NCBI RefSeq assembly: GCF_018143015.1
Contig: NC_054742.1
Location: 13,809,632 to 13,873,631 of the forward strand
Direction of reading: 5' to 3'
DNA from: Lytechinus variegatus
Lineage: Eukaryota > Echinodermata > Echinoidea > Temnopleuroida > Toxopneustidae
Length of the DNA stretch: 64,000 nt
Below are positions 1 to 64,000 of this stretch, piece by piece. Within the stretch, counting starts at the first letter, position 1, and every line of letters begins with the position of its first letter. Under the pieces are notes generated by a model. That model was not told where the DNA came from. It ran no database searches and worked only from the letters and a program-made list of their open reading frames with translations. A program made the translations under genes and the position numbers.

Positions 1-233
1 ACTAGAGTATTTTCATTAGTTTACCATCTAAATACAGGGAAAGGGAGGACGTAAAACTACAGCTGCTTTAAGGGTAATACAGCTTTATTGTCATGTTATA
101 AAGACTATTGTTATACTCAGCGTAGGGAAGTTAATCATAAAATTAAGATTACGATCATCTTGTTATTGTTATTAATTATTATCATTTTTATCATTATTAT
201 TAGTAGTAGTAGCAGAAATATTATTATTAGTAG

Positions 234-469
234 TACACTGTAAAAACTGCGGTGTGAAAACTGACACCATTTGGTGTTAATAGAGGACCACACCCTCAGG
301 TGTTAGAATAACTAGCCTTAACATATAACACCAAAGAGTGTAAATGTAACAACCATAGGTGTTGTAATAACACCTATAGGTGTAAAACTAACACCAACAA
401 ATTAACACCTATGTAAAATAACTGGTGTGGTCCTCTTTGTACACCGGTTAACACCACAGTTTTTGCTGT

Positions 470-472
<3 letters not shown>
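234..472. mobile_element. MITE with GGTGTTA-rich interior
   Basis: Ends are inverted (TACACTGTAAAAACTG / CAGTTTTTGCTGTGTA), and both arms continue with AGAGGACCACACC and its complement. The interior is dominated by GGTGTTA and TAACACC words in alternating orientation. It sits between TAG-type microsatellites. Confidence 0.7.

Positions 473-506
<34 letters not shown>
471..506. repeat. (TAG)n microsatellite
   Basis: About twelve TAG units directly after the MITE end. Confidence 0.9.
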
Positions 507-3430
507 AATTAGTAGTAATTCCTAATAATAAACTATGACCAAACCTACCACGCTATCAGTCGCTAAGTAACCAGAAATCTATAGATAATTAATACTTTGC
601 TTAATGAAACACCTACACTGATGATGACATCACGATGATCTCGAGCTAAAAGAACAAGTCATTTTCCCGCATCTTGAAAGCTAACACCACAATCAACTCC
701 TATCACTGACATTTCCGCGCCAATAATATGCACGAAGAGGAATATGGGACACAGCGTACCCTAAGGGCAAAACGGAATTTTGAAGTTTGCATAAGTTTTT
801 TTTATTCTTTATATTTTTATTGATAAATCATCAACATACAAATCATTTACATCAAATTTCACTATAAAAGCTACGAATTTGTATAAGTTAATAAAGTACG
901 CCCACTTTACAAATTATTTGAAGCAGACGACATGGCGGCATAACAAACCATGAACTTTAATACAGAAACATTAATGAGCACTTCCGAGTAACGTCTTTTA
1001 AAAAAACTTGCACCCTCGTGATCTAAGATAAGGGGATGATTATATATCTGTAAATTTGTAGTTGCTGTATCAATTTTGAGATTATAAAAACCGGTTGCCG
1101 TTTATACATCCAATTAATACATTGCGATAGTAATTTTGACAATTTTCTATAAGGTCATGTCATGCTCGTGCATTTTCACATACTGTCAATGTTCCCTCAT
1201 CTACCCCCTCTCTCCCCCCTTTTCATAATCTTCCTCTTTCATTCTCTCTCTTCCTCTCCCTCTTACCGTACTCTGTACCTCTCCATTTAGTTTTACCCTA
1301 TAGTCCTATTCACAGGAACCTTGAATATCAATTTCTTCCCTTTTTCGTAATTTGATTGAAGCAATAGGGCAATTTAACTAATGCTAGACATTACCGAAAA
1401 AGCTTCAAACACAACTCCATGACATTACCAATTTTAATTTCTACCCCGTGGCACACTTGAGTGAGATTTCTCTTTCTACTTGATCAATAGTATGAGGTAA
1501 AAAAAAGATTGTCTGTTGAATGTTTAGAAGTCACCTGTTCGCGTTTGATTTTTTTTATTCAGTGATCCGCATTAAGGTATTGTTATGTAAAAAGCACGAT
1601 CAGCAATTTCATATTCAGTAATTGTCTTTTATCTCACAATAATTAATAAATTATGCATCAATATATTTCGATACAATTTTAATGACGTAACAATTATGAA
1701 TGACAAAAACTTATTCGGCAATTTTATTCCTTTTAGCTTCATTGACTTCATCCATAAATCGATTCTTCGTTTCTATAAATCGCCTGCGCCATTCCCATTT
1801 ATTTTGTTCCTAATGTAAGAAGAAACTAAGTAATTTGCATGTGGTTAGTGCCAATATAATTCTTTTTCAAGTTAATAAAGCTTTTTCAAAGCATTAAGGG
1901 AATGCGTTGCTTTTCTTAAGGTTGCGAGGATGAATCTATCAGTGAAATTTAAACAAACCCGGGAATTGTGGATAAGATTACATTGTATCGCTTTTATTCC
2001 CTTCATTTCGAGAATTTGCAATCAGATGATTCCCTTCAATATAAAACCTGGTAACTCGTAGTGTTATCAAAACAAATGTCAATATAGTAAGATCTTTTAA
2101 TCAAGTTGTCCGTTTCTTTCAGCAGAAGACCCTAAGGGATATTATGTGGAAAGTTTGGTATTATAACGAGACACACAAAAGCTACGACCAGTTATTATAG
2201 AACCGATTTCTTGTCTCGCTAACTCATTTATTTCAAAATGTATACAAATATACTGTCATGAATAGCACAATGATGATTTTCAGTACATAATTGTGTTCTG
2301 TTTGCCTACCTTTTATTCACATTTTTCTTTCCTTTTCATCAGTCGCATGCAATCTCTTGTATAACCCTTCTCGGTTAAAAAATGTCTCCCACATTCATAA
2401 AATGGTTCATATATTATCAGGATCAAGCTTTCATTCTACCTGATAAACATGAATCTTGGAAACCCTTAGATATGGAGGACGGTAACAAAAAATTCTTGAA
2501 GTAGAGTCTCGATTCATAACGGTTTTGTCATATTTTTATTGATCCCCTTTTCTTCCCTCCTCTCTATATTTTCTCTGTCAGTATCAACCCCCTTTTTCCT
2601 CATTTCTTTCCTGAATTCCCAAACACTCCTTATGTTCTTATGCTTCTTAAGCAACTGAAATATTTTCAGAGATTTTGCTCATTACAAATATCATTATCAT
2701 CATTATCATTAATCTTATTATAATTGATATTATATATCATATTAATGAGGTGTAACCGCCGCAGCCATGTGTAAACAGCTACTTCAAACATTTCCTTATT
2801 AGTTCACAAAACGACGAGGAGTATTGTCACTTCGAGTCGGTTTTCCATGCGTCCAATTACATAGGGGGAATCAACCAAATGTAGAATATAAAGAGAAAAC
2901 TTTTTAGATATGTTCAACTTCTCAATGGTTCATCTCAGAGGACCTTGAAACGAATGGTATCCCCTTACTTCATACTAACTTTGATATATGAATTAAGTTA
3001 GGAGATGAAACGTCACATGGACATCGGTACCATAGTGTAATGATAATGTAAGAAATCATAAACACGCAAGTAAAAACAAAGTAAAAATATCTAAAGTGAT
3101 TTATAGATCATTTATATATTTTCTATCACCTTACAAAAATTATACAAATCTAAAAACAAAGACAAAAGCTGCTTCACATAAAATTTCAAACTATTTGGCA
3201 ATGCATAATTTTCACATTCTACTTTGGAAGCACCATTGTTAGCAAAAAACTAAAGGAAGCTGTGAATCACGAACAATAGCATCAATCAATAAAAGCTGAG
3301 CGAAATCACTTCTTCCTGATTTAAAAAATGACTCAACATGGAAACAAGTATGTCTTGTTCAATATTTCACCCATACAACAGGTAACATGTATGCATGATT
3401 GTCTTGTACAGAAGATAATTGTCAGAGTCT
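507..3430. other. No gene recognised
   Basis: AT-rich sequence with short stops in all frames, a CT-rich stretch near 1200-1265 and short ATT/ATC runs near 2690-2740. I see no exon, RNA gene or clear transposon. Confidence 0.6.
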
Positions 3431-3439
3431 GGTTCTGTC

Positions 3440-4180
3440 AAATATCATCATCAAGTGGAGCACATCTGGCAGCCTCGCCTGCATTAAGCGATTCAATATA
3501 GCCACAGTGCTGACTTGGAAATCTACTATAAAGTAATTATTCACAAAATTGATTATCCATATGTCCACAATTCATAAACTATAAAAAGTTATGACAGCAA
3601 TTTAATCATTACCTCCAACATGGCCAAAGTTCATTGACCTTAATGACCTATGACCATGGTCATGTGACTTGAAACTCACAAAGGATGTTCAATGATACTT
3701 GATTACTCTTATGTCTATGTTTTATGAATCAGATCCATAAATTTATCAAGTTATGATGGTATTTCAACAAATACCCCCAACTTGGCCAAAGTTCATTGAC
3801 CTTAAATTACCTTTGTCATGCGACTTGAAACTCGCACAGGATGCTACATGTAAGTGATAATTGATTACTCTTATGTCCAAGTTTAATGAATCAGATCCAT
3901 AAACTTTCAAAGTTATCATGGTAATTTAACAAATACCCCCAACTTGGCCAACGTTCATTGACACTAAATGACCATTGAAATTGGTCATGTGACCTGAAAC
4001 TCAGGGAGGATTTTAAGTAATACTTGATTAACCTTATGTCCAAGTTTCATGAGCTTGATCCATACACTTTCTAAGTTATGTTATCATTTCACAAACTTAA
4101 CCTTTGGCCAAGATCTGGTGTTGATGCCGCCGCCATAGGAAAAGCAGCGCCTATAGTCTCGCTCTGCTATGCAGGTGAGA
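3440..4180. repeat. TGACC-rich tandem repeat, ~155-bp unit
   Basis: About four units with the words CTTGGCCAAAGTTCATTGACC, GGTCATGTGACTTGAAACTC (and variants) and TGATTACTCTTATGTC. The left end (AAGTGGAGCACATCTGG) matches the complement of the right end of the array at 28130-28890, so the two are inverted copies of one composite element. Confidence 0.75.
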
Positions 4181-4189
4181 CAACAAAAC

Positions 4190-5960
4190 CACTGATCAAT
4201 ATCTTATCCTTTAAAATCAAACATAGATATTGCACAACTTAACTCCATGATCAACATATTATATTAGTATACATAATATTTCTATGGTTGAATGTAATTA
4301 TCTGAAAGAAAAACAATGGAAAATGTTGATATTTATTACAAATGGAAATAAACTGTTCCAAAGTATAGCCAACCATATCAGAATAATGGTAATACATATC
4401 TTCCAAATCGACAAGACTGAGGTTTGGATTAGCACATACACTTCTATAACCATCTAAAATAAGAAAACAAAATAAATTTCAAAGTTCAATGAGAAAGATT
4501 AACTAGAATGAGGTATCATGCATATAAATATCAACATAAAGAAATTTAAGACATTCATGTGATCAAATGTAAAATGATATTTTTTTTTAATCAACCAAGA
4601 ACTATACACCAACATCAATACAATAAATATATGATAATTTTATGATAATTTGATTTCTCAGTAGGAAATACAGTATTAATTTTGTTTCAACAACAAATTG
4701 TAAATCTAAAATATGTATGAAAAAGTAGTTTGTTACATTTGTAAATCAATACAAAAAATGCATGTGAAGGAGAGCACATATTAAGAGCCCTATCTTTTTA
4801 CAATTATGCAACATACCTTTTTTTACTCATGAAATATAACTACACAAAATTTTACATTTCTTGATTTTAAATATGCCTAGTTTTTATTTCTGAAAAAAAT
4901 ATATTTTTTTAAATACAATCAACAATACATCAGGCTTATTAAGCCACAGGCCTGAAGAAATGAATGCATTCCAGGAGTTGTAAGAGAGGTTCTAAAGAAC
5001 ATATAATTATACTCGATGTGCCCACTATCTAAAATACCTGGCATGGTAGAAAAAAGAAGGAAATTGTATATGTGATGATAGTACAATTATAACAAATCAA
5101 AATTGTTAAAAACACTCATTGTTTTCAACATTTCTTACTGCTGGCAAGCTCAAAAAAAAAATACATATATATATATATATACTAGTATATAAGACAGACG
5201 AAAGGACAGACGGTCGGACATCGAGCATGATGGATAATATGTCCCATATGGCAGGCATATAAAAAAGAGAGAGATGAGTCATGCCACCCTACAACCCCCT
5301 TCCTTATAAAACTGACAACAAAACTTACACCATAAGACATCAAAGATTGAGGTGTCCAAACTGTACAGATCCCTCTTCCTGATTGACTGGTTCATTTAAA
5401 AGATAAGACAAATAAATCAAGCATAAACAAGATCAAAGGCAAGATTAAAGACAAGAGTAAAGCCAATGCCAATATAAAAATAAATTACATAATACTATTA
5501 AAAATTATATCCTTAAAATTCAATATATTCTCTTTTCACATTTTTTTTCAAATATTTCTATTTTTATCAGTCTTCTGATTTTCCATTGTTAAGAAAATAC
5601 CTAAATATCATGCAAATCGAATAACCTGCATATGATATGATTGAAAAGCAAAATTTTACACACAAACAAAAAAAGAACTTGTGCCATGATATTTGGAGTG
5701 ATAAATATGACAGCCATTGTGCTTTACAAATCTTAGGCAATAAAATAGCTAAAATTCTTAAAAGTACAAATCAAGAAAGTAAATTAATGCATACACTCGA
5801 TACCCAACTTCACATACAGCTTGAGTATATAAACAAAAGAAATAGAACATAAATTGGAAGAGAAAAAAAATCTCTTCTATATGAAAATAATAATTTGATA
5901 AAAATAAAGATTTCAAAAATCTTTAAAAAGTTTTGATGCATTTGAATACATTTTCATATA
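4190..5960. repeat. AT-rich flank with simple repeats
   Basis: No gene recognised. A TA run at 5163-5180 is followed by GACAGAC...TCGAGCATGAT (5194-5230), the same end motif seen at 26175-26205. The 71-codon open frame at 5637-5852 has no recognisable features. Confidence 0.5.
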
Positions 5961-5968
5961 AATGAGGA

Positions 5969-5974
5969 TTTATT
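5969..5974 (-). terminator. Candidate poly(A) signal of LRR-ARH gene
   Basis: AATAAA on the minus strand about 215 bases past the stop codon. The region is AT-rich, so chance occurrence is easy; no cleavage evidence is available. Confidence 0.3.
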
Positions 5975-6187
5975 ATTAATTCTAATATATGGTATGAAGC
6001 AAAAGATCTAGAAGCCTCATAAAACGGATTTAATCTACACAAATGAAATGTCCTAAACTAGAAAAACAGTTCACTACCTTTATGAAATTGCATACTCTTA
6101 ACTGACCTTTCCATTAGTGATCCCTGTAAACCCTTGCAGCCATATCTTACATCTGAAATGACTATCCTGACAACCTAAGAAAAAAAA

Positions 6188-6380
6188 TTATGGAAGCCCC
6201 ATCATGTCTAATAGAGCATTGATCTTAACATCAAGCCATGTGGTATGACTCTTTTTGAAGCACTTCACCCAAGAGGGAGGAAGATTCTTGAAGCCAAACC
6301 AACAGCCTAAAACAGCACCAGCTACAGATGCATTATAGGTACTGTCACCTCCTTGCATTGCAATCTGTGTTATCAATGAC
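6188..6380 (-). CDS. LRR-ARH gene exon 8 (stop codon)
   Basis: Encodes residues 528-591 and the TAA at 6188-6190. The second metal motif reads QGGDSTYNASVAGAVLGC where relatives have GGDxDTNAAxAGA: Asp540 is kept, the next Asp is Thr542 and the Thr is Tyr543. The tail WLDVKINALLDMMGLP matches the family's usual C-terminus. Confidence 0.88.
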
Positions 6381-9300
6381 CTGTTAATAAAATAATGCAC
6401 AAAGAGAATGTATGAACAAAGTCAGAAAAATGAATTGGAAGACCAATATCAATTAACATTAATAATATAAAAATAATATGAAAAAAAGAAAACAGCAAAA
6501 GATTTTTTAAAAATTGCGTAAAGTGCATCTCTTTATTTCACTGTTTATCATGCATGCATGTCCAGTTTCCTTATGTGTTTGCAAATAAAATACTGGAATT
6601 AAACAGAATCAGGTGAAACCGCAGTCTTTAGTGACAATGCTGATAGAATGCATCTGGGGTAATAATATGATACCACGTATCATATACCACGTATCAAAAG
6701 CACAGTTGAGTATATTCACATAGTAACAGTGCTATATAAATGGACATATTATTATTATCACATTATCTCCCACTTTCTATGGCCTTTTCTTAATGTATAG
6801 AAATATTGCCTTTTGCATAATTGCGAAGAAGGCCCTTAAGAGCAGGTAAAAATACCTAAAAATTTTGAACTTGGGACAAAAAGAAAGGGAATTTAAAGGG
6901 AAAATGAAAACCATCTTTAATTTTTGCTTGGCCTGGTTTCTCTGTGAGTATGAGACCAAGTACATTGCTTTTTCATGTTGCAATAACCTGAATGGAGCAA
7001 GATGACAAAATTCAAATTCATTTTTTTTTCACATCTCTAAAAAAGCAAACAAGCTAGAGTATATTGGATCAAAACAATCAAAAGATTCCATAATAACAGA
7101 GTATAAAAATAGAAATAATAATTTTAAAGTTTGGACAGAATTACAATACATAAGGTAACTAAAACTATCACTGAAGGTGATACCCCCACCCTATGCTGTT
7201 ACCATGGCAACAGTTTGCAACACATGGGAAAAAATATGTCCTGCCAATATGTACCCCTCGACCTATGTGTGAGCAAAATATGAGAATTGGTTAAATACTG
7301 ATGAATTAGTTCAAACCACAAGATTTTTACCTAATTCTTTACATACAATATATTGTTACCATGTTACAAGATTTCCAACAAGATGTGTGAGCGAAATATG
7401 AGAATTGTTTGAAAATTGATGAAACTGCAAGTTTTTTACCTGATTTCTTTCATATAATATGTTGCTACAATGACAACATGATTTCTGACACACACAAAAT
7501 ACATGCTTTGCACATCTTTATGTCAATACCAATGAGTGCACCAAATTTCATGAGAATCGGTTAAAAACTGAGGACGGAGTGTGAACTGCAAGATTTTTAT
7601 CTTATTTTTGCCAAAATGCACCATTACCATGGAAATACAATTTCTGACACATGCGTGTTGACGTACTTCATTTGGCGGGGGTATAATGAATGGGATGTGA
7701 GGGAGTAACAAAAAGCCAATAGGCATATCTAGACAACTCCCTGATATACATGTACATTCATTACTGGAAGGACAAAAGGACAATCATTCTCATAAATACT
7801 GGTAATCCATTAGATTGATAAGTTTTTAACAACACTATCATCACAGTTGTTTCACAGTTTTTCCCATCTTAGTAGGGATATTGCAAATATATGTATTTGA
7901 ATTTTGGAGAGCTAAAGAAGTATAGTTCTCAGAAATACTTATGATTAAATTTTGTACTAAGCATAATAATAATGAGCTCAAGGTGACTTTCAGAAATGCA
8001 TCTACAAAACTTATGTTTTAAGGTCAAGTCCACCCCAGAAAAATGTTGATTTAAATAAATACAGAAAACTCAAACATGAATAATGCTGAAAACTTCATCA
8101 AAATCTGATGTAAAGTAAGAAAGTTATGACATTTTAAAGTTTCGCTTATTTTTCACAAAACAGTTCAATTCAGTGATATGTAAATGAGAGAGTTGATGAT
8201 GTCACTCACTCACTTTTTCTTTTGTTTTTTATTGTCTGAATAATACAATATTTCGATTTTTCGAATTCGACAATTAGGACCCCCTTGCTTGAACCACAAA
8301 ATTTTGAATTCCATGTGTTCAGGGAGGAATGACACATGACAATGACAGGAAAATCGAAATATTTCATATTTCATATAATAAAATACAAAAGAAATAGTGA
8401 GTGGGTGATGTCATCGGTCCCCCTCATTTGCATACTGAACAGGATGTGCATATAACTGTTTTGAGAAATTAAGCAAAACTTTAAAATGTTATAACTTTCT
8501 TATTTTACATCCGATTTTGATAAAATTTTCAGTGTTATGCTTGTTTGATTTTTCTCTTTGTATTCAAATCAGCTTTTTGTTAGAGTGGACTTGTCCTTTA
8601 ACTTAATAGTTCAAAACACTTCCAGCATTGTAGATGAATTTGCTTGAAAAAACTTTTTGAAATTCCCATTAAACCAAATAAGGATAATTACTGTGATTTG
8701 GGCGTAAAAATTGTCTGTAGTTATTTGCATATCAAGTGTTCTTTGTCATACCTGAAGTTTGTATTCCTAGACATCTTAAGAGCTGTTATGCAAGTGGCCA
8801 CTGGTCTAAACGTGTGACTTGGCTTGTTATTATCAAGAGATCTCAAACTGTTGATAAGAAACAAACAATGATAGTGAGAATTAATCATTTCACCAATACA
8901 TTACAATTATCAATCTCATCATCATGTATGAGTCAGAAATGTAAAAGTGCTCTAGGTCTTAGAAAAGAATGAATAGGGGAAGAAGAAAGAAATAAATAGA
9001 CAAAGAATGGAAGAAAGGAAGAAAAGGAGGGAGGGAGGAAGGAAGGAAGGAAGGAAGGAAAGAAAGAAAGAAATAATAATAAAGAAAATAAGAGAGATAT
9101 AAAGAACGAATGAATGAACAAGTGAAGAAAGAAAAAAAAAAGAAATAGAAAGAGAAATAAAGAAAGAAATCAAGAAAGAAATGAAGAACAAACAAAAAAA
9201 CAAAAGAAAGAAATAAAGAAAAAGAGAAAATACATTTAAGTATAGTATCTATTAATCAAAACAACATGAAAGTGACTTTGTTAAACATACCTGTCAATAC

Positions 9301-12300
9301 ATGATACAGAACAGTATTTGTTGAACATATGATGATGTTCTTCATGGATTAGGTGCTTCCTTCCAACATCAATTGCCATGGTAATGATCTTATCAAGAGA
9401 AAGCTCCTCTGATGAAGAATTATAATCATTCTGAAGAATTAATGCTATGAGTGATGACAAGAATGCACAGCTGGCCTGACATCTAGACATAATTATGATA
9501 AAGAATAGAAAGAATAAACTGAGTCCTATTCATTATGATAGCTCATTTTCTTGATTAAAAATCATAAGGTTCGCAAGAGACTGGTAATTTGGCATCAACT
9601 GGTTTTAGTGTTGCGCCATTTTCAAAGAATTTAGGTAAGAAACAAGAAATGATATGGTTAACAGAACAGGTGCATAATAATGGATCTCCATTGATGGCAT
9701 CTACTGCATTTAACATACTTGTTTTTCCCCCTAAATTTATCTTATTGCCATTTGAGTGTCTTTGCAATGAATGTCCAAATCGAGACACACTGGTAGTTCT
9801 CAATGACAAGGTCATTGGATAAGTTTCTCAAAAGAGACTTTGCACACATGTCTTGGAAAAAGGCCAATATCAAGGATGTTAAATATACACAAATTTCTTC
9901 ATCACATTTCAGTTCATAAAAATGGTAATGTAATTTACGAAAATGACATGATTCATAATCACTGCCTCAATACTAAACAAAATGAAACAAGATTTATACT
10001 TTTATCATTTGAACTGTGTGCCTACTTCACTGTAAATGAATTCTCTACCCCAACATTCTATTCTATCTCTTTCTCTCTTCCTAGCCCCCTCTCTCTCTCA
10101 AATACTCAGACCCACACCCACACACCCACGCAAACACTAGGCAGAAATCAGGAAAATGCTCTTTTAAAGGCCAAGGTGGATAATTAAAACATATCAAAAG
10201 AAAACACCTGATCATACCCCAAAAAACATCATTCACATCAATACAACTCATTCTTTCACAAGTCTGCCAATAATAATAACTTATATTGGCATGAGTGTTG
10301 ATAGATAGACCACAGCCTGTCTGAAGAAACTATATAGACAAAATTAGATGTACATTTGTTCATTACAGAAAAAGAGTGATTTGTGTGTAAAACCATCCAT
10401 ACCTTTCTGAATCAGCTCCCATATTCTAGAAAACGAAATATAAACTTACAAATAAGATTATTGAAATGATAACAGTATTCTGCCCATCCTGCAATACATG
10501 AATTCATGTACTTGTTATTGTGTTATTGTTTTTGTGTTTGTTCTACCTTATACTTGTCATCTGTTTTAAATATAATTATAAATCATAAATCTTAATTTTT
10601 TCTTATATAGGAAATTAGTGGCTTTACTTTGTTAAAATTCTTATTTGTGCACAATGATGTGCTTATGTAATTACACAAATTTTCATTAAATAACGAATAT
10701 GTACTTGTTTTAAGAGATGAAATAAAAAGTTAAGAATGAACTGAAGAGCTTATTATGTTTAAGAGCCCTGTATTGTATAGTATGAGTAAGTGGATAGCCT
10801 AATAACTGTTATTGCCAAGATAAAAACAATTTTAAACAAGTGAAAATAAATTAATTTTAAATATGCAAATATAATAAAAATGAAAAAATATAAACACTTT
10901 AAAATGGAAAATACAATGATACTTAGGAAATTACATTTTCTTGAATGGTACTTTAGTGTAAATGAATTGGCATGAAAAAGCCTGAATTTATGTGAAGAGT
11001 TTTGACTATAATTGGAACATGGACCTCATGGTTGGAATAAAATGAAAGTGGTTGTCATCATTGTTTGTATCATCTTCATTGAGAATATTTAATCCTTCAA
11101 GGTATATTCCCAATCATGTGACAGTTTGCGTATCCCATGTAATTCAACAACCATTTACAACACTTGGGCAAATATTACTGTTTGCATATTTTCCCACAAA
11201 AAATTGTTTCCAAAGAGATACATAATTATCCAATAAGTTCTTGACTAGTGCAAAAATTGTATATTGCGTTTTTCACAAACATTGTATATTTTGAGAAAAG
11301 CTGTCAATTTTTTTTCAAATTGTGAATGATATATTTTTCTTCATATTAATATCTATCCTCTCTATCATGACACCATATTAATGACAAATTATTTATCATT
11401 TTTCAGCAACCATTGACCTAGGGAAAATGGTTGGCCAAAATGAAGGAAATTGGCAAAATGGAAGGAGCAATTGAGTTCTCCTAATAAAAAGAATTGCTCC
11501 TTATAAACATGTAATAATGTATTGATTATATGTAAATTTTATACAATCATTTGAATTTTCATTTGTTTTATGCATGACTCAGGATTAATGAGCTACCTTT
11601 CTTTAACCCTATCTAGGCCGGGGGGGGCCTCGGAGGCCCCCCTCAACAAATCGCGCGATATTTTCGCCGTGCGAAATTTTTTGACCGCGCCGCTCGCTGA
11701 CTTTTTACTTTCAAGTCTTGCGCAACTTTTGAGACCAATTTTGTTTCACCCGGGTACGTGGTTCCGAAATTACGCAACATTATGTAAGTGCATGTCAGAC
11801 CGAAAATTGCTCAAAAACATGATTTCGTGTACAAAGTCAATGCAAAATTCATAAATGTATGATTATTTTTAGTTTTGCTAGTCTAAATGTATTCATTTTA
11901 TGCTTTTTATGATCACAGAAGAGTCCCCAACAAATTTCATTGAAAAAACAATGAAAAACAAAAGGTAAAAAAACATAGAAATACATAAGAAATTGCAAAA
12001 AACAATATAATACATAAGAAAATGATTTGCTATCACAATTTTTTCATGTACACTTGCTAAGGACACCACAAAGAGTTTCTATACCAAAAATTAGTACATT
12101 TGGAGCTTTATTTAGGGAGTTAGAGGAAAAAGTATGATTTCGCATACTAATTACGCATAAATTAGCATAATCACTTAATAGCGATTCGCATGAAATAAAT
12201 TACTATACAAACTTGTGTTACGATACTGCAACAAATAACAATCAAGATGTAATTTAAATTTCCCTTTTTTTTATTACAGGAAATAATTATACATAAATAA

Positions 12301-15300
12301 AACAAATAATGATCTTACATAAATCTCTTGAAGTGTCTGATGTACAATCCAGGGTTATAGTCCAATATATATATATTCCAGGTAGGCTGGGAAGATTCCT
12401 TATTGATGATGGCGATGATGAAACTGATGTTGAAGTCCGATGAATAATAAAAGTCACTGCAACGAGTTGAAATGTCCGTGAAGACGATGTTGATGATGAT
12501 TAACAGTCAATTTCAGCAATCCATGGGTTGAAGCGTGTTCATTGAACAGGTTGATGATGTTGATGAGAACTGATAATTTCTCTCTCAAAATAACTGCAAA
12601 CAGTTCATTGATGGTGGGCATAAACTGCTCTGATCTGATCTGGTGAAGTGATCTCATATGATGTGATGTGATCTCCTGCTCTCATATGATGTGATGATCA
12701 TCTTGAAAAATCTGCAGCTTTATACTAATTACAAGTGTTCTAGATCATTCTAAAATTTCAACTTATCTACAAGCTTCTAGAATTCACTCTTCTGGAAGCT
12801 TCTTTATTTCTAAAACATTCTTGAATGACCTCATTGAAATCAACATGGGTAAACAAAATACCTAAGCCTATTCATTTCCACTACCAATACAATTCTATTG
12901 TTTGGCTTTTCCCTATTCAACAATAAAACTCCTTGGCCTTTAAATAGGCAAGGCCTGCATAATAAAAAGACATTCTGGAAAGTTCTTTACAAACATGCTG
13001 TGGAATGTACTTGATCATTCTAGGCTATTCTTAAAGAGGAAATAACTAATAGATTAATGTAACTGCTTTCACAATTCTTCTACAATTATTCTTATATATA
13101 ACACCTCCCCCACCGGGGAAAAGAAAGCTTTACCGTAGTAAAGGTTTCTTTAAGATTACTTTTTTTTCTTTTAACTGCTCAAAGTCATCTTGATAAATCA
13201 TTTACAGTTATCGTGTACAAAGATATAGTACTTAACGAACATGTTAAAATAAATGAACATCAAAGATGTTTTCTTCAAATGACACACTTGGTCAAAATCA
13301 TGAATAATGTCACTTTTTATACTCTTGATAGAGCATCAGCAATTACATTATTCTTTCCCTTTATGTGTACAATTTTCAAAGGGAATGGTTGGAGCATTAG
13401 GCTCCATCTATACAGTCTTTGATTCTTTGTTTTAAATTTCTCCAAAAACACAAGAGGATTGTGATCTGTATAGACTGTAATCTCTCCATTGGTTAGATAC
13501 ACCTCAAACTGCTGAAGGGCTAGTACGAGACTCAGGGCCTCTTTTTCAATAGTTGAGTATTTCTTTTGAAACCAATTGAGTTTCTTAGAGAAGTAGCACA
13601 CTGGTTTTTCGATGCCTTCTTCATCTTCTTGGAGCAATACTGCTCCTACTCCAACATCACATGCATCAATAGCTACTTTGAATGGCTTTGTGAAGTTTGG
13701 AGCTGCCAAAACAGGCTCATTCACCAAAATGGCCTTTAATTTCTCAAATGATCTTTGACATTCGTCAGACCAAACATACTTCACTTTTGCCTTCAGCAGG
13801 TTTGTCAGAGGACTAACCACTGTACTGAAATTTGGAACAAATTTCCTGTAGAAGCCACTCATACCTAAGAATCTGAGCAATTCTTTCTTAGTTGTGGGAA
13901 TTGGGAAGTCTAAGATAGCTTGTGACCTTTGCCTTGGCAAATTCACTCTTCATCAGATTCACTACTAGATTGGCTTTGTCCAGCCTGTCAAACAGTGCTC
14001 GCAAATGATTCAGATGATCATTCCAAGTATCACTGTATACTAGGATGTCGTCTATGTATACGACACAATTGTCAAGTCCGGCAATCACTTGATTTGTCAA
14101 CCTTTGGAAGGTTGCTGGTGCATTTTTCATTCCAAAAGGCATGACTTTGCATTGAAACAAGCCTTCAGGTGTAACAAAGGCTGATATCTCTTTGGCTCGG
14201 TCAGTCAGTGGCACTTGCCAATATCCTTTAAGCAAGTCTATCTTTGTGATATAGGCAGAATTTCCAACCCTGTCAATACAATCTTCTAACCTAGGAATTG
14301 GATACGAGTCAGTCTTAGTTACTGCATTTACCTTTCGGTAATCAATGCAAAATCTCTGAGAGCCGTCTGGCTTTGGAACCATTACAATGGGAGAACTCCA
14401 ACTACTCTGACTCGGTTCGATTATGTCATTATCTAACATAAACTGTATTTCCTTATTCACCATTTCCAACTTGCTTGGATTGAGCCTATAAGGATTCTGT
14501 TTGATAGGTCTTACATCGCCTATGTCTACGTCATGTACAGTTAAAGGTGTACGACCTGGTTTGTCTTTACATACATTCTCATATCCTCTTAACAGGCCAG
14601 ATATATCATTTCTTTGATCTTCAGGCAGGTGTTTTAATGCCTCATCCATGTTTCCTAACATCTCTGAGTTAGATAACTTTATACCACATGGTTCGTTCTT
14701 GGATACATCTGTATAAGACAATTCATTATCTGTCTTTCCATAACATTCTTCTTCATGTACATTTACATGTTTTTCTTCTTTGACCTGTGTTGTACCTATT
14801 GGCTGACTAGCCTCTCGCTCAAAGTATTCTTTCAACATGTTTACATGACAAACTCTTTGAGACTTTCTTCGATCAGGGGTACTGATCACATAGTTGACAT
14901 CATTCAATTTCTTTTTGACTATGTAGGGACCACTAAACCTAGCTTTCAAGGGCTCACCTTGCAAAGGCAACAACACTAATACTTTGTCTCCAGGCTTGAA
15001 ACTTCGCTCTTTTGCATTTTTGTCAGCTTGAGCTTTCATTTTTCCCTGCGACTCTTTCAAGTGTTCCTTAGCCACATCACAAGCTTTTGAGAGCCTTTCT
15101 CTAAACTTTGACACATAGTCTAGAAGGTTTACATCATCATTCTGAACCATAAACCTCTCTTTGATAAGCTTTAGAGGACCCCTAACCTCATGACCATAGA
15201 CCAATTCAAATGGACTGAAACCTGTGGACTCATTCGGGGAATCCCTAGTTGCAAACAGTAGGAATGAGATCCCTTTATCCCAGTCATCGGGATAGTCTTC

Positions 15301-18300
15301 ACAATAAGCCCTAATCATGGTCTTCAAAGTCTGATGATAGCGTTCTAACGCTCCTTGGGACTGTGGGTGATAAGCAGAGGACTTGATCTGCTTTATTCCC
15401 AACTCCTTCATAACTTGCTGAAATATTCCTGACATGAAATTTGACCCTTGATCAGATTGAATTTCCTTGGGCAGACCATACCTAGTGAAAAACTGCACTA
15501 ACGCCTGCACCACTGTCTTTGCAGTGATACTCCTCAAAGGTATCGCCTCTGGAAACCGTGTAGACAAGTCCATAATCGTCAGGAGAAATCTGTGACCCGA
15601 CCTCGTTCTGGGTAAGGGTCCGACACAATCAACAAGAACCCTAGTAAAAGGTTCATCAAATGCAGGAATGGGTATCAATGGAGCAGGCTTGATAGAAGGC
15701 TGTGCCTTACCAATAATCTGACATGTGTGACATGTCTTACAGAAATGCACAACATCTTTGTGCATCTTAGGCCAATAGAAATGCCTCATAATTCTATCTT
15801 CTGTCTTCCGAATACCGACATGACCTGCCATAGGTAACTCATGAGCCATTTTCAGAATATCTGTGCGGTAACAAGGAGGAACTACAACCTGGTGAATTAT
15901 ACACCAATCTTCATCAGCTGGTCTCCGGGGAGGTCTCCATTTCCTCATCAAAATGTCATCTTTGACATAAAAGCACTCAGGAACCTTATCAGCCTCAGCC
16001 TCAGAACATGCTTTCTGTGACAAGCTTTTTAATTCTGGGTCTGCCTGTTGTGCCTGTACTAGGGAGGATTTACTAAACAAACTATCATTGTTAGCAACAG
16101 AGCCTTCAACACTATCCCCATTCAAATCCTTGAAAAAGGTTTCAGCTAACCAGACATCAGTACTCTCCTCTACATCAGCAGATTCCGCATCATCCTTTTC
16201 AGCTCTACGAGTCTGAGACCTAGTAACAACACAATCCGGGAAAATCCCTGGAAAATCTTCCTGCAACAATTCAGTTTCAGCTACCTCAACGGGCTTTTCC
16301 AAAACCACTGGAGATGCAACAACTTTATCTCCAGCCAAGTCGTTACCTAACAAGAAATCAACACCTTTCATGGGTAATTCTGGAACGACACCAACAGTCA
16401 CAGGACCACTAACTAGGTCACACTTTAAGTCGACCTTATGCAAAGGAACCGACATGAAATTTGGGCCAATACCTTGAACTAAGACGTTGGCATTCTCTGA
16501 ACTCTCCGGAGGAAGAGCCGAATCCCCTGGCACCATCAGGGACTGTGCAGCCCCTGTATCCCTAAGGATCACCACTGACCTACCAGCAGCACCAGTCGAA
16601 CAAGGGGATACTTCACCATCATGCAAAAAACTTCTAAAAGTTTCATCAACCTGTTTGACTTTATCAGCAAATACCAGAGAAACACTCTCAACATCTTGAT
16701 TGGGCTCTGATGGAACAAACTCCATCGAGGGAACACTTGTTTGCTTGACAAAACCCATGTCTTTCTTAGTTTTGGTTGGCATTCCAACCAATTTCCAACA
16801 TGATTCTTTCAAATGTCCCGATTTATGACAATGAGTACAAATTTTGGAACTACGACTCTCAGACCTTTTGGTTGATTCTGTGCCCGCACTAGCCTGATTC
16901 TTGTTAGTGTCTTTATCCTTGCTTGCATATTTTCCCTCACTAGGTTTATTGTGGGATTCAAATGACCCTTTACCTTTCTTTTTCCAATAATTCTTGAAAG
17001 GAGGCCTATCTCCACTACCTTTATGTGTGACCTCAAATTCATCAGCTACTATGGCTGCTTTACTGACTTCAGTAACTCTATGGTCATCTAAGTGAGATTT
17101 AATGCCAAAAGGAAGACTCTTTTTGAATTCTTCTAGGAGGACAACTTCCCTAAGGTGAACAAAATCTTTGTCAACTTTCAGTGATCTGTACCACTTATCG
17201 AACATCATTTCTTGTTCCCTAGCAAATTCAACATACGTCTGGCCTGTTTGTCTTTGCATGTTCCTAAATTTATGTCTGTACGCTTCTGGTACTAACTCAT
17301 ATGCATTGAGAATTGTTTCTTTTACTGTAGCATAGTCACATGATTGCATTTCAGAGAGCGAAGAATAGACTTTTGCAGCCTTTCCAACAAAAACACTTTG
17401 GAGGAGAAGAGTCCAGTATTCCTCGGGCCAATTCAATCTCTTGGCCACTTTTTCAAATGACACAAAATATGTATCAACTCCCTCTTCATCAAATTTTGGC
17501 ACAAGGCGAATGTTTTTCGCCAAATCAAAGCCTTGGGGAGATTTATCTTTAACAGAGATAGTATTTGCATGAGCTAACTCCATTTCTTTCAACTTTAACT
17601 GGTACTCCAATCTCATTTTCTCCATTTCAATGTTTTCTCTGATTCTTTCCTTCTCAAGGTTTTGTTTGATTCTCTCTTTTTCCAATTTAATGTTTGCCAG
17701 TTGGATCTGAGCATCCTCTGACATTTTGATAGAAGTTTCAGGCTCCTCTGTAAGCTTCATGTGACTAGCTAACAAGTCAATTATCTCTGCCTTCTTTAAA
17801 CCTGGGGCTAGAGATACACCCAAATGATCACAAACTGTTATCAAATCATCTTTCTTCAGTGACTTCAAATGATCATATGACAATTCTGTCTTTGCAAGAA
17901 ATTCTTCAACATCAAATGAAGCCATAGTGAATATATACAAATACAAGCAAGTAATAACACAGTACAGTATATTCTAGAACTTTCCAAAAATTTCCAAAAT
18001 GTTTCCAATTCAAATTGAGATTTGTTTCAAATTGACTTTCGTCTCAAATTGGTTTTCGTTTCCAGGAAAAACTGTTTATAATTTCAAACTGGCTTGTACA
18101 AATTTGGTTTCCGTTTCCCGGACAAGCCCCCAAAAATTATTTGTTACGATACTGCAACAAATAACAATCAAGATGTAATTTAAATTTCCCTTTTTTTTAT
18201 TACAGGAAATAATTATACATAAATAAAACAAATAATGATCTTACATAAATCTCTTGAAGTGTCTGATGTACAATCCAGGGTTATAGTCCAATATATATAT

Positions 18301-21300
18301 ATTCCAGGTAGGCTGGGAAGATTCCTTATTGATGATGGCGATGATGAAACTGATGTTGAAGTCCGATGAATAATAAAAGTCACTGCAACGAGTTGAAATG
18401 TCCGTGAAGACGATGTTGATGATGATTAACAGTCAATTTCAGCAATCCATGGGTTGAAGCGTGTTCATTGAACAGGTTGATGATGTTGATGAGAACTGAT
18501 AATTTCTCTCTCAAAATAACTGCAAACAGTTCATTGATGGTGGGCATAAACTGCTCTGATCTGATCTGGTGAAGTGATCTCATATGATGTGATGTGATCT
18601 CCTGCTCTCATATGATGTGATGATCATCTTGAAAAATCTGCAGCTTTATACTAATTACAAGTGTTCTAGATCATTCTAAAATTTCAACTTATCTACAAGC
18701 TTCTAGAATTCACTCTTCTGGAAGCTTCTTTATTTCTAAAACATTCTTGAATGACCTCATTGAAATCAACACGGGTAAACAAAATACCTAAGCCTATTCA
18801 TTTCCACTACCAATACAATTCTATTGTTTGGCTTTTCCCTATTCAACAATAAAACTCCTTGGCCTTTAAATAGGCAAGGCCTGCATAATAAAAAGACATT
18901 CTGGAAAGTTCTTTACAAACATGCTGTGGAATGTACTTGATCATTCTAGGCTATTCTTAAAGAGGAAATAACTAATAGATTAATGTAACTGCTTTCACAA
19001 TTCTTCTACAATTATTCTTATATATAACACTTGTAGATTATGTCCTAGGCAACCCGCATGCCAATTTTCGGCGCGACCGTGCGGTCGACGGCCGAGATCT
19101 TAGGGGGGGCCTGGGAGGCCCCCCCCGGCCATAGGAACTCCCCAAATACCCCGGCCTAGATAGGGTTAAAGTTCGTCAGATGACTGAAAGAAGTAGTTAG
19201 GCATATGAGCTCAACTCAATATGGCAAGCATTCAGTCAAGAACAAAAGTACCAAGTTATCTTCCTTGTCATTCCTTCTTAATATAAGGTGTTATTGAGTC
19301 GTTTAGTAATGCATCAAAGACATTTCTTATCTTTTGGTCTTCATGATGTTCCTTTCAGTAAAAGCAATTTCCTACCCATTGCCTGTAATTCTACATGTAT
19401 TCCAGCAATGCCAAGTAAGATCTTGATGGTAAGTACCCAACAAAGATCCACAGGCAAGAAATAAGAGCTATGATGACAATTATGATAATGAATAGAGACA
19501 TAATTCCTACACAAATGCATGTTAGGAACAGCTCAATTTCTTTGGAAATAATCATTTTATTTTGGGTCCATTTCATGGAAAACATTTCATATTCATGCTA
19601 ATCAGGCACAGTGGCTGATCTAATGAATGACAGAAATTACTCCCAGGTCTTTTTATCAAAGTTGAGACAATGGCAAATAGGGGATATAAACTCACAACCC
19701 AACAATTATGAGTCCATTGTGCAAACCACTAGAACACACGACCCATTGATGTAATCCATTTGAGAGTGTATATGAATGGGGGACAGTGAATTTACCATAT
19801 TTTTGTTAGGAGGTAGGATCATCCATGCAACATTCTCTTAACTGAAACAGAAAATTTCCAAGTCTGATCGGTTTTGTTAATGTAACTGGCAGCTGTCTCG
19901 CCCTATCCCTTTCTTTCTTTTCCTCAAAACATCTGATATTGCTTTACATACTCCGTTTACATTTTCTAAATACCAATGGTTGGATTTAGTATAGGAAAAA
20001 CATCCACTTTGAAAAAAAGAGATAAATATTTAGAGGTATATAAAAGCGTATTATTGGCAGTTTTAGTTATCACATTTTTTGCTTCTTCCTATTTTATTTG
20101 ATGAGAATATTGAACGATTCATATCTTTGTGAGAAGTTTGAATATGATACTGATAAGCATAACAATGTCAATCATTTTTTTAATGGTTTGGGTTATAAAA
20201 AAACGAATATGACCCGTTATTTACCTGATCTTAAGTTTATGACGAGAGAATTTGGCTGCAGAAGAAATGCAATTGATATGATCACAGCAATTATTTTTGA
20301 ATAATAATCATAATGATGATGACTCTGATGGCAATAACATTAAAGGGATTAAAGGAAAATATTCATATCTTTATACATAGCGTAGAATTCACTGAGCAAA
20401 ATGTCGAAAATTTCATCAAAATCGGATGACAATTTATAAAGTTATTGAAATTAAAAAATTAGTAATATTTTGTGAAAAAGAGTCATCATGAATATTCATT
20501 CGGTGGGCTGATGATGTCACATCCCCACTTTCCGTTATTACATAAAATCATAATTATTTCATACTTGTGTGAATAATATGTCTTCCTTATAATGAAATAA
20601 GTTGCAGCAATAAATATCTAATGCATTAAAACAGTTGTCAATTCAAATATTCTAGTGCTTGTAGGAAAAAAAGATTGAATAAACCTAATTTCATATAATA
20701 AAATACAAAAGAACAAGTGGAGATGTGACATCATCAGCCCACCTAATGAATATTCATGACGACTGTTTTCACAAAAGATTTCTAAACTTTAAAATTCAAT
20801 AACTTTGTTATTTTGTTATCCGATTTTGATGAAATTTTCAGTATTTTGCTCAGTGAATTATGCTCTATTTATAAAACTATAAATACTTTCAGCCCAGACA
20901 ATCCCTTTAATGATAATAAGAAGGTGAAGGAGAAGAATAATAATAATAATAATTACAATAACAATAATGATAATAATGATTATGATAATAGTAATACTAA
21001 TAATGATAATAATAATAATAATAACAATAATAAATGAATAAATAATGAGTGTGATCATTGCAGTGCACAGACGAGAGTTGGGAATGACAGCCTTCTTTAC
21101 TCATATATTTATAACGAGAACAATTTTGTAAGAATGCTAAAAACAAAGTATAAGACCTTTCCCCCGCCCCCCCCCCCCCCCCCCCAAACCGTGCACATTT
21201 GCAGGCAGAAAAAACCTTGAGACAAGAATACTACCATATCGGCCTGCAAAAGACCCGATCGATAGCTCATGAATATTCATGTAACAATAGCGAATGGGCG

Positions 21301-24300
21301 AGTAGTGTTGGGTGAGGAACATCGTACCGCTCTGTCATTGGTCAATTTTGAGCATAATGCCTTCACACATTCACCTTTGATCTGCCCATAGAAGTATGTG
21401 TATTGCTACACACAACCGTTATATCACACGTGTCTACAGGGGAAATCTTGATTCAGATCGTGGTAATATCCGAAATCAACTCTTCAAAATAATGATGCAA
21501 AAATAAAATTTTACTCAAAAAATGTCTATGTAAACCACTATTTTTTATATATATGATAAATTGAATTGTGAATTAATTGCCAGTATAACAACATAAAAAA
21601 CACAAAATATGGTGTTGATTTTCTGGCTGTAAAATTGGTTAAACAAAAAAAAAGTTATTGGGCACGTATACGTGGTACGTATACCTGCCAATGGCACGAG
21701 AGGGCTAAGGGCACGCATACATGTAGCTGCTAATGGCATTTAAAGAGTTAAAAATATGAATAAATTAATTTTGCATAAATTAGCATATTTAATGAATTTT
21801 AAAATTCTGTGTAGAAGTTTTGTATCCCCCACCTAGAGCTATCATATAAAGCAAACAGAATTGAAATCGGACTTTAAATGGCGAAGTAGTAGCATTTTGA
21901 AATTGTGGACGGACGACATCATCTTGCCCTTCGGGCCGGATGAGCTAAAAATTACATTTGTTGCAGATTTTATAATATTTTTCTCACAAGGAAAGCATTA
22001 GTACCTATATGGTACAACACCAAATATATTTATAAGAACTTGTCATGCCTCATACACCAGCTCATAGCCAAAGATCACCACACCAACTTCTAACAACCAT
22101 CAAACACAAGTAGCCTACAATAAGTGAGCAAATTCTGCCACAGCACCTTTTTGGAATAATTTACTATTAAAATAACAAAATATATCAATCATCATTAGAG
22201 GATTTCAAATTTAAACTGAAGTCTTATCTATTTTACTATTATCAGTTCTTGGCACCAAGACACTTATCAAAACTCTCTCATTCTTGTGTGTCTCAGAATA
22301 GAATATTTACAGAAAGATGGCGCTATGATGGTTGCCCTTGCATCACCATCCATTGCATCATTAGCTCAATTTAAAAAGTGTGGGAATGGTTAGAAGGAAT
22401 GGTAAGTGTTTGCTGAATTCACCGTCTCACTGCTTTTCCATCTTGTCGCAAGTATTTTGTTGAACACTGATCTTTACATTTCACAAGGCCACATTGATTA
22501 TTTAAGACTCATTCACTCCATTCCAATTGACTTTATACAGCTACTACCCAGATCTATCCAGTAGGCAATAGGCTAAAACAATAAAATGTATATCTACCTT
22601 GGATCCTGGTGTGTTGATGTACATATCCTCAAAGCATTCTCCTCAACTTCATCTAGCCTGTAGAAATGAGGTACTCCAAGGATTGCCGTTCTTACTACAG
22701 CAGAATTATCAGCTAGATGTTCGCATGAATCAGCATCATGACCATCATAATTCCTATTCCATAATCCTCTTGCTATGGCACTGGGTTCTTCACAGAACAA
22801 GGGATTGGCTATCACCTGGTTAAGAAGAAAAATATAACTTTGTTTAAATAAAAAACAATGAAAGGCCTGAATTTAAAACAAGATAGATTCTTAACAGTGC
22901 TCAATCTAAATGTATGCCTCCATTTTTGCCAGATCTTAAATATATTGTACACTTTAACTCATAGATTTTTTTTTCAATTTACTCATCAGGGGGGTGTTTC
23001 ACAAAGATTTAAGTATCACTTAGAGTCGCACTTAAATGCCGAGTTGCGTACGGTATGAAAGGCTTGACCGCATTGGTCAGATCATGCCATGAGGACGCGC
23101 ACGTACAGCGTATCTATCAATAAGATCGCACGTTGCATATCATGTACGCGTCGGCATTTAAGTGCAATTTAAGTCATACTTAAATCTTTGTGAAACACCC
23201 CCCATATCTTCCCTATGTTATGCATTTATGAACTGACTTTGATTATAATATATCTATTGGATCAATGATGCAACGAAATAGATATAACTTCAATCATAAT
23301 ATCTTAAAATATTAAGTTCAATGTATCTCACTTAATCACAAATTTTTAACTTTTATACTTTATAAAGCCTACTTTAAGTTTTTGGTAAATCCCATCCTCC
23401 CATAGTAAATTTCCTGAAGCTTTCAAAAAACAACCTAAAAAATTTCTGTTCAATTCTTTTTAATTTCTTGAAAAGGACATTGAGCAATGAGCACTCTACA
23501 GAGCACTTGAATTTGGCACAATATAAGTCCAATTTATTATTTTTTAGCTCATGCCGTGGCTTGGCGTCCATCATCTGTCGTCCGTCCACAATTTCAAAAT
23601 CCTTTTTCTTCTTCATTACAAGTCCGATTTCAATTCTGTTTGCTTTATATGATAGCATTAGGTGGGGGATTCAAAACTTCTACACAGAATTTTGAAAATC
23701 ATTAAATATGCTAATATATGGGCATTTTACAAAAATTCACATGAGGGTCACCAAATGCAAAGAATGCTTCTCCTTCTAAATAATTTGTTGACCAAATTTT
23801 ATTTTTTGCTTCAATCTGGTCACCAAACTTCTACACAATATTGAAATTTTGACTTGAAAATTATTTATACTAATTTATGCATATTTCTCGAAATTCACAT
23901 AAAATGCGTCTTCTTCTGTATTTGTTGACAGTTTAATTTTTTTTTCTTCCATCTGGTAGGGCTGTATGAGATTCCCCAAACATGTACACAGAATTTTGAA
24001 ATTTTGAGTAGAAAATCATTTATGCAAAATTTATTCATAATCACAAAAAATTGTTTCTTCTTTTTTACTTGGTGACCAACTTTGATTTTTTTTTCATCTA
24101 TCTGGTAGAGCTTCATGAGAGTCACCAAACTTACACACAGAATTTTGACATTTTGACTAGTTATAGTTATAAGTTCAAATGATACAAATTTGTAATTTTG
24201 ATTTCAAATGAAATATATTTTGAAAAATATTTCTTTGAAATACAGCGAGTAGCATCATGTGTAGTGGCACAAGTGGGGGTGGGGGCAGGGGCATGGTGCG

Positions 24301-27300
24301 GGAAATAGATTAAATTTTTCAAAAAGTGAAAGGCACCACATGCGTGTCTGTCTCAAAGAAAACTTCATGAATGAGTTGTTTACTATTAAAGGTGTAATTT
24401 GACTTTCGACTGTAAGACTGTAGGCTGATTCATTCAAACGCAGGGGTTTAGCACTTGGAAGGATGCATAATACAAGCATTCATTTAGGAAAGATTTTTCA
24501 TTGCAAAAAACAACTGAAAGTTTCTTTCAAATTTCATATAATTTCTTTTGAAATACAAGTCAAAGAGAAGGGGGAACAAAAGGCTTACTTGTATTTATGA
24601 GGAACAGACAATGCTCTTTACCCTAGATGTTCAATAATTTAAACCCTATGTCTTTAGGTAGGTCTTGAATAAGTAGGTCAACTATAGTGACTTTATAGAA
24701 GATGTGATTCCAAATGAACAATCAAACCATTCAATTATTTTCTCAGGAAATAATCGAATAGTAAAAATGACATTTGTCCCAGGCCTAGACCGTCCACAAC
24801 ACCTTTGTAGGATTTGAATGTTGAATGATACCCTTTACCAAACTTAGAGAGTCCTCTCTTCTCTAACTGAGAGTATTAACAGATCAGTGCAATTAAAAAA
24901 ATCCACATTTTGAAAATTACAAAAATCAATATTTACTTGAGCAATGACCTACCTTAGCCACAGTATTACTGAATCCTTCAAATCCTTTGGTATCACCTAG
25001 CTCTGGAAAACCATGGTTGTACCAATGAACAAGTCGTTTGGCAAAGTCTAATTCATCTACCACACCAGCCCATTGGAGTATAGAGTCTAAGGTCAAAACC
25101 TGAAGAAAGAAAAATGTAACAAGAAAATCAGAATAATGCCATTGTGGGTCAATCTTCTTCATTTCAATTTAAGTCTGAAATGAGGAATGAGTCACTTTCA
25201 GAATTGCCATAGTTGATATTAATCAAATTCAAGTCAATTCAATTCACAACAAAAGTGTCCCCAAGGTGAGTGCATAATACGCCCACCTGTAAAATGGTGT
25301 TATTGGTCAAGCAAAAAAAGTGGAAGGTGGTGATAATTATATGAGCCTAGATTAAGTTGAAACTGAAGTTATCCCATTTACAAAGACTTCAGAAGGATAA
25401 GATGAAAATGTGTCACTGTGACCTTGACCTTTTGACCTCAAAGTCAATAGGCTTCCTGGGATCCATGCTAGTATCATGCATGCCAAATTATATGAGCTTA
25501 GGTTAAGTTAAAACTGAAGTTATCACATTTACAAGAACTGCAGAAGGGTAATATGAAAGCATGTCACTGTGACCTTGACCTTTGACCTTTTGACCTCAAA
25601 ATTGATATGCACCCTGGGATCTATGCTAGTATCACACACAGCAAATCATATGAGCCTAGGGTAAGTTGAATGAATTTATCGCATTTACAAAGACTTCAAG
25701 AAGATAAGATGAATATATGTCACTGTGACCTTGACCTTTGACCTTTTGATCTCAAAATCATTAGGGCTCTTGGGATCTATGCTAGTATCATACACACAAA
25801 ATTATATGAGCCTAAGTCAAGTTAAACTGAAGATATCACGTTTACAAGGACTGCAGTAGGGTAAGATGAAAACATGTCACTCTGACCTTGACCTTTGACC
25901 TTTTGACCTCAAAGTCGTTGGGCTTCCTGGAATCCATGCTAGGATCATACACACCAAATTATATGAGCCTAGGTTAAGTTAAAACTGAAGTTATTGCGTT
26001 TACAAGACCTGCAGAAGGGCAATATGAAAGCATGTCACTGTGACCTTGACCTTTTGACCTCAAAATCAATAAGCTTCCTTGGATTCATGCTTAGTATCAT
26101 ATGCAACGAATGATATGAGCCTAGGTTAAGTTAAACTGAAGTCATCACATTTACAAGAAAAAGTTAATGGACAGATAGACAGACAGACAGACATCGAGCA
26201 TGATACCATTATACGTCGCGTCTAGGACAGGCGTATTGGCAAAAGAGAAAAATTAAATGAAACAATTTAAATACAGTATATTAAATTGAATGCACCAGCA
26301 CTGCAATAATATAGAAAAGTACATTATGGCACAACAAAACATGACACAACTGAAAGATTTCAACAAATGATGAATGAAAGAATTAATTAGAATCAATTGA
26401 ATTAAATTTAATGTCAAAAAGTGGCAAACAGTTTTTTATCAGTTTCCATTTAAATTCCTTTAGTTCTATTCAAGGTCCTTCACAACTTATTGATTAATTT
26501 TAAAATTTAGTACTAAAAAAATGAGGTACTGAAATTTGCCAGATGGAAAAGATCCTCTTAGTTGCATTACAGGGTGGAAATTAAGTTTTTATCAAAAACT
26601 GTCTTAACACTTAAAGTAAGATAGCATTTTTAGTTTGTACAAAAACAAGTAAATACTATGAGAAAAAGATCTGTAAATTTGAGTTATTTAATAGATTGAA
26701 GATTTATGTGCAATGAAAGGACAGCTTGAATCACTATTAACCAAATGGCCCATTTTGGGAGACTAATGACGGGCTTTTATAATCTATCAGATGTTTTCTC
26801 CATCTTTTTCTCCGTTTTTTAATCTACATATATGGTAAGTAGTAAAAAATAAATGACTGGATATTACATTTTCACACAAGAATGGTAAATAAGTTAAGTG
26901 ACCAAGATTTCTTCATGAAAGCTTTGTTACCAATTGATCAAATGCAGTAGTCCAATCTCCCTTGGCCCATTGAAGTCTGTGTTTATCACTTATTTTCTGA
27001 TTCGGATGAAGAGTATGTTCATCATAATGGAACTTGCATTCATCTTCTGTCATCCAAGCTGTACACAGGCCAATAGCATCACCAATAGCAGCACCATACA
27101 ACAGACCTTATATTGATAAACAAGGAGAGGGGTGGTCAAATAAACTGTTTCATAGTACTTTTAGCTGAGAAGTTATAATATGATTGGAATATAAAATCAT
27201 TGAATTAAATTAAATGAATTGTAAATAAGAGTTAAAGGAGAATGAAACCTTTAGAACAATATAGCTTGTGTGAAAATAGAAAAATCAAAGAAACAGATCA

Positions 27301-30300
27301 ATGAAAGTTTGAGAAAATTCGGACAAATAATGAGAAAGTTATGGGCATTTGTATATTGCAATCACTAATGCTATGAAGATCCTCACATTGGCAATGCGAC
27401 AAAAAAGTGTGATGTCACTTGTGAACAATTCTCCCCATTACTTTGATATATATTTCACTTAAAATTTCCTCTTTTATCAAATCTATCAGTAGATAATGTG
27501 TTCTTTCTACAGGAGGGCATGTAATACAGATTTTAAAAGAATACATCATGGATAAAGAATTTGTATCATCATAAGAAAAAGCAAAAAGAGACATTTTGGG
27601 GGTATTTTATAGTCCACCAAAGGGAAAGTTGTTCACATGTGACATCACACATCCTTGTCGCATTGCCAATGGGAGGATCTCCATAGCATTAGTGATTGCA
27701 ATATTCAAATGCATCTCTTATTTAGTCTGCGGTAATCGTTCGTATGTTATTGTCGCGCATAGTCCATCATTGCTCTTTTGTCAAAATGGGCCAATCTCAA
27801 AAGAACCCTTAACGAAGCAACACTATGACACAAACATACAAGAAAGCTTGATCTATTCCCTTGTCCTTATTTATAATCGCACGCGATATCAAACCATTGC
27901 TCACTGTTTGTTCATCTTATTGGGTTATATCAACCCTTCGCTCGCCTTCGGCTGCAATTTACTCAAAGAGGCGAACAAAAAAATCGATATCCTTTGCATG
28001 TCATATTGATCCTTCGCTTACCGTTTGTTGATAAAATGATATGACAAAAATTTTATTTGAATTTGTTGAATTCGCATGCATTTTTCCCATTAGTCACCCT
28101 TCGTCCGCCTGCATAAGTCAAGTGTGAGGGGGTTTAAGGTTAAGTTTTCGAAATTTCGTCATTACTTCTAAAGTATATGGATCTATTTCATGAAACTTGG
28201 CCATGAGGGTAATCAAGTATTACTAAACACCTTGCCTGAGTTTCAAGTCACATGACCAAGGTCAAAGGTCATTTAAGGGTCAATGATCTCTGACTAAGTT
28301 GGGGGTATTTGTTGAATTACCATCATAACTTTGAAAGTTTATGGATCTGATTGTTCATATAACTTACACATAAGAGTAATCAAGTATCACTGAACAACCT
28401 GTGCGAGTTTCAGGTCACATGACCAAGGTCAAATGTCATCTAAGGTCAATGAACTTTGGCCAAGTTGGGGGTATTTGTTGAATTACCATCATACCTTCGA
28501 AAGTTTATCGATCTGATTCATAAAACTTAGACATGAGAGTAATCAAGTATCACTGAACATCCTGTGCGAATTTCTGGTCACATAACCAAGGTCAAAGGTC
28601 ATTTAAGGTCAATGAACTTTGGCCATGTTGGAGGTAATTATTAAATTGCTGTCATAACTTTCAAAGTTTATGGATATAGTTTATGAAATGTGGACAAAGG
28701 GGTAATCAAGTATCACTGACAAGTCTTAGGTCACATGATCAAGGTCAAATATCATTTAGGATCAATGATTGTAGTATTGTATCATTATATGAATGGTGTT
28801 TTTTGTGAATAATTAATTCATAGTCCTTTTCAAAGTCAGCACTGCTGCAATATTGAATCATGCAGGTGAGACTGAGAGGTGCTCCACTTGTTAGTATATT
28901 CACCCATAATATCAATTTGACAGGTCATTTTATAATGAAAATAATATTGATGTAAAGAACTCAAATCAGTTCAATTATACCAAACACTATACAGTTCTCC
29001 CAATGGAAGTGAAACACACTTACCAACTACCTTATCCATAAGCTCATCTGCTTCTAGAGTAGTAGCACCTGGAGGCGGTCTCAAGGGGGTGCGAATTCTG
29101 CTCTTTGTATTGGTAGTCTCTGTCAGCTCTTGGGCATACTGTGCCTGCGCACAGTGGGGGTTGGCAACACGTGATTGCAAGACGTCCCCTATAATTTTTA
29201 AAGAATACATAACAATAATAAATTACATCAACTTAAAAAAGAATGTCGCTTAGGCAAGCACATAATATGCCCGCCTGTAATGCGGAAAATGGAGAAAAGC
29301 AAGAAAAGAGAAGGTGGTGACTTTTCCTAAGACCTTCTGACCTAAAAATCAACAGGCTCCTGGAGCTCCATGCTAGTGTCATACAAACCAAATTATATGA
29401 GCCAAGGTTAAGCAAAGTTATCGCATTTATAGGGACTGCAGAAGGGTAAGATGAAAACATGTCACTGTGACCTTGACCTTTGACCTCTTGACCTCAATAT
29501 CAATAAGCTTCCTGGGGTCCATGCTAGTATCATACACACCAAATTATATGAGCCTAGGTTAAGTTAAACTACAGTTATTGCATTTACAAGGAAAAATAAC
29601 GGACGGACAGCGAGCGTGATAACACGTCCCGTAGGAGAGGCATATACATGTAGAAACCTACAGAATAATCATCTAATTTCTGAAAAAGCAGAGATTAACT
29701 TTCCTATCAATAGGAAAAATATAATTTTATTACATATAAGGAAATAGCTTTGTTTTTTAATCAAGCCATCAATCAATGCAGAATGGGCAGTAGTAATTTA
29801 CCTTTCACTGACTTTATCATATGCTCATTAAAATTTAAAGTTTTAAATACACATAATACCTAGGTGTGAGATGCTGATTACCTCTACATCGTTTGAAAAC
29901 ATTTCCTGTATTGCTCTTTTTCGGAATGTATCCATTTTCAGACTGCTTCCTGAGAAACTGCAATGTCTTCTCTGACCCTTCATCGCATATACTCTGAGGA
30001 GGAGATGCGCATCTGTTATTAGAAGCCAACAAAACTTCCATGATGCTAGACTTCCCAAGAGATGAAGGCAACAGTGTTAACAAATTATCCATGACATTCA
30101 ACTTATGTAGCGATTCCATGCCTCCTATATTCTCTGGCAGAGACTTGAGTTTGTTGCTAGATATATCCAGCTTTTCAAGCTTTACAAGATGGATGAAAGA
30201 ATCCGGGAGATGTTCAAGTTCATTATGATTGATGAGCAATGTCTTGAGATGAAATAGAAGAGAGAAGCTATCTGGTAGAAGAGTAATACGGTTGTGACTC

Positions 30301-31301
30301 ATATTGAGGTAGGAGAGATGAGGGAGACGGAGAGGTATCTCTGGTGGTATAGCGGATATATGATTGAAACTAGCATCCATGTGTTCAAATAATGAAATAG
30401 AGTCAACCAAAGCCCAAGGTAACTCAGTCAATGCTCCTTCTAATTCTTCACCTGCAACATGCTAGATGAAGAGAAATTGAAAAAAAAGAAACCAACAATA
30501 ATTAAAAAGTATATAGATATCAAGCTCAAATATCAGCAATGCATTAGATTTGGAGGAAGGGCAAGAGTCAATAATGGGAGTCGCACACATCATTATAAAA
30601 AAATACTCTGGTTATATGTATAAAGCACTTTTAACAGACATACACAATTTAAGCACCCAAGTGCTTACAGAAAAATTAATCGGTCATTTGATTCAAGCAG
30701 TCGTTCCCACACACAATGCATGCACATCCTCCTCTCCATGGGGAGTAGTCCAGCCAGTACTGGACAAGCTACCATGACTTACACATCCTAATGTGTGAGA
30801 CTTGGCATGCCTCAAACTGGTCAAATCAAACTGGATAAATTTTATCAAGCTCAAGACCCCCCCCTCCCTTCCTAAACCATGATACACATATATTTTGTGA
30901 TCTTGCTGTTAATATAGAATGGCCATACTCTTTGGCCCAATCGATGGTTATATTCATTCTTAAATGCACAGATGTAATGAGAACATACCCAATTTTTTTT
31001 TCTGCAAACAAAAATACAAACAACTTACTAAATTCAAATTCACACTATTATTGTCACTATTTAAAAAATAATTCAATCACAAACAGTGATTGTGTTGGTA
31101 TGTATTTACATGTATACCTTTAGTATTCCAAGTAATGTAATCTTGTCAGATGTAGCATATTCAAACTTTCTTGGTTTTCAGAACAAGTATGTTTACCTTC
31201 TGGTAATCACTACTAGTGATTTTTCTGGTCAGCTTTAGTTCTTTTCTCTCATCAGGTCGCACTGGTGTGAAGTCATTCACTTGCAGCTGAACGTTCCCCA
31301 T
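6188..31301 (-). CDS. LRR-ADP-ribosylglycohydrolase-like fusion protein, probable pseudoenzyme (8 exons)
   Basis: Exons in transcript order: 31197-31301, 29882-30461, 29024-29188, 26931-27106, 24953-25099, 22598-22815, 9291-9482, 6188-6380. All junctions are GT-AG and keep phase, giving 591 residues and a TAA stop. The start MGNVQLQVN has an in-frame TGA six codons upstream and a purine at -3. Residues ~50-210 hold five to six 23-residue leucine-rich repeats of the LxxLxxxxNxLxxLP type. Residues ~275-591 follow the ADP-ribosylglycohydrolase fold in order: YGAAIGDAIG, KGDWTTAFDQ, GFPELGD, DNSAVVRTAILG, THQDPRCQASC, QGGDSTYNA, and a WLDVKINALLDMMGL end. From family knowledge the metal site is normally TDD plus GGDxDT; here four of those six positions differ (T337, A338, T542, Y543), so hydrolase activity is unlikely. 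Role is unknown: possibly binding ADP-ribosylated partners while the LRRs dock protein. No signal peptide or membrane segment seen. The fusion rests on splice phase, not on transcript data. Confidence 0.85.
7140..7770. repeat. Diverged tandem repeat in LRR-ARH intron 7
   Basis: Three loosely repeated blocks share the words TGAGAATTGGTTAAA, AAGATTTTTACCT and GTTACCATG (or variants). Unit length is roughly 180-230 bp. Confidence 0.5.
8019..8602. mobile_element. Foldback element, AAAGGACAAGT family
   Basis: Long inverted arms: left TTAAGGTCAAGTCCACC, right GAGTGGACTTGTCCTTTAA. The arms carry TCATCAAAATCTGATGTAAA, ACAAAACAGTT and TGATGTCA in mirrored positions. No coding sequence. Confidence 0.75.
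8990..9235. repeat. Purine-strand GGAA/GAAA repeat
   Basis: Almost pure A/G on the plus strand, with a (GGAA)n core near 9035-9060 and (AAAG)n flanks. Open frames on the other strand here are low-complexity artefacts. Confidence 0.85.
9291..9482 (-). CDS. LRR-ARH gene exon 7
   Basis: Encodes residues 464-527. It opens with CQASCAFLSSLIALIL, which completes the THxDPRCxASC motif across intron 6, followed by a helical stretch. The exact motif continuity over a 13-kb intron supports this exon pairing. Confidence 0.85.
9840..11600. other. Intron 6 sequence without a recognised feature
   Basis: AT-rich intronic DNA with a short CT run and CACA run near 10070-10135. Nothing gene-like or clearly repetitive is visible to me. 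Confidence 0.5.
12216..13103 (-). repeat. 3' LTR of the Gmr1-like element
   Basis: 888 bp, TG...CA ended in the plus-strand reading (TGTTACGATAC at the left, TATATAACA at the right), matching 18142-19029 almost base for base. On the element's strand it contains a TATAAAG box (12718-12724) and, upstream of it, heat-shock-type TTCnnGAAnnTTC motifs at 12790-12802 and 12973-12985. Confidence 0.93.
13104..13120 (-). other. Polypurine tract
   Basis: On the minus strand the sequence GGTGGGGGAGG directly abuts the start of the 3' LTR, the expected position for second-strand priming. Confidence 0.75.
13317..17946 (-). mobile_element. gag-pol coding region of the Gmr1-like element (fossil)
   Basis: Parts in order on the minus strand: a gag-like region from 17946 with a SAP-like N-terminus and a charged coiled coil (~17575-17730); a CCHC zinc knuckle (CTHCHKSGHLKESC, ~16800-16845); an aspartic protease core (DTGAAQSL, ~16560); integrase with its HHCC zinc domain and DDE core (~15100-15870) and a GPY/F-type module (~14820-14950); reverse transcriptase with YIDD (~13960-14500); and RNase H (~13330-13700). 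Treated as a fossil copy: nearly intact, with about one break. Confidence 0.88.
18115..18132 (-). other. Primer-binding site, tRNA-Pro type
   Basis: Read on the minus strand, TGGGGGCTTGTCCGGGAA closely resembles the proline-tRNA primer site used by murine leukaemia virus. It is 9 bases inside the 5' LTR. Confidence 0.7.
18142..19029 (-). repeat. 5' LTR of the Gmr1-like element
   Basis: 888 bp copy of the 3' LTR and the one that would drive transcription. The same heat-shock-type motifs occur at 18716-18728 and 18899-18911, with TATAAAG at 18644-18650. The near identity with the other LTR indicates youth. Confidence 0.93.
19680..19750 (-). mobile_element. Decayed tRNA-derived SINE head
   Basis: On the minus strand CTAGTGGTTTGCACAATGG resembles a tRNA A box and TTGTGAGTTTATATCCC a B box with the usual spacing. 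The rest cannot be delimited. Confidence 0.45.
20340..20910. mobile_element. Foldback element, AAAGGGATT ends
   Basis: Inverted ends TTAAAGGGATT / AATCCCTTTAA. Arms share TCATCAAAATCGGATGACAA and its complement, TGAATATTCAT and TGATGTCAC. It is related in layout to the copies at 8019 and 45523. Confidence 0.75.
20935..21040. repeat. AAT/AAC/GAT microsatellite
   Basis: Imperfect (AATAAT)n mixed with AAC and GAT triplets; a poly-C run follows at ~21164-21185. Confidence 0.85.
21660..21960. repeat. Repeat shared inverted with 23540-23720
   Basis: AAATTGTGGACGGACGACA, CAGAATTGAAATCGGACTT and AGAAGTTTTGTATCCCCCAC reappear as complements at 23540-23700. Both ends carry a GAGCTAAAA-type terminus. 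Confidence 0.6.
22598..22815 (-). CDS. LRR-ARH gene exon 6
   Basis: Encodes residues 392-463 plus part of Arg464. It contains LADNSAVVRTAILGVPHF, matching the family's NGALMRTxxLG segment, and THQDP, the start of the THADPRCxASC motif completed in exon 7. Ends in phase 2 at GTAGAT, before a 13.1-kb intron. Confidence 0.88.
22989..23203. mobile_element. MITE with GGGGGGTGTTTCACAAAG ends
   Basis: Inverted ends GGGGGGTGTTTCACAAAGAT / ATCTTTGTGAAACACCCCCC, extending through AAGTATCACTTA and its near complement. The GC-rich centre contains GCGCACGTACAGCG. Confidence 0.8.
23540..24170. repeat. Tandem ACAGAATTTTGAAATTTTGA repeat
   Basis: Starts with the inverted partner of 21780-21960, then three or four ~150-bp units each with ATCTGGTAGGGCT-like, CACCAAACTTCTACACA-like and TTTATGCATAT-like words. 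Confidence 0.6.
24953..25099 (-). CDS. LRR-ARH gene exon 5
   Basis: Encodes residues 343-391, including DFAKRLVHWYNHGFPELGD, a strongly conserved segment of this ARH subfamily (FAxRLxxWxxxGFPELGD). Both ends are phase 0; the acceptor is TTCTTCAG and the donor GTAGGT. Confidence 0.88.
25265..26235. repeat. TGACCTTTGACCT tandem repeat, ~157-bp unit
   Basis: About five and a half units in LRR-ARH intron 4. Each has GAGCCTAGGTTAAGTTAAA, ACAAGAACTGCAGAAGGG (and variants), GTCACTGTGACCTTGACC and CATGCTAGTATCAT. The ends are CATAATACGCCCACCTGT and (GACA)n...TCGAGCATGAT. It contains several AGGTCAAAGGTCA direct repeats on the minus strand. Confidence 0.85.
26931..27106 (-). CDS. LRR-ARH gene exon 4 (ARH N-terminal motif)
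   Basis: Encodes residues 284-342. It carries the family signature GLLYGAAIGDAIG and the segment DKHRLQWAKGDWTTAFDQL. In active relatives the latter reads KGDWTDDTDQ; the two adjacent aspartates are Thr337 and Ala338 here, while Asp340 is kept. Confidence 0.88.
27233..27715. mobile_element. Foldback element in LRR-ARH intron 3
   Basis: Mirrored segments: TTGCAATCACTAATGCTATG, CATTGGCAATGCGAC and GTGTGATGTCACTTGTGAAC on the left reappear as complements at 27620-27712. The left end TTAAAGGAGAATGAAACC resembles the AAAGGACAAGT group. Confidence 0.65.
27715..28130. other. Intron 3 sequence, nothing recognised
   Basis: Contains CG-rich words (CGCTCGCCTTCGGCTGC) unlike its surroundings, but no exon or repeat could be defined. 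Confidence 0.4.
28130..28890. repeat. AGGTCA-rich tandem repeat, ~155-bp unit
   Basis: Four to five units with AGTTTCAAGTCACATGACC, AAGGTCAAAGGTCATTTAAGG and AGTTGGGGGTATTTGTTGAA. It is the reverse-complement family of 3440-4180; its right end GGTGCTCCACTTG complements that array's left end. Confidence 0.8.
29024..29188 (-). CDS. LRR-ARH gene exon 3 (linker)
   Basis: Encodes residues 229-283. It looks like a low-complexity linker (ends LRPPPGATTLEADELMDKVV) joining the LRR and ARH parts; the ELMDKVVG stretch is where ARH proteins begin their first helix. The split glycine codons on both sides fit exons 2 and 4 exactly, which is the main evidence that LRR and ARH are one protein. Confidence 0.8.
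29240..29645. repeat. Short copy of the TGACCTTTGACCT repeat element
   Basis: It has the same ends as 25265-26235 (GCACATAATATGCCCGCCTGT-like start, GACGGACAGCGAGCGTGAT end) but only about two internal units, so unit number varies between copies. Confidence 0.75.
29882..30461 (-). CDS. LRR-ARH gene exon 2 (leucine-rich repeats)
   Basis: Encodes residues 36-228. Repeats begin at FEHMDASFN, LSYLNMSHN, LKTLLINHN, LEKLDISSN and LHKLNVMDN, with LP at the expected place in most; MEVLLASNN starts a degenerate last repeat that runs into a PPQSICDEG cap resembling the C-terminal cap of intracellular LRR proteins. The exon has a CTAG acceptor and ends in phase 1 at GTAATC. Confidence 0.85.
31197..31301 (-). 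CDS. LRR-ARH gene exon 1 (start codon)
   Basis: Encodes residues 1-35, from MGNVQLQVN to SSDYQK, and ends in phase 0 at a GTAAAC donor. The ATG lies in the context GAAATGG. An in-frame TGA at 31317-31319 excludes a longer N-terminus in this exon. A glycine follows the initiator Met, but the usual Ser/Thr of a myristoylation signal is absent. Confidence 0.75.
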
Positions 31302-31319
31302 TTCTACTTCAAGCAATCA

Positions 31320-33290
31320 TCCACATCATTAGACAAAGGAGTAGATGAACTTAACATACAATGTACAGGTAATCAGAAGTTCTCACTGGAATTTAAAAGA
31401 AAGAAAAATGAAAGAGAATGCACTATTGTCTTTATAGAGATTCATATTCAAACAGTTTAATAAACACACCATTAGAAAGTGGCATGATAAAATATTCAGT
31501 CACAAAGTAAGGTTGTTGTCCCCGGTGTTGGCAAAGAGGGCTTTGTGAAATGGTTACTAGTAGCAGACAAGTAACTCACTATCTCTGAATTTAGTTCAGA
31601 AATTAGACTTATAACAGTGTTGAGAAACGGGCCCTGGTAGGATTTTTTACTTGTCTTTTTTAGCTAGGCCCGGGGCCTAAATTTAAGTTCTTAAATTGAA
31701 ATAAGTTATGCTAGACCCCTAAGGCTAAGGAACACTAATTTGTTTATAGACTATTCAAGTTCAACTTTTTTTAAATTTCCATCATTAACATTGAATACAA
31801 ATCAAACATAGATCTACACCATACAAATACAAATCAAATATGATTTGATCTAGGCTTGATCTACAATGATTAGGTTACAAATCAACTAGATCTACAAATT
31901 CCAAAACATTTGTATTTTGTAAAACTAAGGTCTAGATCCTATTTAAATAGATCTAGTTTTATTAAAAATAAAAAGATAGAGTCTAGGCCTACTCGAAAAG
32001 ATCTTGTTTGGAAATGAAGGAATCCACTTCTATTATTAAGACAGTTCAAATAATACCAGTGCTGCCAACACTCAAGCGTTGAGCAGGAGACTCATGCATT
32101 TCACCCATTTCTCACGCTTTCAATTTATGCTAATAATAAAATTCTCACACAAAAAATAGTTAAATAAAAATTTTTGAAAAGCGATTTTAATAAAAAGGCG
32201 ACCAACTCAAGAATCCTGGAAGTGCTGAAAAACTTATGAAGGTTTTCCTGCCTTTTGTGGAAAGCCTTTGATCTCATTTTGAGCACTTGCATGTTTAATT
32301 TTCTTATATCTGTCCAGAGAGTGATGTAGGACAGTTATTTTATCATTTTCTTTAACTTATTTCTTCAGCTGTTTTTCATTTCTGTTTCATCTAGATTTGA
32401 GTTCATTTCCATTTCTTTTCAGTACTGCCCTTGCAGTCGGAACTAAGGTTATTTGAATTTGATTATATTCAGTTTTCATTCATACTTCTCCACATTGGAT
32501 TCTTTTCCTCTGATTCTCTTTTGTAATCTTCATTTCTTTTCTATTCAGGTGTTCCACTCATTCCATCCCCCAGCTGACTCCTTAGTTTCTAATGCCATTA
32601 TTACATAATCACTCAGACATCTTTTATCACCTTCATCTTATTCTTCATTAGTTTAATATGATGAACTGGATTACTACATTTTAGTTGAGCTCTCCCATTT
32701 TCATTAATTTCATTGGTAAGCTTTAAGTTAATTTAAATAGTGTTATGTTTCTATAGCTACAAATTTGATGTCGGCCAGAAAGGCCTATGGTATAAGAAGA
32801 GAAGTGATTTTTAATAAACATATACACAGACACGACACAAGATTTCTTTGACTTTAGTTCAGTTTATTTGCGTCTTCTCCTAGTTTCACTTATTTTCCCC
32901 TTTGGTTTGATGATTGATTGATTTGAGCTATAACTTAGAACTTACATTATTTTCTACCTCTAAACTTCTAATTTTTACTACCTTACAGTGATATGATGAC
33001 TTTGATGGCTAATTACATAAGCCAACCACGTAAGTACCCCCTTCACCGTAACTACTTGTACGTCGCATCGACCTAGCAGAGGCGCCTACTGGCCTGGACG
33101 GACGTACGTACCTACATCTACATCAACATACATTTCAAAATTCGAATTGAGCTCAGCCTAGAGCACAAGGTTAGAGACCAGAAAAGAACTAGAGATGCTC
33201 GGCGGGTCGCGCAGCCGAGCACATGTATCCCCCAAACCCACCGGGTCATCTGTCATTGCAATATATAGAGCTCACACAGAAAAAATACAT
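31320..33290. other. Upstream region of LRR-ARH gene
   Basis: No protein-coding exon recognised. Notable are AGATCTA-rich sequence (31790-31990), CpG-bearing sequence near 33040-33120 (TACGTCGCATCGACC, GACGGACGTACGTACC) and a small hairpin TGCTCGGC/GCCGAGCA at 33196-33221. The promoter probably lies somewhere here, but I cannot place it. Confidence 0.4.
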
Positions 33291-33299
33291 TTATCATGG

Positions 33300-34530
33300 C
33301 GACAATGACCCTAGCATGCAGGTCCCCCAAGTCCATTCGCCATCCAAGTGTGGTTGAAAAGTGACTTATGATTGCGGAGAAAGAGAGTCTTGCATGTTGA
33401 CTTCAACGTTGACCTGAAAATGACCGTTGATCTTACCATGTGACCTCTGACTGCAGCATAATATGCAGGTTCCCCAAGTCCATGTATCATCCAAGTATGG
33501 TTGAAAAGTGACTTACGGTTGCAGAGTTAGGTGTCATAAAAGAGTCTTGTATGTAAACTATAACGTTAACCTGAATATGACCTTTGACCTTACCATGTGA
33601 CCTCTGACTGCAGCATAATATGCAGGTTCCCCAAGTCCATCTATCATCCAAGTTTGGTTGAAAAGTGACTTACGGTTGCAGAGTTAGGTGTCATAAGAGT
33701 CTTGCATACTGTAAACTTTAACGTTGACCTGAAAATGACCTTTGACCTATGTCTGACTGCAGCATAACATGCAGGTTCCCCAAGTCCATGTATCATCCAA
33801 GTTTGGTTGAAAAGTGACTTATGGTTGTGGAGTTAGGTGTCACAGGAGAGTCTTGCATGTAAACTGTAATGTTGACCTGAAAATGACCTTTGACCTTACC
33901 ATGTGACCTCTGACTGCAGCATAACATGCAGGTTCCCCAAGTCCATGTATCATCCAAGTTTGGTTGACAAGTGACTTATGGTTGCGGAGTTAGGTGTCAT
34001 GGGAGAGTCTTGCATGTTAACTGTAATGTTGACCTGAAAATGAACTTTGACCTTACCATGTGACCTCTGACTGCAGCATAACATGCAGGTCCCCCAAGTC
34101 CATCTACCATCCAAGTTTGGTTGAAAAGTGACTTACGGTTGCGGAGTTAGGTGTCATAAGAATCTTGCATGTAAACTTTAACCTTGACCTGAAAATGACC
34201 TTTGACCTTACCATGTGACCTCCGACTGCAGCGTAATAAGCAGGTACCCCAAATCCATCTACTATCTAAGTTTGGTTGAAAAGTGACTTATGATTGCAGA
34301 GTTAGGTGTCATAAGAGAGTCTTGTATGTAAACTCTAACGTTGACCAGAAAATGACCTTTGACCTCACCATGTTACCTCTGACTGCAGCATAACATGCGG
34401 GTACCCCAAGTTTAGTTGAAAAATGACTTACAGTTGCGGAGTTAGGTGTCATAAGAGAGTCTTGCATACTGTAAACTTTAATGATGACCTGAAAATGACC
34501 TTTACCTTAACATGTGACCTCCGCCCACAC
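33300..34530. repeat. GACCTGAAAATGACC tandem array, ~157-bp unit
   Basis: About seven and a half units, each with CTCTGACTGCAGCATAA, CAGGTTCCCCAAGTCCAT, CCAAGTTTGGTTGAAAAGTG, GGAGTTAGGTGTCATAAG and AATGACCTTTGACCTTACC. Units are ~85-95% alike by eye. It lies between the two divergent genes. Confidence 0.88.
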
Positions 34531-35956
34531 CAAAAATCGATAGGCGGCTTCACTATACAATACTTGACCTTCATGCCAAATTTGAAGTTGATAAGAGAAG
34601 AAATGCAGCTGATAGAGCACTCAAAAGGAAATCTCTGCGGCGGTGGATGCGGCGCAACAAGGCCAAATCCATAGTATCCTCCGATGATACAAATATCATC
34701 ATCATCCGATGATACAAATATCATCTCTCCCTCTCTTGTTATGTTTTCCATTTTGTTTGTTGTGTATGCTATGCATGTATCCTTAGTTTCAATTTGAATT
34801 GTATGTTGTATGTTTTAATGAGAATTTAAAATAAATAAATGAAATGAAAATATATGCAATATCTCATTATCATCCAACAACCATTTGCCTATTAATTTGT
34901 ATTATTTTTGAACGGAGATCGTAAGATAGAGTATAGAATCATGAAATATGATTATAATTTATATGTTAGTTTGTAGATTAATATGTTATCTTTCATCTTG
35001 TTGGCATTTTTTAAGCTTCAATCATTGAGTATACAAATAACTGCGGGATAAGTATAGGCCTATAATTACTAAGAATTGAGTTGCTCATTTATAGGATGCT
35101 TAAAGTCACCATGAATTTTGCTTGTCTGATTGTTTTCCTGAAGTCCAAGAAGATTTTTTTTTCTAGAGACATCCCATTCTTTTTATTGTTTTTGCTTATA
35201 GAATAATGAATAATCATGGTCACACTAAATCAGCTCTATACTTCTACTTCTATACCATTGAAGAATTGACACAGAAATCAAATTTTGTGATAGATTTTGT
35301 CACAACATCCCCCCCCCCCAAAAAAAAAAAGAGAGGAGAAACGGTGATAGCGAAGGGGGAACAATTGCAAAAAAGATAGCGTTGCGGGATTTTCTTTCTC
35401 TCTAAATATTTGCTTCCGCGTATGTTTGCGAGAAAATCATTGTTTTCTCCTTTGTTTACCTTTCTATACTACCCCGTTTACCTTTCTATACTACCCCGTT
35501 TTTTCATCTCAGCTATATTGCTAGTGTTTTGTGGCGGCATCAAGTTTTAAAGAATATTTGGGAACGGAATTACTATAAAGATTATAGGTCAAAGTATATG
35601 AAGTCATATTTTCTTCGAATCGATCACACAACATTCCCGATCCTATAGTTCAGGGCAGTAAACTCTATAATAATAATGCCGTCAATTACCCACCCACAAA
35701 GGCTACTTCTTCCGTTTTTCAGCTCTTTACAAGTCAGTCATAATTTATTTGGGGATTGCGGACGGCCTGTTCCTCATTTAAAAGGGGCACTTACAAAAAT
35801 TGTGCGTACCATATATATATATATAAAAAGAAAGTACAATGTTATTATAGAATTAGATGGAAGTTCATGTTTTCAAAGAACTGTCACCAATTTTGCTCCA
35901 TTTACATGTAATTTGATATTTTGCATATATGTCACTTAAGTTCCTAATCATTCAAA

Positions 35957-36190
35957 TACACTGTTAAATAATTTTTAAAAATGCTGTTTACGATGTGAAT
36001 CACTCAGTAATTGTTCAAACAGTTTAAACAAGTCTTTAAAATCTTAAACAACAGTTTAAATTCAAACATTAAATTATCAATAATAAAAGCATGATTGTTT
36101 AAGAGTTTAAACACTTGTCTGAAATGTTTGAACAACTACTGTGCAATTCTCACAATTAACAGCATTGTTTAAATCATTTTTGACAGTGTA
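35957..36190. mobile_element. MITE TACACTGTTAAA (left-arm copy)
   Basis: Inverted ends TACACTGTTAAATAA / TTTTTGACAGTGTA; interior rich in TTTAAACA and TGTTTAAA words. A mirrored copy is at 40035-40290. Confidence 0.75.
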
Positions 36191-36214
36191 AAAGCACTTC
36201 ATATAAATGAGTTC

Positions 36215-36530
36215 AATCAGGGGTGGATCCATGATTTTCCAAAAGGGGGCACATTTTTCCGATGAAAAATTTGACAAGCAAAAAAAAGGAAAGTTCTTCA
36301 ACAAAAAATTAAGGATATTTTGTCCCCGAAAAAATCAACAAGCCAAAAAAAAGGTCTTCACTGTCGAATGGGAGGGGGCACTGTTCGGTTTTAACACCAT
36401 TTTCACATTACAAATGTTCATCCGGCAGTGAGTTTGATGATTTGAATTTGACAAGCAAAAAAAGGTCTTTAACGCAAAATTAGAGGTCGTATCGTACCAA
36501 TTTTTTTTTAGGGGGGCGGGTGAGGTTGTG
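36215..36530. repeat. hAT-like CAGGGGTGGATCC fragment
   Basis: Begins CAGGGGTGGATCCATGATTT, a typical hAT-type terminus, then tandem-like TTTGACAAGCAAAAAAAGG words. Related pieces are at 39640-40015 (mirrored) and 41775-42076. Confidence 0.5.
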
Positions 36531-37023
36531 ATTATGCTACTGCCATGCGGTGTATTAAACAACAAATGGTGACTGGAGATTATCTAAGGGGCAGAATTTT
36601 AAAAAAATCATAATTATTTATTCTTTACATTATCTTGATATTTCTTAAAGCAGGCAAAATTGTTTTTAAGTATTTCCATTCATTCTATCCTCATTGTTAT
36701 AAAGTGAAAAAGATAAATAACATGAAATCATTTACATTATTGAATCAGAATTTATATTTAAGAATATCGTAAATTGGTTATTCTAAATGTAAAATTAGAA
36801 TCCATCTGTAAATATTTCTTTGATATTTCATAATCACAAAGGGAATAATGATAATACAGACTAAAATTTTCTGATCTGGAAATCTCTGAATATAACTATA
36901 AAACACAAGCACACTATTGATAAATACTTTGTTCCTTTTTAGTATCATTATATCAAAATAATTTGAGGAAAATAACTTTTAAAAAAAACACCAAGTAAAC
37001 ACATTCATGCTTTAGTGGCAGTT

Positions 37024-37219
37024 AGTGGCAGTTTTTCTGACATCTGGGCACAGACTGGAACCTCAAGAAACCAAAAGTTCTCTCCTCCTACCCCCGTCTC
37101 GATCGGCCATTTTGTTACAATTCATAACAAAAATGGCCGATCGAGACGGGGTAGAAGGAGAGAACTTTTCGTTTTTTTGAGGTTCCAGTCTGTGCCCAGA
37201 TGTCAGAAAAACTGCCACT
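37024..37219. repeat. Near-perfect 94-bp hairpin
   Basis: The left arm 37024-37117 (AGTGGCAGTTTTTCTGACAT start) and right arm 37125-37219 are complementary except for a handful of positions, with a 7-nt loop (37118-37124). The centre contains GATCGGCCATTTTGTTA and its complement. It lies ~950 bp upstream of the BAP1 start, within the spacer of the large inverted duplication. Probably a young foldback MITE. Confidence 0.9.
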
Positions 37220-38164
37220 CGTTAGACCATCATCCATGTAATCGTGGTAAGTGCTTGATTTCTGTTTTAACTATTTATTCGGAGAATTATTTTGACCATA
37301 CTTCACGCTTGTCAGGTGAGTATGCCAAATTGCAGTTTGCACGTACGATCCTGGGCTCCCTGGGTTACATGCACGCATGCCCGTTCCATAGCATAGGGGT
37401 GCATACGCACGTACTCACACGCTGGTGATCCGTTCCAAGGACCCTCGTTTTCACAAAATTGTAGTTCAGAAGCCCGTTCCTCCTTTTTACAATAAGCCCA
37501 CTCCAAGGCCCCCATTTTTTGTCTCGCCCGCGGCACACCCCTACCAGTATTTTGGTCGAGTGCCCCCCCCCCCCTGAGGCCGGGCCGACCCCCCATCCTA
37601 CTGTACTACTACTAAAGACAAGTCATGATAATGGCCGGGAATTCTATTTTTGTTTAGCTTACCTCGATTCAGCCAGTGCAATGACACCACTGAGTGACTT
37701 GATTATTGATATTGTTGGGTTGCCTTTTCTTTTAACAACTTCAAGTAGATCTGTACTAGATCTAGTCTGTGTTGAGTGTTGCACGCCAGCTGTTCAGACA
37801 ATACCACACAGTTCACTGAAATGCCCATACTGTAGAAAAATATGACGTGCCAAAATAGGGGGTACAAAGTTTAACCAAGCCACGTAGGATCTCAACCTGG
37901 TTGCACTAATTAGCATATTACTATCTTGCATTCATTAGTTTAAATTTGGGAAAAAAATTCTACTCCAACTTTCAAGCGTATCTCTGGCAAGTTTAATATT
38001 TTTCTCTTAAAAAAAACAACACACACATACAACAACAGCTTGTCATACATCCCTGTGTCCTTGATCGTCCTTGATTGATCAGCGAGTCAGTGTTTAAACG
38101 ATAGCAAGAATATAGATCGAGCATAGTTTGAGTATAAAGGCCTTAGGCCTATATTTTTTCAACA

Positions 38165-38204
38165 ATGATGGCTGGAGAGTGGCTTGAACTTGAAAGTGAT
38201 CCAG
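38165..38204 (+). CDS. BAP1: BAP1 exon 1
   Basis: Encodes [13 protein letters not shown] plus one base, matching the human N-terminus [12 protein letters not shown]. Two tandem ATGs are possible starts; the second (38168) has A at -3 and G at +4. The donor is GTACTT. It lies between the arms of the large inverted duplication, 9.95 kb before exon 2. Confidence 0.9.
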
Positions 38205-41200
38205 GTACTTTCCAATTTATTGTTATTTCTATGTTGTAAGTAGGCTAACGTTAGCATGGTTAGATCTAAGTAGAGTCCCACATACTGACATTTGTGTCTT
38301 CTTGTTTAAACTGCCCAATAAAGCCAAGCTCAAGCCAGGCAGGGCCTCCGGTAGACTGATATATCCGCTGTTTTGGGTGAGTTTTTTTTACATTTTGTGA
38401 TTTTTTTTATCCTCCTTCCTACACAGACGTCTGCCATTCATTGTCGAAAATAAAATTTGTAATATATTTAGACAATCATTGAATTCAGTTACGCGAGCGA
38501 AGTGCGGACAGATCAGCTGGGCGTAGATTTGCCCCGGGGACCCCGACACGTCTTCAGACAGTGTCGGGGTCCTGAAGGCTACCCTTCATCATCTCCGGAG
38601 CACAAAACTTCGCGATGTTTTGCATTAAAAAACCGGTGATAATAATGAATTAAAAATCTAACGATTAATGTCAATCTTACCTAAACAAACTGTTCCTAAA
38701 TCAGCTTACATTTGAAAGAAGAATAATGTATACAATTCTAAGAAATCCTTCAAAAGAGCGTCAATTTTCGGACTTTTGTTCCAATCGCGAGATCGCCATG
38801 TTTGAAGAATGTGAAAATAGTTTCTGCGCATGCGCATATGAATATTTATAAGATGACGTCTCTGCCTTTACAACACAGTTTAATGAATATGCATGTAACT
38901 TAAGTCAAAACTTCCGGCAAGTCGCCTCGATTCAATTATTAGGCATATAATTCAATACCATTTTTTCATATTAATTTGAAGAAAAAAAATCTGTATTAAT
39001 AAAAAAAGTAATTTATTTCATATATATTTCTATTTTGTTACATTCTGTGTTTTTTATATTTTTTTTATTTTGTCATTTGTTATATTTCTTTTCATTCTTT
39101 TTATGCTTTGTTTATGGGAAAGGGGGGGGGGGGTAAAGCATGACTGTTCTCTTGGTGTGTTTGTGTTTTATATACTGAACAAAATAAAATTCACGAATAA
39201 CATGATTGTGTTTTATAATCAAGAGATTTCTCGATCATGTAGAAACTTTTAGTCTGTATTATGATTATTCCCTTTGTAATTATGAGATATTAAAGAAATA
39301 TTTACAGATTCTAATTTTACATTCAGAATAACCAATTTACGATTTTCTAAATTATGAATCCTGATTTTATTGATGTTATTCATCTTTTTCAATTGTTATA
39401 GCAATTAGGAAGGAATGAATATGAATTTAAACGAAAGGACATACTTAAAAACAACTTTGCCTCCTTTTAAAATAAATATCAAGATATTGTAAAGAATAAA
39501 TAATTATGATTAAAAAAAATCTGCTACTTTGATAATCTCTAATCACCATGGTAGTAGCATAGGTTTTTTTTATCGCCCCCCTTCTAAAGAAAATTGATAC
39601 CAACGACCTCCAATTTTATGTTAAAGACCTTTTTTGCTTGTCAAATTCACATTAAAAACATCGAACTCACTGCCGGATCCGGGGGGGGGGGGGGGCAAAG
39701 CCGGCTCGTCCTCCCCCCTTGAGAAGCATAATGAAAATTTGTGATGTTAAAAATGGTGTTGAAACCGAACTGTGCCCCCTCCGCTTTGAAAGTGAAGACA
39801 TTTTTTTCTTGTCAAAATTTTTCGGGCCAAATTATTCTTTTTTTTGTTAAAAAGATTTCTTTATTTTTGTTTTTTTTGGCTTATCAATTTTTTTCCTGGA
39901 AGAAATTTCCTTAATTTTGGTTGGAAAACTTTCCTTCTTTTTTTTCTGCTCATCAAATTTTTCATTGGAAAAACTTGCCCCCCTTTTGAAAATCATGGTT
40001 CCGCCCCTAATTGAGCTCATTTATACGCTGTGCTTACACTGTTAAAAAATAATTTGAACAACGCTATTTATTGTGTGAATTGCGCATACTTAGTTGTTTA
40101 AACATTTTAAATAAGTGTTTAAAATCTTAAACAATCATGCTGTAATTATTGATAATTTAATATTTGAATTTAATTATTGATAATCAAATTTTAAATCTAA
40201 ACTGTGTTGTTTAAGATTTTAAATACTTGTTTAAACAATTGTGTGATTCGTATCGTAAACAGCGTTTTTTCAATCATTTTTAACAGTGTATTTGAATGAT
40301 TAGGAACAAAAAGTGACATGCAAAATATCAAATTAATGGCGCAAAATAGGCGACAGGAGATTGATGGCATGTGAACTTCCGTCATCTATAGTAATATTGT
40401 ACTTTTTCACAATTTTTATAACTGCCCCTTTAAATGCTCAGGATAAGGCTGTCCGCGGCCCCAAATAAATTCACTAGTAAAGAGCTGAAAAGCGGAAGAA
40501 GTAGCCTTTGTGGGTAAGGGTAATTGACATCATTGTTATTATATAGTTTACCACCCTTTCCTAAGGATCGGAAAAGTTGGTATTGATCAATTTGAAGAAA
40601 TATATTACTTTGACCTGTAATCTTAATACAAGTTCCGATCCCAAATATTTTTAAAAACTTGATGCCGCCACGAAACAAAATAGCTTTAAGCCGAGATGGG
40701 AAGACGGGGAAAGGTACCGTAAACAAAGGAGAAAACAATATTTTCATGATTTCCTCGCAAACTTGCGCAGAAGCAAATATTTAGAGAGAAAGAAAATTAG
40801 AAAGAAAATCCCGCAAAGCTATCTTTTTCGCCACTGCTTTCCCCTTCGCTCTCACCGTTTCTCATGTCCTTTTTTTTGGGGGGGGCGTTAGGATGGGGAA
40901 GGCCACCCCACCGCCTCCTTGCGACGAACTTTTATAGAAAAATGGGAAAGGTTCATGACAAAGGCCTGACTTTTATTGGGATGTTATGACAAAATCTATC
41001 ACAAAATTTGATTTCTGCATCAATACTTCAGTGGTACTGCAGTAGAAGTATAGATAAGCTGATTTAGTGTCATCATTATTATTCATTAATTCTTATAAGC
41101 AAAACAATTAAGATAAAGAACGGGACATATTTAGAAAAAAAGCGCCTCTTGGATGCCAGGAAAACAATCAGATAAGCAAGATTCGCGGCGAATTTATGCA

Positions 41201-44200
41201 TCCTATATGTAATGAGCAATTCAATTCTTTGTAATTACAGGCCTATCCCGCAGAGATTTATATACTCAATGATTGAGGCTTAAAGAATGCCAACAAGATG
41301 AAAGATTACATAGTAATCTAGAAACAAACATATGAATTTTAATCATATTTCATGATTCCATACTCTATCTTATAATCTCCGTTCAAATTCAAAATTGATA
41401 TTGATATAAGCATCAATTGTATATTGAAATGGTTGTAGAATGATAATGAGATTTGCATATATTTTCATTTATTTATTTTAAATTCTCATTAAAACATACA
41501 ACATACAATTCAAACTGACAGAATGATTCATGCATGCACAGTATACAAAATAAATAAAATGGAAAACATAACAAGAGAGAAAGAACAAAATTAAAATATG
41601 TGGGAGCCAGCTTTGGACTCCGTGATAATGTCTTTAAAATCATTTCACATCACGGAGTCCTCTAGATTCTAGGCTAAGTCAGCCCAGACCTTTCAGTTGC
41701 TGGGTTCCAGAAAATGGGCATCAATATCTTAAAGAGATGATTTGCTGATCACTCAATAATTTTGATCAACGAATATATTCACAAGCGTACCTAAAAGAGG
41801 GGGGGTAGACTGCCCCCCCCCCTCTGATGAGTCATAACTCATGCAATAGACGTACCCCTGCCGCCATGACGAATCACAACTGATCCCGACGAGCCACAAG
41901 TGCCCCCTCTTTTGAACTTGTAGACCTTTTATCTCTTATTTGCTTGTCAATTTTTTTTCTGGTACGAAATCATTTATTTGTGGTTGAAGACAATTTCTTT
42001 TCTTTTTTTGCTTGTCAATTTTTTGGGCAGACGAATTTGCCCCCCCCCCCCGGAAAATTCTGGGTACACCCCTGAAAATATTCCTTTAATATATGAGTAT
42101 TAATTTATTTCTTTGCTTGTTTATTTACCTATATCTGTAGATTTCTATAATAATAATAATAATAATGATAAAAAATTTGTAGTACGACAACATGAGTATT
42201 ATCTCTCGAAAACAAAGAAGACAAGAAGAAAATTAGAGACAAAAAAAGAGAAGAAACAAAATGAGGAAGAATAAAAAAACCAAAGGCAAAAACTAAAAAA
42301 AAGGGAAGAAAAAAACCGACCCAAAAATGAAGAGAAGGTAGGGGAACAAAATAATGAGAATAAAAAAAAAGGGCAAAGGAAAAAAAATAGAACAGAAGAA
42401 AAGAAAAAAAAATGAAGGAGAAAGAAAGAAAAAACAATTCAAAAGAAAATGTTATTTCTTTCAAAGAAAAAACCAAAGCCGTATGTTGACTGGTTACCAG
42501 GCAAAGGGAAAAGCAAGAATTTACGGAACTAGACTCATGAATATTCATATAAATCTTTTTCCGACGCATCGAATGATAGCCTTTTGTCGGGGCCTTAAGT
42601 TATATTTTCTATATGGACTTTGGTGCTATTGGCAAATCTGATGAACATGGCAAACTTACTATAATTCACACATATTACGCATATTCAATTATTATTTTAT
42701 TTTTTAAGTATATTTTTCTTTTATTGTTTGTTTTTGTTTTTTCGCTCGTTGCCTCGTCAAAAGGCTATATCGATCCTCCATTGCTTCCTGTACAAACGAC
42801 TTTTAATGCACATCAGAAAAAAATCCCTCCACTTTTGCCTAGTTTTGGGACATTACTTCTTCGTTTTGAGGATTGTGAATATTGCGGCTTAAGTTGTAAG
42901 TATGTATTGATTCCTTCATTCCAATTTTGTCCAATGTCATTAATAATCATTCAATTCCCGATGCTCATCTGGTTGATCCGGTGAGCTGGGGTGAAACACT
43001 TCGCAGCCCGAACACAGTACATGTTCGGGCTGCCGCAGTAAGGCGTAGATCAACCTGGCCTTGTTAGAATGAGCGAGCGTAGATACTTGCATTGCAGTGA
43101 AAGGCAAGCGCATATTGTTAACACACAGTTCAAATGACTTTGCTCTGATCATCCCTTTGGCTTTGCCAAGTGCTGGATGAAGTGGCATTCTGAATAGCTC
43201 AACAAAACCGAGTCAGTTTCTTCCTTTATTTCGCTGATTTTGATTGGTCAAAAATTCTGGTGGTTGCTTCGTAGCCTACATCTCTGGCAAACATCAAAAA
43301 TATACATCATAGTCATAGAGTTTTAATTACCAGCGTGTGATGGAAAGACCTCAAGTTAAGATAATACTGCTTCTTCATTTGAAATCGCCCACTCGTAATC
43401 ATCGGATCTTCATGAAACTAAGTAAATAATAAATTGTATATTTGAAAACATAAATAAAGAGTCAGCGATTGTGAAATTTAGGGAAGAAACAAGATGTAAT
43501 AATTATAAATCATAGTGACCTACAGTGTGCTATTGGCAGGATTTTCATATTGAGAGAAAAATTAAACTTTCAGAAGTTTTTTAAAACTTATTTAAGTTTT
43601 ACTTTTTTTAATATCATTATTTAAATCATTCCAAAGCTTGATTACTCTACAACATAGACAATTCTGGGTGATTTTAGTGTTTGGAAGATATTGGTGAAGA
43701 TCTGCTGAATGACACGTAAAGTATGAATGATAAGAGGCATTTTTGTCAAAAAGATTATTAAAAATATTTGGCAAGAGATTTGAATGGCAATTGTACATAT
43801 ATATATGAACCAAGTCACAAATTTTCAATATTTAACAATCAAGAAATAACTTGATTGTGTTACTATTGAAATGTTTTTACAAACTGTTCTTATAAGAAAT
43901 AATCTATGTAAATGTGTTGTGAATCCATTTCCCCATAGGCTTTAGCATGCAGCAATAAGTGAGATGGGGTTAAACCAAAGTATTTTATAGTGAAATTAAT
44001 ACATGTCTGGGTAAAATAAACTTCAGTTTGCGGAGGATGCCAGTACTTTTTGATAAGCGAGTGCATAAATCATCAATATGAGGTTTCCAGGATAGAAATT
44101 CATTGATCTTGATACCTAAAAAATTGATATTTGATACCTGGGAAATGATCTTGCCATCCATTATGACTGAAGGAATGTCAGTACCATTTTTTTTTAGTGT

Positions 44201-47200
44201 GTGTTTTAAATAGTACAAATTTTGTTTTTTTCAAGGTTCAGTAACAGTTCATTGCATTGAAGCCAGACAACGACTTTATGAAGTTCAGTATTTATGGTAT
44301 CAATGAGAGGAATAATATTTTTGTGAGAAAGAGTAATACTGGTATCATCAGCAAAGAGTATGAAATTAAGAATTAAGGAACAATTTACTTGCTCACTGAT
44401 ATACAAAAGGAAGATCAAAGGGCTGAGGACAGACCTTTTAGGAACGCCGTTTGATACATGACTTGAAGTAGAGTTGAGATCCTCGACCACAACATACCGC
44501 TTGCGTTTTGATAAATAATTATCAAACCAATCAAGAGCGAGACCGCTTATTCTATAATGTTTCATTTTTTAAAGAAGTATGTCATGACCAACGGTGTCAA
44601 TGCTTTCAAGAGATCCAAAATTATACTAATGGTTAGATGTACCCTTATCTATTTCTTGCATTATAGGATCATATTATAAATTTAATTTCTAATATTCAAG
44701 CAAAAGAAATCCATATCAAGTTATGTTCACCATATATACTTTACCACAAGACAATAACCCGAAATAGGGTTAGGTGTAGATTTTTGGATAGGGGTAGTTG
44801 TCGGGGGGGGGGGGGTAATTGTCCAGGGGTAGTTGCACTTGAACCAATGTTATCGGTATGCCAATATGCCAAATCAATCTGAGTACTTTTAGACCTCCAT
44901 TTTTCTTAATTTGTCATTAAATTTGAAAAAGTACATAAAAGGTCATTTTTTAATTATGGCTTTTGTCTTAATTGATAATTAAATATCAATTATGTATATT
45001 AAAAATCTATAGACAACAGGGTTGGGCTCAATTATAAAGTAATTGCAAAGTAATTGATCAATTACGTAATTATTAATTACATTTTTTGAGTAATTGTAAT
45101 TTGTAATGGAAATTTCTAAAGGGAAAGTAATTGTAATTGACTTCAATTATTGTCAATTACTTTTAATTACATTTACATGTATGTTTCAATTTTTTCTGGA
45201 TTGCTTACTTTTCCCATAGCTATACATGTATGTCTGTTACATGTAACTGTATCCTTTCCTGTGATGTGGATGAAAGAGGAGACACTATTGCTACATGTAT
45301 AAAGATGTGCACAAATTGACCATTTGTAATATTTGAGAAATTTTGCAAAAGGTCATAGGTCCAACAAAAAATCAAACTATGTAATTTTTCAAACTAGCAA
45401 AGTTATATTTCTTGTAAACTCATGCAGTGGCTTCATTTTGTTTGTAAGAATTAACATAAGATGTTTACTAAAATCTTTAAAAAAATTTGGAATAGCACCC
45501 GAAAAAAATCAGCTTTAATAGTTTAAAGGACAAGTTCAACCAAACAAAAAAGTTGATATGAATAAAGATATAAAAATCCAACAAGCATAAAACTGAAAAT
45601 TTCATCAAAATCGGATTTACAATAGGAAAGTTATGGCATTTTAAATTTTCACTTAATTTCACAAAACAGTTATATGCACATCTGGGAAAACTGATGACGT
45701 CAGCCACTCATGATTTCTTTTGTATTTTATTGTATGAAAATATGAAATATTTTAATTTTCTCTTCATTGTCAAGTGAAGAAACAATTCCCCTGAAGATGT
45801 GGAATTTATAGCATTGTTTATTACTATATGGTTCAGTCAAGTTGGTCCTTATTGTCAAATCTGTAAAAAATGAAATATTGTATTACAATAAAAAAACAAA
45901 AGAAATAGTGAGTGAGCCAGTGAGGGACATCATCGACTGCCTCATTTGCATGTCACTTAGTTATGCATATCACTGTTTTGTGAAAAATAAGTGAAATTTT
46001 AAATCCAATTTTGATGAAATTTTTATCGTTATGCTAGTTTAATTTTTCTCTATATATTCAAATCTACATTTTTCTGGGGTGTTCTTGACCTTTAAGTGGG
46101 TGATCGGGGAAAATGTGGATGAATATACTTTGTGAAAGGCAAAAGCTGGATCCACCCTTGATGAGCAAGGTTACGACTCACAAGTCAAGTTTACATGTTA
46201 TCACAGTTATGCATCATGATTTCTACAAATGAAGAAAGCATGTGCATTTACATTCAGTTGACATTAGCATTAAACAGAGCAATAGGCAGGATCAATGCTC
46301 TCTAAACTAATAAAACATTCATGTCAGTTTCTCTCTAACTTATTGTTGAAATGGGTGGTACTACATACAATATATAAATTGATTCCATTTATGACTTCAT
46401 AAAAAGTAATTGAAATTGTAATTGACAAAAGTACATGCAATTGGTAATTGTAATTGAAAAAATGTAATTTAATTCAAAAGTAATCGTAGTTTAACATTTC
46501 TACAATTACGTAATTGTAATTGTCATTGAAGAAAGTACTTAAGCCCAACCCTGGTAGGCAACTATAATGAACAATGACTAGGTAGACCATTAATATGTCA
46601 AAATAATTGCACAAAAAGCTTGTAAAAGGTTTTAAAGCATTTACATTCCCCATAAGCTATAAAGTGTGCCATGCCCAAACAAAGAGTTCAATAAGATTAC
46701 ACAAGTGTATTTTGTCCACAAAAGCCCTGATTTTTTATCACAAAGATGACAATAACTCGACTTCTGGGTGTCATCGTAGATATTAACCCCAATTGTGAGC
46801 ATATAAAACATGCTGGAAGTGCCTAGTAGTAATGGTGGAGATTGGACTGATGCTTGCCTAGGGGCACTCAAGGTTTCATTACATGCCGCTGCGCACAGAA
46901 AAGTCAAGCCTTAGAAGTTGTGTGTTGTGGACTCCAGAAGTGGCGTCGCAGCACACGTGACCCACTAGTTAGAAATCCACTGCCAAACGCAGTTCTTTGT
47001 GCCAGGTTAGTATACTAATACTAACTTCACACTAGTGTGATTGGTCTACTCCTATGAAGAAAAGGATGCGCATCCTCCTCGATTATTGCTTTATTCCCCC
47101 TTTTGATGGTAAAAAGGGAGCACAATAATGAAAGAGAAAATAGTAGTAAATAGAATATGCTTACTGTTTTTCCGAAATATATGCTGGAAAATAAAGAGTT

Positions 47201-50200
47201 TTTATGACAAACATTCAGGATCAGGTTCTTCTTCGATCGTTAGCTGTCATGTTTGTAATAAAGCGGAGCATACAAAAGGACCAGAAAATCATGTTTGTAC
47301 ACTCAGCTATATGTCTAAATCTATCACCAAATATTTTTTTTAATTAGAAAATGTTGAGATTTTTGCTCATGTTGGTTGCTCGTAACTTCTTTTATAACTT
47401 TTGACAGATATATGTCTTGTGGCTTCTGGCCCCCTCAATAATTTTAGCTCATTACGCCATTGTCATTGATGACAACAAATCAAGCCGACATGTGTGTGCT
47501 CGTGTGTTTCGGCTGTGTGTATATTATGCCAAACTTATGGTACTATTGGTCCTATTGGTAGGCTAGCATTTCGCTGAATATTTAAAAAAATGTATTTGAT
47601 TATTTTTAAATAATGATTCTTGGATTATTCATGGATTAAATTGGGATGAAATAGATTATGAGGTAGTATATTTGTTGAGGTCTCCCTGCTATAAATGTTG
47701 AGAATGAGATGCAAGTCTCCAACATTGGCTGTGCCCAGCTACATGAATGCAAACAAATTCTGTTTGGTGTAACAGAATTGGGATGGCTTTTTTGAGAGGA
47801 GCCCAAGGGATTACGTAGGAGTATGTGAGAGTATTAAGTTATTAAAGATGCACTTGTGCATTAGCAGATCAATCTTTGACCTTGGTTATGTTGGTGGAAT
47901 TGTTCTATCCGTAATACCGCTTAACTGTTTCAAGGTTGTAATCGAACCTTGTCCTGACAAATCATGCATTGATTATGCTGGTGAAAGTTGTAGAGCAATG
48001 TTTGGACAATGTGCCTATTTAATAGTCATGCTTTGTGTCTGTTGGAAAGGAATTCATGATAACAATTTGTGGAATAATCTTTGTTTGGATATGAATTTTA
48101 TGTTTGCTATAATTTATTAACCAGTAATCTCTTTTTTTTTTGTTCAATCTCCAGGTGTATTCACTCTTCTTGTCCAAGAGTTTGGTAAGCTGATTTATTA
48201 CATAGTACATAAACATGATGTTCCGACTACCATTGCTACTTCTGTTCAATCTTTTTTATTCAGTTTCTTTGGCTTTTATCATTCTATTTTGAACAACTCC
48301 CCCTTCTTCCTTTTCTTCTTCTCTGTTTCTCCTTTTCCTTCTTATCATCCTACTTCTATTTCTCCTCATTCCTTTTTTCCCGAATAATTGTCATTGTCAT
48401 TTTTTTCTGCAAATTGAAAAAAAAATTGAATTTAGAATCTGAAAAGCATAAAAATAACCCCTTTTTTCAGTGTTCAAGCCTGTGGAATAACAATGCTTCT
48501 ATAACAATATGCATCATGGTCTTGAGAAAGGCAATAAAAAGCCTTATGTCCAAATCCCCGCAAAACATGTTAATTTCAGTATTTCTTAAGCAAAATACTC
48601 AGCTGTCAAGCGGTAAATACTTGAACTCTGTTGTATTATGTATCTAACATATTTCCCATATGCCAATTGCACTTTTCACTTCAGTCTGGGTTTTTAAATT
48701 ACAATATTGTAATTCTAGGAGCGTTTTGTAGCAAATTCCAGCAAAAAGTCTGAACATGATTGATTTTTTTTAAATCTGATTATTTTGGATTTTTTTTTAA
48801 ATGAATGACGTAACTTTTCATCATATCTACGTGTAGGTACAAAGGGTGTTCAGGTTGAGGAAGTATATGATCTTCAGAAACCTATAGATGGACCTGTCTA
48901 CGGATTTATATTTCTCTTCAAATGGATCGAAGAGCGTCGGGCAAGACGCAAGGTTCAGTCAATCTCGGATGATGCATACGTCACTAATCCCAGTCTTCTC
49001 AGAGATATGTTCTTTGCTCATCAGGTGAGCTTAATCCTGAATTCATACCAAATAGTTTTTTTTATCAATAATCATTGGACATATTAAAGCAGATATTTTA
49101 CCTGTAGAGAGAAGGTTTGTTCTGATATATTACAACTTCCAAGAAAAAAAAATCCTTTTTTTTCAAATCACAAACATAATTTTCCTCACACTGAGATTGA
49201 AATGTATAACAGTGTACATCTTTTGTTGTTTTGGTCATACAGGTAGTACCAAATTCATGTGCAACACATGCTCTGCTGAGTGTTCTCCTAAATTGCCAGG
49301 ACATTACATTGGGTAAAACTCTTTCCAATTTCAAGGAGTTTACTAAAAACTTCAGCCCAGAGGTAAGAATATAGGCAAAACCTACTTCACACCAACCAAA
49401 TGTATTATATTATTTCTTAATACATACTATCAGTCTGTGTGGAGTGTGTTTCGTTGATGTGACACTCACACAGGCAAAATCTACTTCATACCAACCAAAT
49501 ATGAACTATTACATTACTTCTTATGACATACTATCAGTCTGTGTGGAGTGTGTTTCGTTGATGTGACACTCACACAGGCAGAATCTACTTCATACCATCC
49601 AAATATAAACTATTACTTTTATTTCCTATGACATACTATCAGTCTGTGTGGAGTGTGTTTCATCGGTGTGACACTCACACAGGCAAAATCTACTTCATAC
49701 CAACCAAATATAAACTATTACGTTATTTCTTATGACATACTATCAGTCTGTGTGGAGTGTGTTTCATTGGTGTGACACTCACACAGGCAAAATCTACTTC
49801 ATACCAACCAAATGTATTACTTTTATTTCCTATGACATACTACCAGTCTGTGTGGAGTGTGTTTCATTGGTGTGACACTTACACAGGCAAAACCTACTTC
49901 ATACCAACCAAATGTATTACTTTTATTTCCTTTGACATACTATCAGTCTGTGTGGAGTGTGTTTCGTTGGTGTGACACTTACACAGGCAAAACCTACTTC
50001 ATACCAACCAAATGTATTACTTTTATTTCCTTTGACATACTATCAGTCTGTGTGGAGTGTGTTTCGTTGGTGTGACACTTACACAGGCAAAACCTACTTC
50101 ATACCAACCAAATGTATTACTTTTATTTCCTATGACATACTATCAGTATGTGTGGAGTGTGTTTCGTTGGTGTGACACTCACACAGGCAAAACCTACTTC

Positions 50201-53200
50201 ATACCAACCAAATGTATTACTTTTATTTCTTAATACATACTATCAGTCTATGTGGATTGGGTTATATTAGTGTGACTAAAGCATTATTTGTATTATGATC
50301 TGTTAGGATCGTGGTGAAGCTATTGGTAATGTACCTGAGATAGCCCAGGCTCACAATGCCCATGCACATCCTGAACCCCCAAGATTACCAGAGAAAGCAA
50401 CAGGAGGGATTACAAGAGCTAGAGAGACCTTTCATTTTGTCAGCTATGTCCCTATAGCAGGACGCCTCTATGAACTAGATGGACTCAAACGTGGTCCATT
50501 GGATCATGGTATGTACATGTAAATCTCTTATTTCAAAACTTAGTGCAATATTTTCAACATAGTGAGGATACTTGATCAAATAGAGTCATATAAAATATAC
50601 TTCTTGGGGAAAAATTAATTCTGGGATTCTCTTGTCATATAAAATATACTTCTTGGGGAAAAATTAAATAATTCTGGGATTCTCTTTTATTGTGAGAATT
50701 ATATTCTTGATTTGGGGGTATTGGCCTTGTAGATCAAAATTCAATCTTAACAATTTATCATTTGGATTCACAATTTCATTGGCTATTTGCATTTTCAATA
50801 TTTTTTCTTTTGAATTTTCAATAGATATCTCTTTTCTGTTATAAGTGATGCTAAATTTATGTCAGATGCAACCAAGTCATTTTCTAGTCAGTATATCTTG
50901 ATGCCATTATCTTAGAAGGCAACATCATAAAGGACAAGTGTGCTTTTTGGGGGAGAGGGGGCACTTAATAGATACCACCACTTTCACTCCTGAATTCAAT
51001 ACCAAATTTATTCAGTTTAAGTGAAAGAAATAGTTTGTTTTCATCATTGTTAATTGATACCATCATGAATTATTGGTTGGGGAGTGAGTTTTGGTATACA
51101 GTGAATTAATCATGATGGTTGATCTACTACAAAGTAAATTACCTTATCCAATATACACAATTGTTATTATAGGGCCTTGGGATGAGAAAGAGGAATGGAC
51201 TGCTAAGTTCCAGAGAGTGATTGCCGATAGACTTGAGAATGAAGGGTAAGCAAATCTAGTCTGATTGTGCACAGTGCACTAGTCATTACTAACCCATTTC
51301 CTACTCATTTTTGTCTGGCATATTTTAATCAATGTGATACACATTTGATTTTGCATATATTCTTATCTTAAATCAGTAAATTTCTGTGCTAGTATACATG
51401 TATTAATTCCTGAGATCAAGTTTACCGTTTAAGCTTCATTTAGATAGGATGCAACAAACCACAACAATATTGGTGTTTAGACAGTGTGAAACAATTATTG
51501 AACTGCTAAAAATGCATCTCATGCATCAATTTCAACAAAACCAATTCTTCAAAGTTGCACAGACAAACACATGATCTTTTTTAATGATTCATTTGTCTGT
51601 GCAATTTTTCTGGAAACTCAAGTATGCTAATCTACAGATGAGAATTTCATTTACCTGCAGTTTTTGGTCCATTAAAACATGATGCTTTATCTTGACAAGC
51701 CTTGATCCAGCCTTTTTTACTTTTATGCTAGTTTAGCCATGCAAACATCTTTTTCAGTAATTGTTTACAGATATATTCTGGTTTGAATATATTGTAAAAG
51801 AATATATTAAATTGCTTATTAATAAAGGTAAATTTTATTTTGTCTTTGACTTACCTTTCAAGATTTCTTTCTCACTATTGATTTGTTTATATTACAGTGG
51901 ATCATCTGACATTAGGTTTAGCTTGATGGCTGTAGTAGCAGACAAGAAGTTAGCTATAGAACAGAAGCTCTCTACACTCAGATCCAATAGAGAGATTCTA
52001 CTCCAGACCCTTAATCAGGTATGCCATTTTCCTATCCCATTTCACACAGAGTGATATAGATATACTAGAATAGTTAAAGCCTGGCTAAAACTTTGTTAAA
52101 AGGTCAATAATTTGCATTATGCTCAATTATTATCTAATGTACAAAAGTGAAGTAGCCATGAAATAATTTGTCAGCCATTAGAATTTAAATATTTCTATTC
52201 ATATCTAGCACCCTCTCTCGCAGTGTTATAATTTCTCTCTTTATTTCAAGGGTTCTTTTCCACTTATCTTACAAATTTAGTGTTTGGATGTCACAAAGAT
52301 AGAAACAAAGTTTATATCCTGAAGTTTTCAAGCAATTCCATGAATTTGAATAGGTTCTACCGGTATATCAAAAAGAAAAAGACAGATATTTCAGCTACCA
52401 ATCAAAATAAATTTTCATGTAAAATTGCATAAGTCATCCTGGAAAAGATATTTTCATTTCATATTCTTCACAGTTCACACCATATTTGTTTTAGGGAATA
52501 CGCATTCACATAATCTAGTAGATTAATTAGATAGGTAATAGATGCATTTGGGGCATTTACCAAAGTTAAAGATAGGCATTAAAGGTTTTGTACTGTGTGA
52601 GTATCTAATATTGCTATGATTTACACATATTAATTATTGAAAGTGATTTATATGTGTCGGTTAACTATTCAAGATACTGGGAAACTTTCTTGAGCCATAT
52701 TAGTTAACTTTTTTTCTTAAATTCTAAGTGTCGAGTAAGAAATCTATAGGACACTTTACAAAAATATGTTGCTTTTTGTCTCTTCAGTGCAAGGAATAAT
52801 AGTGTATTTTGTTGAGTTTGCTCTGTCCATGTTTTAAGAGAGGAATAAATTGTTCCTGTCTTTGATAAACAGCTTGTAGAATCAACACAAAAACCTCCAC
52901 CTGGCAAACTGTCACCAAAGTTATCAAGAGATTACAATACACCGTTGGATATCTCTAAAGCTGCTGAACATCGTACAGGTGACACTGGGAAGAACCCTTC
53001 AACCATTCCTTCTCATCAAGCAGACAGTCAAAATAAAGAGATTGCTTTAGTCAAAAAGAAGAAAAAGAAAAAGAAGAAAAAGAAGAAGAAGCATGCCCAG
53101 ATTGATAAAGGTCCAAGCCCAACACCAGTGTACAAGTAAGAATCAATTAAATGTTCCCTCATTGGTTTCATGATGGTATTTGTTTAAACATTGCTTAACA

Positions 53201-56200
53201 TTATTATACGTCTCTAGCTTTCATAATTACAGATTCATAAAATTGTGTATGTACTTGTACAGGTTAACTTTTTGTTGTGTATTTCATGTGTAATCTGCCA
53301 TGAAATAGAGCTGATTCCTGTCATCAGGAATACAAGAATACCTAGGGTACTTGTCAATTCCATCCAGTTATGTGACTTTATCTAGAAATGTGTTTTTGTC
53401 CTGACATATCATTAGGAATAATCACTTAATATGTATAATTCTGCAAGGGTTTCATACTTGCATTTATACATCAAGTTGGTTTATGTGCTCTGTTCTATTA
53501 TATTTAGATTACCAGCTGCTCTTGACGGTCACAACTATTGTAAATCTCCTCTTTCTTGTGATGAACAATCCATGTCAAGCCCCAATACAGACTCGGCAGA
53601 ATCAGAAAGTGAGGAAGACAAGAGTCTTGACAAGGGTGTCGACAAAAATCCAAAGAAGAATTCTGAATTAAGTGGAGATTCATCTCTTAGAGACAATCAA
53701 AGTAAATCTGAAACAACCACTGAACAAGAAGGAGGTTCTGAGGGGACAGGTGAAACACTGAAAAATGATGAAGGAAATGTTTGTATTGTTGTGAAGACAG
53801 ATGATGATGCTGATGGAGGTAGTTGGACAGAGAGCGTAGAAATCATTGATGTAGAGGTTGTAGCTGATAACAAGGAAGAAAGCACTAATATGGAGACAAG
53901 TACAAAGAGTGAAGGTCACAACAGTGACATGGACACAAAAGATAATGATATGAAGGAGACTTTTGAAGATGAGTGCATCAAGGAAGATATGAGTAAATCA
54001 GAAAATAAACCAGAAATTAAAGTAGAAAATCTATCAGAAGTTCAAGCTGAGACTCAACCAGAAATCAAGGAGATTAAACAGGAGGCTAAACTAGACATTA
54101 AACAAGAGAGGAAACTAGAGACTAAACTTGAACCAAGTAATATCAATAAGACACTACTCTCTTTCACAGCTAAGATTCCTCCAGATTTATGCCAACCTCT
54201 GACCATTCACACAGCCCCGGATCGCATCCCAACATCCCCATCTCCTAGTAACTACAGCACAGATACAGCTTCTGAAATGGGGAGTGCTTTCAACTCTCCT
54301 CTTATCAAATCTGCTAATCAGTCTAGGTCTAATAGTCCAACTACCAGCAAATTAAATAGATTTCAGGCCTGGAAAGCTGGTGCTAGTGCAGATGAGAGGA
54401 ATAAGTTGGAAGCTGCCATTGCTAAGATTGAAGATGAAAGGAAGCAAGCTATTATTGATGAGGGAGGGGAAATTGGAGGACTTGATATTGGAAGGTAAAA
54501 TCAAGCTTTGATCCTGATTTCGTGGTCTTGTTTTTTTATTAGTCTTTGATTATTATTGTCTTATTTGGCATTTCAGCAATAACCAATTTGCATGAAAAGT
54601 ACAAGGTATATCATCCTTGAACAATCTAGTTTGTTTTATTTTGGTCAATGTGGTTCAGCTTGTCATCTCACTGTATATTTAATCTGTTGACTTTTAAATC
54701 AATGTTGTCATCAGATTACCATAGCTGCTGGGTATGGTGGTTATATTAAAATTTCAGAGCTGCCAAGTAGTACAGATTTCCAGTATTTAGTACTGAAAAA
54801 TGAGCAGAATACTGATGGTTTCATGCAAAATACTGATTTCTCAAGTTTCAGTTTTATGTGGTGTCCTATTGTATTTCTTTGAAAATACTGATTTCCTCGC
54901 CAAAATACTGATTTTCGGCTTTAAAAATATTGAAATGTTCTTGTTCAGGTTGGCAGCTCTGAAATTTGATTAATCCCATGCTTTCTGTTAAAAAAATCAA
55001 ACATATTGGTTTAATATCTTCTTAATTGTCATATGTTTTGCTGCTAAACAGGCTGAAGTCACTGAGGAAGAGACCCGGTATTGATTTTGACGATACTGAT
55101 ATACAAGCTAAGCGACAACTATTTAATAAAGATGGATCAGGTGGGCGTGGCACTGGGAAACGAGAAGCTGCTGTGTGGACAAAGATCAAGAAAGCTGCTA
55201 ACAAACAAGATGATACACAACACTTCACACCAGGGGTAATACTCATGGCTGTATATGATGTACCTTGAATAAATGAATTTACTATTTCATGATTTAATGA
55301 TGGTTGAAAATTGATTGTGCATTGCTCTTGGATGAACTTAAATCTGAGGTTTACAACAAGACCTTCATGGTTAGTCATGTAAAATTTGATGACAGACCAA
55401 TAAACTTCACATCAAGGATTGATCATTAGCAATTCTATTACTTTCACTTTCAAGAGAAATGCCAACCATTTGTTTCTTTTATTTTTCATGAAAAAAGAAA
55501 GTTTCCAAGAGTAATGCAGGGTCCATGAAAAATATCCTCTTCAAAGTAATGTTTTAAATAATTGGTTTAAATGTTGATTTTTTTTCTTCAGTTTATATAT
55601 AGAAAAGCAACCTCCTCCCTCAATGATTAAAAAAACACACACACATAGGAGGCACTCAAATTACTAGTGCCTGTTAATACCAGCCAAGTGTTTGTGCATC
55701 CAAGTGCCTAGGGTCTATTTGTACCAATCTTTCAAGGATTCCTTTTCTTTCCAAAGATCTTGTAGATATGTATGCATGGGGTGTTTTGTCCTATTCTCTA
55801 TGTGATTAATTTATATTAGCATTTATGTTAATGATATAATTATTTTTGTCTACAGGAGCTTCTTGATGTCTTAAAAGGGGTTGAAAATGAAATCAGTGTG
55901 TATGAACAAAGACTACAAGATGAAAGGGAGAAGAGAAACAAGTACAAGGTAATTAGGATGAATTTAACAGACTTTCATATATTAAAGGTAGCCATGAAGT
56001 ACTTAAAATTATTTGTAATTGAAAGTGAAAGGGAAACATGTATGGTTTAATTAAATTTGACAGCAACACATCCAATCTGATCCAGAATTTATCAGGAGCC
56101 ATTATCTACTTGAGAAATCGTAAATCTAATGAGACTGAAAAATGGTGATCATATTTATAACTGGGTAAAGGCAAAACCAGTGTTGACTGAAGCAATCTGA

Positions 56201-57000
56201 CATAGGCATATATATATATACCTATATTCAAAGAGTAAATGTGGATGTCTGGTAATAAATGAAAACTATTCACTTTATCAATGAAAAGGCAGTAATGAAA
56301 AGGCAGTAAATGACCAATTTAATGAGAAGAGAGCATGACCTGCTGATCACAAATTAGTCTTAAATGTACCAATCAGCTTAGTGAATCAAGAATGAAAAAA
56401 AAATCCATTTCATTGTTCAAAATAAAATCTGAAATGAAATACATGCACTTCAAAAATTCTTTTTGTCCAATGGATCGCGGGCCTGGCAGACATTGTGCAG
56501 CACCAGATCGTTACAGTAGCTCTATCCCTTGAACCATACAGGGTAGCAGCAACTCTTTTAGCGTCTTTTGGTTTGACACAGCTAGGGTTTGAACTCTTTA
56601 CCTCCCGGTTGTGGGATGGACGCTCTACCAACTGAGCCAACACACCGACAAAAGCAATAGTTTCTAGTGTCTTCCATTTTTAGGAGTAAAACTGTTTAAG
56701 CAAAATCTTGCTTCATATTCTAAGAGGTTAAACTATGAATCAACCAGGTGATATGATATCAATTATTATTAACAGATTGATGACAATCGACGGACCCACA
56801 ACTATGATCCATTCATCTTCACATTCCTGTCAATGTTAGCTGAACAAGGTAAACTTGCACCATTAGTAGAGAAACATACTCTTATCAAGCGTAGACAAGG
56901 CATCTCATTAGGGAGACTTCAGAGGAACCGTAAGCCTGATCGCAGGAGAAGAAAGAATCGCTCCAGAGGTATCCGCAAGAAATCTGGAAAGTACAAGTAA
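38165..57000 (+). CDS. BAP1: BAP1 orthologue, nuclear ubiquitin C-terminal hydrolase (12 exons)
   Basis: Exons: 38165-38204, 48155-48184, 48837-49024, 49243-49362, 50307-50508, 51173-51245, 51898-52018, 52873-53135, 53508-54494, 55052-55235, 55856-55948, 56776-57000. All introns are GT-AG and in phase, giving 841 residues (human BAP1 has 729; the middle is longer here). The UCH domain is at ~1-250 with oxyanion Gln86, catalytic Cys92 in [10 protein letters not shown], His169 in FHFVSYVPI and Asp184 in YELDG. GHNY (353-356) matches the HCF-1-binding motif (NHNY in human). A conserved [15 protein letters not shown] block lies near residue 600, and [13 protein letters not shown] starts the end of the ULD domain that binds ASXL, followed by an Arg/Lys-rich nuclear tail. 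From family knowledge it removes ubiquitin from histone H2A (K119) in the PR-DUB complex. The start has an in-frame TAG at 38144-38146. Confidence 0.95.
38490..38620. repeat. GC-rich foldback in BAP1 intron 1
   Basis: A perfect 12-bp stem GGACCCCGACAC (38538-38549) / GTGTCGGGGTCC (38561-38572) with an 11-nt loop. Outer GCGAAGT / ACTTCGC words suggest a longer decayed inverted repeat. Confidence 0.55.
38781..38917. promoter_or_regulatory. Cluster of housekeeping-promoter motifs in BAP1 intron 1
   Basis: Within 137 bp there are CCAAT (38781-38785), TCGCGAGA (38785-38792), a YY1-like AAACATGGCG on the minus strand (38794-38803), a palindromic NRF1-type TGCGCATGCGCA (38825-38836), TGACGTC (38854-38860) and an ETS core ACTTCCGG (38910-38917). 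These motifs typically sit together in TATA-less promoters. The cluster is ~580 bp downstream of the BAP1 exon 1 donor. Its target is unknown: an alternative BAP1 start, an antisense RNA or an intronic enhancer. Confidence 0.45.
39165..41590 (-). repeat. Right arm of the large inverted duplication (in BAP1 intron 1)
   Basis: Reverse complement of the left arm, ending CATACAACATACAATTCAAA then AACATAACAAGAGAG. The copies of the MITE (40035-40290) and the GACAAGCAAAAAAAGG-type fragment (39640-40010) are in mirrored order, so they were present before the duplication. Confidence 0.85.
40035..40290. mobile_element. MITE TACACTGTTAAA (right-arm copy)
   Basis: Same ends and interior as the copy at 35957-36190, with flanks that mirror it (TTTGAATGATTAGGAAC here, the complement there). 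Confidence 0.75.
41615..41660. repeat. 12-bp inverted repeat GGACTCCGTGAT
   Basis: GGACTCCGTGAT at 41615-41626 and its exact complement at 41649-41660, with a 22-nt AT-rich loop. Confidence 0.7.
41775..42076 (-). repeat. hAT-like CAGGGGTGTACCC fragment
   Basis: On the minus strand it begins CAGGGGTGTACCCAGAATTT and carries TTGACAAGC words shared with 36215-36530. A poly-C run at ~42040-42050 interrupts it. Confidence 0.5.
42150..42480. repeat. Purine-rich low-complexity tract
   Basis: AAAGAAG/AAAGGAA-type sequence with few pyrimidines on the plus strand; open frames here on both strands (up to 146 codons) are compositional artefacts. Confidence 0.8.
42971..43056. repeat. Nested inverted repeats (cruciform-like)
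   Basis: An inner perfect 12-bp stem GCAGCCCGAACA (43003-43014) / TGTTCGGGCTGC (43022-43033) with a 7-nt loop, enclosed by GGTTGATC (42971-42978) / GATCAACC (43049-43056). GC-rich relative to the surroundings. Confidence 0.65.
43540..44645 (-). mobile_element. 5'-truncated LINE fragment (CR1/L2/Jockey-like RT)
   Basis: On the minus strand it starts within reverse transcriptase at a decayed [14 protein letters not shown] block (relatives: AFDTVDHxILL), then [36 protein letters not shown], the catalytic FADDTSITL and LLLNLEKNK, followed by the thumb-like NFLGIKI...SWKPHID region and a C-terminal end with [13 protein letters not shown]. Three separate open frames show it is decayed. No 5' half, endonuclease or ORF1 is present. 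Confidence 0.8.
45017..46553. mobile_element. hAT-like element with GTAATT-rich interior
   Basis: Ends CAGGGTTGGGC and GCCCAACCCTG are inverted, flanked by ATAGACAA (45009-45016) and GTAGGCAA (46554-46561), an 8-bp duplication with two changes, as expected for hAT. The outer interior is GTAATTGTAATTGA repeats on both sides; a foldback element is inserted between them. Confidence 0.7.
45523..46095. mobile_element. Foldback element, AAAGGACAAGT family, nested in the hAT-like element
   Basis: Left end TTAAAGGACAAGTTCAACC, right end GTTCTTGACCTTTAA; arms share TCATCAAAATCGGATTTACA and ACAAAACAGTTATATGCA-type words with the copy at 8019-8602. The left arm has a full TGACGTCA. Confidence 0.75.
46562..48154. 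other. BAP1 intron 1, remaining part
   Basis: No exon or transposon recognised. Contains GC-richer sequence at 46915-46990 with TCGCAGCACACGTGACCC (an E-box CACGTG). The 90-codon frame at 47848-48120 has no homology I recognise and lacks supporting splice sites. Confidence 0.45.
48155..48184 (+). CDS. BAP1: BAP1 exon 2 (30-bp micro-exon)
   Basis: Encodes [10 protein letters not shown] with split codons at both ends (human GLFTLLVEDF). Polypyrimidine tract and CAG acceptor before it, GTAAGC donor after it. Too short to show up as an open frame by itself. Confidence 0.9.
48837..49024 (+). CDS. BAP1: BAP1 exon 3 (UCH domain)
   Basis: Encodes residues 24-86 of the catalytic domain, including [13 protein letters not shown] and [17 protein letters not shown], nearly identical to human BAP1. 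It ends with FFAHQ, where Gln86 is the oxyanion-hole residue. Confidence 0.93.
49243..49362 (+). CDS. BAP1: BAP1 exon 4 (catalytic cysteine)
   Basis: Encodes residues 87-126. [17 protein letters not shown] carries the active-site nucleophile Cys92, equivalent to human Cys91. A ~100-bp tandem array begins right after its donor site. Confidence 0.93.
49385..50265. repeat. 100-bp minisatellite in BAP1 intron 4
   Basis: Nine units marked by TATCAGTCTGTGTGGAGTGT at ~49428, 49533, 49637, 49740, 49840, 49940, 50040, 50140 and 50240. The first spacings are ~103-105 bp, the later ones exactly 100 bp and more alike, suggesting recent local expansion. Each unit has a GTGTGACACTCACAC inverted repeat. 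It fills almost the whole intron. Confidence 0.93.
50307..50508 (+). CDS. BAP1: BAP1 exon 5 (catalytic His and Asp)
   Basis: Encodes residues 127-193. [19 protein letters not shown] holds the catalytic His169 and Asp184, and the [16 protein letters not shown] stretch matches the human active-site crossover region. Confidence 0.93.
51173..51245 (+). CDS. BAP1: BAP1 exon 6
   Basis: Encodes [20 protein letters not shown] and the next residues (human [20 protein letters not shown]), the late part of the UCH domain. Split codons at both ends agree with exons 5 and 7. Confidence 0.92.
51898..52018 (+). CDS. BAP1: BAP1 exon 7
   Basis: Encodes the end of the UCH domain, [20 protein letters not shown] (human HDIRFNLMAVVPDRRIKYE), and then a predicted helix through [15 protein letters not shown]. 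Confidence 0.92.
52873..53135 (+). CDS. BAP1: BAP1 exon 8 (linker with lysine run)
   Basis: Encodes residues 259-345 of a disordered linker. It contains 13 consecutive lysine codons (53053-53091, AAA/AAG mix). I do not recall a lysine run at this place in human BAP1; it may act as an extra nuclear signal or be a coding microsatellite. Acceptor and donor phases fit exons 7 and 9. Confidence 0.88.
53508..54494 (+). CDS. BAP1: BAP1 exon 9 (large acidic middle region)
   Basis: Encodes ~329 residues. It starts [14 protein letters not shown], with the HCF-1-binding-like GHNY, continues as a Ser/Glu/Asp-rich acidic stretch and a charged [13 protein letters not shown]-type region, and ends with the conserved [15 protein letters not shown] and [13 protein letters not shown] segments. 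The acidic expansion accounts for much of the extra length over human BAP1. Confidence 0.92.
54755..54961. mobile_element. Short inverted-repeat element CAGAGCTGCCAA in BAP1 intron 9
   Basis: Ends CAGAGCTGCCAA / TTGGCAGCTCTG, flanked by AAATTT on both sides. The interior repeats AATACTGATTTC several times. hAT-like ends; non-autonomous. Confidence 0.7.
55052..55235 (+). CDS. BAP1: BAP1 exon 10
   Basis: Encodes residues 675-736, [18 protein letters not shown] onward, a basic and poorly conserved region before the ULD domain. It ends in phase 0 at GGG|GTAAT. Confidence 0.88.
55856..55948 (+). CDS. BAP1: BAP1 exon 11 (ULD domain start)
   Basis: Encodes [20 protein letters not shown] and the rest of a charged helix (human [20 protein letters not shown]), the first helix of the UCH37-like domain that contacts ASXL DEUBAD. 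Confidence 0.92.
56400..56648 (-). mobile_element. tRNA-derived SINE in BAP1 intron 11
   Basis: On the minus strand TGGCTCAGTTGGTAGAGCG is a strong A box and AGAGTTCAAACCC a B box at tRNA spacing; the body follows (ACCAAAAGACGC, GTTGCTGCTACCCTG). The tRNA part lacks a clean acceptor stem, so it is a SINE rather than a tRNA gene. Confidence 0.8.
56776..57000 (+). CDS. BAP1: BAP1 exon 12 (ULD end, basic tail, stop)
   Basis: Encodes [20 protein letters not shown] onward (human [20 protein letters not shown]), then [20 protein letters not shown] and a basic tail ending GKYK, followed by TAA at 56998-57000. The Arg/Lys tail corresponds to the human nuclear-localisation and DNA-binding C-terminus. 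Confidence 0.94.
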
Positions 57001-57369
57001 TTTCATTGGAAAATCATCATTGTAAAGCATTTGAGTGTTATTATCTTGCTAGTATAAAATGTTTTGATCATGTAACTTTAATCAAATATTATACCAGTCA
57101 ACATTTGTCAAGGTCATTAAGAGTTTGGTATAGTTGTTAAATATTCATGTTGCATGGTTAGGCACGGACATTACAAATTCTTGCCAGATGTTGTGTCTGG
57201 CTATTTTGATATCGGTTCTTTATTCAAGAATCTGCAAATACATGTATACATGATTCAATGAGATTACCTTAAAAATTTACATAGATGAATGTGACACCTA
57301 TTGGCTTGTGTGGTTTTTTTTTTTTTCTACACCCACTCATAGCTGAATGCATTTTTACTTAAATTCTGT

Positions 57370-57448
57370 AATAAACTCATCAGTAATCGAAACCCATGCC
57401 AATGCCAGATTTAAGTAAATTATTTAGCATGTTCATGTGAACAATAAA
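57370..57448 (+). terminator. Candidate BAP1 poly(A) signals
   Basis: Two AATAAA hexamers, at 57370-57375 and 57443-57448, lie 370-450 bases after the BAP1 stop codon. Either would give a 3' UTR of ordinary size. Confidence 0.4.
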
Positions 57449-57449
57449 A

Positions 57450-58940
57450 TGACTGAAAATGAGGTCTACAGTGTATGCTGAAAAGAGGATAAATCAATAA
57501 GATGTAAATACTTTTTCAAAGCATTTTCATGAAATTTTTCTGGAAGGAGATGAATGAATTTTCACACTTATTTTATTTATTTAAAAAAAAACAACCTGAA
57601 ATGAAAATAGACTGACAACCTATTCATTATACTGTGTTTCTATAATATTGGTATTTGATATATGATTTTGGTTTCACATTTTCTGTAAGTTAATTTTTGA
57701 ATGGAAAAAAATATTAAATCTTTAAATGAATCTGTAACATTAAAAGCTTGCAGCAGTTTTTAATGACCTGTTTTCTTTAAAAAATCATACTACTTTTGAA
57801 ACCATATTCTCTAAGCCCAGGTAGGCCTACATGGTTCTGAAGTTGTGCAATATTTTGTAAGTGCAGGTCACTCCCATGACTGCTCAACAACATGATTTCA
57901 TTTATGTATCCAATGCTAATTCTGTTTCCTTGCCAAAATTCAGGAGAGTATCATTACTTTACTTTTCTTATAAAAAAATATCTGGTATCTTGCTTTTTAT
58001 GAATGGAATAGTGGGACTGACAATGAAAATTTAAAGTAAAATAAAAAGGAATACATTAGAAATACTTATGCCAGCATTTCTATGCTCATTTGATAAGAAT
58101 TGTAACACAAGTGTTTAGACCAGATATTCAAATCTGAAACATTTTCTCTTTCTTAATGTCATAATCCAAGGACATGAAAAGGCAATGCCATTTTATCAGC
58201 TTGGAAACTTGATACACATTTTATACAAGCTTTATAAGAAAATAATAACTGTGAATAGTTTTTCAAAATTAGAGGGGGAAAATTCATTTATTCAATAATG
58301 TAAATTTATTGACTATAAATGAACTTTGACCTTGACTAGGGAACACATTATTCAATATCATCTGTGATATCCAATAACCATATCATTCTTCATTTAATTG
58401 AATACTTTGGAAATGGTTAACAAACATAGTTTTATCAGGTAATTGATCTTAAAAGATTTATCTTGACCGAGTGACCCAACAATTTACTCATATAATTGAT
58501 TATACCAAGGAGATATCTCCTTGATTATACCAGATAACCAATGTATTATAGTTTAACTGCATATGATCTACAGATTTCAAAATCAGCATGAAAATAGCCT
58601 TTGGTTATGTATTTTTAAGTTGATACCAGTTTACCCCCAAATGACTCTAGACCTTAGCCTAGTGACCTAAATTGCCCTCATCCTTTTGCTAATACTTGGT
58701 AATCATTATACAGTATTTAAGTCTTGTCATGGGAAACTTTCAAAATGATCATATTGATTAATCCAAATCTTAATGGTTGATTTTTTGTATTTATATTGAT
58801 GCCAACACATGGTCAAAGTTCCCTTACCCTGTTGACCTTCAACCTTGAAAATGTGACCTAAACCTCAAGCCAAATGATCAATGATACTTTGTCACCCTTA
58901 TGTCCAAGTTTAATGAAATAAGCCTTAATAATTTTGAAAT
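57450..58940. other. AT-rich intergenic DNA with decayed TGACC repeats
   Basis: No gene recognised. AACTTTGACCTTGACTAG (58322), CACATGGTCAAAGTTCCC and CTTATGTCCAAGTTTAATG (58805-58920) look like old copies of the repeat at 3440-4180. Confidence 0.5.
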
Positions 58941-58944
58941 GGCA

Positions 58945-59108
58945 TTTCATAAAGCTGTTCGTAAAGTTACGAACGACTTTACACACGACTGGAACATGTT
59001 TTTGGGTCATAACTCAATCACATAGGGATGACACATAGCACAAGAAAGGATCACCAGTCATGCGTAAAGTCATTTGTATCTTAAGAACAGCTTTATGAAA
59101 CACCCCCC
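58945..59108. mobile_element. MITE with GGGGGTGTTTCATAAAGCTG end
   Basis: Arms GCATTTCATAAAGCTGTTCG (left) and GAACAGCTTTATGAAACACC (right) with mirrored GTCGTTCGTAA-like and ACTTTACGCA-like words inside. The end resembles that of the MITE at 22989-23203. Confidence 0.65.
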
Positions 59109-59597
59109 TGGAATATCAAGAATGTAAGAGCAGTCATTTAAGTCCTGTTGGCTATGTTGAAACATCAGACAAGGGTATGAGATAAATCTAACTGTGAACA
59201 TTGTCAGCTGTGAATAAAATTATGCACACATGTACAGTATCATTCATCTGATTCCCTTTTTATTCTGAATTTCATTGCTATATATAGCCATTCTTTCAAT
59301 CATTTTTTTCAGTCTCAATGTTTCTTTCATTTTCTTCTTCCTGTACTATGGGTATTTTTTTTTAACTCTTATTGATTTTTTTTTTCTTTAAAAAATAAAA
59401 ATAGTCATCAAACCAAACTACAACTTTAATTATTGATATTTTCATGGAATAAAAATAAAATAATATTGGTAAACAAATTAAGATTGAAAAAAAAAATCCT
59501 TTAGTTGGAAAATACATGAACATATGCCAATAATATCAATATACATATAGATATATATTAAAAAAAAGTACGTTTTGATAAGGTAATATATTTAGTT

Positions 59598-59735
59598 CAA
59601 ACTAAGTTCATTCAAATAAAATTCGAAATTTTACAACACAAGTCCTCTTCAGGGAAACATAAACGAGCAACCAACAAATGTTTCCCTGAAGAAGACCTTA
59701 CGTCAAAAATTCAGATTTCATTTGAATTAGGTTTC
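59598..59735. mobile_element. Foldback MITE
   Basis: Inner stem TCTTCAGGGAAACAT / ATGTTTCCCTGAAGA around a short loop, with outer TTCAAATAAAAT / ATTTCATTTGAA arms. About 140 bp in all. Confidence 0.65.
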
Positions 59736-59739
59736 TCTT

Positions 59740-60925
59740 GTTGCTTTTCACAGATAATATTTCTCTTCAATCACATTTTTGAGCAACCTCACACAATTTA
59801 CTCACCACATTACTACTCAAACATCCATGTAGAATTTAAAGGATATATTTATTATAAACAAAGGATAATGATTTTATACAAATCTCATGATCGACTTCAC
59901 AATAAATTGATCTTTTCATCTTTTGATGATTCTTTCATAAATAATTTATCAATATAATTACTTGTAACATGCACTTCAAATACAAACAAACAGAACTATA
60001 CATGAACATAGTAAAGATATGTTTTTTTAAAAAGTCAAGGTATACTGGAGCACATTTTGGAATGTTGATATAAATTTTGTTTTATTTGAATGGCTAACTT
60101 GGCAACACAAACTACAATTATATATCAAGTCAGGGATATGTTAGATATAGCAACATACTTTTATCATACATCTGATCATGAATTTATATACAAAGACATA
60201 TTAGCTTATTTAAACTGTCAAGATGATTACCTGAATATTGGTGATATTCATCTACAGAAACAAAATAAAGTCTGAACTCTAAAAGAAAATATATGATTGT
60301 ATTAGAACTGGGGGAATTTAGTTATAAACGACTACAGACACACTGTGAATCGAGGGAGGGAGATTTTCAGTGTAATTCATTTAACTGTATTTGATCTGAT
60401 AAACTGTATTCAGAGTGCATTTAAAGAAATTTGCAATGAATCACAGTCCTAAAGTCGACTATGGTTTGAACTTTTAATTGCAATTTAAAGAGCAGCAAAT
60501 TTGAATTACTATTGACAAAGTACAAAGACAGATAATAACATGAATGTCCAATCTTTGGAAGCAGCATATAGAATGCATAGAGTTGAGAATAATCATTTTA
60601 AGAATTTTCCTCCATAGAAGAATAATTGCATCTGTACATAATTATTTACAATGTAATTTTGGTAAAACAGTTACCTACATGATAAAATTTTACAAACAGG
60701 TTTTATGATACATCATACTGATATACAGATGAAGAAGACAACTATACTACATCAATTATATACAATAAAAATAGAAATGTACAATAACATTCATTCACAT
60801 AATCCAAAACAACCCTATTGCATGAAGTACACTAATTATTGTGATTACGTTTTGCTGTAGAATATAAAATTGACATCAAAATAGAAGAAAATGTTTTAGC
60901 AGAAAACAATCTTGATGTTGCGTAT
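59740..60925. other. No gene recognised
   Basis: AT-rich sequence without exons, RNA genes or clear repeats. The 61-codon frame at 60090-60275 has no recognisable features. Confidence 0.5.
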
Positions 60926-60929
60926 ATCC

Positions 60930-61473
60930 TTAACCCTAAAACAGCCCGGGAGTCGGTCAATCCCCCTCCCTCAACATCTTTGACCATTCCAGGGTGCAAA
61001 ACTTTTTGACTGCGCCACTCTGAACCCTTAAAGTCTCATACATCTGTCAAGAACAAATTTGCGTCACTTGGGTACCTGGTTCCTTGGAAATTATGCAACA
61101 TTACCAAAGGAATGAAGGAAAATAGAAGGTACAAAGGAAATAAAATATAGGAAATTGATTTTCAAACCAAAGATTTTTGCAAAACAATTGTTTGGAATAC
61201 TGGAGAAATATTTACTTCAATAAATTGCATTTACAGTGTATTGAATTTATTCAGTGAAGTGGAGCAACAAGTACATGTATATTTTATGCACAGATAAGTA
61301 TATAATATAAAACAAAATCCAATTATTTTGGAAAAAAATCAACATAAATATCACATACTACCATCATGCAAATTTTTGTAGCATTCACCCAATTGGTGGC
61401 TGAGATCTCAGGGAGGGAGGATGGGGGTTGAATCACAGAACAGCACAAAAAGGCCAGAGATGGAAAGGGTTGA
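60930..61473. mobile_element. Second, older copy of the TTAA-flanked element
   Basis: It begins TTAACCCTAAAACAGCCCGG, shares blocks such as TTGACTGCGCCACTC and GGGTACCTGGTTCC with the copy at 11603 (TTGACCGCGCCGCTC, GGGTACGTGGTTCC), and ends AGATGGAAAGGGTTGA. It is uninterrupted and more diverged, which shows what the interrupted copy looks like without the insertion. Confidence 0.7.
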
Positions 61474-61474
61474 G

Positions 61475-63400
61475 ATCCTCAACATAAACTTCAATTTGAA
61501 TCTAATTTTCAGCTATATTTCTGGTTTAATGATTTCAACATTTGAATGAAAGTATGCAAAATGTAATGATGTAAACTGAACTGACCTGAATACTATAAGT
61601 TACTCTGACAATTTGTTCGTAGAATTCACATCACATTCTTTCTGCATCAATGAGAATAATTATTTATACATACATGATTTTTTTCACAATACATATACAT
61701 AAAAATAAGTTAACAGAAAAAATAAAGATATTTATTTCTAAAGTTTATTTAAAAGTAAATATATTTACATGTATAAAACTAATCATCCAACTGCAAATCT
61801 GTTTAAAGAATTCATTGTGAGTTGCCTTTATTCATTCTAACTTTTAATGCAAAGATTAAAATAAGTTTGCAGAAAACATGAAATATGATTGTATAGAGCA
61901 ATGTATAATTTATTGAAATGAATTATATGCCTAGAAATTATGCAGCATTCTACATTATCTATATAGAGCATTTTAGCATTGCTTAAAAAATGCATATTTT
62001 GGTGTGCATCAATTGCCATGTAGTATCAGAGCGTACCCCTAAAAAGTACCGAAATCTGACAAATATCCCATAGGCTCCTGTACAAAATTTGTTATTGAAT
62101 AGGAGATTGTAACAGTATAGTGCACATGCACGACTGCCACATTTACTTGCAATATAATTTAAATTTTGTAACTCAGTTGCTTTTTCTTTTCAAGATATAC
62201 AGACAAGCTTAACACAGATAAACTGTGTCTTGTTTGAACATCATTCTGGATATATTTCATCAGTCATTGGACGGACTATATAAATGATATCCCTAAAGAC
62301 ACAATAATATTGCATAGCATTCTCTGTACATGTCAAAATCTACATTAAACTCTCAAATGATACTTGCTACTTTCAGTCTTAAAAAATGCAGAAACAATGC
62401 TTTCAGAAGTACATCTCGTAGTAAACTATGTAACTATGATCCTACTTCTGTAAATTAATCACTGTTTAACTTCTATATGAAAATAAAGAATATGATTGCC
62501 TATGTTACATGTGAATGAGCATCGTAGCCAAAATTTTTACTTTTCAATGGTCACAGGTGGTATTTCTTGTACTGAAATATCAGAAAATAGCTTTTATTGC
62601 TTAATCTACAAAGTGTGCTCACTAAAAATACATAACTATACCTTTTACTCTCAAACATGTGATAAATCATTTGGATGAAAAAATGTCAACCATTTTTTCA
62701 ATAGACTTCATTGCTTTCATGAACAATAAAAATATTTCAAGGTGTACATGCACACAATTTGAGAATTTGTCAAAAACTTTATCATAGATCCTCCAAATAA
62801 TCCTATTTCTTATATAAGTGACAAATTCACCTGTCTGGTGCTCATTTCTGAATATCTCAGCTGATTGGGCCAAACGAGCAAAGAATTTTACACTTGACTG
62901 AACATACTAATCAATTATATCATATGAGCCATATGATCAACAGCTACATGTAAGCTTTCAAAGGCAAAGACCTCGTTTTCACACAAAATGGGTTCCTGGC
63001 TCATTGTTCTAGTCAAAACTTTTTTCTCTTTCAAAGTTATGGTATTTTGTAAAATGAGGGTATTGCTTTGTTGATGAGTTTTGAAGAAAAGTTGTCTGAG
63101 AACTACTACATTCTTTGGATCTGGCTGTTAAGTTGACAGAACCTGGACAAACCTCAGTTGTTCTAGTTATCAGGTTGGTTAAATTGGCAACATCCTAGTT
63201 CATCTAGTTTAAGTTAGCATAACCACTTCCCTTTTGAACTAGTTATCAAGCTGACAGAGCATAGCCACGCCTCTGTTAATCCAATGGTTTGGAGTATGAG
63301 ATGATGGGAGCTGTATCTCCAGAACAAAGTTAGTAGAGTGCCCAGTAGTAGACAGCGTTCCTCGTCGGACACTTGTTTTGTAAACTATAATAAAGAGAAA
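61475..63400. other. No gene recognised
   Basis: AT-rich sequence. Short open frames occur on both strands but lack splice context or recognisable motifs. It could hold untranslated exons of a gene beyond the window; nothing here shows it. Confidence 0.5.
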
Positions 63401-63405
63401 AGGAA

Positions 63406-63690
63406 ATAATAATAATAGGCATTTATATAGCGCCATCTATCTAGAAATATTCTACTCCAAGGCGCGTTGTTATTATCATTACTCCGGCTTTAGCTCGAGC
63501 TGCCTTTCAGCGCTCATGCATTCAAGGAATTAATCCTGCCGGGTACCCATTCACCTCACCTGGGTCGAGTGCAGCACAATGTGGATAAATTTCTTGCTGA
63601 ATGAAATTACGCCATGGCTGGGACTTGAACCCACGACCCTCTGTTTCAAAGTCCGAAGACTTATCCACTGGGCCACAACGCTCCACAACA
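63406..63690 (-). mobile_element. tRNA-derived SINE with conserved central domain
   Basis: On the minus strand the head has GTTGTGGCCCAGTGGATAAG (A box) and GTGGGTTCAAGTCCC (B box); the body contains GATAAATTTCTT-complement and ACCCGGCAGGATTAATTCC words; the tail ends GGCGCTATATAAATGCC followed by (TAT)n. This composite is widespread in marine deuterostomes as I recall it; I cannot assign the exact family. Confidence 0.85.
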
Positions 63691-64000
63691 TACTTTAATA
63701 TTTATTAAACAATGTATGTATATATTGGTTTAGAATTTCCCCCTTTTCAAAAACAATTCAGAAACTACAATGTAAATAAAAGATCTGGAAATGAGTCACA
63801 TAGGAGTTAGTTAATTTCTAAATGAAGAGATATACAGATTCCATATAAAAGCAAGGTAAAGTATCTAGATCTTACCTGGACATGAATAGGACTGGGTATT
63901 CTTAACATTTGACTTCTCGATAGGTTTAATCCATATCTAATGAATACGAATTAAGGAAATGTTACAAACATATTAACACTTTACACTAGCTGCAGTAGCA

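Follow-up and report, generated by a model that had tools for sequence, protein, structure and literature searches.

A predicted leucine-rich repeat protein of Lytechinus variegatus joined to an ARH/DraG-type domain with altered metal ligands

The locus considered here raises the question of what an ADP-ribosylglycohydrolase (ARH)/DraG-type domain could be doing in an animal protein when most of its metal ligands have been replaced and when it is joined to a series of leucine-rich repeats (LRRs). The DNA is from Lytechinus variegatus (NC_054742.1, GCF_018143015.1), and by the window we mean the whole stretch that was analysed, 64,000 nt in length and containing no N. The gene is placed on the minus strand, from 31301 to 6188, with eight predicted exons and seven GT-AG introns of compatible phases, and the spliced model of 1776 nt encodes 591 amino acids with no internal stop. 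Since the model is open and its phases fit, the eight in-phase exons that had been proposed to join LRRs to an ARH/DraG-type region are upheld as a predicted gene structure, the parts of which are as follows.

Exon 1, 31197..31301, minus strand: residues 1-35; ATG start, MGNVQLQ...; donor AAG/GTAAAC
Exon 2, 29882..30461, minus strand: residues 36-228; about six SHOC2-like LRRs; acceptor ATCTAG, donor GAG/GTAATC
Exon 3, 29024..29188, minus strand: residues 229-283; linker and first ARH residues, DELMDKVV
Exon 4, 26931..27106, minus strand: residues 284-342; YGAAIGDAIG, Ala300 at the Glu-flap position, GDWTTAFDQ
Exon 5, 24953..25099, minus strand: residues 343-391; ARH domain; weak in the profile search on its own (E 0.75)
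Exon 6, 22598..22815, minus strand: residues 392-463; carries DNSAVVRTAILG and THQDPR
Exon 7, 9291..9482, minus strand: residues 464-527; CQASC...; E 0.023 in the profile search on its own; no GYT block
Intron 7, 6381..9290, minus strand: scanned for an exon carrying GYT...LW, none recognised
Exon 8, 6188..6380, minus strand: residues 528-591; GGDSTY, then the stop

The two halves of the spliced protein are readily recognised. Tandem LRRs are indicated by Pfam matches to LRR_8 in two stretches (E 2.7e-16), the number of about six repeats being a count by eye, and the best PDB match of this part is SHOC-2 (E 4.6e-49). The second half matches ADP_ribosyl_GH (PF03747) at E 1.1e-35, with 124.2 bits where the cut-off is 26.2. 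Its closest full-length loci, 31-33% identical, are of the bacterial YGQAIGDALG type and mostly from Bacteroidota; the 15 PDB sequences at E <=0.01 comprise MJ1187 (E 3.6e-16), DraG-type proteins and ARH3, none being named ARH1. A phage search returned no match; the viral contigs gave one unconfirmed pattern match with the window protein as query and three relatives with a two-sequence alignment. No LRRs were seen on inspection of 11 longer ORFs of bacterial ARH relatives, nor did Pfam report an LRR match in six of these 11 or in one 324-aa ORF. Likewise, no LRR-ARH fusion was found among the matches listed in literature searches of incomplete coverage, and the available parts of PMC3750612 and PMC3482391 describe none, in keeping with the original prediction, which knew of no described system with this fusion.

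How far the catalytic apparatus has changed was judged by mapping residues to Rhodospirillum rubrum DraG through a family alignment and 2woc/2woe, with the roles of the residues taken from the accessible part of PMC7050489. DraG E28, D60, D61, D245 and T246 correspond to Ala300, Thr337, Ala338, Thr542 and Tyr543, such that three of the four metal aspartates are changed and only T59 (Thr336) and D243 (Asp540) remain of the metal-site residues. Neither the binuclear metal site (T-D-D, D-x-D-T) nor the Glu flap of the ARH/DraG family is therefore present in its usual form. Thr337-Ala338 and GGDSTY (538-543) do read in the spliced protein as had been claimed, and the four of six metal-site positions named earlier as lost are indeed changed according to the family alignment. 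These are unusual substitutions in the family: 63 of 64 relatives have Asp at each of the equivalents of 337, 338 and 542, the D60, D61 and D245 equivalents are each kept in 166 of 167 aligned ORFs of a wider set, and the position of Ala300 is E in 63/64. In addition, the Thr of TDDT is replaced by Phe339, and in the NG..MRT motif Gly has become Ser429 and Met Val432. The TH motif (459-460), Asn428, Arg433 and Asp540 are kept.

A second departure is one of length. From TH (459) to GGD (538) the protein has 79 residues, compared with 96-131 (median 97) in 63 relatives, a stretch shorter by at least 17 residues, and the model lacks the GYT...LW block, including the helix that in DraG follows the adenine-stacking Tyr212. 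The domain had been described as complete, a description that this short stretch and missing block contradict. The adenine-side Tyr and its helix are usual, although not universal, in ARH proteins, Tyr occupying the 212 position in 61 of 64 close relatives and in 122 of 167 wider ORFs. Since the Tyr is not universal, and since the Glu-flap residue is of little importance in DraG (PMC7050489, in the part available), both losses weigh less than those of the aspartates. No GYT exon was recognised in intron 7 among 63 and 92 phase-compatible candidates, and when six-frame pieces covering the entire window were searched with a profile, no hit outside the known exons improved on E 8. Having lost a core helix, the domain may be unable to fold; the structure prediction was made for one bacterial relative as a stand-in for the spliced protein.

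Could the gene simply be decaying, with the ARH part or the whole under relaxed selection after a loss of function and the core-helix stretch already gone? We regard this as unlikely. Overall 16 of 48 near-invariant columns are changed, in the active site 5 of 7 and elsewhere 11 of 41 (one-sided Fisher p 0.033, for column sets picked after the data were seen). The 11 changes outside the active site, like the total and the loss of the helix-containing block, would fit relaxation, and they also temper the earlier impression of tight conservation outside the metal site, which holds for the 30 of 41 other columns that are kept. Similarly, GFPELGD had been counted among the very well-kept motifs, a view that does not extend to its ELGD part, which aligns to gaps in 64 relatives and may be a eukaryotic feature. 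Against decay stand 591 codons free of stops and frameshifts, and canonical intron ends. In a neutral simulation of 1000 frames, in which canonical ancestral residues were assumed and indels left out, 26%, 4% and 0.6% of frames were still open at 0.02, 0.05 and 0.1 substitutions per site, respectively. The six altered active-site codons, distributed over two exons, each differ from the family residue by at least two base changes. Old neutral decay is thus disfavoured, as it would have had to change six codons doubly while the frame stayed open, and a very recent decay, for which open frames are less rare, would leave the doubly changed codons unexplained. As far as the sequence goes, the open frame together with these codons argues for a kept protein as the better fit than old neutral decay.

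Somewhat more doubtful is the possibility that two adjoining genes have been joined in the model, an LRR gene consisting of exons 1-2 and an ARH-like gene beginning in exon 3, for example at the Met of DELMDKV, near which bacterial ARHs start. The frame of exon 2 does run on for 15 more codons to an in-frame stop at 29835-29837, followed by AATAAA at 29731; however, AATAAA occurs 84 times on the minus strand of the window, which puts the chance of meeting one within about 110 bp at about 1 in 7. The acceptor of exon 3, TTATAG, is pyrimidine-poor (9/17), its donor being TTG/GTAAGT. Yet the exon 2 donor and exon 3 acceptor are both of phase 1, a coincidence with a chance of 1 in 3, and GC content, taken in 33-nt steps, rises from 0.12 to 0.61 exactly at this acceptor, as would be seen with an internal coding exon; over the whole exon it is 0.53, whereas the 100-nt flanks have 0.30 and 0.29.

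The homology to ARH proteins, the changes at the metal site and Glu flap and the absence of the adenine-Tyr block can all be read from the predicted protein, and lend support to the non-catalytic role that the original prediction proposed, albeit not to its version as a reader binding ADP-ribosylated proteins without cleaving them. A reader is very improbable in our estimation. It could draw on the retained TH motif, Asn428, Arg433 and Asp540, and substrate binding is kept in some pseudoenzymes (PMC10601310, in part), but the correct placing of the ligand in ARH proteins requires both metals (PMC7050489, same part), and with four metal-site positions and the block equivalent to Tyr212 lost, canonical reading of ADP-ribose is unlikely. 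Least probable of all, and only marginally credible, is an error of assembly or gene model that leaves the GYT block on an unassembled or unusual exon, or an odd allele: the gap does coincide with a single intron between exons 7 and 8, at a phase 2 junction, and a diverged exon could be missed, given the score of exon 5 alone, but the window is free of N, no extra piece scored better than E 8 and one assembly fault cannot account for six altered codons in two exons.

The reading we prefer, to which we would give roughly even chances, is that of an LRR protein, probably intracellular, joined to an ARH/DraG-type pseudoenzyme and acting as a scaffold or competitor. The ARH-like domain would neither hydrolyse ADP-ribose nor bind it canonically; the LRR arc would bind a partner protein, the remaining helical bundle would offer a second contact surface, and the protein would perform a job without catalysis, as does ADPRHL1. 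It is the absence of the Tyr212-helix block that favours such an ADPRHL1-like pseudoenzyme working through protein contacts. The suggestion of an immune decoy finds no evidence within the 64,000-nt window. A more ambitious version, of which we are highly sceptical, would have a new animal class of LRR-pseudo-ARH proteins kept by selection, the dead domain serving as bait or scaffold for effectors or partners related to ADP-ribosylation and the LRRs sensing or presenting.

Among known systems, the best relatives, namely DraG, MJ1187 and the bacterial YGQAIGDALG ARHs, retain the metal site and the Glu, and usually the Tyr as well. ARH3 (ADPRS), of the same family and weakly matched in the C-terminal motif (best E 2e-4), differs in being an active enzyme with intact metal sites and no LRR. 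Intracellular LRR proteins of the SHOC2/LRRD1 type have similar repeats, whereas here there are only some six, with an ARH-like domain after them. Selenoprotein J and the J1-crystallins are ARH relatives apparently recruited away from catalysis, the crystallins having a structural role. The accessible parts of PMC3316567 and PMC3473315 give the distribution of SelJ without connecting it to ARH proteins or to crystallins. The closest parallel in kind is ADPRHL1 (ARH2), compared here by its description in sources available in part: it belongs to the ARH family, is 47% identical to ARH1 (PMC9738213), has lost three of four aspartates, Tyr263 and three serines, and is without comparable activity (PMC7390403), an inactivity that, according to one review, may stem from the model substrates used (PMC9738213). 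It shares with the present protein the loss of three of four metal aspartates and of the adenine-side Tyr, but the aspartate kept is Asp55 of the first pair in ADPRHL1 and here Asp540, the first Asp of GGDxDT; moreover, the present domain finds its best matches in MJ1187, in DraG-type proteins and in bacterial ones, and is linked to an LRR region. Loss of catalysis in the ARH family has a precedent; for the LRR partner none was seen among the matches listed in the literature searches. If the preferred reading is true, this would be a second loss, in an apparently different, DraG-like branch, with a different aspartate kept and LRRs attached, and the ARH bundle would have been put to non-catalytic use as a module on more than one occasion, providing a comparison for the job of that module. 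That a dead ARH domain is able to take on an essential job is apparent from vertebrate ADPRHL1, which in Xenopus is required for the heart chambers to grow (PMC7390403).

The minus-strand LRR-ARH gene running from 31301 to 6188 comprises eight exons, whose 1776 joined nucleotides constitute a single open frame of 591 aa; all seven introns are of the GT-AG type with compatible phases, which bears out the original prediction of eight in-phase exons. GC content is higher in each of the eight exons than in either 100-nt flank, and Pfam recognises in the spliced protein both LRR_8 and ADP_ribosyl_GH (E 1.1e-35), the LRR part being similar to SHOC-2 with, by eye, six repeats. The least secure point of this model is the exon 2-3 junction. 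The exon 3 acceptor has pyrimidines at 9 of 17 positions, and unspliced exon 2 would continue for 15 further codons to a stop followed, about 105 bp downstream, by AATAAA, a hexamer counted 84 times on the gene strand across the window. Supporting the splice are the phases, which match across the junction, and the GC content, which rises from 0.12 to 0.61 (33-nt steps) precisely at the exon 3 acceptor. The other features recognised in the window are:

12216-19029, minus strand (that of the gene): Ty3/gypsy LTR element in intron 6
56773-57000, plus strand: C-terminal exon of a BAP1/calypso-like deubiquitinase (PDB BAP1 E 7.8e-24; Pfam UCH_C)
44206-44568, minus strand: reverse transcriptase fragment (RVT_1, E 4.5e-7), perhaps the remnant of a non-LTR element
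3599-4079, 25335-26157, 28159-28719, 33315-34411 and 49373-50263: arrays of tandem repeats whose unit length is 157-163 bp (at least one of these arrays contains TGACCTTTGACC stretches) or, in one case, 100 bp

The Ty3/gypsy element has two LTRs of about 888 bp differing by a single base (12846), is bounded by a 4-bp CTTG duplication read by eye from the flanks and places integrase before reverse transcriptase, as in the Gmr1 clade, which has been described in deuterostomes and also in an annelid (excerpts of PMC8220671, PMC4131045); such an element would suit an aquatic animal as host. Two of the tandem arrays sit within introns of the LRR-ARH gene. Our guess is that plus-strand ORFs between 51761 and 56050 are further exons of the BAP1/calypso-like gene; four of them, scanned with Pfam, gave no match above a cut-off.

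The ARH domain was compared with two sets of relatives. A tblastn search matched three plasmid records, a search of phages gave no match and a two-sequence-alignment scan of bacterial and archaeal genomes found 108 relatives, from which 80 loci were retained; the scan patterns lacked the T-D-D site and therefore did not select for its integrity. From 85 loci came 84 ORF matches, of which 64 (at least 255 aa and above 40 bits; the other 20 omitted) were aligned with the window domain as the close set: 61 are genomic, two plasmid-borne (L001, L002) and one lies on a viral contig (L083), near-identical rows being retained. The wider set aligned 167 ORFs of at least 240 aa out of 170 matches, 80 of them from viral contigs. 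Among bacterial ARH ORFs, L058:2117-3427 and L056:1391-2647 (Muribaculaceae, Bacteroidales) have GGGGMNAV within an N-terminal stretch that to our eye resembles the start of FtsZ and for which Pfam returned no match. L025:1299-2783 (Argonema) is fused to a cREC_REC receiver domain and L019:162-1565 (a Nitrospirae genome) to a glyoxalase-like domain.

In the family alignment E28, T59, D60 and D61 of R. rubrum DraG correspond to Ala300, Thr336, Thr337 and Ala338, and D243, D245 and T246 to Asp540, Thr542 and Tyr543 (subtracting 5 from the 2woc/2woe chain index reproduces the numbering of PMC7050489, in excerpt, for Glu28 and Tyr212; the same offset was applied to the other residues). In the close set aspartate occupies 337, 338 and 542 in 63 of 64 relatives each and 540 in 62, with threonine at 543 in 60 and glutamate at 300 in 63. 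The wider set has aspartate at 337, 338 and 542 in 166 of 167 rows each and at 540 in 165; all four occur together in every one of the 80 viral rows, which are skewed towards an intact site because one of the two fetching patterns contains TDDT, and in 79 of the 82 bacterial ones. Only two rows, both incomplete ORFs (L062, L068), have two aspartates or fewer, and no other degraded metal site was seen among the 167 ORFs of this set.

Of 48 near-invariant columns, in which a single residue accounts for at least 95% of the close set, 16 differ in the window protein: 5 of the 7 at the active site and 11 of the remaining 41 (p 0.033 in a one-sided Fisher test on sets picked once the data had been seen). 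Loss is thus concentrated at the active site, yet extends elsewhere. The tight conservation proposed outside the active site thus holds for 30 of 41 columns and fails for 11. Codons 300, 337, 338, 339, 542 and 543 each lie at least two base changes from the nearest codon for the family residue (12 in total). Neutral decay, simulated 1000 times at each rate, left an open frame in 26%, 4% and 0.6% of runs at 0.02, 0.05 and 0.1 substitutions per site, and in 0 of 1000 at 0.2 or 0.5. Together the simulation and the doubly changed codons favour a retained protein, assuming canonical ancestral residues.

The domain had also been called complete, a description which the alignment does not sustain: the TH and GGD motifs are separated by 79 residues, as against 96-131 in 63 relatives, and an exon for the intervening GYT...LW block was not recognised. 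The relatives have this block, and its tyrosine, present in 61 of the 64 close relatives and in 122 of the 167 wider-set ORFs (the remainder having S, F or another residue), aligns with DraG Tyr212, on which the adenine stacks (PMC7050489, in excerpt). An AlphaFold2 model of the relative L003, built from 19 sequences and with a mean pLDDT of 94.9, shows helix 241-251 within the block and the tyrosine at 240. No GYT exon was recognised among 63 phase-compatible candidates in intron 7, nor a block exon in profile scoring of 92 intron 7 candidates (best E 0.66). When 3526 six-frame pieces of the window were searched with a profile, ARH exons 4 to 8 were recovered (exon 7 at no better than E 0.023 and exon 5 at E 0.75), and every other piece scored E 8 or worse; a block exon that is diverged or very short could escape such searches.

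Because ARHs require both metals to place the substrate correctly (PMC7050489, in excerpt), catalysis by the known route is, judging from sequence, very unlikely in the window protein, and canonical ADP-ribose binding is predicted to be unlikely. A review, in excerpt, counts the metal site plus the TH motif as the catalytic features of ARHs (PMC9503650); the TH motif is retained here. Our preferred reading is that the protein would act as an LRR scaffold bearing a pseudo-ARH surface. A literature search of a partial library found no LRR-ARH fusion among the matches listed, in agreement with the view that it is no described system. The best PDB matches of the domain are MJ1187 and DraG-type chains. 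ADPRHL1 (ARH2) has lost Tyr263, three serines and all but one of its four aspartates and is described, in the excerpt, as without comparable activity (PMC7390403); another excerpt notes that ARH2 inactivity might stem from the substrates tested (PMC9738213). Disruption of its ancestral active site in Xenopus leads to heart defects (PMC7390403, in excerpt), and its loss in human cardiomyocytes perturbs adhesion via ROCK (PMC10601310, in excerpt). ADPRHL1 is a precedent for a dead ARH domain and, on present evidence, more probably a parallel to the window protein than its orthologue.
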